Shown here: positions 1 through 64,000 of the stretch, one piece after another | How the letters are laid out: the number at the start of each line of letters is the position of its first letter | Numbering within the stretch: position 1 is the first letter of the stretch | Assembly: GCA_964017235.1 (NCBI GenBank) | Contig: OZ024928.1 | Span: forward strand, 81,153,566-81,217,565 | Source of the DNA: Sabellastarte sp. h YS-2021 | Taxonomy: Eukaryota; Annelida; Polychaeta; Sabellida; Sabellidae | DNA length: 64,000 nt | Direction: 5' to 3' | Program-made: the position numbers and the translations under genes | Notes under the pieces: model-generated | Told to the model about the DNA's origin: nothing | The model's input: only the letters and a program-made list of their open reading frames with translations | Database searches by the model: none

Positions 1-1275
1 CTGCAATACTTTTAGAGGTAATTCGCATTTACTCATTTTGAGTAGGTGAGTAATTAGCTATTGGTCTGAAACTTCACCAAGTAAAAGCTCTCCCAAAAGT
101 AGGTGAATGAGTTATTTGAGAAAAATTGGCTATCTGCAATACTTTTAGAGATAATTCACATTTACTCATTTTGAGTAGGTGAGTAATTAGCTATGGGTCT
201 GAAACTTCACAGAGTGAAAGCTCTCCCAAAAGTAGGCGAATGAGTTATTTGAGAAAAATTGGCTATCTGCAATACTTTTAGAGATAATTCGCATTTACTC
301 ATTTTGAGTAGGTGAGTAATTAGCTATGGGTCTGAAACTTCAAGTGAAAGCTCTCCCAAAAGTAGGTGAATGAGTTATTTGAGAAAAATTGGCTATCTGC
401 AATACTTTTAGAGATAATTCGCATTTACTCATTTTGAGTAGGTGAGTAATTAGCTATGGGTCTGAAACTTCACCAAGTGAAAGCTCTGCCAAAAGTAGGT
501 GAATGAGTTATTTGAGAAAAATTGGCTATCTGCAATACTTTTAGAGATAATTCGCATTTACTCATTTTGAGTAGGTGAGTAATTAGCTATGGGTCTGAAA
601 CTTTACCAAGTGAAAGCTCTCCCAAAAGTAGGTGAATGAGTTATTTGAGAAAAATTGGCTATCTGTAATACTTTTAGAGATAATTCGCATTTACTCATTT
701 TGAGTAGGTGAGTAATTAGCTATGGGTCTGAAACTTTACCAAGTGAAAGCTCTCCCAAAAGTAGGTGAATGATTAATTTGACAAAAATTGGCTATCGGCA
801 ATACTTTTAGAGATAATTCGCATTTACTCATTTTGAGTAGGTGAGTAATTAGCTATGGGTCTGAAACTTCACCATGTGAAAGCTCTCCCACAAGTAGATG
901 AAGGAGTTATTTGATAAAAATTGGGTATCCGCAATACTTTTACAGATAATTAGCATTTACTCATTTTGAGTAGGTAAATAATTAGCTATGGGTCTGAAAC
1001 TTCACCAAGTGAAAGCTCTCCCAAAAGTACATGTATGAGTTATTTGATAAAAATTGGGTATCCGCAATAGTTTTTGAGATAACTAGCATTTACTCATTTT
1101 GAGTAGGTGAGTAATTAGCTACGGGTCTGAAACTTCACCAAGTGAAAGCTCTTCCAAAAGTAGGTGAGTTATTTGAGAAAAATTGGCCATCTGCAATACT
1201 TTTAGAGGTAATTCGCATTTACTCTTTTTGAGTAGGTGAGCATTTAGCTATGGGTCTGAAACTTCACCAAGTGAA
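1..1275. repeat. 133-bp satellite array (about 9.5 units)
   Basis: Head-to-tail units begin near 1, 134, 267 and 397, so the period is 133 bp with small indels. Units carry the landmarks TTTACTCATTTTGAGTAGGTG, GGGTCTGAAACTTCACC and CCAAAAGTAGGTGAATGAG. Units near 860-1130 are more diverged than the first seven. The same satellite makes up 39360-41635 and 57837-59075. It is a relative of the 143-bp and 155-bp families elsewhere in the window. Confidence 0.93.
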
Positions 1276-2225
1276 AGCTCTTTGGGATAGCTGCTCTGCA
1301 GATTTACCTGAAGATAAAAAATTTCGTCGAAATTGCTCTATGTAGCACGGTTTTCGAAATATTAGCATTTTTGTGTTTTGCAATTTTTGCGCAAAAATTC
1401 GAAAATTCAAAATGGCCGCCATTTTTGGCAAGACAAAATTTTTTTGAAAATTGGCATGGCTACTCTGCAGAGATACCCTGTGGGTCAAAAATTTCGTCGA
1501 AATCGCTCTATCTAGCACGGTTTTCGAGATATAAGCATTTTTATGTTTTGCAATTTTTGCGAAAAATTCGAAAATTCAAAATGGCCGCCATTTTTGGCGA
1601 GACAAAATTTTTTGAAAATTGGCATGGCTACTCGGCAGATATACCCTGTGGGTCAAAAATTTCGTCGAAATCGCTCTATCTTGCAGGGTTTTCGAGATAT
1701 AAGCATTTTTATGTTTTGCAATTTTTGCGAAAAATTCGAAAATTCAAAATGGCCGCCATTTTGGGCGAGACAAAAATTTTTTCAAAATTGGGATAACTAC
1801 TCTGCAGAGATACCCAGTGGGTCAAAAATTTCGTCGAAATCGCTCTATCTAGCACGGTTTTTGAGATATAAGCATTTTTGTGTTTTGCAATTTTTGCAAA
1901 AATTTCGAAAATTCAAAATGGCCGCCATTTTTGGCGAGACAAAATTTTTTTGAAAATTGGGAAAAGTACTCCGCAGAGATATCCAGCGGGTGAAAAATTT
2001 TGTCGAAATTGCTCTATCTAGCACGGTTTTTGAGATATAAGCATTTTTGTGTTTTGCAATTTTTGCGAAAATTCAAAATGGCCGCCATTTTGGGCGAGAC
2101 AAAATTTTTTGAAAATTGGGAAAACTACTCCGCAGAGATACCCTGTGGGTCAAAAATTTCGTCGAAATCGCTCTATCTAGCACGGTTTTCGAGATATAAG
2201 CATTTTTGTGTTTTCCTTATTTGGA
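1276..2225. repeat. 169-bp satellite, subfamily A (about 5.6 units)
   Basis: The block AAAATGGCCGCCATTTT recurs at about 1409, 1578 and 1746, giving a 168-169 bp period. Subfamily A is marked by GCGAGACAAAA and GGCATGGCTACTCTGCAGAG. Short open frames across it on both strands are a by-product of low stop density in the unit and not genes. It abuts the 133-bp array in all well-preserved H1 copies. Confidence 0.93.
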
Positions 2226-2587
2226 AAATTCGTAATGATTAATTAATCATTAATTACTCGGCCATTTCTTGACCAATCAATGCCAAAATCTAATGATTTC
2301 CAGATTTTAATAGAATGAATGTATTTGCCAAGTTTCAGGTGAATTGATAAAATTCCTTTCAAGTTATCATCCGGACAAGCTTCCCCATCGAAAAAAGACA
2401 TTTTTGGTCATGTGACCTCTCTGATTGGTTGAAATGTCACTGCAGCATATTCAAAAAAATTCCCCAAGGCTACTGCCTAAACCTGCCAAATTTGAAAAGA
2501 ATCCGCCTAACGGTTACAGAGTTATAAGGAAAACAAAATGCGGAGCCGGCGGAGCCGCCGGAGCCTGAAGCTCTCCCATACACAAAC

Positions 2588-2609
2588 AAGCGTCCCTTGC
2601 GGGACGCTT
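2588..2609. other. Terminal hairpin of H1 copy a
   Basis: AAGCGTCCC-TTGC-GGGACGCTT is a perfect 9-bp stem with a 4-nt loop, followed by AA and then unrelated flank. The same hairpin closes the copy at 43292-43313 and, with changes, those at 60696-60717 and 60770-60791. Confidence 0.9.
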
Positions 2610-2611
2610 AA

Positions 2612-3080
2612 TGAGTTACAAGCACTTTTAAGCTTGGCTGTCCTCATTTGACCTTGAAGGAGGGGTCCAAAGGTCAAATCTGACCATACCAAAAGATTCC
2701 GAGCCAATGATTTCCTATGGGATGGTTTACCATCCCAAATCTCTGTCACCAATAATAAGCGAGTTGTAGGCACTTTCAATTTTCGCTATCCTCATTTGAC
2801 CTTGAAGGAGGGTTCCAAGGTCAAATCGGACCATATCAACAGATTCACAGCCCATGATTTCCTGTCTGTTTACCATCCCAAACCTCTGGGACCAATAATA
2901 AGCGAGTTATAAGCACTTTTAAGTTTGGCTATCCTTGTTTGACCTTGAAGGAGGGGTCATTGAAGGTCAAATCTGACCACACCAAAAGATTCCCACCCCA
3001 TGATTTCCTACAGGTTGGTTTATCATCCCAAACCTCTAGGATCAATAATAAGGGAGACATAAGCACTTTTCATGACTGAC
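2612..3080. repeat. 145-bp tandem repeat family (about 3 units)
   Basis: Units of roughly 140-145 bp carry GAGTTATAAGCACTTTTAAG, TTTGACCTTGAAGGAGGGG, GATTTCCTATAGG and CCAATAATAAG. The same family forms the flanks of the LINE (44756-44957 and 51884-52690) and the target of H2 copy b. Each unit has two AAGGTCA half-sites in opposite orientation. No gene seen. Confidence 0.85.
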
Positions 3081-5139
3081 AAAAAACACCTGTGTCGGCC
3101 ATCTTGTTTCTCAAAATGAGGCCAAAAATATTCCCAGACAACATTTTATGGTTATTAATATATACTGCAAACTTAAAGCTAGCTATAATATTTTTTTTTC
3201 ATCAGAGCAGTAATGGTGAAATCTCTCTCTACACACTGCGGCTATCCAGTGGATACAATGATTTACTCAACAGTGAGAACCTGAAAGTAGCTATTGCTCA
3301 GCTATGCCATGACATAGAGGTCTGCAATTTCACTATGTTATAGCTGACCAAAAATTCTGTGAATAACATATTTAACAAATTACTCTAAATGTAATAGTTT
3401 TCAAGTTACAACTGATTTACTCAACAGTGAGAACCTCAAAGGAACTATTACTCAGCTATGCAATGAGCTACATGTCTGAAATTTTACTATGTTATAGCTA
3501 ACCCGAAAGTAGGTGAACAACATATTTAAGCAAACTACTGTAAATGCAATAGTTTTCAAGCTACAACTGATTTACTCAATAGTGAGAACCTGAAGATAGC
3601 TATTGCTCCGCTATGCCATGAGCTATAGGTCTGTAATTTCACTATGTTATAGCTGACCCAAAAGTAGGTGAACAATATATTTTAACAAAATACTCCAAAT
3701 GCAATATTTTTCAAGTTATAGCTGATTTACTCAACAGTCAGTACCTGAGAATAGCTATTGCTCAGTTGAGGCCAAAAATATTCCCAGACAACATTTTATG
3801 GTTATTAATATATACTGCAAACTTAAGAAAGCTAGCTATAATATTTTTTTTCATCAGAGCAGTAATGGTGAAATCTCTCTCTACACACTGCGGCTATCCA
3901 GTGGATACAATGATTTACTCAACAGTGAGAACCTGAAAGTAGCTATTGCTCAGCTATGCCATGACATAGAGGTCTGCAATTTCACTATGTTATAGCTGAC
4001 CAAAAATTCTGTGAATAACATATTTAACAAATTACTCTAAATGTAATAGTTTTCAAGTTACAACTGATTTACTCAACAGTGAGAACCTCAAAGGAACTAT
4101 TACTCAGCTATGCAATGAGCTACATGTCTGAAATTTTACTATGTTATAGCTAACCCAAAAGTAGGTGAACAACATATTTAAGCAAACTACTGTAAATGCA
4201 ATAGTTTTCAAGCTACAACTGATTTACTCAATAGTGAGAACCTGAAGATAGCTATTGCTCCGCTATGCCATGAGCTATAGGTCTGTAATTTCACTATGTT
4301 ATAGCTGACCCAAAAGTAGGTGAACAATATATTTTAACAAAATACTCCAAATGCAATATTTTTCAAGTTATAGCTGATTTACTCAACAGTCAGTACCTGA
4401 GAATAGCTATTGCTCAGTTGTGCCATGAGCTATAGGTCTATAATTTCACTATGTTATAGCTGACCCAAAAGTAGCTGAATAACATATTTGCACAAATTTC
4501 TGTAAATGCAATAGTTTTCCAATTATAACTGATTTACTCAACAGTGAGAACTTTAAAGTAGCTGTTACTCAGCTATGAAATGAGCCACAGGTCTGAAACT
4601 TCACTATGTTATAGCTGACCCCAAAATAGGTGAATAACATATTGAAACAAAATACTCTAAATGCAATAGTTTTCAAGTTATAAGTGATTTACTCAACAGT
4701 GATAACCTAAAAGTAGCTATTACTCAGCTATGCCATGAGCTACAGGTCTGAAATTTTACTATGTTATAGCTGGCCCAAAAGTAGCTGAATAACATATTTA
4801 TACGAAATTCTCTAAATGCAATAGTTTTCAAGTTATAAGCGATTTACTCAACAGTGATAACCTAAAAGTAGCTATTACTCAGCTATGCCATGAGCTACAG
4901 GTCTGAAACTTCACTATGTTATAGCTGGCCCAAAAGTAGCTGAATAGCATATTTATACGAAATTCTCTAAATGCAATAGTTTTTAAGTTACAAGTGATTT
5001 TACTCATAATGGAAGTTACTGAAAAGCCCAAAAGTAGCTATTACTCACTTAGCTATTGAGACAGACACCCAACTTACTCACCATATTGTAGCTATGAAAA
5101 AAGTAGCTGAACAACATATTTTCACAAAATGCTGTAAAT
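3081..5139. repeat. 155-bp tandem repeat array with a 650-bp internal duplication
   Basis: The region opens with a short block related to 52900-53300 (GAGGCCAAAAATATTCCCAG). It continues as about 12 units of roughly 155 bp with GATTTACTCAACAGTGAGAA, TAGCTATTACTCAGCTATG and ATAGCTGACCCAAAAGTAG. The stretch 3118-3767 is repeated almost exactly at 3768-4419. The array is interrupted at its right side by the fold-back and DIRS elements, and resumes at 11517 with GTGATTTAGTGCATGATT. Confidence 0.85.
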
Positions 5140-5450
5140 TTGGAAATTTTAATTACTTAAATGTAGCTTTTATAAGCTACAAGCTTACCATGTGGGACTT
5201 AATGCTGATCTCGGGTTGCCACACCCGGGGCCAACGTCTTAGAAAAAAAGATCGTTCTTGTTAGCCACCGGATATACTGGCAGTTGTCGTCACGTGATAA
5301 CTTCTGACCAATCGTCCTACTTTCTCGTTGAAATTTTTTAAACCTACCCCTCAGCTGTAAACAGCGGGGAGGCAGGGTGGGACTCTTCTAAGTCCCACAT
5401 GGTAAGCTTGTAGCTTATAAAAGCTACATTTAAGTAATTAAAATTTCCAA
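5140..5450. mobile_element. Fold-back element with DIRS-like ends
   Basis: Two perfect inverted arms of 62 bp (5140-5201 and 5389-5450) flank a core. The core (about 5202-5340) is the inverted counterpart of the right end of the neighbouring DIRS element (about 11340-11472). The arms end in the DIRS terminal motif CTTACCATGTGGGACTTA. It has no coding capacity. It is best read as a non-autonomous DIRS derivative joined directly to the left end of the DIRS element. An alternative is a rearranged extra end made during DIRS insertion. Confidence 0.7.
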
Positions 5451-5907
5451 TTTTATTACGCTACAATAGCTTACCATGTGGGACTTAATGCTGAATTCAA
5501 CCGCCCGGTGGCGGGATTACAGCTGAGACTGGAAGGTATGTCATTTTTTTTTTGAATTAAACGTATAGAATAGTGCCAGAAATACCAGTCTGAGTCCCAT
5601 TTACAGTGCCCCGATCCCGAAGGCCGGGCCTGTAATGAGGCAAAAACCTAAGAAAATGAGAGACAGTGCTAAAACTGTCTAGATGTTTTATTGTAGGACG
5701 GAAGTGCAGCAGTGCTCACTCCGAGGTCTGAGGGTCCAAAAGGGCCCTTCACGTATGACTGACCAACCCAGTGGTTGGGCATCTCATAAAATTTTTTACA
5801 ACCTGAAAATGAGATTAATGACAACTAAATAAGTCCTTAATAGAAATTACTTGATAATTAAAGGATAAAATGACCTTACCCGTAACATCTTGAAGGTAAA
5901 GGAATAC

Positions 5908-7090
5908 CTAGATCCTGGGAAAGACTCCTGAAGACTTGGTTGTAGCGGATGTGCCCCCCCCCCCCCCCCCCCTTTTTTCTTTCCGAGGACAACTGGTCTG
6001 AGGGGAAGGATCTAGGACTTGTTGTGCAGCCACTACGGGTCCCAGGTACAAATTGTTGTCGGTGTCCGACCAAGTAAGGTCTTTTAGGTAAAAATTTGTA
6101 AATGTGTTGTGAGCTTTCCAGTGACAGGCTTGCATGATTTGGTCCACCGATACCCCACCGTAAAAGGCCTTAGAGGCCGCGAAAGCCCGGATGTCATGCG
6201 CTTTGACTTGGACCAAGTCCAAGGCTTGTTGATCTGCTTGTTTGTAACAAAGTAAAATGGTTTGTTTCAACCAGGAAGAGAGTGTAGCGGGTCTGATGTC
6301 TGAGGTATGTCCTTTCTTAAAGGAGATGAAAAGGAGAGAACGAGACCCTCTCAGGTCTTTAGTTCGGTCCAAATAGAACCTCAGGGCCCGCACGGGACAC
6401 AGGGTCCTGTCTTCTTTAAACTGTCTATCTACAATGGTAGTCAGAGCAGGAATAGTCACTGGTGACACACTTTGAGAACCTTCTCTTGCTAGTTGGTTTT
6501 TGGCTATGAAATCAGAAGAAGGGAACAAGGCGACCTTTTCCCATTGGCCTAAATTAGCTACTTTGTTAGCGACCCAGGCATGGATTTCGCTGCGGCGCTC
6601 GCCGGAGGCCAAGGCTAGCAAGAAAGCAGTTTTTAAAGTGAGATGTTTGAGGTCTGTGTCTTTCATGGGCTCAAATGGTGCTTTGGTGAGCTCGTTAAGG
6701 ACAACAGAAAGGTTCCACTTGGGTAAGTTTCTGGAACTTTTAGGATGATCCCTGTGAAAACTGGAGAGTAACCTATGAAGGTCTGCATTGTGTGCAATAT
6801 GTTGGGCCGTTGGGCCCAAAGTGTCAACGATTGCAGTCCTGTAACCATCAATGGTCGAGGGGCGCCTGTTTAAGTCTTGGTACAGGTACATGAAAAAATC
6901 TGAGATTTGTTTCACAGATGGAGTGGAGAAATCCACCGAATTTTCTCTGCACCATTTTTCAAATAGGGCCCACTTTGACTTGTAGATGGTCCTTGTTGAT
7001 GACCGCTGAGGGGCAGCAATTCTCTCTGCCACCTCCACAGAGAAGCCTTGTTCTTGGAGTTGTCCGCTCCTAGACACCAGGCGTGGAGGT
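5908..7090 (-). CDS. DIRS tyrosine recombinase region
   Basis: The segment starts around APQRSSTRTIYKSKW and runs through a SAM-like core-binding region to a catalytic domain. Visible active-site blocks are SGERRSEIH (first Arg), KAHDIRAFAAS (His-x-x-Arg) and ACHWKAHNTFTNFYL (His/Trp followed by the likely Tyr nucleophile). In DIRS elements this enzyme inserts the circular DNA copy, which explains the lack of target duplication. A homopolymeric C run (about 5954-5972) lies near its C-terminal end. Confidence 0.82.
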
Positions 7091-7499
7091 TCAGGTGCTG
7101 GGGGTTGTTGTGGAACACCAGCTTGTGGGACTGTTTGAGTAGGGTTGTTGACACTGGGAGTTGCAGTGGGATCTCTGTTGAGAGCTGCACTAGGTCCCAA
7201 AACCAGGGCATCCCTGGCCAGCCTGGGGCTATTACGATGATCAGGCACTGGCATTGCCTGATCTTTTGGATCACCTTGTGAAGGAGAGCCGTAGGAGGGT
7301 ACGCATATGCTGTGAGGTTGGTCCAGTTTATGTTCAGAGCATCTATGTCCCAGGCCCTTGGGTCTGGGATAGGAGACACGTATAGAGGGAGTTTGTGGTT
7401 CAGGTGAGTGGCAAATAAGTCTACATGAGGTGTGAACCACTTCTGGCAGATCTGTTTGAAGACCTGTGGGTGCAGAGACCATTCGGTTGACTGCACTTG

Positions 7500-8890
7500 G
7501 TTGGACCTGGATAGCAGGTCGGCCATCACATTCAGGCACCCTGGAATGTGCCTGGCTTTCAATGTTATGTGATAGTGATGGCACCAGGTCATGATCTTCC
7601 ACAGGAGAGCACACATCTCTGCCGAGTGTGTTCCTCCTTGTTTGTTGATGTAGGCTACCACTGTTGAGTTGTCCGTCGCCACCAACACTGTTTGATTCTG
7701 GCACTGGTCCTTGAAGTCTCGAAGGGCCAGGGAGACCGCCTTCAATTCTAGGACATTTATGTGAAGCCTTTTTTCCCAATCTGACCACAGACCCTTGGTA
7801 AAATTTTGGTCTAAGTGAGCGCCCCAACCTTCGTTTGAGGCGTCGGTAAAGAGTTGGATACTGTGGTCTTTGGGATGAAGGTCTGCACCTTTCATCACAT
7901 TGGAGGGATTTTGCCACCAATCTAGGTGGGCTGCAATGGCTTCTGTCCAGGGAAGGAGGTTGTCCAGCGACTGAGGATATCTCCAGTGCTCCTTGAGGTG
8001 AAACTGAAAGGGCCTCATGTGAAGGCGTCCCTCCGGGACCATTTTCTCCGTTGAGGCTAGCAATCCAATTAGAGACATCAAACATCTTGCAGTCAAACCA
8101 CGTTTTGACTTGAGTTGTAGGATCAAATCCTGAAGTTTGAGCCATCTCTCTTGAGTGGGTTTTACAAGGGCTGAATCTAGGTGGTATTCGTAGCCCACGA
8201 ACGAGAACACCTGTGTGGGTTTCAGTTCTGATTTTTCCTGATTTATTATCCACCCCAAGGACTGAGTCAGTTCTACTACTGCCTGAGTGTTCACTTGGGC
8301 TTCCTCCTGAGACTGGGACCTGATCAGCCAGTCGTCCAGGTATTGGTGAATTCTGAGTCCTCTTGAGAGGGCCATTAGTTTCACCTCCTTTACGATCATG
8401 GTAAAGACCTGGGGGGCTGTGGCTAGTCCGAACGGGAGGAGGTGAACTGGAACACCTGAGCCTGAACCTTAGGTATTTCCTTGAGCTTGGGTGGATGGGG
8501 ATATGCAGGTAGGCGTCCGACAGGTCTATCGACGCTACCCACTCCCCTGGAATCAGGGAGGTCCTGATGGACTCTGGAGTTTCCATTTTGAACTTTTCTA
8601 CGTGTAGAAAAGTGTTGAGCCTGCTTAAGTCTATGACTGGCCTCCACCTTTGGTGAGGCTTGGGTACTAGGAACAGGCGACTGTAAAACCCGAGAGATTT
8701 TACATTGTCTACCCTTTCGATAGCGTTCTTTGACAGGAGGGACTGGATACAAGTAGCCAAGGCTTGGTCTTTTTGTTGGGCCTTGTACTCTGACAGAATC
8801 AGAGGAAATCTGATCAAGTTTGGCTTTGAACGGAATGGCAGAACGTAGCCATTGGTGATAATGTTTAACACGTTTTGAGAACATTTGTTT
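7500..8890 (-). CDS. DIRS reverse transcriptase and RNase H region
   Basis: Recognisable RT blocks include LGFYSRLFLVPKP, RPVIDLSRLN, IDLSDAYLHIPI and the catalytic YLDDWL. The RNase H block LFTDASNEGWGAHL follows, then VATDNSTVVAYINKQGG. These are characteristic of DIRS elements, whose RT copies element RNA into a circular DNA form. Limits are approximate and the parts are described only as fossil segments. Confidence 0.8.
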
Positions 8891-8959
8891 GTGAGCCAGT
8901 CTCTCCTGAAAGAACGGAGGCGACCTCCTACTGGTGGACTGAGTGAGGCTTTGGAGGAG

Positions 8960-11125
8960 TCATTGGGGAGGGGAGTTTCCACGCCCCCTTCCTCTATTGT
9001 GGGGTCGAAAACGACCCCTGAAGCCTCTGAAATTGGATTTTCCTCTTCCTGAGGGAAAGGACTGGTTACTGCTTTGAGAGGTATTGCCCCCATAGGGGCG
9101 TTTCCTGTAGGAGCCTCTTTTCTTGTGGGGACCACGAAAGGGCTTATTCTGGTAGGGTGCAAAACCCTGAGAATCTTTTGAGGTGCCTTTTTTGAGAAGG
9201 AAGTCCTCACCTTCCTTCACTAATTGAGACTCGAACAAGGAAGGGCCCCAAAAGGACGAGTTCCTGAGTTCTTGACGTCTCGTTTCTCCTAATTGTGGAT
9301 GTAATAGAGTCATTTCGGCTTCGCGCCTGAGCAAGCCGGTATTAGCCATAGAGTATAATTCCCTCTGCAAAATATGGGCTAGAGATTTGCTGAGACAAGT
9401 GAGGGCCCTGTGTTGAACAAGTACTGTCTTGTTCCAAAAATCTAAGTAGTCAGCTACTTCCTCATATCCGCGCTTTGCCGCTTTCTCAGGATTGGCACCT
9501 TTCTGAATCTGAGACTTTATCTTCTTGACCGTAGACTTGATGCTATGTTGGCATTTTTCCAATGAAGCATTGCAAGAAGAGGAGGTTTTGGCAAATGCAG
9601 CGGTGAAGTTGAGGGTAGAGATGTTTTGTCTAGCCTGAAGTTCTAGCTCCTTGAGAACTGGCAGGGGAACTCTGGCTACTGGGGGCCCAGAAGGTCTAGG
9701 AGTAATACAGATCTTAGCAAAGTCCGTATTCAACTCCTGAATTTTGTCCTGAAAAGTTGGTTGTCCCACCTTGTACCACTTTGAAGTTGAGGGAGGAGGC
9801 CTGACATATTTTCCCTCAGATAAGTTTCCAGCCTTAAAGTCATGTTGGAATTTATCAAAGGCGTCCTTGATAACTGAGCTAAGTGGAAGAATAGAGGAGG
9901 GACCTCTAGGTCTGAGCTCTTGACGGCCTTTTTCATCATCCAGACCCAACACTGAGGTGGACGACCTGGGCATAGATTCCCTGGGGTCAGGGAGAGACAA
10001 AATACGCCTGAAGGTGTCCACTTCTTCAGAGTATTGTGAGGGCATGTCAGACAAAGCTACTTCCCTATAATAAGGGGGGTCTGGATCATGTTGTGGGAGG
10101 TCTTGATCAGAAGCTACTCCTGAGGGCTGAGCCCTAGAGGGCTTAGAAGACCTGTGTCTGGTTTCAGGGGAGTGCTCCTCCTCTGAGGTAAATGACACGT
10201 ATCTAGATCTTGATTTATGTTTGCTCTTGTCAGAGTGTTTTTTGGATCTAGAAGAAGGGATCCGAGGTTCATCGGAATCCTCATTTAGTTGGTCCGAGGC
10301 AGAGCTCGGGTCAACTGGCTGCCTATGGCTTTGCTTTTTGTGAGAGTACGAGACCTCTTCGGGGTGACCTTCAGAGGGGGCAACGTACTGATCCGAGGAA
10401 GGTTGAGTAGATACTAAACGCGGAGGAAGTGCTGGACCGAAGTCCACATCCATATCCTCGCTTGGGATGTTAGTACCAGGTCTCGGAGGGGGCAAATCCA
10501 GAGGGGCAGCAGTACTACTGGACAAGCCAGGTTTTAAAGCAGGAAGAGAGGACTCTACCTCGACTTTCTGTTTTGCAGCCAACTCCTCTCGGAGTGACTG
10601 AAAAGCTTCCAACATGGATGCCTGGAAGGTACCCATTTGCTGCTGTAAATGTATATTTAAGGAATCACCGAGTGATTTCTCTAGGTTTTTCTGGATTTTA
10701 TTTTGCAAAGCCGTACCAGGGGTGGGTGGAATAGTCTTGGCTGGCGTTTTCAAGGACAGGGAACTGAAGGCAAGAGGTTGAGGACGGGGGGGTGAGGTAA
10801 AAAGGCTATCAGCAGCACATTCGAGGTCTGCATTGGACCCAGTGAAGGAGTCCCCGTCGCCTTCACCCAAAAGATCTAGTTCATCTTTGGAACTAGTTGT
10901 CGCTTTCTGCTTTTTCAAATACCGTTTCCGGTTTTGGATTTTCTGTAGTTGCTCATCTGTGAAAGACGTGCAAATTTCACAAGGGGTTTCAAAGGTGACA
11001 CAGGGGTCATCTCCCTTGCCAGCCTCCCTACAGGTAGGGCAGAAATTATGTGTATCAAAACTAAAGCAGAAATGGCGGCATTTCTGCGCTCTCGGTTTGT
11101 CTTTATTTGCTTGATGAGACGACAT
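8960..11125 (-). CDS. DIRS gag-like ORF
   Basis: The encoded protein is about 720 residues from the Met of MSSHQANK, chosen because the earlier in-frame Met is followed by sequence unlike the family start. Near the N-terminus are Cys/His clusters (CRHFCFSFDTHNFCPTC, then CEIC) typical of the first DIRS ORF. A long Ser/Pro/charged middle and a Gly/Arg-rich tail follow. In this family the protein is thought to package element RNA. The frame is open over its length and overlaps the start of the next frame, as in other DIRS elements. Confidence 0.8.
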   Translation of the reverse strand: MSSHQANKDKPRAQKCRHFCFSFDTHNFCPTCREAGKGDDPCVTFETPCEICTSFTDEQLQKIQNRKRYLKKQKATTSSKDELDLLGEGDGDSFTGSNADLECAADSLFTSPPRPQPLAFSSLSLKTPAKTIPPTPGTALQNKIQKNLEKSLGDSLNIHLQQQMGTFQASMLEAFQSLREELAAKQKVEVESSLPALKPGLSSSTAAPLDLPPPRPGTNIPSEDMDVDFGPALPPRLVSTQPSSDQYVAPSEGHPEEVSYSHKKQSHRQPVDPSSASDQLNEDSDEPRIPSSRSKKHSDKSKHKSRSRYVSFTSEEEHSPETRHRSSKPSRAQPSGVASDQDLPQHDPDPPYYREVALSDMPSQYSEEVDTFRRILSLPDPRESMPRSSTSVLGLDDEKGRQELRPRGPSSILPLSSVIKDAFDKFQHDFKAGNLSEGKYVRPPPSTSKWYKVGQPTFQDKIQELNTDFAKICITPRPSGPPVARVPLPVLKELELQARQNISTLNFTAAFAKTSSSCNASLEKCQHSIKSTVKKIKSQIQKGANPEKAAKRGYEEVADYLDFWNKTVLVQHRALTCLSKSLAHILQRELYSMANTGLLRREAEMTLLHPQLGETRRQELRNSSFWGPSLFESQLVKEGEDFLLKKGTSKDSQGFAPYQNKPFRGPHKKRGSYRKRPYGGNTSQSSNQSFPSGRGKSNFRGFRGRFRPHNRGRGRGNSPPQ

Positions 11126-11516
11126 TTTATACGCAATAAAAGACGTACAATGTATTTGCCTGAACCGAGGAAAACTCAAAACACGCGACTGAAAACAAAA
11201 TACTTATCCTGTGAAAATTAAAATTTTACAGAATGATCTATGATATATATTACAAGAAATATGCAAATATTAGCCTCCAACAATAAGTAAAGTCTGAGAA
11301 ATAAATGAAAATGTCTGTATATTTACAAACTGCTACCAGTCAATCGTGGCCAACGAGAAAGTAGGACGATTGGTCAGAAGTTATCACGTGACGACAACTG
11401 CCAGTATATCCGGTGGCTAACAAGAACGATCTTTTTTTCTAAGACGTTGGCCCCGGGTGTGGCAACCCGAGATCAGCATTAAGTCCCACATGGTAAGCTA
11501 TTGTAGCGTAATAAAA

Positions 11517-11758
11517 GCAACACTTTTGAAGTTATAAGTGATTTAGTGCATGATTTCATGAATTTTAATGCATTAAAAATTATTAAAAAAATTTATTAAA
11601 AAAAAAGTAAGACAGATCCAGGTCTCATACTCACACAAGAGAATCTACCTCTGGCCTAGTACATATATGCAAGATATGAGAGAAATCCCTATAGTCACTG
11701 AGAAAATTGTGATAAAAAGTTTCACACTTTTGGTGGGGGTACCCCCCTTGTAATGTCT
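11517..11758. other. Satellite remnant and AT-rich spacer between DIRS elements
   Basis: The first 45 bp continue the 155-bp satellite broken by the DIRS insertion. The rest is AT-rich, with A/T runs near 11575-11610 and the 12-bp palindrome GGGGGTACCCCC near 11734. No gene seen. Confidence 0.55.
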
Positions 11759-11999
11759 CTAGCAAACAGACGAACACACAGATTTGCATGCCTTGAACAA
11801 TTTTTCATCCTCGATAGATAAGGTATCTTTTAAAAAAAACAGCATGTCTCTAGGCCTTGTAGTTTTGGAGAAGAAGTTGTTCACGCGGACGCGGACGCCC
11901 ATGCCGCAGAGTGAGGACATAATGTCAGCTGACTGACAAGTCAGCTGACATAAAAATGGACCACTTTTCCTCATAGACTGATCTGGTTGATCCCCTCTG

Positions 12000-13960
12000 A
12001 GGAGCCTCAATTCTTGTTGCCACGTCCTTAGAGAACCCTTGCTCCTTGATTGCTGAGGCTCTAGGAGCCAGGCATGGAGATTTAGATTTGACAGATTTCT
12101 GTGAGGGATCTGGTTGAAGGGCTGTGTCAGTAAGTTGGGTAGAAGTGGCAGGCTCAGAGGGATCTGGCTGGACATGGCTACCAGGTCCCAGAACCAAGGC
12201 ATGTTGGGCCACCCCGGGGTAATGATAATGATTCTCGTGCACGGGGTGTCTTGCAACTTCTCCACCACTTTGCCCAATATGGCTGTCGGTGGGAAGGCAT
12301 AAGCGTCCAGCTCCTCCCATGACAGACTGAGTGCATCCACCGCAGTTGCCATGGCATCTGGAACCGGTGACACAAACTGGGGCACCTTGTTGTTGAATCT
12401 GGTTGCAAAGAGATCTATTTGGGGTTGGTGCCATCTGTCGCATAGTGTTTTGAACACTGCTGGAAGGAGGGACCACTCTGTCTGGATGGTCTGTCCTAGC
12501 CGGGAAAGCTTGTCTGCTACCACATTCAGCCAGCCAGGGATATGTCTGGCTTTTAGGGTGACTTGATTTTTGGTGCACCAAGTCAGAATTCTCCAAAGAA
12601 GGGCATATAGCGTACCCGACTTCAAGCCTCCTTCCTTGTTTATGTATGACACTACTGTAGTGTTGTCTGTTGCTACCAGTACTATTTTGTCTGAACAGAG
12701 ATTTCGGAACTCTTTTAAAGCTAGAAGCACTGCCTTGAGTTCTAGATAATTTATATGCAGTTTGCTTTCCGGCAATGACCAGATTCCTCTTGCAGTGTGC
12801 TCGTTTAAGTGAGCGCCCCAACCTTCTTTTGATGTGTCTGTAAATATTTGCAGAGCATGCTGCATTGGGTGTAGTGGTTGGCCTGTGAGGACGTTCTCTT
12901 CGTCTAACCACCACTGCAAGTGTGGATGTAAGGACCTGGGTACTGGAATCCTCTTTTCTAGTGACTCCGGTACTCTCCAATTGCTTTTTAAATGCCACTG
13001 AATTGGTCTCATGTGAAGGCGACCTAGGTGAACTTGTTTTTATGTGGCTGTTAACAACCCTATCAGGGACATGAAATCCCTCACCGGACATGAAGGTAGG
13101 GATAAGAGGTGGAGTATTTTGTCCTGAAGACTTTGCCACCGGTCCGGGGTGGGTCGGACCCGACCTGCCTGAAGGTCGAACTGGTAGCCTACGAAGTTGA
13201 AAATCTGTTTGGGTTCCAGTTCTGATTTCTCCATATTTACTAGCCACCCTAAGTTTCGACAAATCTGCACTAGCCCTTGTGTATGCTGGAGACAAGCCTG
13301 GTGGGATCTGCCCCTCACCAACCAGTCGTCTAGGTACTGGTGGGTTCTTATACCCCTGTGTGTAGCCATCAGTTTCACCTCTTTTACTACCACTGTAAAC
13401 TCCAAGGGTGCTGTGGACAGACCGAAGGGCAGAGCTCTGACCTTCGACATGGAACCTGAGGTATTTTCTGGATTGTTCCTGTATTGGGATATGAAAGTAG
13501 GCGTCCTTGAAGTCTATCGAGGTGACCCACTCCCCTGACTTGAGGGACGTCCTGATGGTTTCCGGTGTCTCCATTTTGAATTTCTCCACCTTGAGAAAGA
13601 GGTTTAATTTGCTCAGGTCTCCATTTGTTGTTGCGTTTGGGGACCAGAAAGAGTCAGTTGAAAAACCCCAAAGATATTTGGTTGTGGACAAGCTCTACTG
13701 CATTTTTGTCCATAAGCTGATGTAATGCCTCCAACAGGTAGCTGTTCCTGTGGGGATTGCCATAACAGCTTACGACTGTGGGAGATCTTGTGAGCTTTAG
13801 CCGGATCCGAAAGGGAAGGGTGTAACCTTGTTTTAGTGTTTGAATTACTTTCGGACTGGCACCCAGATCCAGCCAAGTTTGCCAAAAGTTTTGAAGTCTG
13901 GCCCCTACAGGCAGATTTGAAGCAACATTCTTGACATTTGTTACAGGTTGAACACAAGAC
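12000..13960 (-). pseudogene. RT and RNase H region of the second DIRS relic
   Basis: RT blocks such as IRTHQYLDDWLVRG and the RNase H blocks IFTDTSKEGWGAHLNEH and VATDNTTVVSYINKEGG are plain and parallel those of the neighbouring DIRS element. The region is broken in several places and is listed as a fossil. Confidence 0.75.
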
Positions 13961-14162
13961 AATTGAATGACACCTTTGACATATTTTAATTTGTTCTTTG
14001 ACTGATAACAACCTGCTGACCCGGGACTTAACTCTCTCTTTTGGGAGTGCCCGGGCGCAGCATGAACATGTGTTGCAGCAAGATAAACAGTTTATTGTCT
14101 TTCTGGGTGATGCACTTGTCCGGGTTAACGGCCTGTCCGGTAACAGATTTACACAGTAATTG

Positions 14163-16117
14163 TCATTTATAAGGCTGTTGACCCTTGGCAGGTCGCGATG
14201 AATACTGGCGCTTGCCCTTATTCCTCTTGTTATGGCCACGCGAGAGGTTCTTCCAAGCCGGTCTATCCTGCTGTCTGTTGTCCGGTTTAGTTTCCGGCCT
14301 TTCATAAGGGTGGAAGCGATTTTTCTTGTATGATGATCCAGACCGACCCTTGTCAGAAGCACTAATGTCCTCTTCAGCCTGTTTTAACACACTGTCCGGG
14401 AACAAAGTGGAGAGATGAAGAGGTGCTGTTCTGAGAGCAGCCATTGTATCCGCTTTAATTCCGGCCTTCAAGTATGCTAGGTACAAATCTCTCCTAAGTA
14501 AGGTGGTGTTGGCCATAGTAACAAAAACAAAGTCTGTTAAATGTTCCATGGACTTGGCCATGGCCTGGCAGATACTGGAATTAAAGTGCAAAAGGACCTG
14601 CATTTCTTCTGTGGCCTCTGTCACCTTGGAAGTTGACTTCCCTTTTTGTTCTGATCTGATTGCCTTCAACTGCGACTGCATATCCTGGTGCACTTTAACT
14701 AAACAGCGGTTGAAACCTGCAGCCTGATTGCAGATAACAGACGACTCCTGGGCACTTTTCTCCCACTTCCTCAGAGAATCTTGAGAGATTGGCCGCGACT
14801 GGGGAGGGCTGGTGGCGATTCCAGCCTGTCTTGCTATCCTCAGGTAGCCACTGTTTAATTTAGCTGCATCAGAGCTCCAGGATGACACGGTCTCAGCAGT
14901 ATCACTCTTAGGTTGCTGGTGAGCCCCATACCACTTTGCCTGAGATCTTGGATGTTTTAGGAACTGATCCCTGTGCAAACCGCCGGCTTCTGCTCCATGG
15001 GATGGATATCCATCAGTAAGTGTAAGGTTCAGTTTGGAGATTTTTCGGCAGAGCCACTCATCTGTCGGAAGGTGAACTGAAACCTTGCCCTGGGTTTGCA
15101 TCTTAGGTCCGGCAAAAGGGTTGTCATCTGAGGAACCGGCAGCAGATTCAATATCAGGGATGTGGGTCCATCCCATGTAACTTCTAATGCCCCTCATTGT
15201 CTCCCCCTATGACTGTTCTTCTGACAATGATTGTTCGGGGTCATTAGTCGTGGCATCCAGATCATCTGATAACTCGCCCTCCTCTACAAAAATGTCCAGG
15301 GGAGGTCGGTCTGACTGCTCACTATCCGACTCTGAATCACTAGTGTCTTTTCTGGTCAGCTGGAAAGCACTGGAAGGCTTATCAGAGGTTGAAGGTCGGT
15401 CAGTTTTCTTAGAGGAGGCCAGTGGGTCGGTAGCAGCACCCACAGCAGGTCGGTCTGAAGATATGGCCAGTAGATTTGTCTGAGGAACTGGTTGGTTGGC
15501 AGGGTTGATAAAAGGCTCTGACCTGATGACATTAGCCGGTGGTGAGTGGGTAGGGACCACCTTCACAGTGCTGAATGTCGGTTCCTGTTGAGGTTGGTCT
15601 AACGTCTTAGCCAGTAAGAGAGCTTCAAGCCGGTTGAACCGGTCCGACCATTTCTGGTCCAGCTCTTGAAATTTCTGGTCGGTGGACACTGTAGCCGCAG
15701 TTGAGGTAGAAGGCTTGGGCTTGACCGACTTCTTCTTCTCCTCTACCTTTTCTTCTTTTCTGCTGGCTGTGCACTCAAACCAGTGTCCTGGCCATCCACT
15801 GCCCTTATTACCGACACTCGTGCCGGGTCCACAAGGGTGGGACTGAGAGTGACTGACGTTGAAGAAGATGAATCCTTCTTAGATGGTGTAGATTCCGCTT
15901 TATCACGCTTCTCCTTTTTAAGTTTATATGAAGGGGTTGCTAGCTGGGATACTTGTTCTGGCGTGAGAGCTTTACAAAGCTGGCATTCTACATTAGGCTT
16001 CTCAACACAGGGATCCTTACCCTTTTTCTTGTCGCGACAGCGTGCACAGAAGCTGTGTAAGTCAAAACCAGCCATCATGTGGCCGCAACCCCCACGACGT
16101 TGACTTGGAGAAGACAT
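14163..16117 (-). pseudogene. gag-like region of the second DIRS relic
   Basis: The start (MSSPSQRRGGCGHMMAGFDL) and the following Cys motifs FCARCRDKKKGKDPC and CQLC match the N-terminal pattern of the neighbouring DIRS gag-like ORF, but the remaining sequence differs strongly. Ser/Asp-rich and Lys/Arg-rich stretches follow. It is a fossil and not an expressed host gene. Confidence 0.65.
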
Positions 16118-16399
16118 GAAGGTCTATGTAGTGTGAAGAATCCGTAGATAAAATTTCACAACACTTTAATAACTAGATTGGGCCAACTCGGCGCCAACAT
16201 ATCCCCAGACAGGTCATCACTCACGCCACAGGTTTTGTTCGGGAATTTTTTATTTAATCCATTTGTTGTATGCCATAAATATTGGGAAAAGTTATATGAC
16301 CTTCAGCACATCAATCTACTAAGTTTATAACTTCCCAAGGAAGATGGTGTATCCCAGACGTCAAATACATAACTCAACAGATCATATTTTCAATCTTCC

Positions 16400-16690
16400 T
16401 GCAATGATAACTCTGAACCTATTTTCAAAGTATTTAAATGATTGATGATTGAATGTCCATTCTAAATTAATAATCTCAAAAGAGCATATCTGTTTCTATA
16501 TTTGTTGACAAATAAAATATTATTTTTAACTCATCATACTTTTCAATCTTCCTGCAAAGGGTAACTCTGAACCTATTTTCAAAGTATTTAAATGATTGAT
16601 GATTGAATGTCCATTCTAAATTCATAATTCCAAAAGCGTATCTCTGTTTCTATATTTGTTCACAAATAAAATATTATTTAAAAATCATAT
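16400..16690. repeat. Tandem duplication inside H2 (two units of about 150 bp)
   Basis: The text from CAATCTTCCTGCAA through TTGTTGACAAATAAAATATT occurs twice in a row with small changes. The same two units, slightly shorter, are in the sister H2 copy at about 37455-37735. Low-complexity AT sequence and a C-rich stretch (16860-16910) follow. Confidence 0.7.
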
Positions 16691-18245
16691 ATTATTTATA
16701 TTATTATTTTATTATATTATTTTTAGAATTTGCATTATTTTTCAGTTATTCATTTCCTCAATTCTTATATATGTGGTCCATATATATGCAACCTAAATAT
16801 GTGACACAATCTCAGTTCTGACTCCCTTTGTCTTAGATAATTAGATAATGAAGCAAACAATACCTCCCACCCCCACCCCACCTCTCTCCCCTTCTCCACA
16901 CCTCTCTCACTATTACAGAAGATCTGTATACCTTTGTTTATTTAGTGTCACTCAATAGCTGGAGGTCCCAGAGGTGGGTGGGGGATGGGGGGTGGGACTA
17001 CAAAGAGATGGAGTGCTGCAGCACAAATGGTAAACAAACACTTATAATATAAAAGGGGTAATCAAATACAAAAAGCTCAGTTAATCTTATCACTAAAATA
17101 AAATCAAATATATAAATAAGGAATGTCCAACAGGAAGATTATATACCTCCAGAATTAAATATAAATTATCAAACGACAAGAACAGATTTATAATAATAAT
17201 TCAGAATTGAGAATTTTAAGTATGTGATTATCAATTGAAATGAGTTCGTAACTGTAGGAGCTGTGTCAAAATTAGGGCAAGTTGAATAAAACTGGGCTAG
17301 TTGAGGGTTAAAAATCCCCTATTTTTACTACATAAGGCTATAATTTCATTACTATTTGGGACTTAAAGCTCACCAGAAAATAACAGTGTCCATTTTGCCT
17401 ACTTGAATATGTTTAACCAGTTTCATATTAAAAAACTCAGCAAGCAGAGAGATAACACACAAAAATAAGTTCTTAAAAGCCTAAGATAGCCATAACATTA
17501 TTAATATTCAAAATTTAAATAGACAGGCACTTCCTTTGAAAAATTCAAAGATTTCAGCTCTATGAGCCACATAGTTTGACAGTTACAGGGCTTTAAAGTG
17601 GCATAATATCCATAAATTGGGTCTCTGTGGGCATTTTACAATTGTTAAAGAGACCTTAGCAATTAAACTACAGAACTGAAACTTTTTGGGGGGACATACA
17701 CAACAAACAAAAATTATATATAATACAGTTTAAGACTTGTCACACTAAGCATTTCCAAATAACAGGGCAAAATACAGAAAAAAATGTCAAAAAAGGTCAC
17801 TTGGGCAAGTGTCTATGGCCCTCATACACAGGTTAAATGTCTACTAAAAGCCTTGATTTTCGGCACATGTGAAAAGGACATAATAATGCATTCCCAGATG
17901 GGATTTCAGCTCAATCAATCACATAGTTTAACAGTCACAGGGCTTAAAGGTGGCAAAAAGTCCAAATATTGGGTCTCTGTGGGCCTTTTAGAGATCTCGA
18001 TGTGGTTTTCAAATTAAAGCATCAGACTTAAAATCTGCTACATACTAAGACTACACATAGAATATTTATCTAATAATAAAGTTTGAAACTTCTCAGACTC
18101 ACCATTTCCAAGTTACAGAGCAAAATATGTGAAAAATGTCTTAAAACGGTCACTCGGGTGGGTGTTAATGGTCCTCATACACAGTTTAAATGTCTACTTG
18201 AAGCCTTGATTTTTGGCACATGTAAAAAGAACATAATAATGTATT

Positions 18246-18443
18246 TGTGTTATTTGGTGGGTTTCTTTGGAGCTTAATTAATGTTAATCTTCATTTAAGA
18301 ACAGACAGCAAGATAGGTCTTGACACTACAAGCATTTATTCTAAACTCCCAGATTTCACATAACAAAGTATTATATATACATTGTATGTACAATATGTAA
18401 TAGTTGGTACATTACAAATAGTGGAGCACACACATATATAACA
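18246..18443 (-). repeat. 3' LTR of the Gypsy element
   Basis: A 198-bp terminal repeat, starting TG and ending CA. It is identical by eye to the repeat at 22582-22779. Confidence 0.93.
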
Positions 18444-19403
18444 TGCCCCTCTTTTATTAAAAATTAATTGTTTAATTAATTAATACAAAATTATCTTTAT
18501 AAATGTCTATCAAGATTATTCTTTAAAATATAAGCACATAGGTTCTATTGGAGATGTTATGGTAGCTAGAAAAGGTTGACTGGATTTAATGGCTTGTCAG
18601 ATCTGTGTAGTGTTCCTTTAAAGTGATAAATTATGTTATTCTTATCTTGATATAAGAGTTTCCTGACATCATAGGAAATGCTGTTACTGTACACAATAAA
18701 ATGTAATACATCAGTAGCTTCTACAATTACTTTAAATTTATGCACTGAGATAATCATTTGTTGGAAAGTTGTTTTCACAGATGTAGCATTTCCTGTGAAA
18801 GATATATTTGCCTTTGAATTTTCTCCTCTCTGGTATTAATTCTGGTGCACCAAATATTGTAGAGTGGATCTTACAAGAGAGTGGGTTGGTACAAATCAAG
18901 TGTCACTGCATTATTTAATATGTCTAAAATGTTCTCCTATTTTTTTTTATCAAGGAACTAACATGCATTTTCCAATGCTGAGAAACAGGGTAGACTGCCC
19001 TTTCTCTGTTTTATCACCCAAGGGATTATTCTGCCCTTTTATTGGTGTGATAGTAATTTGCCTAGCTTAATAAATGCACAATAGCTACAGATCTAGTAAT
19101 CAGGTTGAATTATATATACAAAGTGTCCACTTAGACACAAAACTTCCAGTATTGCCCAGAAAGTTTCTTGTAATAAGGTTTCTGTGAACTCATTTATATT
19201 TCAACTGTATTCCACATTTTTAGTGATGCAGTTTCTGTAAATGGATTCTATTTCGCCTGTATTCTGCCCCGTCCTCTGTTGTGACAATGTAAGAACGATC
19301 ACTGTGGACTGCCTTGACAACAGCTTGTTTCCAGCGTTTGTTTGGTTGTTGCATCATGATGTATTCTCCTACGGCAAGCTTAGGCTGGGGTTTAGAGCCT
19401 TGG

Positions 19404-22400
19404 TCATAATACCTCTTTTGCCTTTTCCATTTCAAAGAATCTGCTTAAGCAATCCACTATAACCAAATAGTTGTCATTATTCCAACTGAACAGATCAGTT
19501 GCAATCTTTGCCCATGGTATGTCATGTTGTCTTAGTGGTTCCTTGCTGTTTGATTTCCTGTGGATCTGACATATGATGCATTTAGTGATCATGTTATATA
19601 TGCCAGAATTAAGTTTGGGCCAATAGAACAGTGTCCTGGCTCTCTGTTTACACTTCTCAATGCCCTTGTGACCAATATGGAGTTTATCCAACATTGTTTT
19701 TCGCAGGGCTTGTGGCATCAGTATCCTGTCTCCCTTGAATATGATTCCATCAATGATGCACAATTCTTCCCTCACTGACCAATATTCAAGGGTTTCTGCA
19801 GGACAGTTGGCTTTGTGATCTGGCCATCCTGTATTTATGACACTGGCTAAAACTTGCAGCTGTCTGTCTTTCTTGGTTTCTAACTTGACTTCATTAAGTC
19901 GATTATCACTGATTGGCAGATTTTGCACAACAGCATGGACCTGCGCTTCAATGTCCTCATCCCCTAGGTTGTCAGTGCTTTTCATGTGCTTACGTGACAG
20001 AGCATCAGCAACAGGTATTTCTTTTCCTGGCCTGTGGATGACAGTAATGTCATACTTTTGTAGTCGTAATAGCATGCGCTGCAATCGAGGGGGAGCCGAA
20101 GCAAGTGGCTTTTTTGTGATGGCTTCTAGTGGCTTGTGGTCTGATTCAACTATCACCTTTCTGCCATAGAGGTATTCATGAAATTTTTCACAGCCAAATA
20201 GGATTGCAAGCAGTTCTTTCTCAATCTGTGCATAGGCCTTTTGTGTCTCAGTTAGGGATTTGGATGCAAAAGCCACAGGCTTGCCATCTTGCATTAGAGT
20301 TGCTCCTAATCCATTTTTAGATGCGTCCACTTGAATGTGGGTCTCTTTTTCTGGGTCAAAATAAGCAAGTACTGGTGAAGCTGTGATCACATCTTTTACC
20401 TTCTGGAAGATTGACTCCGTGTTACAGTCCCATTTGAATACTGTGTTCTTCCTTGTTAGTTCTCTCAAAGGGGCTGTCATGTCCGAGAGCATAGGGGCAA
20501 ATGCTGACAGGTAGTTGAGCATTCCCAAGACTGATTCTAGTTCACCTTTGTTTGTAGGGCTTGGCATATTCTTGATTGCTTCTACCTTTTTCTTGTCAGC
20601 CTTCAGGCCATCTTTTGATAGCACATGTCCAAAGAAGGAGACTTCAGTTAAGCCAAATTTGCACTTTTCCTTGTTTAACTTGATGCCTTTTTCCCTGGAT
20701 CTCTGCAGCATTTTCCTTTGATTGGCCTCATACTCCTCAAGGCTATTTCCCCAGATCAGAATATCATCAGCAATTGGTTCTACACCTTCTAACCCTTCAT
20801 ACGCCTGATCAATTTTCTGTTGGAAGATATCTTGGGAAGAAATCAAACCAAATGGGAGGCGTAGAAATTTATACCTGCCAAAGGCTGTGTTGAAGGTTGT
20901 CAGTTTTGCACTTTCTTCATCAAGTTTTATTGTCCAATAGCCACTTCTGGCATCACAAGTACCAAAATACTTTGCATCCTTGAGGTTTGGCAGGATGTCG
21001 TGTAAGGTACGGGTTCTGTAATATTGTCGCCTTATGGCCTGGTTTAGGTCCTTTGGGTCAAGGCAAATTCTAATATCTGAGTTAGCTTTCTGGACCACAA
21101 CCATGGAGTTGACCCAAGCTGTCGGTTCGGTAACCTTGGCAATCACATTTAATTTCTCCATACGGTCTAGCTCCGATTTAACCTTATTCTTTATTGCAAC
21201 AGGTATTCGTCGTGGGGGGTGAACAACTGGTTGGTAGTTTGGGTCCACATGAATATGGTATTCTCCTTCAAACATACCAAGACCACTGAAGACATCTTTA
21301 AATTCTTCCATGAAATTTGTTGGCTTGTCCTTGTCCACTGAGAGGATAACTTTTATCAGACCCATATCTGTGCATGCCTTGAGACCTAGCACTGGTGGTG
21401 CTGATGTCTGAACAACATAGAGATCCAGAGTCTTTGTTGTTTCCTTGTACTGGCCTTGCAAAGAGACCTTTCCTTCTACTTTCAACGGATTGCCACTATA
21501 ACTTGTCAGGCGGATGGAAGTTGGCTTTAAGAGTATAGCAGGAAGACCTAATTTTCTGTAAAGCTTCAATGGCAAAACATTTACTTGTGCTCCCGTATCC
21601 AGCTTGAAACTGACAGCTTTTGCTTTTGATCCAGTGGAGAGTTTTACAGGGACAAATACTTCATCTTGTTTGCAATTTGCACTTATTTCACCTATATAGA
21701 AGTGTTCACCTTGGTCGCTGTCTGTGTCACTTTCAGTTGCACTTTCATTAACAGTATGAACTTTTGGTGGGTTTGACCTACATTTGCTGGCAAAGTGATT
21801 AGCTTTTCCACATCTATAGCATTCTTTCCCCATCGCAGGACAGGTTCCACCTGGGCTGTGTTGACCACCACACCTGGGGCATTCCTTTTTAGGTCTTGTG
21901 TTTTGATGGTTTTTCTTACTTTTGCTGGATTTTCCATAAGAAGTTTTCCTCCTAACTACATGTACTTCTTCAGGTGGACTGGCCATAGTTTTCAGTTGTT
22001 GCTTGCAGACCTCGTAGGTTTGGGCCATTTCAATGGCACTATCCAGGGTGAGTTCATTTCCTTTGTTAATGAGTTTTTCCCGTATATTTGGGTTGTGCAC
22101 ACCAAACACAATACGATCACGCACCATTTTGTCATCTTCTGGATATGAACAGTCTTTTACTAATAACTTCAGATCGGTGACAAAGTTTTCAAAAGGCTCA
22201 CCTTCAGCCTGAACTCGAGCTTGGAACTTGTAGCGGGCGAAAACTTCATTACTTTTTGGGGTAACATAAGCTTCAAATTTGTCATAGAAGGTTTGTAACC
22301 TCTTACCTTCTTCATCTGACAAAGTCCAAGTATTCCGAATGTCTCTTCCCTTTTCACCTACCCATATCAGTAAAAAACTGACTTTGGCTTCTTCACCAAG

Positions 22401-22532
22401 CCTTCGGAGTGGACCAGAAAACATTAACTCTGTATGTTGCCTGAATTTTTTCCAGACTTCTGGCAAGTTTTTAGCTTCCCAGTCCATTACAGGTGTTGTT
22501 ACATGCCTATCCATTGTCAAAATTGTATCCAA
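19404..22532 (-). CDS. Gag-Pol frame of the Gypsy element
   Basis: A single long frame in the style of metazoan Gypsy elements with fused gag and pol. In order: a capsid-like region, zinc knuckle CYRCGKANHFASKC, aspartic protease LDTGAQVNVLP, RT with PFGLISSQDIFQQ and IADDILIWG, RNase H with HIQVDASKNGLGATL and VESDHKPLEAI, and an integrase zinc domain (HIGHKGIEKC, then CIICQ). A further integrase-like C-terminal segment lies downstream near 19220-19435. The family could be Mag-like; that is a guess from motif style. Treated as a fossil. Confidence 0.85.
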   Translation of the reverse strand: MDTILTMDRHVTTPVMDWEAKNLPEVWKKFRQHTELMFSGPLRRLGEEAKVSFLLIWVGEKGRDIRNTWTLSDEEGKRLQTFYDKFEAYVTPKSNEVFARYKFQARVQAEGEPFENFVTDLKLLVKDCSYPEDDKMVRDRIVFGVHNPNIREKLINKGNELTLDSAIEMAQTYEVCKQQLKTMASPPEEVHVVRRKTSYGKSSKSKKNHQNTRPKKECPRCGGQHSPGGTCPAMGKECYRCGKANHFASKCRSNPPKVHTVNESATESDTDSDQGEHFYIGEISANCKQDEVFVPVKLSTGSKAKAVSFKLDTGAQVNVLPLKLYRKLGLPAILLKPTSIRLTSYSGNPLKVEGKVSLQGQYKETTKTLDLYVVQTSAPPVLGLKACTDMGLIKVILSVDKDKPTNFMEEFKDVFSGLGMFEGEYHIHVDPNYQPVVHPPRRIPVAIKNKVKSELDRMEKLNVIAKVTEPTAWVNSMVVVQKANSDIRICLDPKDLNQAIRRQYYRTRTLHDILPNLKDAKYFGTCDARSGYWTIKLDEESAKLTTFNTAFGRYKFLRLPFGLISSQDIFQQKIDQAYEGLEGVEPIADDILIWGNSLEEYEANQRKMLQRSREKGIKLNKEKCKFGLTEVSFFGHVLSKDGLKADKKKVEAIKNMPSPTNKGELESVLGMLNYLSAFAPMLSDMTAPLRELTRKNTVFKWDCNTESIFQKVKDVITASPVLAYFDPEKETHIQVDASKNGLGATLMQDGKPVAFASKSLTETQKAYAQIEKELLAILFGCEKFHEYLYGRKVIVESDHKPLEAITKKPLASAPPRLQRMLLRLQKYDITVIHRPGKEIPVADALSRKHMKSTDNLGDEDIEAQVHAVVQNLPISDNRLNEVKLETKKDRQLQVLASVINTGWPDHKANCPAETLEYWSVREELCIIDGIIFKGDRILMPQALRKTMLDKLHIGHKGIEKCKQRARTLFYWPKLNSGIYNMITKCIICQIHRKSNSKEPLRQHDIPWAKIATDLFSWNNDNYLVIVDCLSRFFEMEKAKEVL

Positions 22533-22581
22533 TTGTACACAAAATATCCAAAGTATATGTAAGTTACCACTTCTGACACCA

Positions 22582-22779
22582 TGTGTTATTTGGTGGGTTT
22601 CTTTGGAGCTTAATTAATGTTAATCTTCATTTAAGAACAGACAGCAAGATAGGTCTTGACACTACAAGCATTTATTCTAAACTCCCAGATTTCACATAAC
22701 AAAGTATTATATATACATTGTATGTACAATATGTAATAGTTGGTACATTACAAATAGTGGAGCACACACATATATAACA
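22582..22779 (-). repeat. 5' LTR of the Gypsy element
   Basis: A 198-bp terminal repeat identical by eye to 18246-18443. In minus-strand sense it is followed directly by the likely tRNA-Leu primer-binding site. Confidence 0.93.
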
Positions 22780-24119
22780 GTATTCCCAGATGAGATTTCA
22801 GCTCTATCAGTCACATAGTTTAACAGTCATGGGCCTTAAAACTGGCAAAAAGTCCAAATATTGGGTCTCTATGGGGCCTTTTAGAGACCTCAATGTGGCC
22901 TTCAAATTAAAGCTTCAAACTTAAAATTTGTCACATACTAAGATTACACATAGAATATGTATCTAATACAGTTTGAAACTTCTCAGACTTACCATTTCCA
23001 AGTTACAGGGCAAAATATGTGAAAAATGTCTAAAAAGGGTCACTCGGGTGGGGATTTATGGTCCTCAAACACAGGTTAAATGTTTACTTAAAGCCTTGAT
23101 TTTCGGCACATGTAAAAAAGACATAATAATGCATTCCCAGATGGGACTTCAGCTCCATCAATAACATAGTTTAACAGTCACAGGGCTTAAAGGTGGCAAA
23201 AAGTCCATATATTGGGTCTTTGGGAGCCTGTCAGAGACCTCAATTTGACCTTCAAATTAAAGCTTCAGACTTAAAATCTGTTATATACTAACATTACACA
23301 TAGAATATATATCTAATACAGTTTGAAACTTCTCAGACTTACCATTTCCAAGTTACAGAGCAAAATACGTGAAAAATGTCTTAAAAGGGTCACTCGGGTG
23401 GGTGTTTATGGTCCTCATACATGGGTTAAATGTCTATTAAAGGCCTAAATTTTGGAGTACATACAAGAAAAACATATTGATATATTCTCAGATGATATTT
23501 CACTTAGATGAGAGACATAGTTTGAAAGCTACAGTGCTTGAAGATGGCAAAAAGTCCATAAATTGGGTCTCTGTGGGCAATTTTGAGATCTTAAGTCGGC
23601 CTAACAGGTAAACCTACAGCCTTTAAATTTTTCACAGACAAGGATTACATATAAGAGTTACATCTGAGTTTGAGACTCATCAGAATTACCACTTCCAAAT
23701 TATAGGGCAAAATAAGTTAAAAATATAGGAAAAAAGTCCTAAGTGGGGTCTTTATGGGCCTCAAAGACAATTTTCTCCTCAACTTAAAGTCTTGATTTTC
23801 GGCACATGTACTAAGAATATATTAATGTGTTCTCAGATAAAATTTGAGGCAGATAAGCCTCATAGTTTGTGACCTAGAGGGCTCTAAGTTGCCAAAAGTG
23901 CAATTTCTGACCTTAAGGTGGCCATAAGTTCTTTATTATTGGGAGTTTAAGGTCACCTTAAAATAGGGATCTTCCTTTGGGCATCCTTAACATGTGTACC
24001 AAGTTTGAAAAAAAAATATTAATCCGTTTTTGAGTTATCGCGTTCACAAGGAAATTTCTAGGGCGGCGGCGCGACGGACCTGAATCCAATATATCCCCGA
24101 CTTTCGTCTGGGGATATAA

Positions 24120-24375
24120 CTATTCTGGCAAAAAAACTGAAATTAAGCTCAGAAAAAATTTTCGTGTACACTTGAACATGCGCCAAACGAAAAAGATGCT
24201 ATGACATCACGCTGTCTAGACAGGAAGGAAGTATGACACGCCATCTGGCGAGTGCAGTAGAACTAGGGACCGGCTGGCCGGTGGAAACACAGGACGTCTT
24301 TTTCTGACGTTTGGCGGGCCGGTCTGCGCCGACCGGTTTAGCAATTGTCCATTGGATAGGATGTATTAACGCAAT
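24120..24375 (-). mobile_element. One-ended fragment of a small inverted-repeat transposon
   Basis: From about 24165 to 24372 the sequence matches, in inverse orientation, the small element at 54212-54475, including the end TTGGATAGGATGTATTAAC. Only one end is present; the other side passes straight into satellite. No coding capacity. Confidence 0.6.
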
Positions 24376-24923
24376 AAAATTGTGTTTTGCCATTTTGGGC
24401 AAAAATTCAAAATGGCCGCCATTTTTGGGGAGGGGAAATTTTTTTTTAAATTGCCTAGAGTACAATGCTCAGATACCCTGTGGGTTGAAAATTTTGACGA
24501 AATTGCTCTATCTCGCACGGTTAAGGAGATAGAAGCAAATTTGTGTTTTGCCATTTTTTGGCAAAGTAGCTATTACTCAGTCAGTTATATAGCTATTATC
24601 ACTAAAAGCAATCCCAAGCAAGCTATCGACCTAAGTAATGCTCATACTAAATTTGGTAAAGATATGTCAAATATTTTTCCTTAAAATGCCCGGAAACCAA
24701 AGAAGTACACAAAAGTAGCTAAGTAGCTATTACTCATTTAGCTATAGACCTATCTTCACCAAAAGCAATCCCATGCAAGCTATTAACCCAATAAAGACCC
24801 ATACCAAATTTGGTAAAGATAGGATAAATACTTTCCCTTCAAATGAGCGAAAACCAAGCGCCGGGACGCCGGATGACGGAAAAGCAAAAATAATATGTCC
24901 ACCCCCCAGTGGGGTGGACATAA
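24376..24923 (-). mobile_element. H3 element copy b, right-end fragment
   Basis: About one unit of the 169-bp satellite subfamily B (24380-24560) is followed by a module with TAGCTATTACTCA and AAATTTGGTAAAGAT. It closes with a perfect 12-bp-stem hairpin (24894-24922) and terminal TAA. The module matches the right end of H3 copy a (33320-33757). The left part is lost, probably through the adjacent transposon fragment. Confidence 0.7.
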
Positions 24924-25640
24924 TTCCATCTGTTACAATGGGAACTTGCAAAAGGAAATTCTTAATGAATTCTAATATGACTTTAACAGTGCTTAATCTG
25001 CATCAACAGACAGACCCAAAGGTGCAACAAGATTTTAAAGGTCAATACAGCAAGGTCAAAGGTCAATCAGTGTCACACCATGACGTGGCACACCTAAAAC
25101 TCTCAACCAATGTCCCTACCAAGTATAACCTTCCTTATAGCCTGGACAAGATTTTATAGGTCAAGGTCACTATGGCAAGGGTCAAATCAAGGTCACACTA
25201 TGACGTTGCACATCTACACCCCCTAACCAATGTCCCTACCAAGTATCAACTTCCTACACCTTACAGTTGCTGAGATATAGCCCGGACAAGGTTTTATAGG
25301 TCAAGGTCACTACGGCAAGGTCAAAGGTCAAATCAAGGTCAGGCCATGATGTTGCACACCTACAACTCCTAACCAATGTTCCTACCAAGTATCAAATTCC
25401 TACACCTCACGGTTTCGAAGATATAGCCCGGACAAGATTTTAGAGGTCAAGGTCACTACGGCAAGGTCCAATCAAGGTCAGACCATGACGTTGCACACCT
25501 ACACCCCCCAACCAATGTCCCTGCCAAGTATGAACTTCCTACACCTTACAGTTTCTGAGATACAGCCCGGACAAACTATTTCCCCCCGCCCGCCCGCCAA
25601 TCCGGACACCATGGGTGAAAACAATACCCCTGTGGGGTAA
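24924..25640 (-). mobile_element. H4 element copy b, right part with a nuclear-receptor-motif array
   Basis: About four units of roughly 145-150 bp carry CTACACCTTACGGTTTCTGAG, AGCCCGGACAAGATTTTA and dense AGGTCA half-sites. The end GTGGGGTAA at 25632-25640 matches that of copy a (35522-35530). Perfect AGGTCAAAGGTCA direct repeats lie at 25053-25065 and 25318-25330. The left end is missing. Confidence 0.7.
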
Positions 25641-26164
25641 AAACAAAATTCAGTAATAAACATTACAAAACAGTGTTAAAACAGTTTCCTTTTACATAAA
25701 TAGTTTAAACTAAAAATAAAACGACAAACCTTGCTAAAAAAAGTAACAAATACAGTGACTTTACTGTGGTAAAATTGTATATCGCAGAAGCCTATGATTT
25801 AAATTCATCGGTTTTAATAACACATTAACACGCTTAACAATAACTGGTAGGCAGTATTTAAGACCAATAACTGCTAGGCAGTTTTTAGGTCAAAATGTAT
25901 GTCAGGATGTTTCACATCTCACTGAAATAACAAACATTTCTTACTGGTTTTCTTCTATGCTTTATGAAACAGAATAGAACACACTGTTACATATAGCACT
26001 AAGTTATACAATGCCAATGCAAAAACAATTTCTGTATATACAACACTGTGTGTGTGAAATATTCTCAATTTTAACTGATATTGGCATTCAACTACACATG
26101 TTCAAGCTAATGACCAATTGGCTGTAGCCATTCACACTTCAAAGTGACACATTATATGAGACAG
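25641..26164 (-). other. Likely 3' UTR and downstream flank of the TRIM gene
   Basis: AT-rich sequence between the TRIM stop codon and the end of H4 copy b. There is no canonical AATAAA on the minus strand; an ATTAAA variant is present near 25813-25818. No other gene seen. If transcripts end here, the 3' UTR is about 350-500 nt. Confidence 0.4.
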
Positions 26165-27045
26165 TTATACTTCCTCAGACATGTCTGTGAACTGAATGCT
26201 GAGAACCTTTACACAGCCGTCATCATTCATCAGTACAAGCCTGTCGTCGGCTGTCATTCCAAGCATGGTTGGGAAAGGTTCAAACTGGCCACAAACTTGG
26301 TGTACTTTCACATAAGTAATATGCCTTCCCCTTTGGTTGAGAATCTGAATACGTCTGTTCATTACATCAGTGATATAAATCCGCCCTTCTTTGTCACAGC
26401 AGACCCCTTCTGGCTTCTTCAACTGTAGCTTGCCATTTCCAAATCTTCCAAACTGAAACTTGAAGTTCCCTTCCAGACTAAAACCCTTCACAAAGCTTTT
26501 GTTCTTGTCACTTATTAACATGGTATCTTTAAAACACGCCACATACTGTGGTGCATCAAACTGCGGCTGACCCTTATGGTCATAGACTTTAGACAGAACT
26601 GAAACCTTGTCCTGTCCTTCTAGTTTTAAGACATAGACAGCTCGGTCATCTACATCAGAAACAACAACATGACCTATGGAAGTGGTTGCAACGCCACAGG
26701 CTTTCTTAAGTATGGCATGAGCAAGATTACCTTCCATCTTACCAGAAACTAGATTAAAAACCTTCACTGAATGCCCTTCTTTACCATCACTGACGACTAT
26801 TCTCCCATCTGGCATTTGATCTACATCCAGCGGCTGCTTCAGCTTCTTACTTCCATAACTCTGAAGAAACTGGATCTTACTGTCTTTCTCTATTGTGTAC
26901 CGTGAAACCTCTCTTTTGTTTGCATTGACAATGAATAGATCATTGCTATACCTCCCAACAGCCATGCCAAACACCTGTACATCTGGAATTTTGGTGGTGT
27001 GTATCAATGTACAATGAACACGCCTGCTTCTTTTCAAACTGACAT
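26165..27045 (-). CDS. TRIM-NHL protein, last exon (NHL repeats)
   Basis: Terminal exon of a TRIM-type protein. It starts after the acceptor TTAATTTTCAG and its first two bases complete a codon begun at the end of the exon 28240-28504 (GAT). It encodes about 292 residues and a TAA stop (26165-26167). The sequence shows repeated NHL-type blades, for example PLDVDQMPDGRIVVSDG, CGVATTSIGHVVVSDVDDRAVYVL and PEGVCCDKEGRIYITDVMNRRIQIL. Such beta-propellers bind protein or RNA in TRIM-NHL proteins, while the RING end acts as a ubiquitin ligase. No filamin domain is visible before the propeller, unlike TRIM2/3/71. Bivalve genomes hold many such genes; the exact paralogue cannot be named. Confidence 0.9.
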
Positions 27046-28239
27046 CTGAAAATTAAGGTCATAGTTTTTCACATCCTGTCAACATTCTAGATCATACTGG
27101 AACAGACAATAACCATTTATCATAAATGAACATAAACTGTAAACAAGAATTCAGTAGAATTTTACTGTTACAACTTTAGTTATAGAATGAAACAGATGAA
27201 ATTTGAAATTACACACATTATGTTGGAATGACACAAACAGTTCTTTACTTGACAGTACTTTTTGCAGATCCACACCATCTTTGAGATAGACCGAGCAATG
27301 GTTAGACCTTCACCTTGTTGAAAAAAATAACCCCAAGATCAGATGTATAGTTTTTCACTTATGCCAGTGGCTAGACAGATACAAACACACAGGTGTGAAT
27401 AATTATATGAAGATATCACTTAACAACGTTTTCCTAGATGTCAGCGCTTACCAGTAAATTCTATTATGTATAAATTATGGTGACCTACATTTAAGATGCT
27501 TGTCATATGCTGATATGAGGTAATGCATTGTGTCTTGTCTGACACTCTTATTGTCTTCCCTTTTGTGGTACACCAAACAAGTGAGTTCATTCTCTTACCA
27601 TGTGGAGTGTAAGGTTTTATATTACCCTATAGGTTTTCCTCAGGACTTTTCACTTCCATGATAAAAAAAAAAAACAAGCAATCAGTGCCCATGAATGGGC
27701 AATCGTTTTCAAGTTACAATTGATTTACTCAACAGTGAGGACCTGAAAGTAGCTTTTGCTCAGCTATGCCATGAGCTACAGGTCTGCAATTTTATTGCTG
27801 ATCAAAATGTAGCTGAATAACATATTTTTACAAAATTCTCTAAATGCAATAGTTTTCCAGTTACAAATGATTTTACTCATTATGGAAGGTACTGAAAAGT
27901 AGAAAGTAGTCATTACTCACTTAGCTAGTAGGATAGATACCCAAGTTACTCACCATGTTGTAGCTATAGAAAAAGTAGCGGAATAACATACTTTAACAAA
28001 ATATTCTAAATGCAATACTTTTTAAGTTGTAAGTGATTTAGTGCATGATTGCCCCCCCCCCCCCCCCAAAAAAAGCATAGATGGTGGTGACACATCGTTT
28101 TTAGCTAATGTATTTAATCAATATTATAATTACAGAAATTTCAATATTTTAAATTTTGGAGGAATTTATCCTCCAAAAAAGACACAAATAGGCCCTGATT
28201 AGAGTTTGGATAACACTCTGACAGAGTTAAAATACAAAC
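27046..28239 (-). other. TRIM intron 3
   Basis: A 1.2-kb intron with GT-AG ends (donor GTTTGT at 28239, acceptor TTTTCAG at 27046). The part 27046-27660 holds nothing recognised. About two and a half units of the 155-bp satellite lie at 27690-28050, followed by a run of about 17 C and then A (28051-28075). Confidence 0.7.
27690..28050. repeat. 155-bp satellite fragment in TRIM intron 3
   Basis: The landmarks GATTTACTCAACAGTGAGGA, CAGCTATGCCATGAGCTACAG and GTGATTTAGTGCATGATT place it with the array at 3081-5139 and its continuation at 11517. Confidence 0.75.
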
Positions 28240-28504
28240 CTCCGACTGAACTCAAGGATGACACACTATCAAATCTCTTCAGAGGGGCCTGTTTCTCCTG
28301 AGAGATATCAGTCAGTAAAGGCTTTATTATTTGTCCAACATCCTTTACTTCTGGTAAGCTGAAGGTAACAGAATCAGGCATATCTTGTGTGTTAAATGAT
28401 GCCGTATCTCTAAATACATGGGTTTGTCTCACCAACTCTTTCTTTTTTTGTAAAATCTGTGGATCACCAGTATTCAGTTGTTTCATTATTTCATCAGTGC
28501 CTCT
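28240..28504 (-). CDS. TRIM-NHL protein, linker exon
   Basis: An internal exon of 265 nt. The acceptor CTAACAG is followed directly by AGAGGC; reading starts in phase 0 (RGTDEIMKQLNTGDPQ) and the exon ends with one base of a codon before the donor GTTTGT, which joins the NHL exon as GAT. It encodes the end of the coiled coil (ILQKKKELVRQTHVF) and a Ser-rich linker (FDSVSSLSSVG) to the propeller. Phases fit both neighbours, which strongly supports a single transcript although the upstream exon lies 25 kb away. Confidence 0.85.
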
Positions 28505-28869
28505 CTGTTAGAAAAAAAAGAAAAACAAATATATGTCTAGCTAAACCTGACATAGCAACACTCTATCCAGATGACCGCCCTTCTGGAACAAGTAAATGTT
28601 TGGAGAGGGCTTGTCTTCTATAGCAATCCATATAGACATGCTAGATCAACTTAGATAGATAACTAGAAATAGGCCGCCCTGTTGATAGTAGATGCGAATA
28701 GAAACAGGATAGCATAGAAGAACACACATTATCATGTGTAATGTCCACCCATGAACCTTTTGCCCAAATTGTACAGTAGTCTTACAAGACCCTGTTTCAT
28801 TTGTAAAATATATCAATGATGCTTAAATATTTGATAGTGTAGATGTAATTTATTTCAGCTTCATGCCTT

Positions 28870-31800
28870 TTTGCATTGGTTGGGTTGAAAATTTTGACGA
28901 AATCACTCTATCTTGCACGGTTAAGAAGATAGAAGCCAATTCCTGTTTTTCTATTTTTGGCAAAAATTTGAAAATTCAAAATGGCCGCCATTATTGGGAA
29001 AAGGAAATTTTTTTGAAAATTGCCAAGAGTACATTTCTTAGATACCCTATGGGTCGAAAATTTCAACAAAATAACTCTATTTTGCACGGTTAAGGCCAGT
29101 TTGTGTTTTTCCATTTTGGGCAAAAATTCGAAAATTCAAAATGGCTGCCATTTTTGGGGAGGGGAAAATTTTTTGAAAATTGCAAAGATTACATTCCTTA
29201 GATACCCTGTGGGTTGAAAATTTCGACGAAATCGCTCTATCTCGCATGGTTAAGGAGATAGAAGCAAATTTGTGTTTTGCCATTTTTGGCAAAAATTTGA
29301 AAATTCAAAATGGCCGCCATTTTAGGGGAGGGGAAAATTTTTTAGAAATTACCAAGAGTACAATGCTCAGATACCCTGTGGGTCGAAAATTTTGACGAAA
29401 TCACTCTATCTGGCACGGTTAAGGAGATAGAAGCAAATTTGTGTTTTGCCATTTTTGGCAAAAATTCGAAAATTCAAAATGGCCGCCATTTTTGGGGAGG
29501 GGAAAATTTTTGGAAAATTGCAAAGATTGCATTCCTTAGATACCCTGTGGGTCGAAAATTTCGACGAAATCGCTCTATCTCGCACGGTTAAGGAGATAGA
29601 AGCAAATTTGTGTTTTGCCATTTTTGGCAAAAATTCGAAAATTCAAAATGGCCGCCATTTTTGGGGAGGGGAAAATTTTTTGAAAATTGCAAATATTACA
29701 TTCCTTAGATACCCTGTGGGTCGAAAATTTCGATGAAATCGCTCTATCTCGCACGGTTAAGGAGATAGAAGCAAATTTGTGTTTTGCCATTTTTGGCAAA
29801 AATTCGAAAATTCAAAATGGCCGCCATTTTTGGGGAGGGGAAAATTTTTGGAAAATTGCAAAGATTGCATTCCTTAGATACCCTGTGGGTCGAAAATTTC
29901 GACGAAATCGCTCTATCTCGCACGGTTAAGGAGATAGAAGCAAATTTGTGTTTTGCAATTTTTGGCAAAAATTCGAAAATTCAAAATGGCCGCCATTTTT
30001 GGGGAGGGGAAAATTTTTTGAAAATTGCAAAGATTACATTCCTTAGATACCCTGTGGGTCGAAAATTTCGACGAAATCGCTCTATCTCGCACGGTTAAGG
30101 AGATAGAAGCAAATTTGTGTTTTGCCATTTTTGGCAAAAATTCGAAAATTCAAAATGGCCGCCATTTTTGGGGAGGGGAAAATATTTTGAAAATTGCAAA
30201 GATTGCATTGCTTAGATACCCTGTGCGTCGAAAATTTTGCCGAAATCGCTCTATCTCGCACGGTTAAGGAGATAGAAGCAAATTAGTGTTTTGCCATTTT
30301 TGGCAAAAATTCGAAAATTCAAAATGGCCGCCATTTTTGGGGAGGGGAAAATTTTTGGAAAATTGCAAAGATTGCATTCCTTAGATCCCCTGTGGATCGA
30401 AAATTTTGCCGAAATCGCTCTATCTCGCACGGTTAAGGAGATAGAAGCAAATTTGTGTTTTGCCATTTTTGGCAAAAATTCGAAAATTCAAAATGGCCGC
30501 CATTTTTGGGGAGGGGAAATTTTTTTGAAAATTGCAAATATTACATTCCTTAGATACCCTGTGGGTCGAAAATTTCGACGAAATCGCTCTATCTCGCACG
30601 GTTAAGGAGATAGAAGCAAATTTGTGTTTTGCCATTTTTGGCAAAAATTCGAAAATTCAAAATGGCCGCCATTTTTGGGGAGGGGAAAATTTTTGGAAAA
30701 TTTCAAAGATTGCATTCCTTAGATACCCTGTGGGTCGAAAATTTCGACGAAATCGCTCTATCTCGCACGGTTAAGGAGATAGAAGCAAATTTGTGTTTTG
30801 CCATTTTTGGCAAAAATTCGAAAATTCAAAATGGCCGCCATTTTTGGGGAGGGGAAAATTTTTTGAAAATTGCAAATATTACATTCCTTAGATACCCTGT
30901 GGGTCGAAAATTTCAACGAAATCGCTCTATCTCGCACGGTTAAGGAGATAGAAGCAAATTTGTGTTTTGCCATTTTTGGCAAAAATTCAAAAATTCAAAA
31001 TGGCCGCCATTTTTGGGGAGGGGAAAATATTTTGAAAATTGCAAAGATTGCATTCCTTAGATACCCTGTGTGTCGAAAATTTTGCCGAAATCGCTCTATC
31101 TCGCACAGTTAAGGAGATAGAAGCAAATTTGTGTTTTGCCATTTTTGGCAAAAATTCGAAAATTCAAAATGGCCGCCATTTTTGGGGAGGGGAAATTTTT
31201 TTTGAAAATTGCAAATATTACATTCCTTAGATACCCTGTGGGTCGAAAATTTCGATGAAATCGCTCTATCTCGCACGGTTAAGGAGATAGAAGCAAATTT
31301 GTGTTTTGCCATTTTTGGCAAAAATTCGAAAATTCAAAATGGCCGCCATTTTTGGGGAGGGGAAAATTTTTGGAAAATTGCAAAGATTGCATTCCTTAGA
31401 TACCCTGTGGGTCGAAAATTTCGACGAAATCGCTCTATCTCGCACGGTTAAGGAGATAGAAGCAAATTTGTGTTTTGCCATTTTTGGCAAAAATTCGAAA
31501 ATTCAAAATGGCCGCCATTTTTGGGGAGGGGAAAATTTTTTGAAAATTGCAAAGATTGCATTCCTTAGATACCCTGTGGGTCGAAAATTTCGACGAAATC
31601 GCTCTATCTCGCACGGTTAAGGAGATAGAAGCAAATTTGTGTTTTGCCATTTTTGGCGAAAATTCGAAAATTCAAAATGGCCGCCATTTTTGGGGAGGGG
31701 AAAATATTTTGAAAATTGCAAAGATTGCATTGCTTAGATACCCTGTGCGTCTAAAATTTTGCCGAAATCGCTCTATCTCGCACGGTTAAGGAGATAGAAG

Positions 31801-33320
31801 CAAATTAGTGTTTTGCCATTTTTGGCAAAAATTCGAAAATTCAAAATGGCCGCCATTTTTGGGGAGGGGAAAATTTTTGGAAAATTGCAAAGATTGCATT
31901 CCTTAGATACCCTGTGGGTCGAAAATTTCAACGAAATCGCTCTATCTCGCACGGTTAAGGAGATAGAAGCAAATTTGTGTTTTGCCATTTTTGGCAAAAA
32001 TTCGAAAATTCAAAATGGCCGCCATTTTTGGGGAGGGGAAATTTTTTTGAAAATTGCAAATATTACATTCCTTAGATACCCTGTGGGTCGAAAATTTCGA
32101 CGAAATCGCTCTATCTCGCACGGTTAAGGAGATAGAAGCAAATTTGTGTTTTGCCATTTTTGGCAAAAATTCGAAAATTCAAAATGGCCGCCATTTTTGG
32201 GGAGGGGAAAATTTTTGGAAAATTGCAAAGATTGCATTCCTTAGATACCCTGTGGGTCGAAAATTTCGACGAAATCGCTCTATCTCGCACGGTTAAGGAG
32301 ATAGAAGCAAATTTGTGTTTTGCCATTTTTGGCAAAAATTCGAAAATTCAAAATGGCCGCCATTTTTGGGGAGGGGAAAATTTTTTGAAAATTGCAAATA
32401 TTACATTCCTTAGATACCCTGTGGGTCGAAAATTTCGACGAAATCGCTCTATCTCGCACGGTTAAGGAGATAGAAGCAAATTTGTGTTTTGCCATTTTTG
32501 GCAAAAATTCAAAATGGCCGCCATTTTTGGGGAGGGGAAAATATTTTGAAAATTGCAAAGATTGCATTGCTTAGATACCCTGTGTGTCGAAAATTTTGCC
32601 GAAATCGCTCTATCTCGCACGGTTAAGGAGATAGAAGCAAATTAGTGTTTTGCCATTTTTGGCAAAAATTCGAAAATTCAAAATGGCCGCCATTTTTGGG
32701 GAGGGGAAAATTTTTGGAAAATTGCAAAGATTGCATTCCTTAGATCCCCTGTGGATCGAAAATTTTGCCGAAATCGCTCTATCTCGCACGGTTAAGGAGA
32801 TAGAAGCAAATTTGTGTTTTGCCATTTTTGGCAAAAATTCGAAAATTCAAAATGGCCGCCATTTTTGGGGAGGGGAAATTTTTTTGAAAATTGCAAATAT
32901 TACATTCCTTAGATACCCTGTGGGTCGAAAATTTCGACGAAATCGCTCTATCTCGCACGGTTAAGGAGATAGAAGCAAATTTGTGTTTTGCCATTTTTGG
33001 CAAAAATTCGAAAATTCAAAATGGCCGCCATTTTTGGGGAGGGGAAAATTTTTGGAAAATTGCAAATATTACATTCCTTAGATACCCTGTGGGTCGAAAA
33101 TTTCGACGAAATCGCTCTATCTCGCACGGTTAAGGAGATAGAAGCAAATTTGTGTTTTGCCATTTTTGGCAAAAATTCGAAAATTCAAAATGGCCGCCAT
33201 TTTTGGGGAGGGGAAAATTTTTTGAAAATTGCAAAGAGTACACTCCTCAGATACCCTGCGGGTCGAAAATTTTGCCGAAATCGCTCTATCTCGCACGGTT
33301 AAGGAGATAGAAGCAAATTA
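28870..33320. repeat. 169-bp satellite, subfamily B (about 26 units)
   Basis: The period is 169 bp throughout. Marks of the subfamily are GGGGAGGGGAAAA, CGCACGGTTAAGGAGATAG and the dyad TTTGCCA-TTTT-TGGCAAA. The first two or three units and the last are diverged; the core is very homogeneous. Variant units with AAAATTTTGCCGAAATCG recur at 30231, 31076, 31753 and 32590, that is every 5, 4 and 5 units. Open frames of 60-104 codons on both strands follow from the unit and are not genes. Confidence 0.95.
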
Positions 33321-33757
33321 CTCAAAAGTAGTACTGAAAATACACAATGAAGTACCTAAATGGCTATTACTCATGTACTGACAAAGCTATCAGTCCCAAA
33401 TGCAATACCAAGCGAGCTATGGACATAACAATCTTGTATTCAAAATTGTAGTAAAATATCTTTAATTATTTTGGCTTAAATGCACGGAAACCAATGGGTA
33501 CTGAAAATAGCTGTACTTAAGTATTACTCAGTAAGCAAAAGAGGTACAACAGCCAAAAGCAATCCCAAGCAAGCTACTGACCCAATAAGCCTGCATACCA
33601 AATTTGGTGACAATAGCTCTAATACTTTTCCTTTAAATGAGCGGAAACCATGCGTGACGCCGGACATCGGACGCCGGACGCCGGACATCGGACATCGGAC
33701 ATCGGACGGCGAAAAAAGCAAAAATAATATATCCACCCCCCAGGGGGGTGGACATAA
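33320..33757. other. Right-end module of H3 copy a
   Basis: It contains TAGCTATTACTCA-type segments and a short GGACATC/GGACGCC repeat (about 33660-33710), then the terminal hairpin at 33732-33752. The same order is seen at 24560-24923. Confidence 0.65.
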
Positions 33758-34363
33758 TTAAAATACAAATCTACAACCACATTATCAGACAAATTACAAA
33801 GCAATCATGGAGAAATTCTAAAACCTGAGTCAAATTTACTGCATACTGCATTTTAACTTAACAACCAGTAGGATTATGTTTTACTTGATTGTCAGTTTCA
33901 ACAGATTTAAATCAATTATTTAATTAAAAGAATGCAAATAGACAAAAACCTGCACAAACATAACCAAAATTTAAACTAAAAGCTTTTTAAAAAATAGCAT
34001 CAGAGATGCCCATACCCCACAGCCTGGGGAGATAGTTTTCAACACCATGAAATATAGAAGTAGTGAAACAGTACAAAGATCTAGATACTTTCAGAGGAGT
34101 GTCAGTTATATAAAGCTCCAGATAATGTTTCAGTAAAGAAATAACATCTAAAAGAAAGAAAATGTATGTAAAGATAAAGTACTAAATCAAGACATTTGAA
34201 TAGCAAGATGACAGCATTAATCAATAAACTAAAAATTACAAAGCTGTAAATTTTATCAATGGGAGTATAGCTTTCGATGGAAATAGCATAATTATAAAAA
34301 TGTACATAAACTAAACAGTTGCTGTAATCTATATATCTTTGTCACAAGAGAAACAAGTCTCAA

Positions 34364-34594
34364 TTTGTTTATTTGGGGTTTTACGTCGCTTTCAACACTG
34401 TACAGGTCATATCACGACGGGTAGTTCGAAGGGCAGAGGAAACCAGTACATATAGTTCGCTAGGGTTCTGTACTGTAAACTGCCGACCAACGGCAAGCAA
34501 CTACCAGCTTTCCCACTTACAGCCATGACGGGGATCGAACCCCGGCCGCAGAGGTGGGAGGCGAGAGTGTTACCACTCTGCCACCATGGCCCCC
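34364..34594 (-). mobile_element. tRNA-derived SINE 1
   Basis: A 231-bp SINE on the minus strand. Its head has an A-box TGGCAGAGTGG (34573-34583) and a B-box GGTTCGATCCC (34531-34541). The body shares CAGTTTACAGTACAGAACC and TGTACTGGTTTCCTCTGCCC with SINE 2. The tail is GTAAAACCCCAAATAAACAAA-like. A 14-bp target duplication, GAAACAAGTCTCAA, lies at 34350-34363 and 34595-34608. The related H4 copy at about 55108 shows the empty site. Such tails are known from bivalve SINEs. Confidence 0.9.
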
Positions 34595-34619
34595 GAAACA
34601 AGTCTCAAATCTTGCAGGT

Positions 34620-35460
34620 GAACACACTTCGGCAGAGTCAAAGGTCACACCATGATGCACACCTACACCCCCTATCCAATGTCCCTAACAAGTGTCAACC
34701 TTCTACACCTTACCAAATCCAATAAATAGCACAGACAAGATTTTCAAACTCATGGTCACGACGACTAGGTCATATGTCAAATCAAGACTACACCATGATG
34801 ATACTCACCTACAACCCCAAACCAATGTCCCTACCAAGTATCAACTTCCTACACCTTAGAGTTTCTGAGATATAGCCTGGACAAGATTTTAGAGGTCAAG
34901 GTCACTAGAGCAAGATCAAAGGTCAAATCAAGGTCACACCATGACGTTGCACACCTACAACACCCTAACCAATGTCCCTACCAAATATCAACTTTCTACA
35001 CCTTACGGTTTCTGAGATATAGCCCAGACAAGATATTATAGGTCAAGGTCACTACAGCAAGGTCAAATCAAGGTCACACCATGACGTTGCACACCTACAA
35101 CACCCTAACCAATGTCCCTACCAAATATCAACTTCCTACACCTTACGGTTTCTGAGATATAGCCCAGACAAGATATTATAGGTCAAGGTCACTACAGCAA
35201 GGTCAAAGGTCAAATCAAGGTCACACCATGACGTTGCACACATACACCCCCTAACTAATGTCCCTGCAAATTATCAACTTCCTACACCTTACAGTTGCCA
35301 AGATATAGCCCGGACAAGATTTTCAAACTCAAGATCACTGTGTCAAGGTCAAATGTCAAATCAAGGCCAGACCATGACGTTGTACACCTATACCCCCTAA
35401 CCAATGTCCCTACCAAGTATGAACTTCCTACACCTACAGCCTGGACAAACTTTTTCCCAC
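34620..35460. repeat. AGGTCA-rich tandem repeat of H4 copy a
   Basis: Units of about 145-150 bp carry TCAAGGTCA half-sites and, at 35200-35212, a perfect AGGTCAAAGGTCA. Each unit also has CCAATGTCCCTACCAAGTAT and CTTCCTACACCTTACGG. Confidence 0.85.
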
Positions 35461-35530
35461 CGCCCGAACGCCCATCCGGACACCATGGGTGAAAACAATA
35501 CCCTGACAGCCCTTAAGGGCTGTGGGGTAA

Positions 35531-36304
35531 AAATTTCTCCTTCGCATCATACTGTACATTATGTATGCACACTTGTGTGATTGACTGATTACCTTAACAA
35601 CTATTGGAAAACCCCCAATGTACTTCCTGTGTACTTTATATTTTTTGCATTTACGGTTAGTGCAGTGACTTTTATGGCTGAATGCATCAAATTTTCAAAT
35701 AATATTATTCCGGTCAGTACTTTATAGTCACTGAAAGGCTGACCATCTAAGTAGATTTGTGTAACCAGAGAAGACCATAAAGGTAAAGGTTAGAAATTAT
35801 ATTATGATGAGATTATCATCCCAATTGCATATTCTTAGTTGGAAAGACTTCAACACAGATCCAGAATGCTATAGGACAAACAAATCCAACTATTTTCAAA
35901 ATATTAAAACAGCATTAGAGATGGCCATTCTCCATAGCCTGTGTAAATATAAATAGTGTTAGACACCATATGTATAAAATGCACAGTCTGGCATGAGCAA
36001 TAATGCAGGATTATACACATTCTCGATAACACTTAAATCTAGTGCTTTATAAAACATACCATCCCCAGAAAAGCCTAACTTCTTTGATCTTCAATGCCAT
36101 TGTTTCATTTGGGGAGGGATTACACATGTAATTTATTTACACAACCCCACTATACAATTTCTTTCATTACTGAATGTGATTTCAATTGTGTTTCGCAATT
36201 TATAATTTCACACAGTAGGTTGATTCACAGACTGACAACATGCATTAAAAGAATAGCATCAGCAATGCATTACCAACCGAACATACCCAATCACTGAAAG
36301 TGTG
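35531..36304. other. AT-rich intron sequence with H4-like left-end traces
   Basis: At 35905-35960 the order AAAACAGCATTAGAGATGGCC...CATAGCCTGTG resembles a decayed H4 left end, and AATAGCATCAGCAATGC at 36253-36269 a shorter one. Otherwise nothing recognised. Confidence 0.45.
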
Positions 36305-36522
36305 TTCTAAGTGGTAACGTACTTGCCTTCCATCTCTGAGGTCGGCAGTTCAAACCCCGAACCCAATGTGGGAAAGATGGTAGTTTCTTAGCGATGGTCG
36401 GCAGTTTACAGTACAGAACCTTGACCAACTGTATGTACTGGTTTCCTCTGCCCATAAAACTACCCATCGTGATATGACCTATACAATGTGTTGAAAACAA
36501 TGTTAAACCCTAAATAAATAAA
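36305..36522 (+). mobile_element. tRNA-derived SINE 2
   Basis: A relative of SINE 1 in opposite orientation, with a tRNA-like head (TTCTAAGTGGTAACG), B-box-like AGTTCAAACCC, the shared CAGTTTACAGTACAGAACC body and the tail TTAAACCCTAAATAAATAAA. The likely target duplication is TGAAAGTGTG at 36295-36304 against TGAAGGTGTG at 36523-36532 (one mismatch). It is more diverged than SINE 1, so older. Confidence 0.8.
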
Positions 36523-36532
36523 TGAAGGTGTG

Positions 36533-37240
36533 ATTTTTGGGGTTTTACAATTAACAATCTCCCAGAGTTTTTCAATCAACAAAATGCATGACGTTTTATC
36601 ACAAATAAAATGTCAACAAGACCAAGGATGCATCTGTGGCCAGATGCAAGATGTATCCACCGGAAAAGGAAAACTAACATAGTTTTAAATATAAACAGCA
36701 TTTTTTAAGATGGCTGCCGAAATTTAGAAAATTCTAAATTATTCACAGGAATGAAAGGAGTAGTCCTTATTATCCAGTGGGACCATTGTTTGCTCAAAAT
36801 TACCCTACATGTTACAGTTTTCGAGATAAATGACATTTTTCATTTCCGCAAAAGTCCAAGATGGCAGATGAAATTCGAAAAAGTAATTTTTTTCAGAGGT
36901 TTTATAGTAGTCCTTACTCTTAGTACCAAAGAGGTACAAAATTTTCCCATAATCGCTCCATCTCTTACGGTTTAAAAAAAAAAAAGGATTTTTCATTTCC
37001 GCCAAAAATTCAAGATGGCGGCCCACTTCGGAAAATTTAAATCTAAATCAGAGTAGCCCTGATGACCCAGTTGGTCCAATATTTGCCCGAAATCACTCTA
37101 TCTCTTGCCGTTTTTCAAGTTAAATGACATTTTCCATTGGTGCCAAAATTAAAGATGGCGTCCAAAATCCTGGAAAGTATAGATTAGTTTGAATCCCAAA
37201 CCTCTAGCTGCAATAATAGTGAGTGATAAGCAATTTTAAA
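36533..37240. repeat. Diverged 169-bp-type repeats and one 145-bp unit
   Basis: Three weak units with AAGATGGCGGCC or similar, CGCTCCATCTCTTACGG and GACATTTTTCATTTCCGC keep the order of the 169-bp satellite but are highly diverged. From about 37188 the text CCCAAACCTCTAG...AATAATAGTGAGTGATAAG is a 145-bp unit cut by H2 copy b at 37240. Confidence 0.6.
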
Positions 37241-39359
37241 CTAGATTGGGCCAACTCGGCGCCAACATATCCCCAGACAGGTCATCACTCATGCCACAGG
37301 TTTTGATCGGGAATTTTTTATGTAAGCCATTTGTTGTATGCCATAAATCTTGGGAAAAGTTATATGAACTTCAGCACATCAATCTACTAAATTTATATCT
37401 TCCCAAGGAAGATGGTGTATCCCCAGACGCCGAATACATAACTCAACAGAGCATATTTTCAATCTTCTTGCAATGATAACTCTGAACCTATTTTCAAAGT
37501 ATTTAAATGATTGATGATTGAATGTCCATTCCAAATTAATAATCCCAAAAGAGCATATCTGTTTCTATATTTGTTGACAAATAAAATATTATTTCTAACT
37601 CAACTCATCATACTTTTCAATCTTCCTGCAAAGGGTGACTCTGAACCTATTTTCAAAGTATTTAAATGATTCATAATCCCAAAAGCGCATATCTGTTTCT
37701 ATATTTGTTCACAAATAAAATATTATTTAAAAATTATATATTATTTATATTATTATTTTATTATATTATTTTTAGAATTTGCATTGTTTTTCAGTTATTC
37801 ATTTCCTCAATTCCTATATATGTGGTCCATATATATGCAACCTAAACATGTGACACAATCTCAGTTCTGACTCCCCTTTGTCTTATTAGATAATGAAGCA
37901 AACCCCATCTCCCAACCCCACCCCACCCCTCTCCCCTTCTCCACACCTCTCTCACTGTTACAGAAGATCTGCGACCCCACTGAAAAGTCTGGTTCTTTGT
38001 TTCTCATTTGATATCATTCAATACCTTTGTTTATTTAGTGTCACTCAATAGCTGGAGGTCCCAGAGGTGGATGGGGGGTGGGACTAAATACAGCACAAAT
38101 GGTAAACAAACAAAAGGGGTAATCAAATACAAAAAGCTCAGTTAATCTTATCACTAAAATCAAATCAAATATATAAATAAGGAATGTCCAACAGGAAAAT
38201 TATATACCTCCAGAATTAAATATAAATTATCAAACCACAAGAACAGATTTATAATAATAAGTCAGAATTAAGAATTTTAAGAATGTGATTATCAACTGAA
38301 ATGAGTTAGTAACTGTAGGAACTGTGTCAAAATTAACTGAGGCAAACTGAATAAAACTGGGCTAGTTGAGGGTTAAAAATCCCCTATTTTTACTACATAA
38401 GGGTATAATTTCATTAATATTGGACTTATAGCTCACCAGAAAATAACAGTGTCCATTTTGCCTACTTGAATATGTTTAACCAGTTTCATTTTAAAAAGTT
38501 AAAAACTCAGCAAGCAGAGAGATAACACACAAAAATAAGTACTTAAAAGCCTAAGATAGCCATAACATTATTAATAAAAATTTAAATAGACAGGCACTTC
38601 CTTTGAAAAATTCAAAGATTTCAGCTGTATGAGCCACATAGTTCGACAGTTACAGGGCTTTAAAGTGGTATAATATCCATAAACTGGGTCTCTGTGGGCA
38701 TTTTACAATTGTTAAAGAGACCTTAGCAATTAAACTACAGAGCTGAAACTTTTTGGGGGACAAACATAACAAAAAAAAATTATATATAATACAGTTTAAG
38801 ACCTGTCACACTAAGCATTTCCAAATAACAGGGTAAAATACGGAAAAAAATGTCAAACTAGAGGATCGCTCGCAAAAAAAAAAGATAATGTTTTTGCATA
38901 GCAAAAACAAAGCGTCCCGAAAAGGACATAAAGGTGAGTGCTAAAGTATTAAGAAAATGCTTCGTTTCTAGCCTTATACTGTTGTGGCAACCAAAGTCAG
39001 CGCAGTCTGCTCTATCTAGCACGGTTTTCACGATATAAGCATTTTTGTGTTTTGCAAAAAATAAAAAAATTAAAAATGTCCGCTATATTTGGCGAGACAA
39101 AAATATTTTGAAAATTGGCATGGCTACTCTGCAGAGATACCCAGCAGGTCCAAAATTTTGTTGAGTTCGCTCCATATAGCACAGTTTTCGAAATATAAGC
39201 ATTTTTGTGTTTTGCAAAAACTTTGAAAATTCAAAATGGCCACCATTTTTGGGGGAGACAAAATTTTTTGTTAAGACCACTGCCGTGGTGTGTATCTCCC
39301 GCCGAGCATTAAAGCTGAAGAAATAGCTTTTCCGAGATATTCACAATTTTTCATTTTCG

Positions 39360-41635
39360 TGTGTGAAAGGTCTTCCAAAAGTAGGTGAATGAGTTATTTG
39401 AGAAAAATTGGCTATCTGCAATACTATTAAGAGATAATTCACATTTACTCATTTTGAGTAGGTGAATAATTATCTATGGGTCTGAAACTTCACCAAGTGA
39501 AAGCTCTCCCAAAAGTAGGTGAATGAGTTATTTGAGAAAAATTGGCTATCTGCAATACTTTTAGAGATAATTCGCATTTACTCATTTTGAGTAGGTGAGT
39601 AATTAGCTATGGGTCTGAAACTTCACCATGTGAAAGCTCTCCCACAAGTAGATGAATGAGTATTTGATAAAAATTGGGTATCCGCAATACTTTTACAGAT
39701 AATTAGCATTTACTCATTTTGAGTAGGTGAATAAATAGCTATGGGTCTGAAACTTCACAGAGTGAAAGCTCTCCCAAAAGTAGGTGAATGAGTTATTTGA
39801 GAAAAATTGGCTATCTGCAATACTTTTAGAGATAATTCACATTTACTCATTTTGAGTAGGTGAATAATTAGCTATGGGTCTGAAACTTCACCAAGTGAAA
39901 GCTCTGCCAAAAGTAGGTGAATGAGTTACATGTATTTGAGAAAAATTGGCTATCTGCAATACTTTTAGAGATAATTCGCATTTACTCATTTTGAGTAGGT
40001 GAGTAATTAGCTATGGGTCTGAAACTTCACCAAGTGAAAGCTCTCCCAAAAGTAGGTGAATGAGTTATTTGAGAAAAATTGGCTATCTGCAATACTTTTA
40101 GAGATAATTCGCATTTACTCATTTTGAGTAGACGAGTAATTAGCTATGGGTCTGAAACTTCACCAAGTGAAAGCTCTCCCCAAAGTAGGTGAATGATTAA
40201 TTTGAGAAAAATTGGCTATCTGCAATACTTTTAGAGATAATTCGCATTTACTCATTTTGAGTAGGTGAGTAATTAGCTATGGGTCTGAAACTTCACCAAG
40301 TGAAAGCTCTCCCAAAAGTAGGTGAATGAGTTATTTGAGAAAAATTGGCTATCTGCAATACTTTTACAGATAATTCGCATTTACTCATTTTGAGTAGGTG
40401 AGTAATTAGCTATGGGTCTGAAACTTCACAGAGTGAAAGCTCTCCCAAAAGTAGGTGAATGAGTTATTTGAGAAAAATTGGCTATCTGCAATACTTTTGG
40501 AGATAATTCGCATTTACTCATTTTGAGTAGGTGAGTAATTAGCTATGGGTCTGAAACTTCTCCAAGTGAAAGCTCTCCCAAAAGTAGGTGAATGGTTAAT
40601 TTGACAAAAATTGGCTATCTGCAATACTTTATGAGATAATTTGCATTTACTCATTTTGAGTAGGTGAGTAATTAGCTATGGGTCTGAAACTTCACCAAGT
40701 GAAAGCTCTCCCAAAAGTAGGTGAATGAGTTATTTGAGAAAAATTGGCTATCTGCAATACTTTTAAGAGATAATTCGCATTTACTCATTTTGAGTAGGTG
40801 AGTAATTAGCTATGGGTCTGAAACTTTACGAAGTGAAAGCTCTCCCAAAAGTAGGTGAATGAGTTATTTGAGAAAAATTGGCTATCTGCAATACTTTTAG
40901 AGATAATTCGCATTTACTCATTTTCAGTAGGTAATTAGCTATGGGTCTGAAACTTCACAGAGTGAAAGCTCTCCCAAAAGTAGGTGAATGAGTTATTTGA
41001 GAAAAATTGGCTATCTGCAATACTTTTAGAGATAATTCGCATTTACTCATTTTGAGTAGACGAGTAATTAGCTATGGGTCTGAAACTTCACCAAGTGAAA
41101 GCTCTCCCCAAAGTAGGTGAATGATTAATTTGAGAAAAATTGGCTATCTGCAATACTTTTAGAGATAATTCGCATTTACTCATTTTGAGTAGGTGAGTAA
41201 TTAGCTATGGGTCTGAAACTTCACCAAGTGAAAGCTCTCCCAAAAGTAGGTGAATGAGTTATTTGAGAAAAATTGGCTATCTGCAATACTTTTAGAGATA
41301 ATTCGCATTTACTCATTTTGAGTAGGTGAGTAATTAGCTATGGGTCTGAAACTTCACAGAGTGAAAGCTCTCCCAAAAGTAGGTGAATGAGTTATTTGAG
41401 AAAAATTGGCTATCTGCAATACTTTTAGAGATAATTCGCATTTACTCATTTTGAGTAGGTAAATAATTAGCTATGGGTCTGAAACTTCACCATGTGAAAG
41501 CTCTTCCAAAAGTAGGTGAATGAGTTATTTGAGAAAAATTGGCCATCTGCAATACTTTTAGAGGTAATTCGCATTTACTCTTTTTGAGTAGGTGAGCAAT
41601 TAGCTATGGGTCTGAAACTTCACCAAGTGAAAGCT
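39360..41635. repeat. 133-bp satellite array in H1 copy b (about 17 units)
   Basis: The same unit as at 1-1275. Several multi-unit blocks recur within it; for example a pair of units with TTGAGTAGACGAGTAATTAG appears at about 40120 and 41050, which indicates segment-wise duplication. Confidence 0.93.
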
Positions 41636-41639
41636 CTTT

Positions 41640-42925
41640 GGGATAGCTGCTCTGCAGAGATACCCTGAAGATAAAAAATTTCGTCGAAATCGCTCTATGT
41701 AGCACGGTTTTCGAAATATAAGCATTTTTGTGTTTTGCAATTTTTGCGCAAAAATTCGAAAATTCAAAATGGCCGCCATTTTTGGCAAGACAAAATTTTT
41801 TTGAAAATTGGCATGGCTACTCTGCAGAGATACCCTGTGGGTCAAAAATTTCGTCGAAATCGCTCTATCTAGCACGGTTTTCGAGATATAAGCATTTTTG
41901 TGTTTTGCAATTTTGCGAAAAATTTGAAAATTCAAAATGGCCGCCATTTTTTGCGAGAAATTTTTTGTTTGAAAATTGGCATGGCTACTCTCCAGAGATA
42001 CCCTGCGGGTCAAAAATTTCGTCGAAATCGCTCTATCTAGCAGGGTTTTCGAGATATAAGCATTTTTGTGTTTTGCAATTTTGCAAAAAATTCGAAAATT
42101 CAAAATGGCCGCCATTTTTTGCGAGACAAAAATTGTTTGAAAATTGGCATGGCTACTCTCCAGAGATATCCTGTGGGTCAAAAATTTCGTCGAAATCGCT
42201 CTATCTAGCAGGGTTTTTGAGATATAAGCATTTTTATGTTTTGCAATTTTTGCGAAAAATTCGAAAATTCAAAATGGCCGCCATTTTTTGCGAGACAAAA
42301 ATTGTTTGAAAATTGGCATGGCTACTCTCCAGAGATATCCTGCGGGTCAAAAATTTCGTCGAAATCGCTCTATCTAGCAGGGTTTTTGAGATATAAGCAT
42401 TTTTATGTTTTGCAATTTTTGCGAAAAATTCGAAAATTCAAAATGGCCGCCATTTTTGGCGAGACAAATTTTTTTTGAAAATTGGCATGGCTACTCTGCA
42501 GATACACCCTGTGGGTCAAAAATTTCGTCGAAATCGCTCTATCTAGCAGGGTTTTCGAGATAGAACCATTTTTATGTTTTGCAATTTTTGCGAAAAATTC
42601 GAAAATTCAAAATGGCCGCCATTTTTGGCGAGACAAAATTTTTTTCAAAATTGGGATAACTACTCTGCAGAGATACCCTGAGGGTCAAAAATTTTGTCGA
42701 AATTGCTCTATCTAGCACGGTTTTTGAGATATAAGCATTTTTGTGTTTTGCAATTTTTGCGAAAATTTCGAAAATTCAAAATGGCCGCCATTTTGGGCGA
42801 GACAAAAATTTTTTGAAAATTGGGAAAACTACTCCGCAGAGATACCCTGCGGGTCAAAAATTTCGTCGAAATCGCTCTATCTAGCACGGTTTTCGAGATA
42901 TAAGCATTTTTGTGTTTTCCTTATT
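41640..42925. repeat. 169-bp satellite, subfamily A in H1 copy b (about 7.6 units)
   Basis: Period 168-169 bp with GGCCGCCATTTTT, GCGAGACAAAA and TCTATCTAGCA[C/G]GGTTTT. It begins in the same way as at 1276, straight after the last 133-bp unit. Confidence 0.93.
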
Positions 42926-43315
42926 TGGAAAATTCGTAATGATTAATTAATCATTAATTACTCGGCCATTTCTTGACCAATCAATGCCAAAATCTAATGA
43001 TTTCCAGATTTTAATAGAATGAATGTATTTGCCAAGTTTCAGGTGAATTGATAAAATTCCTTTCAAGTTATCATCCGGACAAGCTTCCCCATCGAAAAAA
43101 GACATTTTTGGTCATGTGACCTCTCTGATTGGTTGAAATGTCACTGCAGCATATTCAAAAAAATTCCCCAGGGCTACTGCCTAAACCTGCCAAATTTGAA
43201 AAGAATCCGCCTAACGGTTACAGAGTTATAAGGAAAACAAAATGCGGAGCCGGCGGAGCCGGCGGAGCCGGAAGCTCTCCCATACACAAACAAGCGTCCC
43301 TTGCGGGACGCTTAA
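42926..43315. other. End module of H1 copy b
   Basis: It opens with ATTAATTAATCATTAATTAC, continues with a non-repeated stretch shared at 2226-2611 and 60355-60719, then (GGAGCC)-type repeats (43244-43271) and the terminal hairpin 43292-43313. Confidence 0.85.
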
Positions 43316-44755
43316 AAAGGTCACTTGGGTGAGTGTTTATGGCCCTCATACACAGGTTAAATGTCTACTAAAAGCCTTGATTTTCGGCACATGTAGAAAG
43401 GACATAATAATGCATTCCCAGATGGGATTTCAGCTCCATCAATCACATAGTTTAACAGTCACAGGGCTTAAAGGTGGCAAAAAGTCCAAATATTGGGTCT
43501 CTGTGGGCCTTTTAGAGATCTCGATGTGGCCTTCAAATTAAAGCTTCAGATTTATAATCTGTCACATACTAAGATTATACATAGAATATATATCTAATAA
43601 AGTTTGAAACTTCTCAGACTTACCATTTCCAAGTTACAGAGCAAAATATGTGAAAAATGTCTTAAAAGGGTCACTCGGGTGGGTGTTTATGGTCCTCATA
43701 CACAGTTTAAATGTCTACTTGAAGCCATGATTTTTGGCACATGTAAAAAGAACATAATAATGTATTCCCAGATGAGATTTCAGCCCTATCAGTCACATAG
43801 TTTAACAGTCACAGGGCTTAAAGGTGGCAAAAAGTCCAAATACTGGGTCTTTGGGAGCCCGTCAGAGACCTCAATGTGGCCTTCAAATTTTAGCTTCAGA
43901 CTTAAAATTTGTCACATACTAAGATTACACATAGAATATGTATCTAATACAGTTTGAAACTTCTCAGACTTACCATTTCCAAGTTACAGAGCAAAATATG
44001 TGAAAAATGTCTAAAAAGGGTCACTCGGGTGGGGATTTATGGTCCTCATACATGGGTTAAATGTCTATTAAAGGCCTAAATTTTGGAGTACATACAAGAA
44101 AAACATATTGATATATTCTCAGATGATATTTCACTTAGATGAGAGACATTGTTTGAAAGCTACAGTGCTTGAAGGTGGCAAGAAGTCCATAAATTGGGTC
44201 TCTGTGGGCAATTTTGAGACCTCAAGTCGGCCTAACAGGTAAACCTACAGCCTTTAAATTTTTCAGACAAGGATTACATATAAGAGTTACACCTAGAGCA
44301 GTTTGAGACTCATCAGAATTACCACTTCCAAATTATAGGGCAAAATATGTTAAAAATCTAGGAAAAAAGTCCTAAGTGGGGTCTTTATGGGCCCCAAACA
44401 CAATTTTCTCCTCAACTTAAAGTCTTGATTTTCGGCACATGTACTAAGAATATATTAATGTGTTCTCAGGTAAAATTTAAGCCAGATACGCCTCAAAGTT
44501 TGTGACCTAGAGGGGTCTAAGTGGTCAAAAGTGCAATTTCTGACCTTAAGGTGGCCATAAGTTCTTTATTATTTGGAGTTTAAGGTCACCTTAAAATAGG
44601 GATCTTCCTTTGGGCATCCTTAACATGTGTACCAAGTTTGAAAAAAAAATATTAATTGGTTTTTGAGTTATCGCGTCCACAAGGAAATTTCTACGGCGGC
44701 GGCGGCGCGACGGACCTGAATCCAATATATCCCCGACTTTCGTCTGGGGATATAA

Positions 44756-44957
44756 TTAGGCTACCCTCATTTGACCTTGAAGAAGGGGCCCAAGGTCAAA
44801 TCTGACCACATCAGAAGATTCCCAGTCCATGATTTCCTATAGGTCAGTTATAGATTGCAAAACTCTAGAACCAAGAATAAGCGAGTTATAAGCACTTTAC
44901 AGTGTAGCTATCCTTGTTTGACCTTGAAGGAGGGGCCTAAAATCAAATTTGAACACA
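44756..44957. repeat. 145-bp repeat between H2 copy b and the LINE
   Basis: One and a half units with TTTGACCTTGAAGAAGGGGCCC and GATTTCCTATAGG. The LINE target duplication TTGAACACA forms its last 9 bases (44949-44957). Confidence 0.85.
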
Positions 44958-45004
44958 ACAACTTTATGATATGTTACCTGAAAGAAATGTTATAATTCTT
45001 TTTA

Positions 45005-46545
45005 ATTTGAAGACTTTTTATTTTACAATAATGTTTTGTAGCAACAGTTGTATTAACTCAATGTACACATAGTAATACTAATTTTAAAAGTGCTTTGTTT
45101 TTCTAGTGATAATGATTTAGTTTGGGAATAAGTAAAAGGGCTTTCTTTTGCTTGAGAAATAATAAATTAGGTACTAGAATAATATACACTATGTATGTGC
45201 CTGATAACATCTCTTTAGTGCGATCTTTCAGTTTTACCTATGGTAGTTCATAGTAAAGACTACTGATCAATTAGCACTTGTATTTTTGTATCTATTAATA
45301 CTGATACTTAATAATGCTATTTTTTTAAAAAAAATACTTAACAAGGTCAGTTTATAAAGTGGGTAAAAATTAATGGTACATAAAGTGGATGTGTTAATTA
45401 GGTATGTAACCAATTCAAATTTATCTTTTTACTAATGATTGTTAAGATTGTTGTCACACTCTGTGTTGTCTCGGAAATAAATACTAAGGTGATAAAATAA
45501 TAAACACTATGTAACTGCCTGATTACATGTTACTAGTTTTTTTTTTTTTTACTCATTTCCTTCATTTTGCTAGCTCTCAGTTGTACTTGAAGTTCATAGA
45601 AACTATAACTTGATGTTTAGCACCTCAATTTTTAATGTTCATGAAAACTGGTAATTAGAAATGGTATTTTATTGAAGTACTTAATAATACTATTTGTAGA
45701 AATATATATAAAATTTGTGGTACACACAGATAATGTGTTTATCAGTTGTGTAACAAATTTAAACTTACCTTTTTACAGAGGATAGTCCAGCTTGTATATT
45801 ACTATGTGCCCTTGAGCTTTTCATTTTACAATATAATAATGTTTTGCAGCAACAATTGTATTAACTCAATATACACATAGTAATGCTAATTTTAAAGGTG
45901 GTTTGTTTTTCTAGTGATAATGAATTCGTTTAGGAATAAGTAAAAGGGCTTTCTCTTGTTTGGGAGATAATAAATTAAGTACTAAAATAGTATACACTAT
46001 GTAAGTGCCTAAAAACATTTTTTTAGTGTTATGTTTTGGTCTTACCTGTTGTAATTCATAGTAAATACTACTGATCAATTAGCACTTGCATTTTGGTATC
46101 CATGATTACTGATACTTAATAATGCTACTTTTAACAAAAAAAAATACCTAAGGCTGGTTCATAAAAATGGGTAAAAATTAATGGTACATAAAGTGGATGC
46201 GTTAATCAGTTATGTAACCGATTCAAATTTACCTTTTCACTAATGATTGTTAAGTTTGTTGTCACACTCTGTGTTGTTTTGGAAATAAATATCAAGGTGA
46301 TAAAATAAAACACATTATGTAAATGCCTGATTATATGTTACTAAGTCTCAGTATTTTTTATTGATTTCTTTTTTTTTTTCAGTTTGCTAGCTCAGTTGTA
46401 ATTGAAGTTCATAGAAACTATAACTTAATGTTTAGCACCTCTATTTTCATGTTCATGAAAAGTGATATTTAAAAATGCTATTTTACAAAAGTACGTAATA
46501 ATACTAATTTTATAAATATTTGTAAAATTATTGGTAAAAAAGACT
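45005..46545 (+). repeat. Two 5' monomers of the LINE (about 806 bp each)
   Basis: Sequence from about 45010 (ATTTTACAATAATGTTTTG...TTGTATTAACTCAAT) recurs from about 45818 with substitutions. A second landmark, CACTCTGTGTTGT, is at about 45457 and 46265, giving the same 806-bp offset. Tandem 5' monomers that hold promoters are known from mouse L1; a promoter role here is inference. 46550-47870 is AT-rich without monomers. Confidence 0.75.
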
Positions 46546-47872
46546 TATGTTGCTTTGAAAATTAATACTCTCATTATGCCAATGATTACGCAACCCCTAC
46601 CTATGAGTGCGGGAATCCGCATGTTATGTTTAACTCTGGTGATTTATAACTAAATCTTCATAGGCATACATTATGAACTAAACCTCAAAATGCATACGTT
46701 AGGAAAAAAACACTGTAGTCACGTAAATCACAGGTGGTAAAAAGTTGGCTAATGTATTTAATACTACAAATGCTAGTTTCTTTTATATATACCTTGATGT
46801 AATTTAATTCATTCATTATAATTCTGGTTTTAAATACAAGTCAACACTGGTAATTCAGAGCCATAGTACATAAAAGTGTACATTATGAAAACTACACTGC
46901 ACCTCTTCAGATCACACATGGTAACTTTTTAAATATATTGACTAGAATGTTGAATACTATAAATGATGCTATCTTTATAAACGTTGTGGAAACTAACTTA
47001 TGTGTAACATTAGGTATTATAAATAAATTGTTTGAAACACCCCTTTTCATAATGGGATTAATATTGGTATAATTAATATTGTTATTTTACAAAAATATGT
47101 AAAACTAGTGATACGCAAGTGACTGGGTCAATCAGTTGTGTAATTAATTAAAACTTTCCTTTATAATGGGGATAATTCAATTTATACTCAAAAAAGATTT
47201 TTAAACAATTCTTACTTAGACCAAAGACTAATCTGCCAATATCTGTGGAAAGGAGAATCTGTTATGTTGTGTTAAACTCTGATGATTCATAACTAAATCT
47301 TGAAATAAATGCATTATAAAAAGTACACTGTAGTTATATAAATCCCATGTGGTGTTAAATAGACTAATATGTTTAATACTACTACTTCACAACTGTATGA
47401 ATATTATGTTTTTTATAAAAACTACACTGTATTCATTGAAATCATATATGGTAATTTTTCAAATATATTTTAACTAACAAGTTAAATACTACAAATGTTA
47501 CTTTTCCTTGTGTAGTGTAAATGTTTGAGAAAGTAATTCATTTACCGAAATAATATCATTATGCTTTATATGCTTTATAGATATGTTGCTTTAAACACCC
47601 TTTTCTCTCTCTTTTTGTCATAATTCCATTTTTTTCTGTGGTGTTACTTTTTGTCAATATGTTTTTATTAGTATACTTGTACAATGTTAGATGCTATGAT
47701 AAAATTGAGAAGGTACTTTGTCAGATTAACAGTATATTGTTTGTACAGACCACGACACATGAACTTTATTGTCGTATGAATTGCTCAACTTGTTTTCTAT
47801 TGCTATCTATTTTGAATTTACTTATTCATTCGCTGCTGCTGCTGCTATCTGGAGGGTCCAATCTGCCTTTAA

Positions 47873-50800
47873 ATGTCACAGGCTGATGAATTGATAGTAT
47901 TATCGGCAAACTGTCAAGGGCTTCAAAATAAACAAAAACGATTAGATGTGATAGATTACTTTAGTAAAACCAAAGCTAGTATCATTTGTCTGCAAGATAC
48001 ACACTGGACTCCAAAAGATGAACCTATAATTAGATCAATGTGGAATGGAGAATGTATTTTAAATGGTGAATCTTCAAATTCAAGGGGTGTTGCTATATTA
48101 CTGGCCACAAAAGTTGATTATTCAATTGCAGCAGTTTATAAAGATAACGAAGGTAATATGATATCTCTTGATTTGAAATTAGGTGATATAACACTTAAAT
48201 TACTTAACATATATGCTCCTAATAAGGACTGTCCACAGTTTTTTGAGAACGTGAAAGGAATTTTAGAATCCAACACTCAGACATTTGCAATGGTTGTCGG
48301 TGATTTTAATTTAATTCTTGACCCTCTGTTAGACTGTGACAAATATAAACATATTAATAATCCACGATCTAGAAAAGCATTATTGGACATTATAAATATT
48401 TACAATCTTAATGACATTTTTCGTTTTCTTCATCCTTCCTTAAAACGATATACATGGCGGCGAAAAAATCCACTTCAACAAGCAAGACTCGATTATTTCT
48501 TGGTTTCAAATGCAATGCAAGATATCATAACTGCCTGTAACATTAATCCTAGCTACAGAAGTGATCATTCAAGTATTCAGCTTAAAATAATGCTGAGCAA
48601 ATTTGAAAGGGGAAAGGGACTGTGGAAATTTAATTGCAGTCTCCTAAAAGAAAAAAGCTACCTTGAACTAGTGAATTCTATAATACAAGAGGAAAAACAA
48701 AAATATGCTATTCCAGTCTACGCTTTGGATTACTTATTAAATATACCTGATAATTTGGTTAACTTTACCATAACTGATGGAGAATTTTTAGAAATGCTAT
48801 TGCTTCGAATTCGAGGTGAAAGTATTAAATTTGCCTCCTTCCAGAAAAGGCAAACCTGCGAGTTAGAAAATAAGCTAGTAAATGAAATAGCCTTCCTAGA
48901 GGCCAATCAATGTCCACAGGATTCAGACACACTTGAAGATAAAAAGAAAGAACTAGAAAAAATTAGGGATATTGCTATTCAGGGAACTGTCATTAGGTCA
49001 AGGGCACAATGGTTAAATGAGGGAGAAAGGCCGTCTAAATATTTTTGCTCTCTTGAGAAGTATAACTACACTGAAAAAACCATTAGGTGTGTTCAACTTG
49101 ATTCTGGCAAAAAAATAACAGACCAAAAAGATATTTTGAAAGAAGTACAACATTTTTACAGTAAACTATTTTCAGCACAAAACAATGTATCTCTAGATTC
49201 TGACGGCTTGGAATCTATAATTGTGAAGGCTAATTTTAGAAAGTTAAACCATTTGGAATCAGCCTCATTAGAAGGGGAATTAAAACTTGAAGAACTTAGC
49301 CAGGTCTTACTTAAAATGAAAAATAATAAATGTCCAGGAGTTGATGGCTTCCCTGCTGAGTTTTTCAAGGTATTTTGGGGTAAACTGAAATATTTTGTGT
49401 TGAGGGCTCTCAATTTTGCATATACATCTGGTAAGATGTCAATCTCAATGAGAACTTGCATAATAAGTTGCCTACCAAAAGGTGACAAACCAAGGGAATT
49501 TCTTAAGAATTGGCGTCCAGTTTCTTTATTATCAGTTGTATATAAAATGGCCTCAGCTGCAATAGCAAACAGACTGAAATCTGTTCTACCCAAATTAGTT
49601 TCCAAAGCCCAAACTGGATTTCTAGAAGGACGTTTTATTGGGGACAGTACACGTCTCGTGTATGACATTATGCAGTATCTTGATCACAACAACCTACCAG
49701 GACAATTAATGCTAATCGACTTTCGGAAAGCTTTTGATTCTGTCTCATGGGTCTTCCTGTATAAACTGCTGAAATTACTGAAATTTGACAAGAGCTTCTG
49801 TAAGTGGATAACCATTTTCAATAATGATATTAAAGCTTCAGTACTTCAATCAGGCTTTTTATCACACACCTTTAATATAGAACGGGGTTGCAGACAAGGT
49901 GATCCCATATCATCTTACTTGTTTTTGCTTTGTGCCCAAGTTTTATTTTGTATGGTAGACAATAACATATATATTAAAGGTATTTCTCTTAATAATATAA
50001 ACTTCAAAATGACACAGTTTGCCGATGATACTACTTTGTTCTTAGATGGGAGCAAGGATTCTCTAGTTGCAGCATTAAACACGTTAGAAATATTTGGATC
50101 ATTATCCGGGCTAAAAGTAAATACTGAAAAGGCCAAAATAATATGGCTTGGTAGGAAAAAACATTCAAGAGATAAGTTTGAAATTAAACAGCAACTAGAT
50201 TGGGGCACAACCAAATTTAAGTTGCTTGGACTAAATTTTTCAGTGGATATTGATGATATCCCTTCGATTAACTACACAACTCTGTTGAATGATATCGCAA
50301 AAATTTTAAGTAAATGGAGAAGGAGGAACTTGACTCCAATTGGGAAAATAAGCATTGTCAAGACTTTTGTAATTAGTAGTCTAAATCATTTACTTTCTTC
50401 AATTCCATCTCCAAGCAAACAATTCATTTCTCAGTTAAACCAACTAATGTACTCCTTTATCTGGGATGACAAACCACATAAAATAAGTAAGAGGCAAATA
50501 ACTAACAACTACATTGAGGGAGGTCTCCAGATGATAAACATAGAAAATTACATTATGTCTCAAAAACTAGTTTGGATAAAACGCTTGTTTACTTCCGAAT
50601 CTCCATGGGTAAAACTCTTGGCATCTACAACAAATGTGGAGAGATTATATAATTTTGGTCCTTTGTGGTCAAAATATTTATCAGAACGAACGGCCAATAA
50701 TTTTTGGAAAGAAGTATTTAATGCATGGTATACCTTTTTGACTCGACTACCTGTTTGTCATTCTGAAACATTAACTGTGCCGTTGTGGTACAATTTTCAC

Positions 50801-51682
50801 ATTTCTACTGAACTTCTTTTTTATCCACATTGGTGTAGAGTTGGAATAAATACTCCACTAGATATACTTAAACCTGATGGCAGTTCTTTAAGTATGTTTG
50901 AATTAAGACAGATATTTGGTCTCCAAACTAACTTTCTTGAACATTTAAGAGTTCAAAGATGCTTAAAAGATTATTTGCTCAAATTCAGTATAAAGCAGTA
51001 TACTTGCAGCAGACCTGTACTGCCATCATACTTAAAAGTACTACTGAGTCGGGTAAAAGGTTCAAAATACTTTTACAAAACTCTTAATGATCAATATAAA
51101 AATTTATCATTACGAAATAAATGGAATAATGTCTTAAACACTACTATAAATGATGACACCTGGAATAAAATCTTTAAAAATTGTTTCAAAACTATATGTC
51201 GAAATGACCTAATTTGGCTTCAATTTCGTATTATTCATAGAATTCTAGGTACTAGAGCTTACTTACAAAAGATTAACATAAACAGTTGTGCTTTCTGTGC
51301 TTTCTGTCAGTCATCTGCTGAAACAATTTATCACTTATTTGCTGCTTGTCCCGTTGTTATTGACTTCTGGAGAAATGTTAGACAATGGCTTCAATCACTT
51401 GGTATTTATATTAATTTAACACCAATCATTCTTTTGTTTGGTGTTTTAGAAAATGAGTTAGATATGTTCCCCAAAAATTTAACTCTTTTAGCAGGAAAAA
51501 AATTTATTTGGAAATGTTCACGAAATTCAAAACCATTAAATGTGCTTGATTTTCAAAACTATATCAGAAATATCTACACTGAACAAGAATACTTTGCAAA
51601 AATAAACAATACATATGATAAATTTCAAGTGTCGTGGTCAGTGTTCAGCGAGTTTTTATTGAATGATCCAGGAATAAATTAA
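47873..51682 (+). CDS. LINE ORF2: endonuclease and reverse transcriptase
   Basis: A 1269-residue protein without internal stops. Residues 1-240 form an APE-type endonuclease: N13 (SANCQG), QDTH at 41-44, Y114 (NIYAPN), D144/N146 (GDFN), D207 and D231/H232 (SDHSS). The usual catalytic Glu of the QETH motif is Asp here (D42). RT blocks run from KCPGVDGFPAEFF (about 486) through LIDFRKAFDSVSW and CRQGDPIS to FADD (716-719). Near 1140-1160 a C-terminal CAFC...HLFAAC zinc-type motif is seen. The style fits L1/Tx1-like LINEs. The ATG at 47873 is chosen because the endonuclease fold begins directly after it. Confidence 0.92.
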   Translation: MSQADELIVLSANCQGLQNKQKRLDVIDYFSKTKASIICLQDTHWTPKDEPIIRSMWNGECILNGESSNSRGVAILLATKVDYSIAAVYKDNEGNMISLDLKLGDITLKLLNIYAPNKDCPQFFENVKGILESNTQTFAMVVGDFNLILDPLLDCDKYKHINNPRSRKALLDIINIYNLNDIFRFLHPSLKRYTWRRKNPLQQARLDYFLVSNAMQDIITACNINPSYRSDHSSIQLKIMLSKFERGKGLWKFNCSLLKEKSYLELVNSIIQEEKQKYAIPVYALDYLLNIPDNLVNFTITDGEFLEMLLLRIRGESIKFASFQKRQTCELENKLVNEIAFLEANQCPQDSDTLEDKKKELEKIRDIAIQGTVIRSRAQWLNEGERPSKYFCSLEKYNYTEKTIRCVQLDSGKKITDQKDILKEVQHFYSKLFSAQNNVSLDSDGLESIIVKANFRKLNHLESASLEGELKLEELSQVLLKMKNNKCPGVDGFPAEFFKVFWGKLKYFVLRALNFAYTSGKMSISMRTCIISCLPKGDKPREFLKNWRPVSLLSVVYKMASAAIANRLKSVLPKLVSKAQTGFLEGRFIGDSTRLVYDIMQYLDHNNLPGQLMLIDFRKAFDSVSWVFLYKLLKLLKFDKSFCKWITIFNNDIKASVLQSGFLSHTFNIERGCRQGDPISSYLFLLCAQVLFCMVDNNIYIKGISLNNINFKMTQFADDTTLFLDGSKDSLVAALNTLEIFGSLSGLKVNTEKAKIIWLGRKKHSRDKFEIKQQLDWGTTKFKLLGLNFSVDIDDIPSINYTTLLNDIAKILSKWRRRNLTPIGKISIVKTFVISSLNHLLSSIPSPSKQFISQLNQLMYSFIWDDKPHKISKRQITNNYIEGGLQMINIENYIMSQKLVWIKRLFTSESPWVKLLASTTNVERLYNFGPLWSKYLSERTANNFWKEVFNAWYTFLTRLPVCHSETLTVPLWYNFHISTELLFYPHWCRVGINTPLDILKPDGSSLSMFELRQIFGLQTNFLEHLRVQRCLKDYLLKFSIKQYTCSRPVLPSYLKVLLSRVKGSKYFYKTLNDQYKNLSLRNKWNNVLNTTINDDTWNKIFKNCFKTICRNDLIWLQFRIIHRILGTRAYLQKININSCAFCAFCQSSAETIYHLFAACPVVIDFWRNVRQWLQSLGIYINLTPIILLFGVLENELDMFPKNLTLLAGKKFIWKCSRNSKPLNVLDFQNYIRNIYTEQEYFAKINNTYDKFQVSWSVFSEFLLNDPGIN

Positions 51683-51837
51683 TTCTCAAAATGTAAAAAT
51701 AACTCAATATCTGTATAAATAAGGTAATGTCTGATTGCTTAATTCAGTACCTAAATAGTATTCTAAATCCTAATGATTTCATAATCATTTAAACATTATT
51801 ATGATTGTACTTGTATGCTTTGTTTTTGTTTTGTTTA

Positions 51838-51854
51838 ATAAAAAAAAAAAAAAA

Positions 51855-51883
<29 letters not shown>
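51838..51883 (+). other. Poly(A)-type tail of the LINE
   Basis: TTTAATAAAA followed by an A-run with one T. It ends exactly at the right copy of the target duplication, as expected for target-primed reverse transcription. Confidence 0.92.
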
Positions 51884-51887
<4 letters not shown>

Positions 51888-52695
51888 ACACATCAGAAGA
51901 CACCTAGTAAATAATTTCCTACAGGTTGGTTTCACAGTACAAACCTCTTGGACCAATAATAAGTGTGTTATAAGCACTTTTATGTTTGGCTATCCTCGAC
52001 CACATCAGAAGATTCCCAGTCCATGATTTCCTATAGGTCAGTTATAGATTGCAAAACTCTAGAACCAAGAATAAGCGAGTTATAAGCACTTTACAGTGTG
52101 GCTATCCTCGTTTGACCTTGAAGGAGGGGCCCAAGGTCAAATCTGAACACATCAGAAGATACCTAGTGAATGATTTCCTACAGGTTGGTTTCACAGTAAA
52201 AACCTCTAGGACCAATAATAAGTGACTTATAAGCACTTTTATGTTTGGCTATCCTCATTTGACCATGAAGGAGGGGCCCAAGGTCAAATCTCAACACATC
52301 AGACGATTCCTAGCCCATGATTTCCTGTTAGTTAGGTTTCACATTGCAAACCTCTAGGACCAAAATATGCAAGTTATAAGCATATCTAAATTTTATTATT
52401 CTCATTTGACCATGAAGAAGGAGCTCACAGTCAAATCTGACCACATCAGTGGACTCCCAGCCCATGATTACATTCCAAAACTCTAGAACCAATAATAAGC
52501 GAGTTATAAGCACTTTTTAGTGTGACTTTCCTCATTTGACCTTGAAGTAGGGCCCAAAGTCAAATCTGACCATATTAGAAGACTCCCAGCCCATGATTTC
52601 CTATTGGTCGGTTTCGTATCCCAAACCTCTAGGACCAATAATAAGCGAGTAATAAGTCCGTTAAGTTAGGCTAACCTCAGCTGACCATCAAAAGA
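51884..52695. repeat. 145-bp tandem repeat (about 5.5 units)
   Basis: Units carry CACATCAGAAGATTCCCAG, GATTTCCTATAGGT, CCAATAATAAGCGAGTTATAAG and TTGACCTTGAAGGAGGGGCC. This is the continuation of the array broken by the LINE and by H2 copy b. Confidence 0.88.
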
Positions 52696-53430
52696 AGCTT
52701 ATGGCGGCCATCTTGTCTTTGAAAATGATGCCAGCATCAAAGTTAAATATCTGTAGGCTATAGAGGATATATATATATATTCATTAATAATATCAACCAT
52801 GAAGACATTCGACTTTCCATAGATGAAAAAAGTGCTGAGACTCAATGTACAAAACTCCTGGACGACCATCAAAGAAACGCCTATAGGGGCCATGTAGTTT
52901 TTCCAAAATGAGGCCAAAAATAGTCCCAGACAAGCTTTTGTAATGATGGACATATCCTGCTAATTCGAGAACTATGCCTATAATAGATTTTGCTCCAGAG
53001 GGGGTAACAGGAAAATCTCTACACACTGCTTCATGACTGACACGGAAACGCCTGTGGTGGCCATCTTGTTTTTCAAAATGAGGCCAAAAATATTCCCAGT
53101 CAAGAGTTTGTAATGATGAACATATCCTGTGAAAAATTTGATATCTCTACCTATAATAACCTTTGCTCTAGAGGGTCTACAAAACTCCTTCCTGAAAGTC
53201 AAAAAACACCTGTGGTGGCCATCTTTTTGTTTTTTAAAAAAAATGAGGCCAAAAATATTTCCTGGCAAGATTTTGTGATGATGAATATATCTTGCAAATT
53301 TCAAAACTCTATCTACAATACCTTTGCCTCTAGGGGGATAACAGGAAAATATCTGCATACTGCGGCGGTGTACTCATATGTAATCTATAGTATCCACCCG
53401 ATGCTATCCAGTGGATACAATTATCAGTTC
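52696..53430. repeat. Tandem repeat of about 167 bp (4 diverged units)
   Basis: GAGGCCAAAAATA recurs at about 52911, 53081 and 53245. Each unit has GGTGGCCATCTTGTTTTT and CTCTAGAGGG. A related unit opens the array at 3090. Possibly a distant member of the 169-bp superfamily, since it also centres on a GGCCATCTT/GGCCGCCATTTT block. Confidence 0.7.
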
Positions 53431-53910
53431 CTGTAATGTCTCTGTGATCAGAGAAATAGTATCAAATATGGCAGCAAAAAACATTCTGGCAGGGAAAAGG
53501 TCAAGGTCACATGCAGGTCACACTCAGACACTGCACACATACAATTTCCACCTACCATGCGATAATTTCCTACACCTTATCATTTCTGAAATATAGCAAA
53601 GACAAGGTCACACACCAGGTAAAAGGTCAAATAAAGGTCGTACCATGACACTTCACACCAACAAAGCAAACTAATATCCCTGCTAAATATCAACTTCCTA
53701 CACCTTACTCTTTCCAACATATAGTCCAGACCAAAATTTAAGGAATAGAGTCACTATGGAAGGTCAAAGGTAAAATCAAGGTCACACCATTACCTTTCAT
53801 ACCAAAACCCCACATTAATGTCCCTACCCCGACAAGATTTTTTCACTACCCTACCACCCACATTCCTAGTCAGACACCATGGTTGAAAAAAAGGCTGTCG
53901 GATAAAAATG
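53431..53910. repeat. Decayed AGGTCA-rich repeat of H4 type
   Basis: About three diverged units with AAGGTCACACC, CTTCCTACACCTTA and ATAGTCCAGAC. It ends with GACACCATGGTTGAAAA and GTCGGATAAAAA, a weak match to the H4 right end. Confidence 0.6.
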
Positions 53911-53967
53911 TCAAAATGAATAAATTTAAAGCTTTAGTCTGATCTATACCTAGTAAATTACATTTAC

Positions 53968-54121
53968 CTCTAGTCTTTCTAAGTAACCATCTAACAGGGT
54001 TTTCCGCCCAACAATTTCATCTTTGTGTTTCCTGAAGTGTACCTCCAAATCTTTTTCTTGCTTATTCACCCATTTTTCGATGATTCTATGAACTTCCTGT
54101 GCCCTGTTCTTAATGGCAGTC
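53968..54121 (-). CDS. TRIM-NHL protein, coiled-coil exon
   Basis: A 154-nt exon between the acceptor TTGTTGCAG and donor GTAAAT. Its first G completes the Lys codon begun in the exon 60809-61413. It then encodes 51 residues, TAIKNRAQEVHRIIEKWVNK onward to YLERLE, and ends in phase 0, as the exon at 28504 requires. The heptad-like spacing of Ile, Leu and Val with many charged residues fits the TRIM coiled coil, through which these proteins form antiparallel dimers. Confidence 0.87.
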
Positions 54122-54211
54122 CTGCAACAAAATTACAATATCAATTTGTAATACTATTATGACTTGTATTTCTTGAAAATTGCAAATTTAATACATAAAT
54201 TAAATTTTTAT

Positions 54212-54475
54212 AAGTTAATACCCTATCCAAAGGACAATTGCTAATCCAGTCAGCGTAGACCGCCTGCCAAACAACAGAAAAAGCCGTCGTGTGTTTTCAC
54301 CGGCCAGGCCAGTCCAGGTTTGTACATTTGCCAGGTGGCGCATTGTACTTCCTTCCTGTCTAGACAGTGATGTCATAGCATCTTTTTTGTTGTCTAAACC
54401 TATTTAGACCCCTAGTAAGCGGATAGCGGGGTCGGTTGGGAGGCCGCGTCTGTCCATTGGATAGGGTATTAACTT
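54212..54475. mobile_element. Small inverted-repeat transposon (MITE-like), 264 bp
   Basis: Terminal inverted repeats of 25 bp with one mismatch: AAGTTAATACCCTATCCAA at 54212 and its inverse ending at 54475. Weaker inverted similarity reaches further out to AAATTGCAAATTTA on both sides. A one-ended relative lies at 24165-24372. No coding capacity, and the target duplication is not clear, so the superfamily is left open. Confidence 0.75.
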
Positions 54476-54755
54476 TTTAAATTTGCAATTTTATTGCATT
54501 TATACATCCTATCTAAGAGACAATTGCTGAATAACTATCACTTGAGTGGCAGGAAGGTTACTAGGAGTTAGGTGAACTCATAAACAAACAACAAGTTTTC
54601 CAGGCCTAGGTTGACTTGGTGTCAGTAAAACGTGTAGACCTATGGTCGGCTACCAATACCTGTTTAGTGTTTACCATGGAAATAATGACACTGCCCCTCC
54701 CTTTTTTACAGACCCGCTCTGAGGTAGGGATGGAGAGGGATGAGTTCAGTCCCAG

Positions 54756-55620
54756 AGAAAAATACCATCAGAGATGTCTATACCCCACAGCCTGGGGAAA
54801 AGAGTTTTCAACACCATGTGATATAGAAGTAGTGAAACAGTACAAAGATTGGGATACTTTCAGAGCAGTGTCTAAAGTAGTATATATAATGGATAATGTT
54901 TAAGTAGAAAGAAAATGTATGTAAAGATAAATTATTAAAACAACACAATTCAATAGCAAGATGACAGCATTAATCAGTAAACTAAAAATTAATAAGCTGT
55001 AAAATTTATTAATTGGAGAATAGTGGTCAATAGAAATTTAATAACACAATTATATAAAAGTACATATAATAAAAGTTGCAGCAATCCATATACCTTTGTC
55101 ATAAAAGAAACATGTCTCAAATATGGCAGGTGAACACACTTTGGCAGAGTCAAAGTTGAAGGTCACACCATGATGCACACCTAAACCACCTAACCAATGT
55201 CCCAACCAAGTGTCAACTTTCTACACCTTACAGAATCCAAGAAATAGCCCAGACAAGATTTTTTCAAACTCATGGTCACTACTACAAGGTCAAAGGTCAA
55301 ATCAAGATAACACCATGATGTTGCACACCTACATCCCCTAAGACATGTCCTTATCCATTATCAACTTCCTACACCTTTATGGTTGCCAATGTATAGCCCA
55401 GACAAGATTTTAGAGGTCAAGGTCACTATGGCAAGATCAAAGGTCAAATCAAGGTCACACCATGATGTTGCACACCTACAACCTCTAACCAATGTTCCTA
55501 CCAAGTAATAATGCCCTACACCTTACGGTTTCTGAGATATAGCCCAGACAAGATTTTATAGGTCAAGGTCAATACAGCAAGGTCAAAGATCAAATCAATG
55601 CCACACCTTGACTTTGCACA
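54756..55620 (-). mobile_element. H4 element copy c, left part
   Basis: The left-end hairpin (CATC-AGA-GATG, about 54766) and TACCCCACAGCC match copy a, and the following 350 bp run in parallel with 34030-34620 without the SINE. Then come about three AGGTCA-rich units, with a perfect AGGTCAAAGGTCA at 55287-55299. The right end is missing. 54480-54755 holds nothing recognised. Confidence 0.7.
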
Positions 55621-55699
55621 CCTACACCTACACCTTTTTGTGTTCAAGCTATAGGCCACAGTTTCTGTCAGATTTATTTTATATTTGGTGCACGGATTA

Positions 55700-56235
55700 G
55701 TGGGTATGAGATCTCGCCATCCTATCTATTTTGTAAGCCTGGGATCAAAATCAAAAGAGTAATAGCTATTTCACGTTTTCTGAGTAAATTACTTATAACA
55801 GCTGCATGTACCCAAGCCATATCTTAGAAACCGTAAGGTGTAGGATGTTCATATTTGGTAGAGACATTGGTTAGGGGGTGTAAGTGTGCAATGTAATAGT
55901 GTGACCCTAATTTGACCTTTGACCTTGCCGTAGTGACCTTAATCTTAAAAATTTTGTCCATGGCTTATCTCTGAAACCATAAGGTGTAGGATGTTCAAAT
56001 TTTGGTAGTGAGGTTAGGGGGTCTAGGTGTGCCACATCATAGTGTGACCTTGATTTGACCTATTGACCTTGCTGTAGTGACCTTGACCTTTAAAATTTTG
56101 TCAGGGTCATATCTCGGACACTGTTAGGTATAGGATGTTCATAGTTAATAGGTACATTTATTAGGTGTAGTTGTCAGTGTTATAGTGTGACCTTGATTTG
56201 ATCCTTGACTTTGCCGTATTGACCATTACATGAAA
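55700..56235. repeat. Inverted H4-type AGGTCA-rich repeats
   Basis: About three units of the H4 repeat in reverse orientation: TGACCTTTGACCT at 55913-55925, GTGACCTTGATTTGACC and ATCTC[T/G]GA[A/C]AC. With the units at 55140-55620 they form a head-to-head arrangement. Confidence 0.75.
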
Positions 56236-57836
56236 TCTTTTTGTGAAAAATTCGAAAATTCAAAATCGCCATTTTTGGTGACACCAAAATCTTTTGAAAA
56301 CTGGGATGCCTACTACGCAGAGATACCCTATCCAGCACGGTTTTCAAGATATAAGCATTTTTGTCTTTTGTAATTTTTGAGAAAAATTTGAAAATTCACA
56401 ATAGCCACCATTTTTGGCGAGACAAAAAGTTTTTGGAAATTCGTAATGACTACCCTGTAGAGATACCCCGTGGTTAAAAAATTTCATCGAAATTGTTCTA
56501 TATAGCACGGGTTTCGAGATAGCATCTTTGTGTTTTGCAATTTTTGGTGAAAAATTCTTGGCAAATCCAGATGGCTTCTCTGCAAAAATACCCTGCAGGT
56601 GAAAATATTTCGTTGAAATCACCCTATCTCGCACGGTTTTTGAGATATTACCTTTTTTGTTTTTGCAATTTTGCGAAAAAAATTCTAAAATTCAAAATGG
56701 CCGCCATTTTGGGTGAGACAAAATATTTTTTGAAAATTGGGATGGCTACTCTGCAGAGATATGTTAGGGATAAAAAAATTTCATCAAAATTGCTCCATCT
56801 AGCACAGTTTTTGAGATATAAGCATTTTTGTGTTTTGCAAATTTTGCGAAAAATTTGAAATTCAAAATGGCCCCCAATTTTGGCAAGACATAAATTTTTT
56901 GAAAAATGTGGTAGTTAATCTGCAGAGTTATTGTGGGTCAAAATTTCGTCGAAATTTCTCTATCTGGCACGGTTTTCGAGATATAAGCATTTTTGTGTTT
57001 TGCAATTTTGCAAAAAATTCGAAAATTCAAAATGGCCGCCATTTTTTGCGAGACAAAAATTGTTTGAAAATTGGCATGGCTACTCTCCAGAGATACCCTG
57101 CGGGTCAAAAATTTCGTCGAAATCGCTCTATCTAGCAGGGTTTTTGAGATATAAGCATTTTTATGTTTTGCAATTTTTGCGAAAAATTCGAAAATTAAAA
57201 ATGGCCGCCATTTTTGGTTAGACAAAAATTTTTGGAAAAAAATGTGTTACTTAATCTGCAGAGATACCCTGCGAGTCAAAAATTTTGTCAAAATCGCTCT
57301 ATTGTACATGCTTTTCAAGATACAGGCTTTTTTGTGTTTTCCTTATTTGGAAAATTCGTAATGATTAATTAATCATTAATTACTCGGCCATTTCTTAACC
57401 AATCAATGCCAAAATCTAATGATTTCCAGATTTTAACAGAATGAATGTATTTGCCAATTTTCAGGTGAATAGATGAAATCCCTTTCAAGTTATCATCTGG
57501 ACAAACTTATCCATCAAAAAAAGACATTTTTGGTCATTTGACTTCTCTGGTCGAAATATAACTGCAACACCTGCCAAATTTAAAAAGAATATGCCCAACG
57601 GTCACAGAGTTATAAGGAAAATGAAACTCGGAGCCAGCGGAGCCGGCAGAGCCTGATTTCCTCCCATATACAAACATTGCTTAATGATTTCCAGACATCT
57701 ATATAGCAAACCTACTAGCCAAATTTCATGTGAATAGGTGAAGCGCTTTTAAAGTTATCATCCAGCCAAGCACATCCCTTTGAAAAACATGTTTTTGGTT
57801 ATGTGACTTCTCTGATTGGTTGAAATGTCATGACAC
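56236..57836 (-). mobile_element. Older H1 copy: diverged 169-A array and two end modules
   Basis: About 6.5 diverged 169-A units (56236-57340), with two near-perfect units at 56950-57220 among them, are followed by an end module to about 57690 and a second, more decayed module to 57836. The hairpin is eroded (ACAAACATTGCTTAA). It joins directly to the 133-bp array of the next copy. Confidence 0.65.
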
Positions 57837-59075
57837 CATTGGCTATCTGCAATACTTTTAGAGATAATTCACATTTACTCATTTTGAGTAGGTGAGTAAT
57901 TAGCTATGGGTCTGAAACTTCACCATGTGAAAGCTCTTCCAAAAGTAGGTGAATGAGTTATTTGAGAAAAATTGGCTATCTGCAATACTTTTAGAGATGA
58001 TTAGCATTTACTCATTTTGACTAGGTGAGTAATTATCTACGGGTCTGAAACTTCACCATGTGAAAGCTCTCCCATAAGTAGATGAATGAGTTATTTGATA
58101 AAAATTGGGTATCCGCAATACTTTTACAGATAATTAGCATTTACTCATTTTGAGTAGGTGAGTAATTAGCTACAGGTCTGAAACTTCACCGAGTGAAAGC
58201 TCTCCCAAAGTAGGTGAATGAGTTATTTGAGAAAAATTGGCTATTTGCAATACTTTTAGAGATAATTAGCATTTACTCATTTTGAGTAGGTGAGTAATTA
58301 GCTATGGGTGTGAAACTTCACCATGTGAAAGCTCTTCCAAAAGTAGGTGAATGAGTTATTTGAGAAAAATTGGCTATGTGCAATACTTTTAAGAGATAAT
58401 TAGCATTTACTCATTTTGAGTAGGTGAGTAATTATCTACGGATCTGAAACTTCACCATGTGAAAGCTCTTCCAAAACTAGATGAATGAGTTATTTGATCA
58501 AAATTGGGTATCCGCAATAGTTTTAGAGATAATTAGCATTTATTCATTTTGAGTAGGTGAATAATTAGCTACGGGTCTGAAACTTCACCGAGTGAAAGCT
58601 CTCCCAAAAGTAGATGAATGAGTTATTTGAGAAAAATTGGCTATCTGCAATACTTTTAGAGGTAATTTGCATTTACTCATTTTGAGTAGGTGAGTAATTA
58701 GCTATGGGTCTAAAACTTCACCATGTGAAAGCTCTCCCAAAAGTAGATGAATGAGTTATTTGAGAGAAATTGGCTATCTGCAATACTTCTAGAGATAATT
58801 AGCATTTACTCATTTTGAGTAGGTGAATAATTACCTACGGGTCTGAAACTTCACCATGTAAAAGCTCTCCCAAAAGTAGATGAATAAGTTATTTGAGAAA
58901 AATTGGCTATCTGCAATACTTTTAGAGATAATTCGCATTTACTCATTTTGAGTAGGTGAGTAATTAGCTACGGGTCTGGAACTTCACCATGTGAAAGCTC
59001 TCCCAAAAGTAGATGAATGAGTTATTTGAGAAAAATTGGCTATCTGCAATACTTTTAAGAGATAATTCGCCATCT
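57837..59075. repeat. 133-bp satellite array in H1 copy c (about 9 units)
   Basis: Same unit as at 1-1275, but with more frequent GATGAATGAG and TAGCATTTACTC variants, which marks a distinct sub-lineage. Confidence 0.92.
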
Positions 59076-59478
59076 AGCACAGTTTTCGAGATATTAGCAT
59101 TTTTGTGTTTTGCAATTTTTGGGTAAAATTCGAAAATTCAAAATGGCCGCCATTTTTGGTGAGTCAAAATTTTTTTGAAAATTGGCATGGCTACTCTACA
59201 GAGATACCCTGTGGGTAAAAAAGTTCGTCAAAAACGCTCTATCTAGCACGGTTTTCGAGATATAAACATTTTTATGTTTTGCAATTTTTGCGAAAAATTC
59301 GAAAATTCAAAATGGCCGCCATTTTTGGCGAGACAAAAATTTTTTCAAAATTGGGATAGCTACTCTGCAGAGATACCCTGCTGGTCAAAAATTTTGTCGA
59401 AATCGCTCTATCTAGCACGGTTTTCGAGTGATAAGCATTTTTGTGTTTTCCTTATTTGGAAAATTCATAATGATTAAT

Positions 59479-60357
59479 GTAGAAATAAAGTCCTCAGTTT
59501 TGTGATTTATAACCCCATATAATTCACAAATTTCCGGCGAATAACGGACGAGCGCATTATAAAGACCGCATTTAGTATTTTTTATATCATGACTGTAATA
59601 AATATGGCTACATAACCTTTTTTGTGTTGCGTACTATTTTTGCTGTCTTATTGTTTTGGCTGTTCCACCTTGCAAACATGCATGGTGACACTAGTGATAA
59701 AGACGGCAAACCGGATAGTTGGTTTCTATTCGATTTATAAAAGAGCAAACGAAATCCGGTGATAAATTCCAATAACCGGTTCCCGAAATGTCACATATTT
59801 CACATCAAAACGTATAAAATATTGCACAGAAACGTTTAAAAATATTAACTTCTGTAATATTTTGCCAATATACACTGAAATAATATCCAAAACGTCTGTT
59901 TTATCATCAAATAAACCACATTTTAGTTGAAATTATTGTTCATGTACACGCAGAGAAAGTTTTACAGCTTGACTACAGCTTGGTGTATACTAATTCGAAC
60001 GAATCCGGTTTCCGCCGAATTTTTGTTTTCAGGACCCGGTTTCCATATTTACATTCGATCGTAACACTAGGTGACACATAAACAAGAATCACTAAATCTC
60101 TCAAACTTTATTTTACTATTTGAACACTTTAACTGTAATACAGACAATTTGCCTTCTAAATTATTTTACACAAACTGTTACATTCAAAAAAAGAATTCTG
60201 ATTCAATAATTCTCTATTTTTCATGCCACGTTTCCCAGTGCAGGGTAAATAATCGCTTAACGGAATGGCCAGAGTACAATTATATGCTTGTATAATTTCA
60301 CGGGAACAATGTGTGCACTGCAGGGATTTTCGTTGTCTGCACATTTCCGGTCTTTAT
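59479..60357. mobile_element. Unclassified insertion of about 880 bp in the H1 end module
   Basis: The H1 module reads AATGATTAAT directly into cattaattactcgg-type sequence in other copies; here about 880 bp intervene. Near the ends are ATAAAGTCC (59486) and GGTCTTTAT (60350), a short inverted pair. The flanks would fit a TTAA or ATTAAT duplication. The inside has an uneven base mix with several CCGGT/ACCGG blocks and no supported gene. Confidence 0.5.
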
Positions 60358-60808
60358 CATTAATCATTAATTACTCGGCCATTTCTTAACCAATCAATGC
60401 CAAAATCTAATGATTTCCAGATTTTAATAGAATGAATGTATTTGGCAAGTTTCAGGTGAATTGATAAAATCCCTTTCAAGTTATCATCCGGACAAGCTTC
60501 CCCATCGAAAGAAGACATTTTTGGTCATGTGACCTCTCTGATTGGTTGAAATGTCACTGCAGTATATTCAAAAAAATTCCCCAAGGCTACTGCCTAAACC
60601 TGCCAAATTTGAAAAGAATCCGCCTAACGGTTACAGAGTTATAAGGAAAACAAAATGCGGAGCCGGCGGAACCTGAAGGTCTCCCATACACAAACAAGCA
60701 TCCCTTGCGGGACGCTTAATTCAGCACCCAGCAGACCCTCTCTCTCTCCCCTCTCCCCTGAATACAAACAAGTGTCCCTTGCAGGACACTTAAATGCATA
60801 ACTCTCAC

Positions 60809-61413
60809 TTGGTATTATTCATTGAATCTGTCAGTTCTTGTTCCGTGTCATCCAGTGTCTGTATTTTCTCTTTGAGCTCACTCCTTTTCTCTTGCACACT
60901 TTCCAAGCTTTCATCAATGGTGTGCTTAAGCTTTGAGACTGCCTCTTGGAGGCCAACAAAGTCATGCATCTTGGGATCTTTGGACACCATTTCAGAAATA
61001 CAGAATGGACAGACAGGCTCTGAGCAATGAAAACAGAAGCAAGTAATCTTCTCCTCATGTTTATCGCAAACCCAGGACTTAACTGATGGTTCAGCTTCTG
61101 GAATCTTCCTTTTAGGTACCACATCTTCAAGAGAAATAATTTGGTGATCTCGTGTGAGTTTGACAAGACCATGAGCACGTTTACACTCAGAACACAGCAA
61201 TTCATCACACTGGACACATTTTGCTGCAGCTACTGATGATGAATCACAGCTTTCACACATTTTTTGTTGGGCTTTGCCACTCTTATGTAAGACCATTTCA
61301 GCCAAATTCTTGTACATAAAATTACTTGGAAGCCCATCCACGCCATTCTTATCCAAAGTGGTATTCCTTCTGCAGATTGGGCAGGGCACATCTACATCTT
61401 GTTTGCTACCAAA
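60809..61413 (-). CDS. TRIM-NHL protein, RING-end and B-box exon
   Basis: A 605-nt exon after the acceptor TTATTTTAG, reading in phase 0 from FGSKQDVDV. CPIC (residues 11-14) is the last zinc pair of a RING finger. B-box 1 follows at about 53-90 (CESCDSSSVAAAKCVQC, then CSEC) and B-box 2 at about 116-152 (CDKHEEKITCFCFHC, then CPFC). A coiled coil starts after LQEAVSKLKHTIDESLES. The exon ends in AA before the donor GTGAGA at 60808 and joins the next exon as AAG (Lys). In this family the RING recruits an E2 enzyme for ubiquitin transfer. The RING start must lie upstream, probably beyond 64000. Confidence 0.9.
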
Positions 61414-62190
61414 CTAAAATAACAAGTTGACAACTAGAAAAATATTTTTGCTACGAATAAGGAAGCATCCCAAAAAGAAAATGCAACATTAAAGAAGAAG
61501 CAGAAAATGCAAAGATGGAATTACCAGTATATCTATTTTTGCAGATTCTGAGGACATAGAAATGTAAAACAATGTCATTTAAATGGTTGATTATGCATTT
61601 TTATTCTTAAATAGTAAACCAAAAACCTATTTATTAGATCTAAATAAACTGTCATATGTTTTGAAAATTTAACATTCTTTTCTGAGTTGATATACAAACA
61701 TGTCCTTAAAATCTGGAAGAACAATAACTCTATAAGCACATTACAAATTGTTAAAATTTTTGTGATATAAAAAATGAAACATCATATCTATTTATATCAT
61801 ATACATGCAAAACCAGGAGATTTTTCACTGATAGACATCACATCATACATAAATGTGTAATGAGGCTGCTGGCATGATGTACCGTATTTATCCGTACAAA
61901 CGCCCCCTCCCTATTAATCGCTCCCCCTCCTGTCTACCTTTGCAAAGTTCAGATTTCGGGATATTACATCCCTCTCAACAGCCAATGCCTTAGCGATTCC
62001 GGGATGCGTTTTAAGATGCGTTTTAGTACTTCCCATTCGAATACCGCTTGCGAGAAAAAGAAAATCAAAACAAAACAAGCATTCTGACGCATGCATTTAT
62101 CTCCCGCCATATAAATTAGATGTACTAAAGATAGTGGAATATAAATTTTTTTGTGAGATGGAGGCACATGTAGAAGTGACAACAAGTTTA
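61414..62190 (-). other. TRIM upstream intron, AT-rich
   Basis: Starts at the acceptor of the exon 60809-61413. AT-rich, and no exon carrying the missing RING cysteines was found. Nothing else recognised. Confidence 0.5.
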
Positions 62191-63850
62191 ATGTTTGATT
62201 GCAATACTTCTAAAGACAAAAGGCATTTACTCATTTTAGTAGCTATTACTCTGCCATCCAAAGAGCTACAGTTCTGCAACTTTATTATGCAGTAGATCAA
62301 CCCAAAGTAGGTAAGGACGTATCTAGAAGAAATTGCCTATCTGTAACACTTTTACAGATAAAAGGTATGTACTTATTTTAGTGGCTATTATTCTGCTATC
62401 CAAAGAGCTACAGTTCTGCAACTTCACTATGTGGTAGATCACCCAAAAGTAGGTGAATGACTTATTTAGAAGAAATTGCCTACCTGTAATACTTTTAGAG
62501 ATAAAAGACATTTACTCATTTTGGTAGCTATTACTCAGCAATCCAAAGAGCTACAGTTCTGCAACTTCACTATGTGGTAGATCACCCAAAAGTAGGTGAA
62601 TGACTTATTTAGAAGAAATTGCCTACCTGTAATACTTTTAGAGATAAAAGACATTTACTCATTTTGGTAGCTATTACTGAGCAATCCAAAGAGCTACAGT
62701 TCTGCAACTTCACTATGTGGTAGATCACCCAAAAGTAGGTGAATGACTTATTTAGAAGAAATTGCCTACCTGTAATACTTTTAGAGATAAAAGACATTCA
62801 TTTTAGTAGCTATTACTCAGCTATCCAAAGAGCTACAGTTCTGCAACTTCACTATGTGGTAGATCACCCAAGAGTACGTGAATGACTTATTTAGAAGAAA
62901 TTGCCTACCTGTAATATTTTTAGAGATAAAAGACAATTACTCATTTTGGTAGCTATTACTCAGCTATCCAAAGAGCTACAGTTCTGCAACTTCACTACGT
63001 GGTAGATCACACAAGAGTAGGTGAATGACTTATTTAGAAGAAATTGCCTACCTGTAATACTTTTAGAGATAAAAGACATTTACTCATTTTAGTAGCTATT
63101 ACTCAGCTATCAAAAGAGCTACAGTTCTGCAACTTCACTATGTGGTAGATCACCCAAAAGTACGTGAATGACTTATTCAGAAGAAATTGCCTACCTGTAA
63201 TACTTTTAGAGATAAAAGACATTTACTCATTTTAGTAGCTATTACTCAGCTATCCAAAGAGCTACAGTTCTGCAACTTCACTATGTGGTAGATCACACAA
63301 AAGTGGGTGAGTGACTTATTTAGAAGAAATTGCCTATGTGTAATATTTTTAGAGATAAAAGACATTTACTCATTTTGGTAGCTATTACTCAGCTATCCAA
63401 AGAGCTACAGTTCTGCAACTTCACTATGTGGTAGATCACCCAAAAGCAGGTGAATGACCTATTTAGAAGAAATTGCCTACCTGTAATACTTTTACAGATA
63501 AAAGACATTTACTCATTTTAGTAGCTATTACTCAGCTATCAAAAGAGCTACAGTTCTGCAACTTCTGTATGTGGTAGATCACCCAAAAGTAGGTGAATGA
63601 CTTATTTAGAAGAAATTGCCTATCTGTAAAACTTTAAAAGATAAAAGACATTTACTCATTTTAGTAGCTATTACTCACCTATCCAAAGAGCTACAGTTCT
63701 GCAACTTCACTATGTGGTAGATCACCCAAAAGTAGGTGAATGACTTATTTAGAAGAAATTGCCTACCTATAATACTTTTAGAGATAAAAGACATTTACTC
63801 ATTTTAGTAGCTTTTGCTCAGCTATCTACTCACTTAGCTATTGACCTACA
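62191..63850. repeat. 143-bp satellite array (about 11.5 units)
   Basis: Units carry ACATTTACTCATTTTAGTAG, CCAAAGAGCTACAGTTCTGC, TATGTGGTAGATCACCCAAA and AGAAGAAATTGCCTACCTG. Two identical open frames 286 bp apart show the 143-bp period. Order and words match the 133-bp and 155-bp families. The array appears to fade into diverged sequence after 63820, which fills the rest of the window. Confidence 0.92.
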
Positions 63851-64000
63851 CCTGCAAAAGCAACAAAAATATAAAGGACACAGGAAAGTAAGCTTTTGAA
63901 AAACTAGATGAATAACAAATGAAAAGATTTGCCTAACTTTGGTACTTGTGAAGGTATTTGACATTTATTTCCATCATAATTTTGCTACAAATAAGAAAAT

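Follow-up and report, generated by a model that had tools for sequence, protein, structure and literature searches.

HINE and Helentron elements, as far as PMC4067079 describes them in the text at hand, have palindromic subTIRs and insert at TT with at least two T's on each side, and some of them contain tandem repeats. A HINE subTIR is expected to measure 11-15 bp and a palindrome to lie near the 3' end, and the partner of a HINE is an autonomous Helentron sharing its subTIR (at least 11 bp) and its ends; PMC4067079 leaves the distribution of the T's at HINE ends open. Canonical Helitrons, in the summary of the same paper, start with TC, end with CTRR, have a 3' palindrome ~11 bp from the end and insert mostly next to A. 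In the Pacific oyster, Cg_HINE shows a 5' subTIR with a complementary repeat, a microsatellite, a satellite-like array and a 3' subTIR, and uses a T-rich target without duplication (PMC7492417). Proto-Helentron-Pi of Phytophthora infestans encodes a Rep/helicase in a structure called Helitron-like (PMC4067079), and FoHeli1 and FoHeli2 of Fusarium oxysporum, of the Helitron2 type, carry a hairpin-forming inverted repeat at both ends, the 3' one lying tens of bp inside (PMC5148889). Joined-end molecules of FoHeli1 were amplified by PCR in the latter study.

The window analysed here, a stretch of 64,000 nucleotides from Sabellastarte sp. h YS-2021, contains four families, H1 to H4, which are very probably non-autonomous, HINE-like members of the Helentron/Helitron2 class of rolling-circle transposons, with satellites as cargo. 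Their parts are as follows.

38858..43315, minus strand: complete H1 element, lying as an insertion in a copy of H2, with 169-bp and 133-bp satellite arrays within
43292..43313, minus strand: H1 5' subTIR hairpin AAGCGTCCC-gcaa-GGGACGCTT (-11.1 kcal/mol)
38889..38918, minus strand: H1 3' subTIR (GGGACGCTT) with a hairpin next to it, ~50 bp away from the terminal CTAG
16173..24119, minus strand: H2 copy a, with the empty site for H1 and, inside it, a frame that we take to be Ty3/gypsy-like
17641..17941, minus strand: empty site of the H1 insertion, within H2 copy a
37241..44755, minus strand: H2 copy b, interrupted by H1, with ~350-bp tandem units
44726..44754, minus strand: H2 5' subTIR hairpin
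37246..37278, minus strand: H2 3' subTIR GTCTGGGGATAT and weak hairpin before CTAG
28663..33757, minus strand: H3, complete element, with a 169-bp satellite array akin to that of H1
33728..33756, minus strand: H3 5' subTIR hairpin
28724..28750, minus strand: H3 3' subTIR GGGTGGACAT and hairpin ACACAT-gata-ATGTGT
33995..35530, minus strand: H4, corrected boundaries (33976-35530 in the initial annotation), with a 146-bp array and GCTA before a T run at its end
35506..35523, minus strand: H4 5' hairpin ACAGCCC-ttaa-GGGCTGT
33997..34024, minus strand: H4 3' subTIR GGCTGTGGGGTA and hairpin GCATC-tct-GATGC, a 3' end like that of the autonomous Helentron A

The window also holds an H3-like copy at 24894.

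The 5' ends of H1, H2, H3 and H4 (TTAAGCGTCCC, TTATATCCCCAGAC, TTATGTCCACCCC and TTACCCCACAGCC) all begin with TTA, and not with the TC of canonical Helitrons. As the initial annotation had claimed, each of them forms a hairpin (0, 0, 2 and 0 of 200 shuffles, respectively, folded at least as well) and the inverted motif is found near the other end in all four families. The second small hairpin proposed beside it was strong in H1 (0 of 200 shuffles) but weak in H2 (32), H3 (29, over the whole 98 nt) and H4 (10), those of H2 and H3 being no better than shuffles. In every family the subTIR is thus palindromic or has a complementary repeat beside it, and it recurs in inverse form close to the 3' end. 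Each 5' subTIR is the family's own and all differ; by eye, on the window copies, the subTIRs measure 12 bp in H2 and H4, and those of H1 and H3 match over just 10 bp. One subTIR copy marks the 5' edge, whereas the other sits 18-78 bp away from the 3' end, so that the ends are asymmetric. A G+C-rich or GTCC-like stretch follows the 5' end, with a GTCC-like microsatellite in H3 and H4. A final TAG before T had been proposed for all families: H1, H2 and H3, with TT and the hairpin-forming motif at the 5' end, do end with CTAG before TT, which fits CTRR, whereas H4 ends with GCTA before TTTT and fits neither CTRR nor a single TTA/TAG rule. With CTAG set aside, the final 24 nt of H1, H2 and H3 resembled each other no more than shuffles did (p 0.13, 0.29 and 0.20). 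The families had also been said to differ in cargo, but the 169-bp satellites of H1 and H3 are 80.2% identical over 1,268 bp.

We ran a chance test on the window by searching for a 9-mer with a nearby reverse complement and a distant second one, with 60 dinucleotide shuffles as the null. Seven matches were obtained, against a shuffle mean of 0.1 (maximum 1). Four of these fell in satellite or other repeats and three were H1, H3 and the H3-like copy at 24894, the far partner of H3 being this copy and not H3's own 3' end; neither H2 nor H4 was flagged. Genome copies are better evidence for the ends than this test. The 5' boundary of H1 was sharp in all of the 30 best-ranked loci, the window's own counted in, and the best 40 5' modules listed were 98-100% like that of the window. 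At the 3' boundary, 20 of 20 unselected copies picked by pattern showed CTAG|TT followed by variable bases; the TTTGA flank of a first sample reflected flank-match ranking bias and was without support in these copies. H2 was sharp at each end in 10 of 10 fetched copies, a sample selected by the query. For H3, the start TTATGTCC was present in 16/16 pattern-picked copies, one of its two T's being prescribed by the search pattern. A flank-biased sample had suggested a start 4 bp further out, TTAATTATGTCC, which proved to be a ranking artefact absent from the pattern-picked copies, and the boundary of the initial annotation was restored. Genome-wide, the 3' 20-mer of H1 has 7862 exact copies and the 5' 25-mer of H3 has 3913. 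The coordinates first given for H1, H2 and H3 were thus sharp in genome copies, but the 3' end of H4, placed at a TAG at 33976, had to be moved. Besides the window itself, the 39 listed matches all start between 33979 and 33992, and in the flanks retrieved the similarity is lost after GATGCTA, or a sequence close to it, and the T's that follow, indicating that H4 ends as GCTA|TTTT at ~33995.

Two empty sites revealed precise insertion. The joined flanks of H1 align with the empty site in H2 copy a over 301 bp at 95.3%, and an H2 insertion within Helentron A's Rep gene has three empty counterparts (L014, L015 and L017). At both sites the filled form has two more T's than the empty one. A T at position -5 of the target was found in 15/16, 29/30 and 10/10 cases for H3, H1 and H2, respectively, compared with 29.6% at background TT sites, and an A at -3 in 13/16, 22/30 and 10/10 compared with 28.1%, the H3 set alone being free of flank selection. 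T-N-A-TT is therefore the preferred target of H1-H3. Insertion in TT without target duplication is as described for HINEs, although for H1 and H2 the net gain of TT could also be a 2-bp duplication. The gain at both sites is what MITE-like terminal-inverted-repeat elements duplicating a TT target would leave, and some DINE-1-like elements were formerly classed as MITEs (PMC4067079, in the text at hand). We regard such an origin as very improbable, since the ends are asymmetric, with the 3' subTIR 18-78 bp inside and no terminal repeat, and since H3 units joined head to tail pass directly from CTAG to TTATGTCC with a single TT.

An exact-pattern search detected 14 such CTAG|TT|ATGTCC junctions at 11 loci. 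In one chain (C1, 17088000-17109000) four junctions were read; its inner units measure 4,674, 4,673 and 4,673 bp and its outer ones 2,640 and 3,786 bp. Two neighbouring units, 4,674 and 4,673 bp long, aligned with no mismatch and one gap. The chains show where the ends of the element lie. As the junctions are exact with a single TT, each H3 unit carries one TT, which explains the net gain of TT; a single-stranded or circular intermediate, of which the chains would be an indirect sign, may be involved. Only one exact self-junction was found for H1 despite its having more end copies than H3, indicating that chain formation is not general. The chains could instead stem from repeated targeted insertion beside an existing copy, or from unequal crossing-over, rather than from rolling-circle read-through. 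Later recombination is plausible, given that the outer units of C1 differ in length from the inner ones; however, unequal crossing-over presupposes a first exact junction, and by arithmetic chance self-insertion at the end of an H3 copy would yield ~0.04 to 0.5 junction loci as against the 11 seen. We therefore consider these origins rather unlikely.

The HINE/Helentron-type pattern recognised by the initial annotation was upheld by the palindromic subTIRs, the 3' hairpin (clear only in H1), the G+C-rich or GTCC-like 5' stretch, the tandem arrays, the TT targets, the two precise empty sites and the H3 chains. Points against it are the weak 3' hairpins of H2 and H3, the short match of the H1 and H3 subTIRs, the single H1 self-junction, the net gain of TT being open to a reading as duplication, and the failure to find an autonomous element with H1, H2 or H3 ends among the Rep groups examined. 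H1-H4 share palindromic subTIRs, insertion at TT with at least two T's on each side and tandem repeats with HINEs and Helentrons; the CTAG ends set H1-H3 apart from them, and the 3' subTIR lies ~38-60 bp from the end in mite HINEs, compared with 18-78 bp here (PMC4067079, in part). The parts are those of Cg_HINE, whose subTIRs are 11-12 bp long (10-12 bp in H1-H4) and whose target is used without duplication as in H1-H3; in the portion of PMC7492417 at hand, the description of Cg_HINE mentions neither a CTAG terminus nor T-N-A-TT, and tandem whole Helitrons are treated in general but no Cg_HINE chain. Proto-Helentron-Pi has the 5' TT, the 3' CTAG and the insertion next to A without duplication of H1-H3, which are protein-less (PMC4067079). 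The end repeats of FoHeli1 and FoHeli2 are arranged as in H1-H4, but these elements code for Rep-Hel, end with ATTTT and have no satellite cargo in the available description, unlike the present families (PMC5148889). The CTAG of H1-H3 and insertion mostly next to A are compatible with canonical Helitrons, from which the subTIRs and the TT target distinguish the present families (PMC4067079). In H1-H3, subTIRs of the HINE type are combined with TT...CTAG ends as in proto-Helentrons.

A mechanism can be proposed starting from what was directly observed, namely the sharp ends, TT targets, empty sites, target motif of H1-H3, H3 junctions and the presence in this genome of genes for Rep, helicase and endonuclease. 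A Rep/helicase encoded elsewhere would recognise the hairpin of the 5' subTIR and, at the other end, the 3' subTIR plus hairpin, and would cut after CTAG (H1-H3) or GCTA (H4). The strand between the cuts would be replicated and its ends joined, giving a circular or multimeric intermediate to be inserted at TT, preferably T-N-A-TT. Any DNA between the ends, such as the satellite arrays of H1-H4, would be carried along. The role of the hairpins in recognition, the chemistry of cutting, the circular or multimeric intermediate and the pairing of proteins with families are what we infer.

The genome contains 24 Helitron_like_N matches, and several diverged Rep groups. A search for an autonomous Rep/helicase relative with the same ends had been recommended. 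One autonomous element, Helentron A, encodes a C48 protease and, in one frame as in Helentrons, Rep, a PIF1-like helicase and a C-terminal endonuclease (Exo_endo_phos match of 24.1 bits, just below the Pfam cut-off of 24.5); an endonuclease piece of group B scored 40.8 bits. However, Helentron A has a fifth subTIR, unlike those of H1-H4, and its 3' end, CTTGT, resembles that of H4 (a score of 11 and a shuffle p of 0.0004, below that of every other pair among the 10 tested) but not those of H1, H2 or H3 (p 0.08, 0.23 and 0.60). No autonomous element with H1, H2 or H3 ends was found, ends being located for Rep group A alone and the other groups being examined up to 1.5 kb from the match (19 kb for B); the oyster study, as far as its text is at hand, likewise could link no autonomous Helentron to Cg_HINE (PMC7492417). 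Group B ends were not found in the 19 kb, an 11-mer inverted-repeat scan of B recovered none, and its GGCTCCTCAGGTT-type motif, sought elsewhere, gave nothing useful. Two apparent partner links were discarded: the H2 beside a Rep gene in L012 is the insertion into that gene, with L014, L015 and L017 empty, and of the arrays next to group B, with units of 133 bp and 154 bp, the 133-bp array is H1-like but in opposite orientation, the ends of B not being located.

The initial annotation had suggested one enzyme source for all families. The common CTAG|TT ends and T-N-A-TT of H1-H3 agree with this, but the distinct subTIRs and the 3' end of Helentron A, like that of H4 only, do not. Two or more enzyme lineages are probably involved, Helentron A or a relative acting on H4, and one or several other Rep lineages on H1-H3: H4 resembles A at the 3' end, H1-H3 do not, all 5' subTIRs differ and several diverged Rep groups coexist. 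On the other hand, the differing subTIRs mean that A is not a partner of H4 by the 11-bp rule (PMC4067079, in part), and copies of H4 show 90-93% similarity to the one in the window whereas A copies are ~99% alike. A single Rep/helicase serving at least H1, H2 and H3, reading the end structure and CTAG|TT and not the subTIR sequence, would account for the same 3' tetramer, TT target and T-N-A preference in three families. We hold this to be possible but doubtful: a figure legend on Fusarium Helitron2 elements gives the target as TNAT/T (TNAT and A in the text; PMC5148889, in part), so that the preference may be clade-wide and not the property of one enzyme; no such enzyme was found among the Rep groups examined in the genome, and the last 24 nt beyond CTAG are no more alike than shuffles.

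More speculatively still, end recognition in this lineage may depend on shape together with a minimal code (5' TT plus hairpin, 3' CTAG|TT, target T-N-A-TT), with sequence hardly contributing. One Rep/helicase could then move families with unlike subTIRs, any satellite might become mobile on acquiring such ends, and read-through might give rise to new tandem arrays whose long units are entire elements. The occurrence of T-N-A-TT in three families, matching the fungal Helitron2 motif, suggests a conserved integration rule, and the H3 chains, with one TT per unit, bear on the distribution of T's at the ends of HINEs. A working enzyme-satellite pairing was reportedly not found in the oyster study (PMC7492417, in part); the large H1 and H3 families (7,862 and 3,913 exact end-motif copies) make this genome a good place to seek one.

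Copies of the satellite-carrying families H1-H4 were searched for in the genome assembly (1.786 Gb, 647 contigs), and their ends were compared. Elements are read on the minus strand of the window, whose features are as follows.

38858-43315, minus strand: H1
16173-24119 and 37241-44755, minus strand: two copies of H2
28663-33757, minus strand: H3
33995-35530, minus strand: H4, boundary corrected
1-2611 and about 57838-60719, same orientation: two more H1-family copies
60770-60791: a second diverged 5' hairpin (AAGTGTCCC)
about 54764-55626: another copy of the H4 family, whose repeats are 146 bp long
5908-16123, minus strand: long frames, possibly two retroelements of DIRS type that are recombinase-like in part
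47873-51682: non-LTR frame, 1,269 codons long, that matches RVT_1, Exo_endo_phos and zf-RVT

The H1 5' end was TT|AAGCG, with differing flanks, in all 30 best-ranked loci, the window's own included (28 loci from the first search pattern, plus L038 and L053, which that pattern missed). Its 3' end was CTAG|TT in 20 of 20 copies, the first in list order, on contig C1, of 7,862 exact 3' matches; the base following CTAG|TT was T in 8, A in 6, G in 4 and C in 2. H3 started with TTATGTCC in 16/16 cases (the first 15 of 3,913 exact 5' matches and the first unit of a chain), the search pattern itself fixing the second of the two T's. H2 was sharp at each end in 10/10 copies, from matches ranked partly on flank match. 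H4 3' ends read GATGCTA or near variants, followed by T's, and their flanks diverged. The boundaries proposed in the initial annotation thus held for H1-H3, whose copies agree at the ends, and had to be moved on the 3' side of H4, where copies stop at GATGCTA before the T's.

In each family the 5' end forms a hairpin from the subterminal inverted repeat (subTIR) and its complement, and the inverse motif lies about 52 (H1), 26 (H2), 78 (H3) or 18 bp (H4) from the 3' end. The 5' hairpin is followed by sequence that is G+C-rich or GTCC-like; oyster Cg_HINE elements (PMC7492417) show this feature too. A 3' hairpin was clear in H1 only. The 169-bp repeats of H1 and H3 were 80.2% identical over 1,268 bp; judged from this likeness, the cargo of these two families is not independent.

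Two filled sites could be compared with empty counterparts. H1 lies within an H2 copy, and the same stretch is unbroken in the window's other H2 copy (empty, GACCTTTTTTGAC; filled, GACCTTTTT[...]TTTGAC). H2 in turn interrupts a Rep gene at locus L012 (position 1504; G000:C11, about 69208217; also L129); the Helentron concerned belongs to group A, one of several diverged Rep groups in this genome. The insertion point is at most 2 codons behind a conserved H-L-H, presumably the HUH motif of Rep; the gene is uninterrupted in L014, L015 and L017 (empty, GTTTATTTTGG; filled, GTTTATT[...]TTTTGG). Both filled sites have two T more than the empty ones. At L012 a satellite carrier broke a possible enzyme source.

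Target positions were numbered upstream of the element base that follows TT. The background consisted of 79,203 TT sites, drawn from the window plus the 73 retrieved loci longer than 3 kb. T occupied -5 in 15/16 (H3), 29/30 (H1) and 10/10 (H2) cases, versus 29.6% in the background, and A occupied -3 in 13/16, 22/30 and 10/10, versus 28.1%. For H3, whose sample alone was unaffected by flank selection, at least 15 T in 16 at -5 has a chance probability of 1.4e-7. In the H1 set selection on -5 should be no more than slight: the query does have T there, but 22 of the 30 loci depart from it at -3. The H2 sample is more exposed to flank selection than that of H1. Further H2 sites (L012 and both window copies) had T at -5 in 3/3 and A at -3 in 2/3. 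Two copies in the window are exceptions, with G at -5: one of H1 at 60717 and one H3-like at 24921. H4 5' ends, seen in five loci, adjoined T runs and one CAATT. For Fusarium FoHeli1/2, the figure legend of PMC5148889 prints TNAT and T, as in the T-N-A-TT found here, whereas its body text gives TNAT and A.

Nested and adjoining copies were also seen. In L060 H1 has inserted right after the 3' terminus of an H4 copy, both pointing the same way (GATGCTA-TTT-AAGCG), and in L142 an H1 copy lies, by eye, within the 5' module of another H1 copy. Of 10 query-selected H3 3' ends (L093-L102), 7 are followed by what looks, by eye, like a single position within H1's 133-bp satellite.

Head-to-tail chains define the H3 unit. 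On C1 (17088377-17105061) five H3 5' ends follow one another at spacings of 2,640, 4,674, 4,673 and 4,673 bp, the last unit measuring 3,786 bp, and the four junctions read ...CCTATTTCTAG|TT|ATGTCCACC... (bases ahead of TATGTCC left free in reading). Two adjacent complete units differed by 0 mismatches and 1 gap. An assembly error at this chain is possible. Genome-wide, the exact junction, the one form searched for, occurred 14 times at 11 loci, and the reversed-pattern control gave 0. By arithmetic, if H3 copies landed at each other's ends by chance, between 0.04 (with any TT as target) and 0.5 (with T-N-A-TT sites alone) would be expected. The single H1 self-junction among 7,862 ends is within chance (0.15 to 2). 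One TT is demonstrably carried per unit of H3 and, we infer, of H1 and H2; this explains the net gain of TT at the empty sites without target duplication. Tandem Helitron insertions are on record in other organisms (PMC5148889); a chain is in itself no novelty.

We then turned to possible enzyme sources. Twenty-four Helitron_like_N matches were found in the genome at E <= 0.001. Group A (L012, L014, L015, L017) is about 99% alike. A full-length open frame of 2,245 codons in L015, scanned in three pieces, matched C48 protease, DUF6570, Rep, PIF1 and Exo_endo_phos. The ends of A are T|AGGCGGGTTGC...GCAACCCGCCT...CTCTTGT, the 3' boundary coming from comparison of L015 with L014 and the 5' boundary from L015 alone. 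The 5' end proposed for this autonomous Helentron is the less certain because tandem repeats of ~165 bp occur both inside it and outside (L123 1-860, satellite-like). The A 3' end resembles that of H4 (p 0.0004, letter shuffles, 10 pairs tested), without likeness to H1-H3. Group B (L010, L016), another of the Rep groups, is 98.9% alike and has PIF1 and endonuclease, its frame being split in L010 and shortened in L016. No ends of B could be located within 19 kb. Beside the Rep/helicase/endonuclease gene of B (B coordinates 13676-15163; L130, end of L127) lies a 133-bp array in opposite orientation, with up to 93% likeness to the H1 array, and next a 154-bp array whose unit resembles, by eye, the 155-bp unit of window 3254-5006. 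The initial annotation had proposed four Helentron-associated elements served by one enzyme source. The association is supported by subTIRs like those of HINEs (non-autonomous Helentrons); a single enzyme is unproven, the subTIR of A being none of those of H1-H4.

The most likely course would begin with a Rep-mediated cut at CTAG|TT and strand replacement; the ends would then be joined over TT and the element inserted at T-N-A-TT, with recognition perhaps by hairpin shape. H3 chains are compatible with missed termination at the 3' end. How the T's divide between the two ends of HINEs is called unclear in a passage of PMC4067079. The literature searched yielded neither a T-N-A-TT report for animal HINEs nor HINE chains with a single-TT junction, which is weak evidence of absence. 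H1-H3 are ordinary in class and unusual in detail: they combine HINE-like subTIRs with proto-Helentron TT...CTAG ends and a common target motif, and in H3 the chains settle what the unit is.
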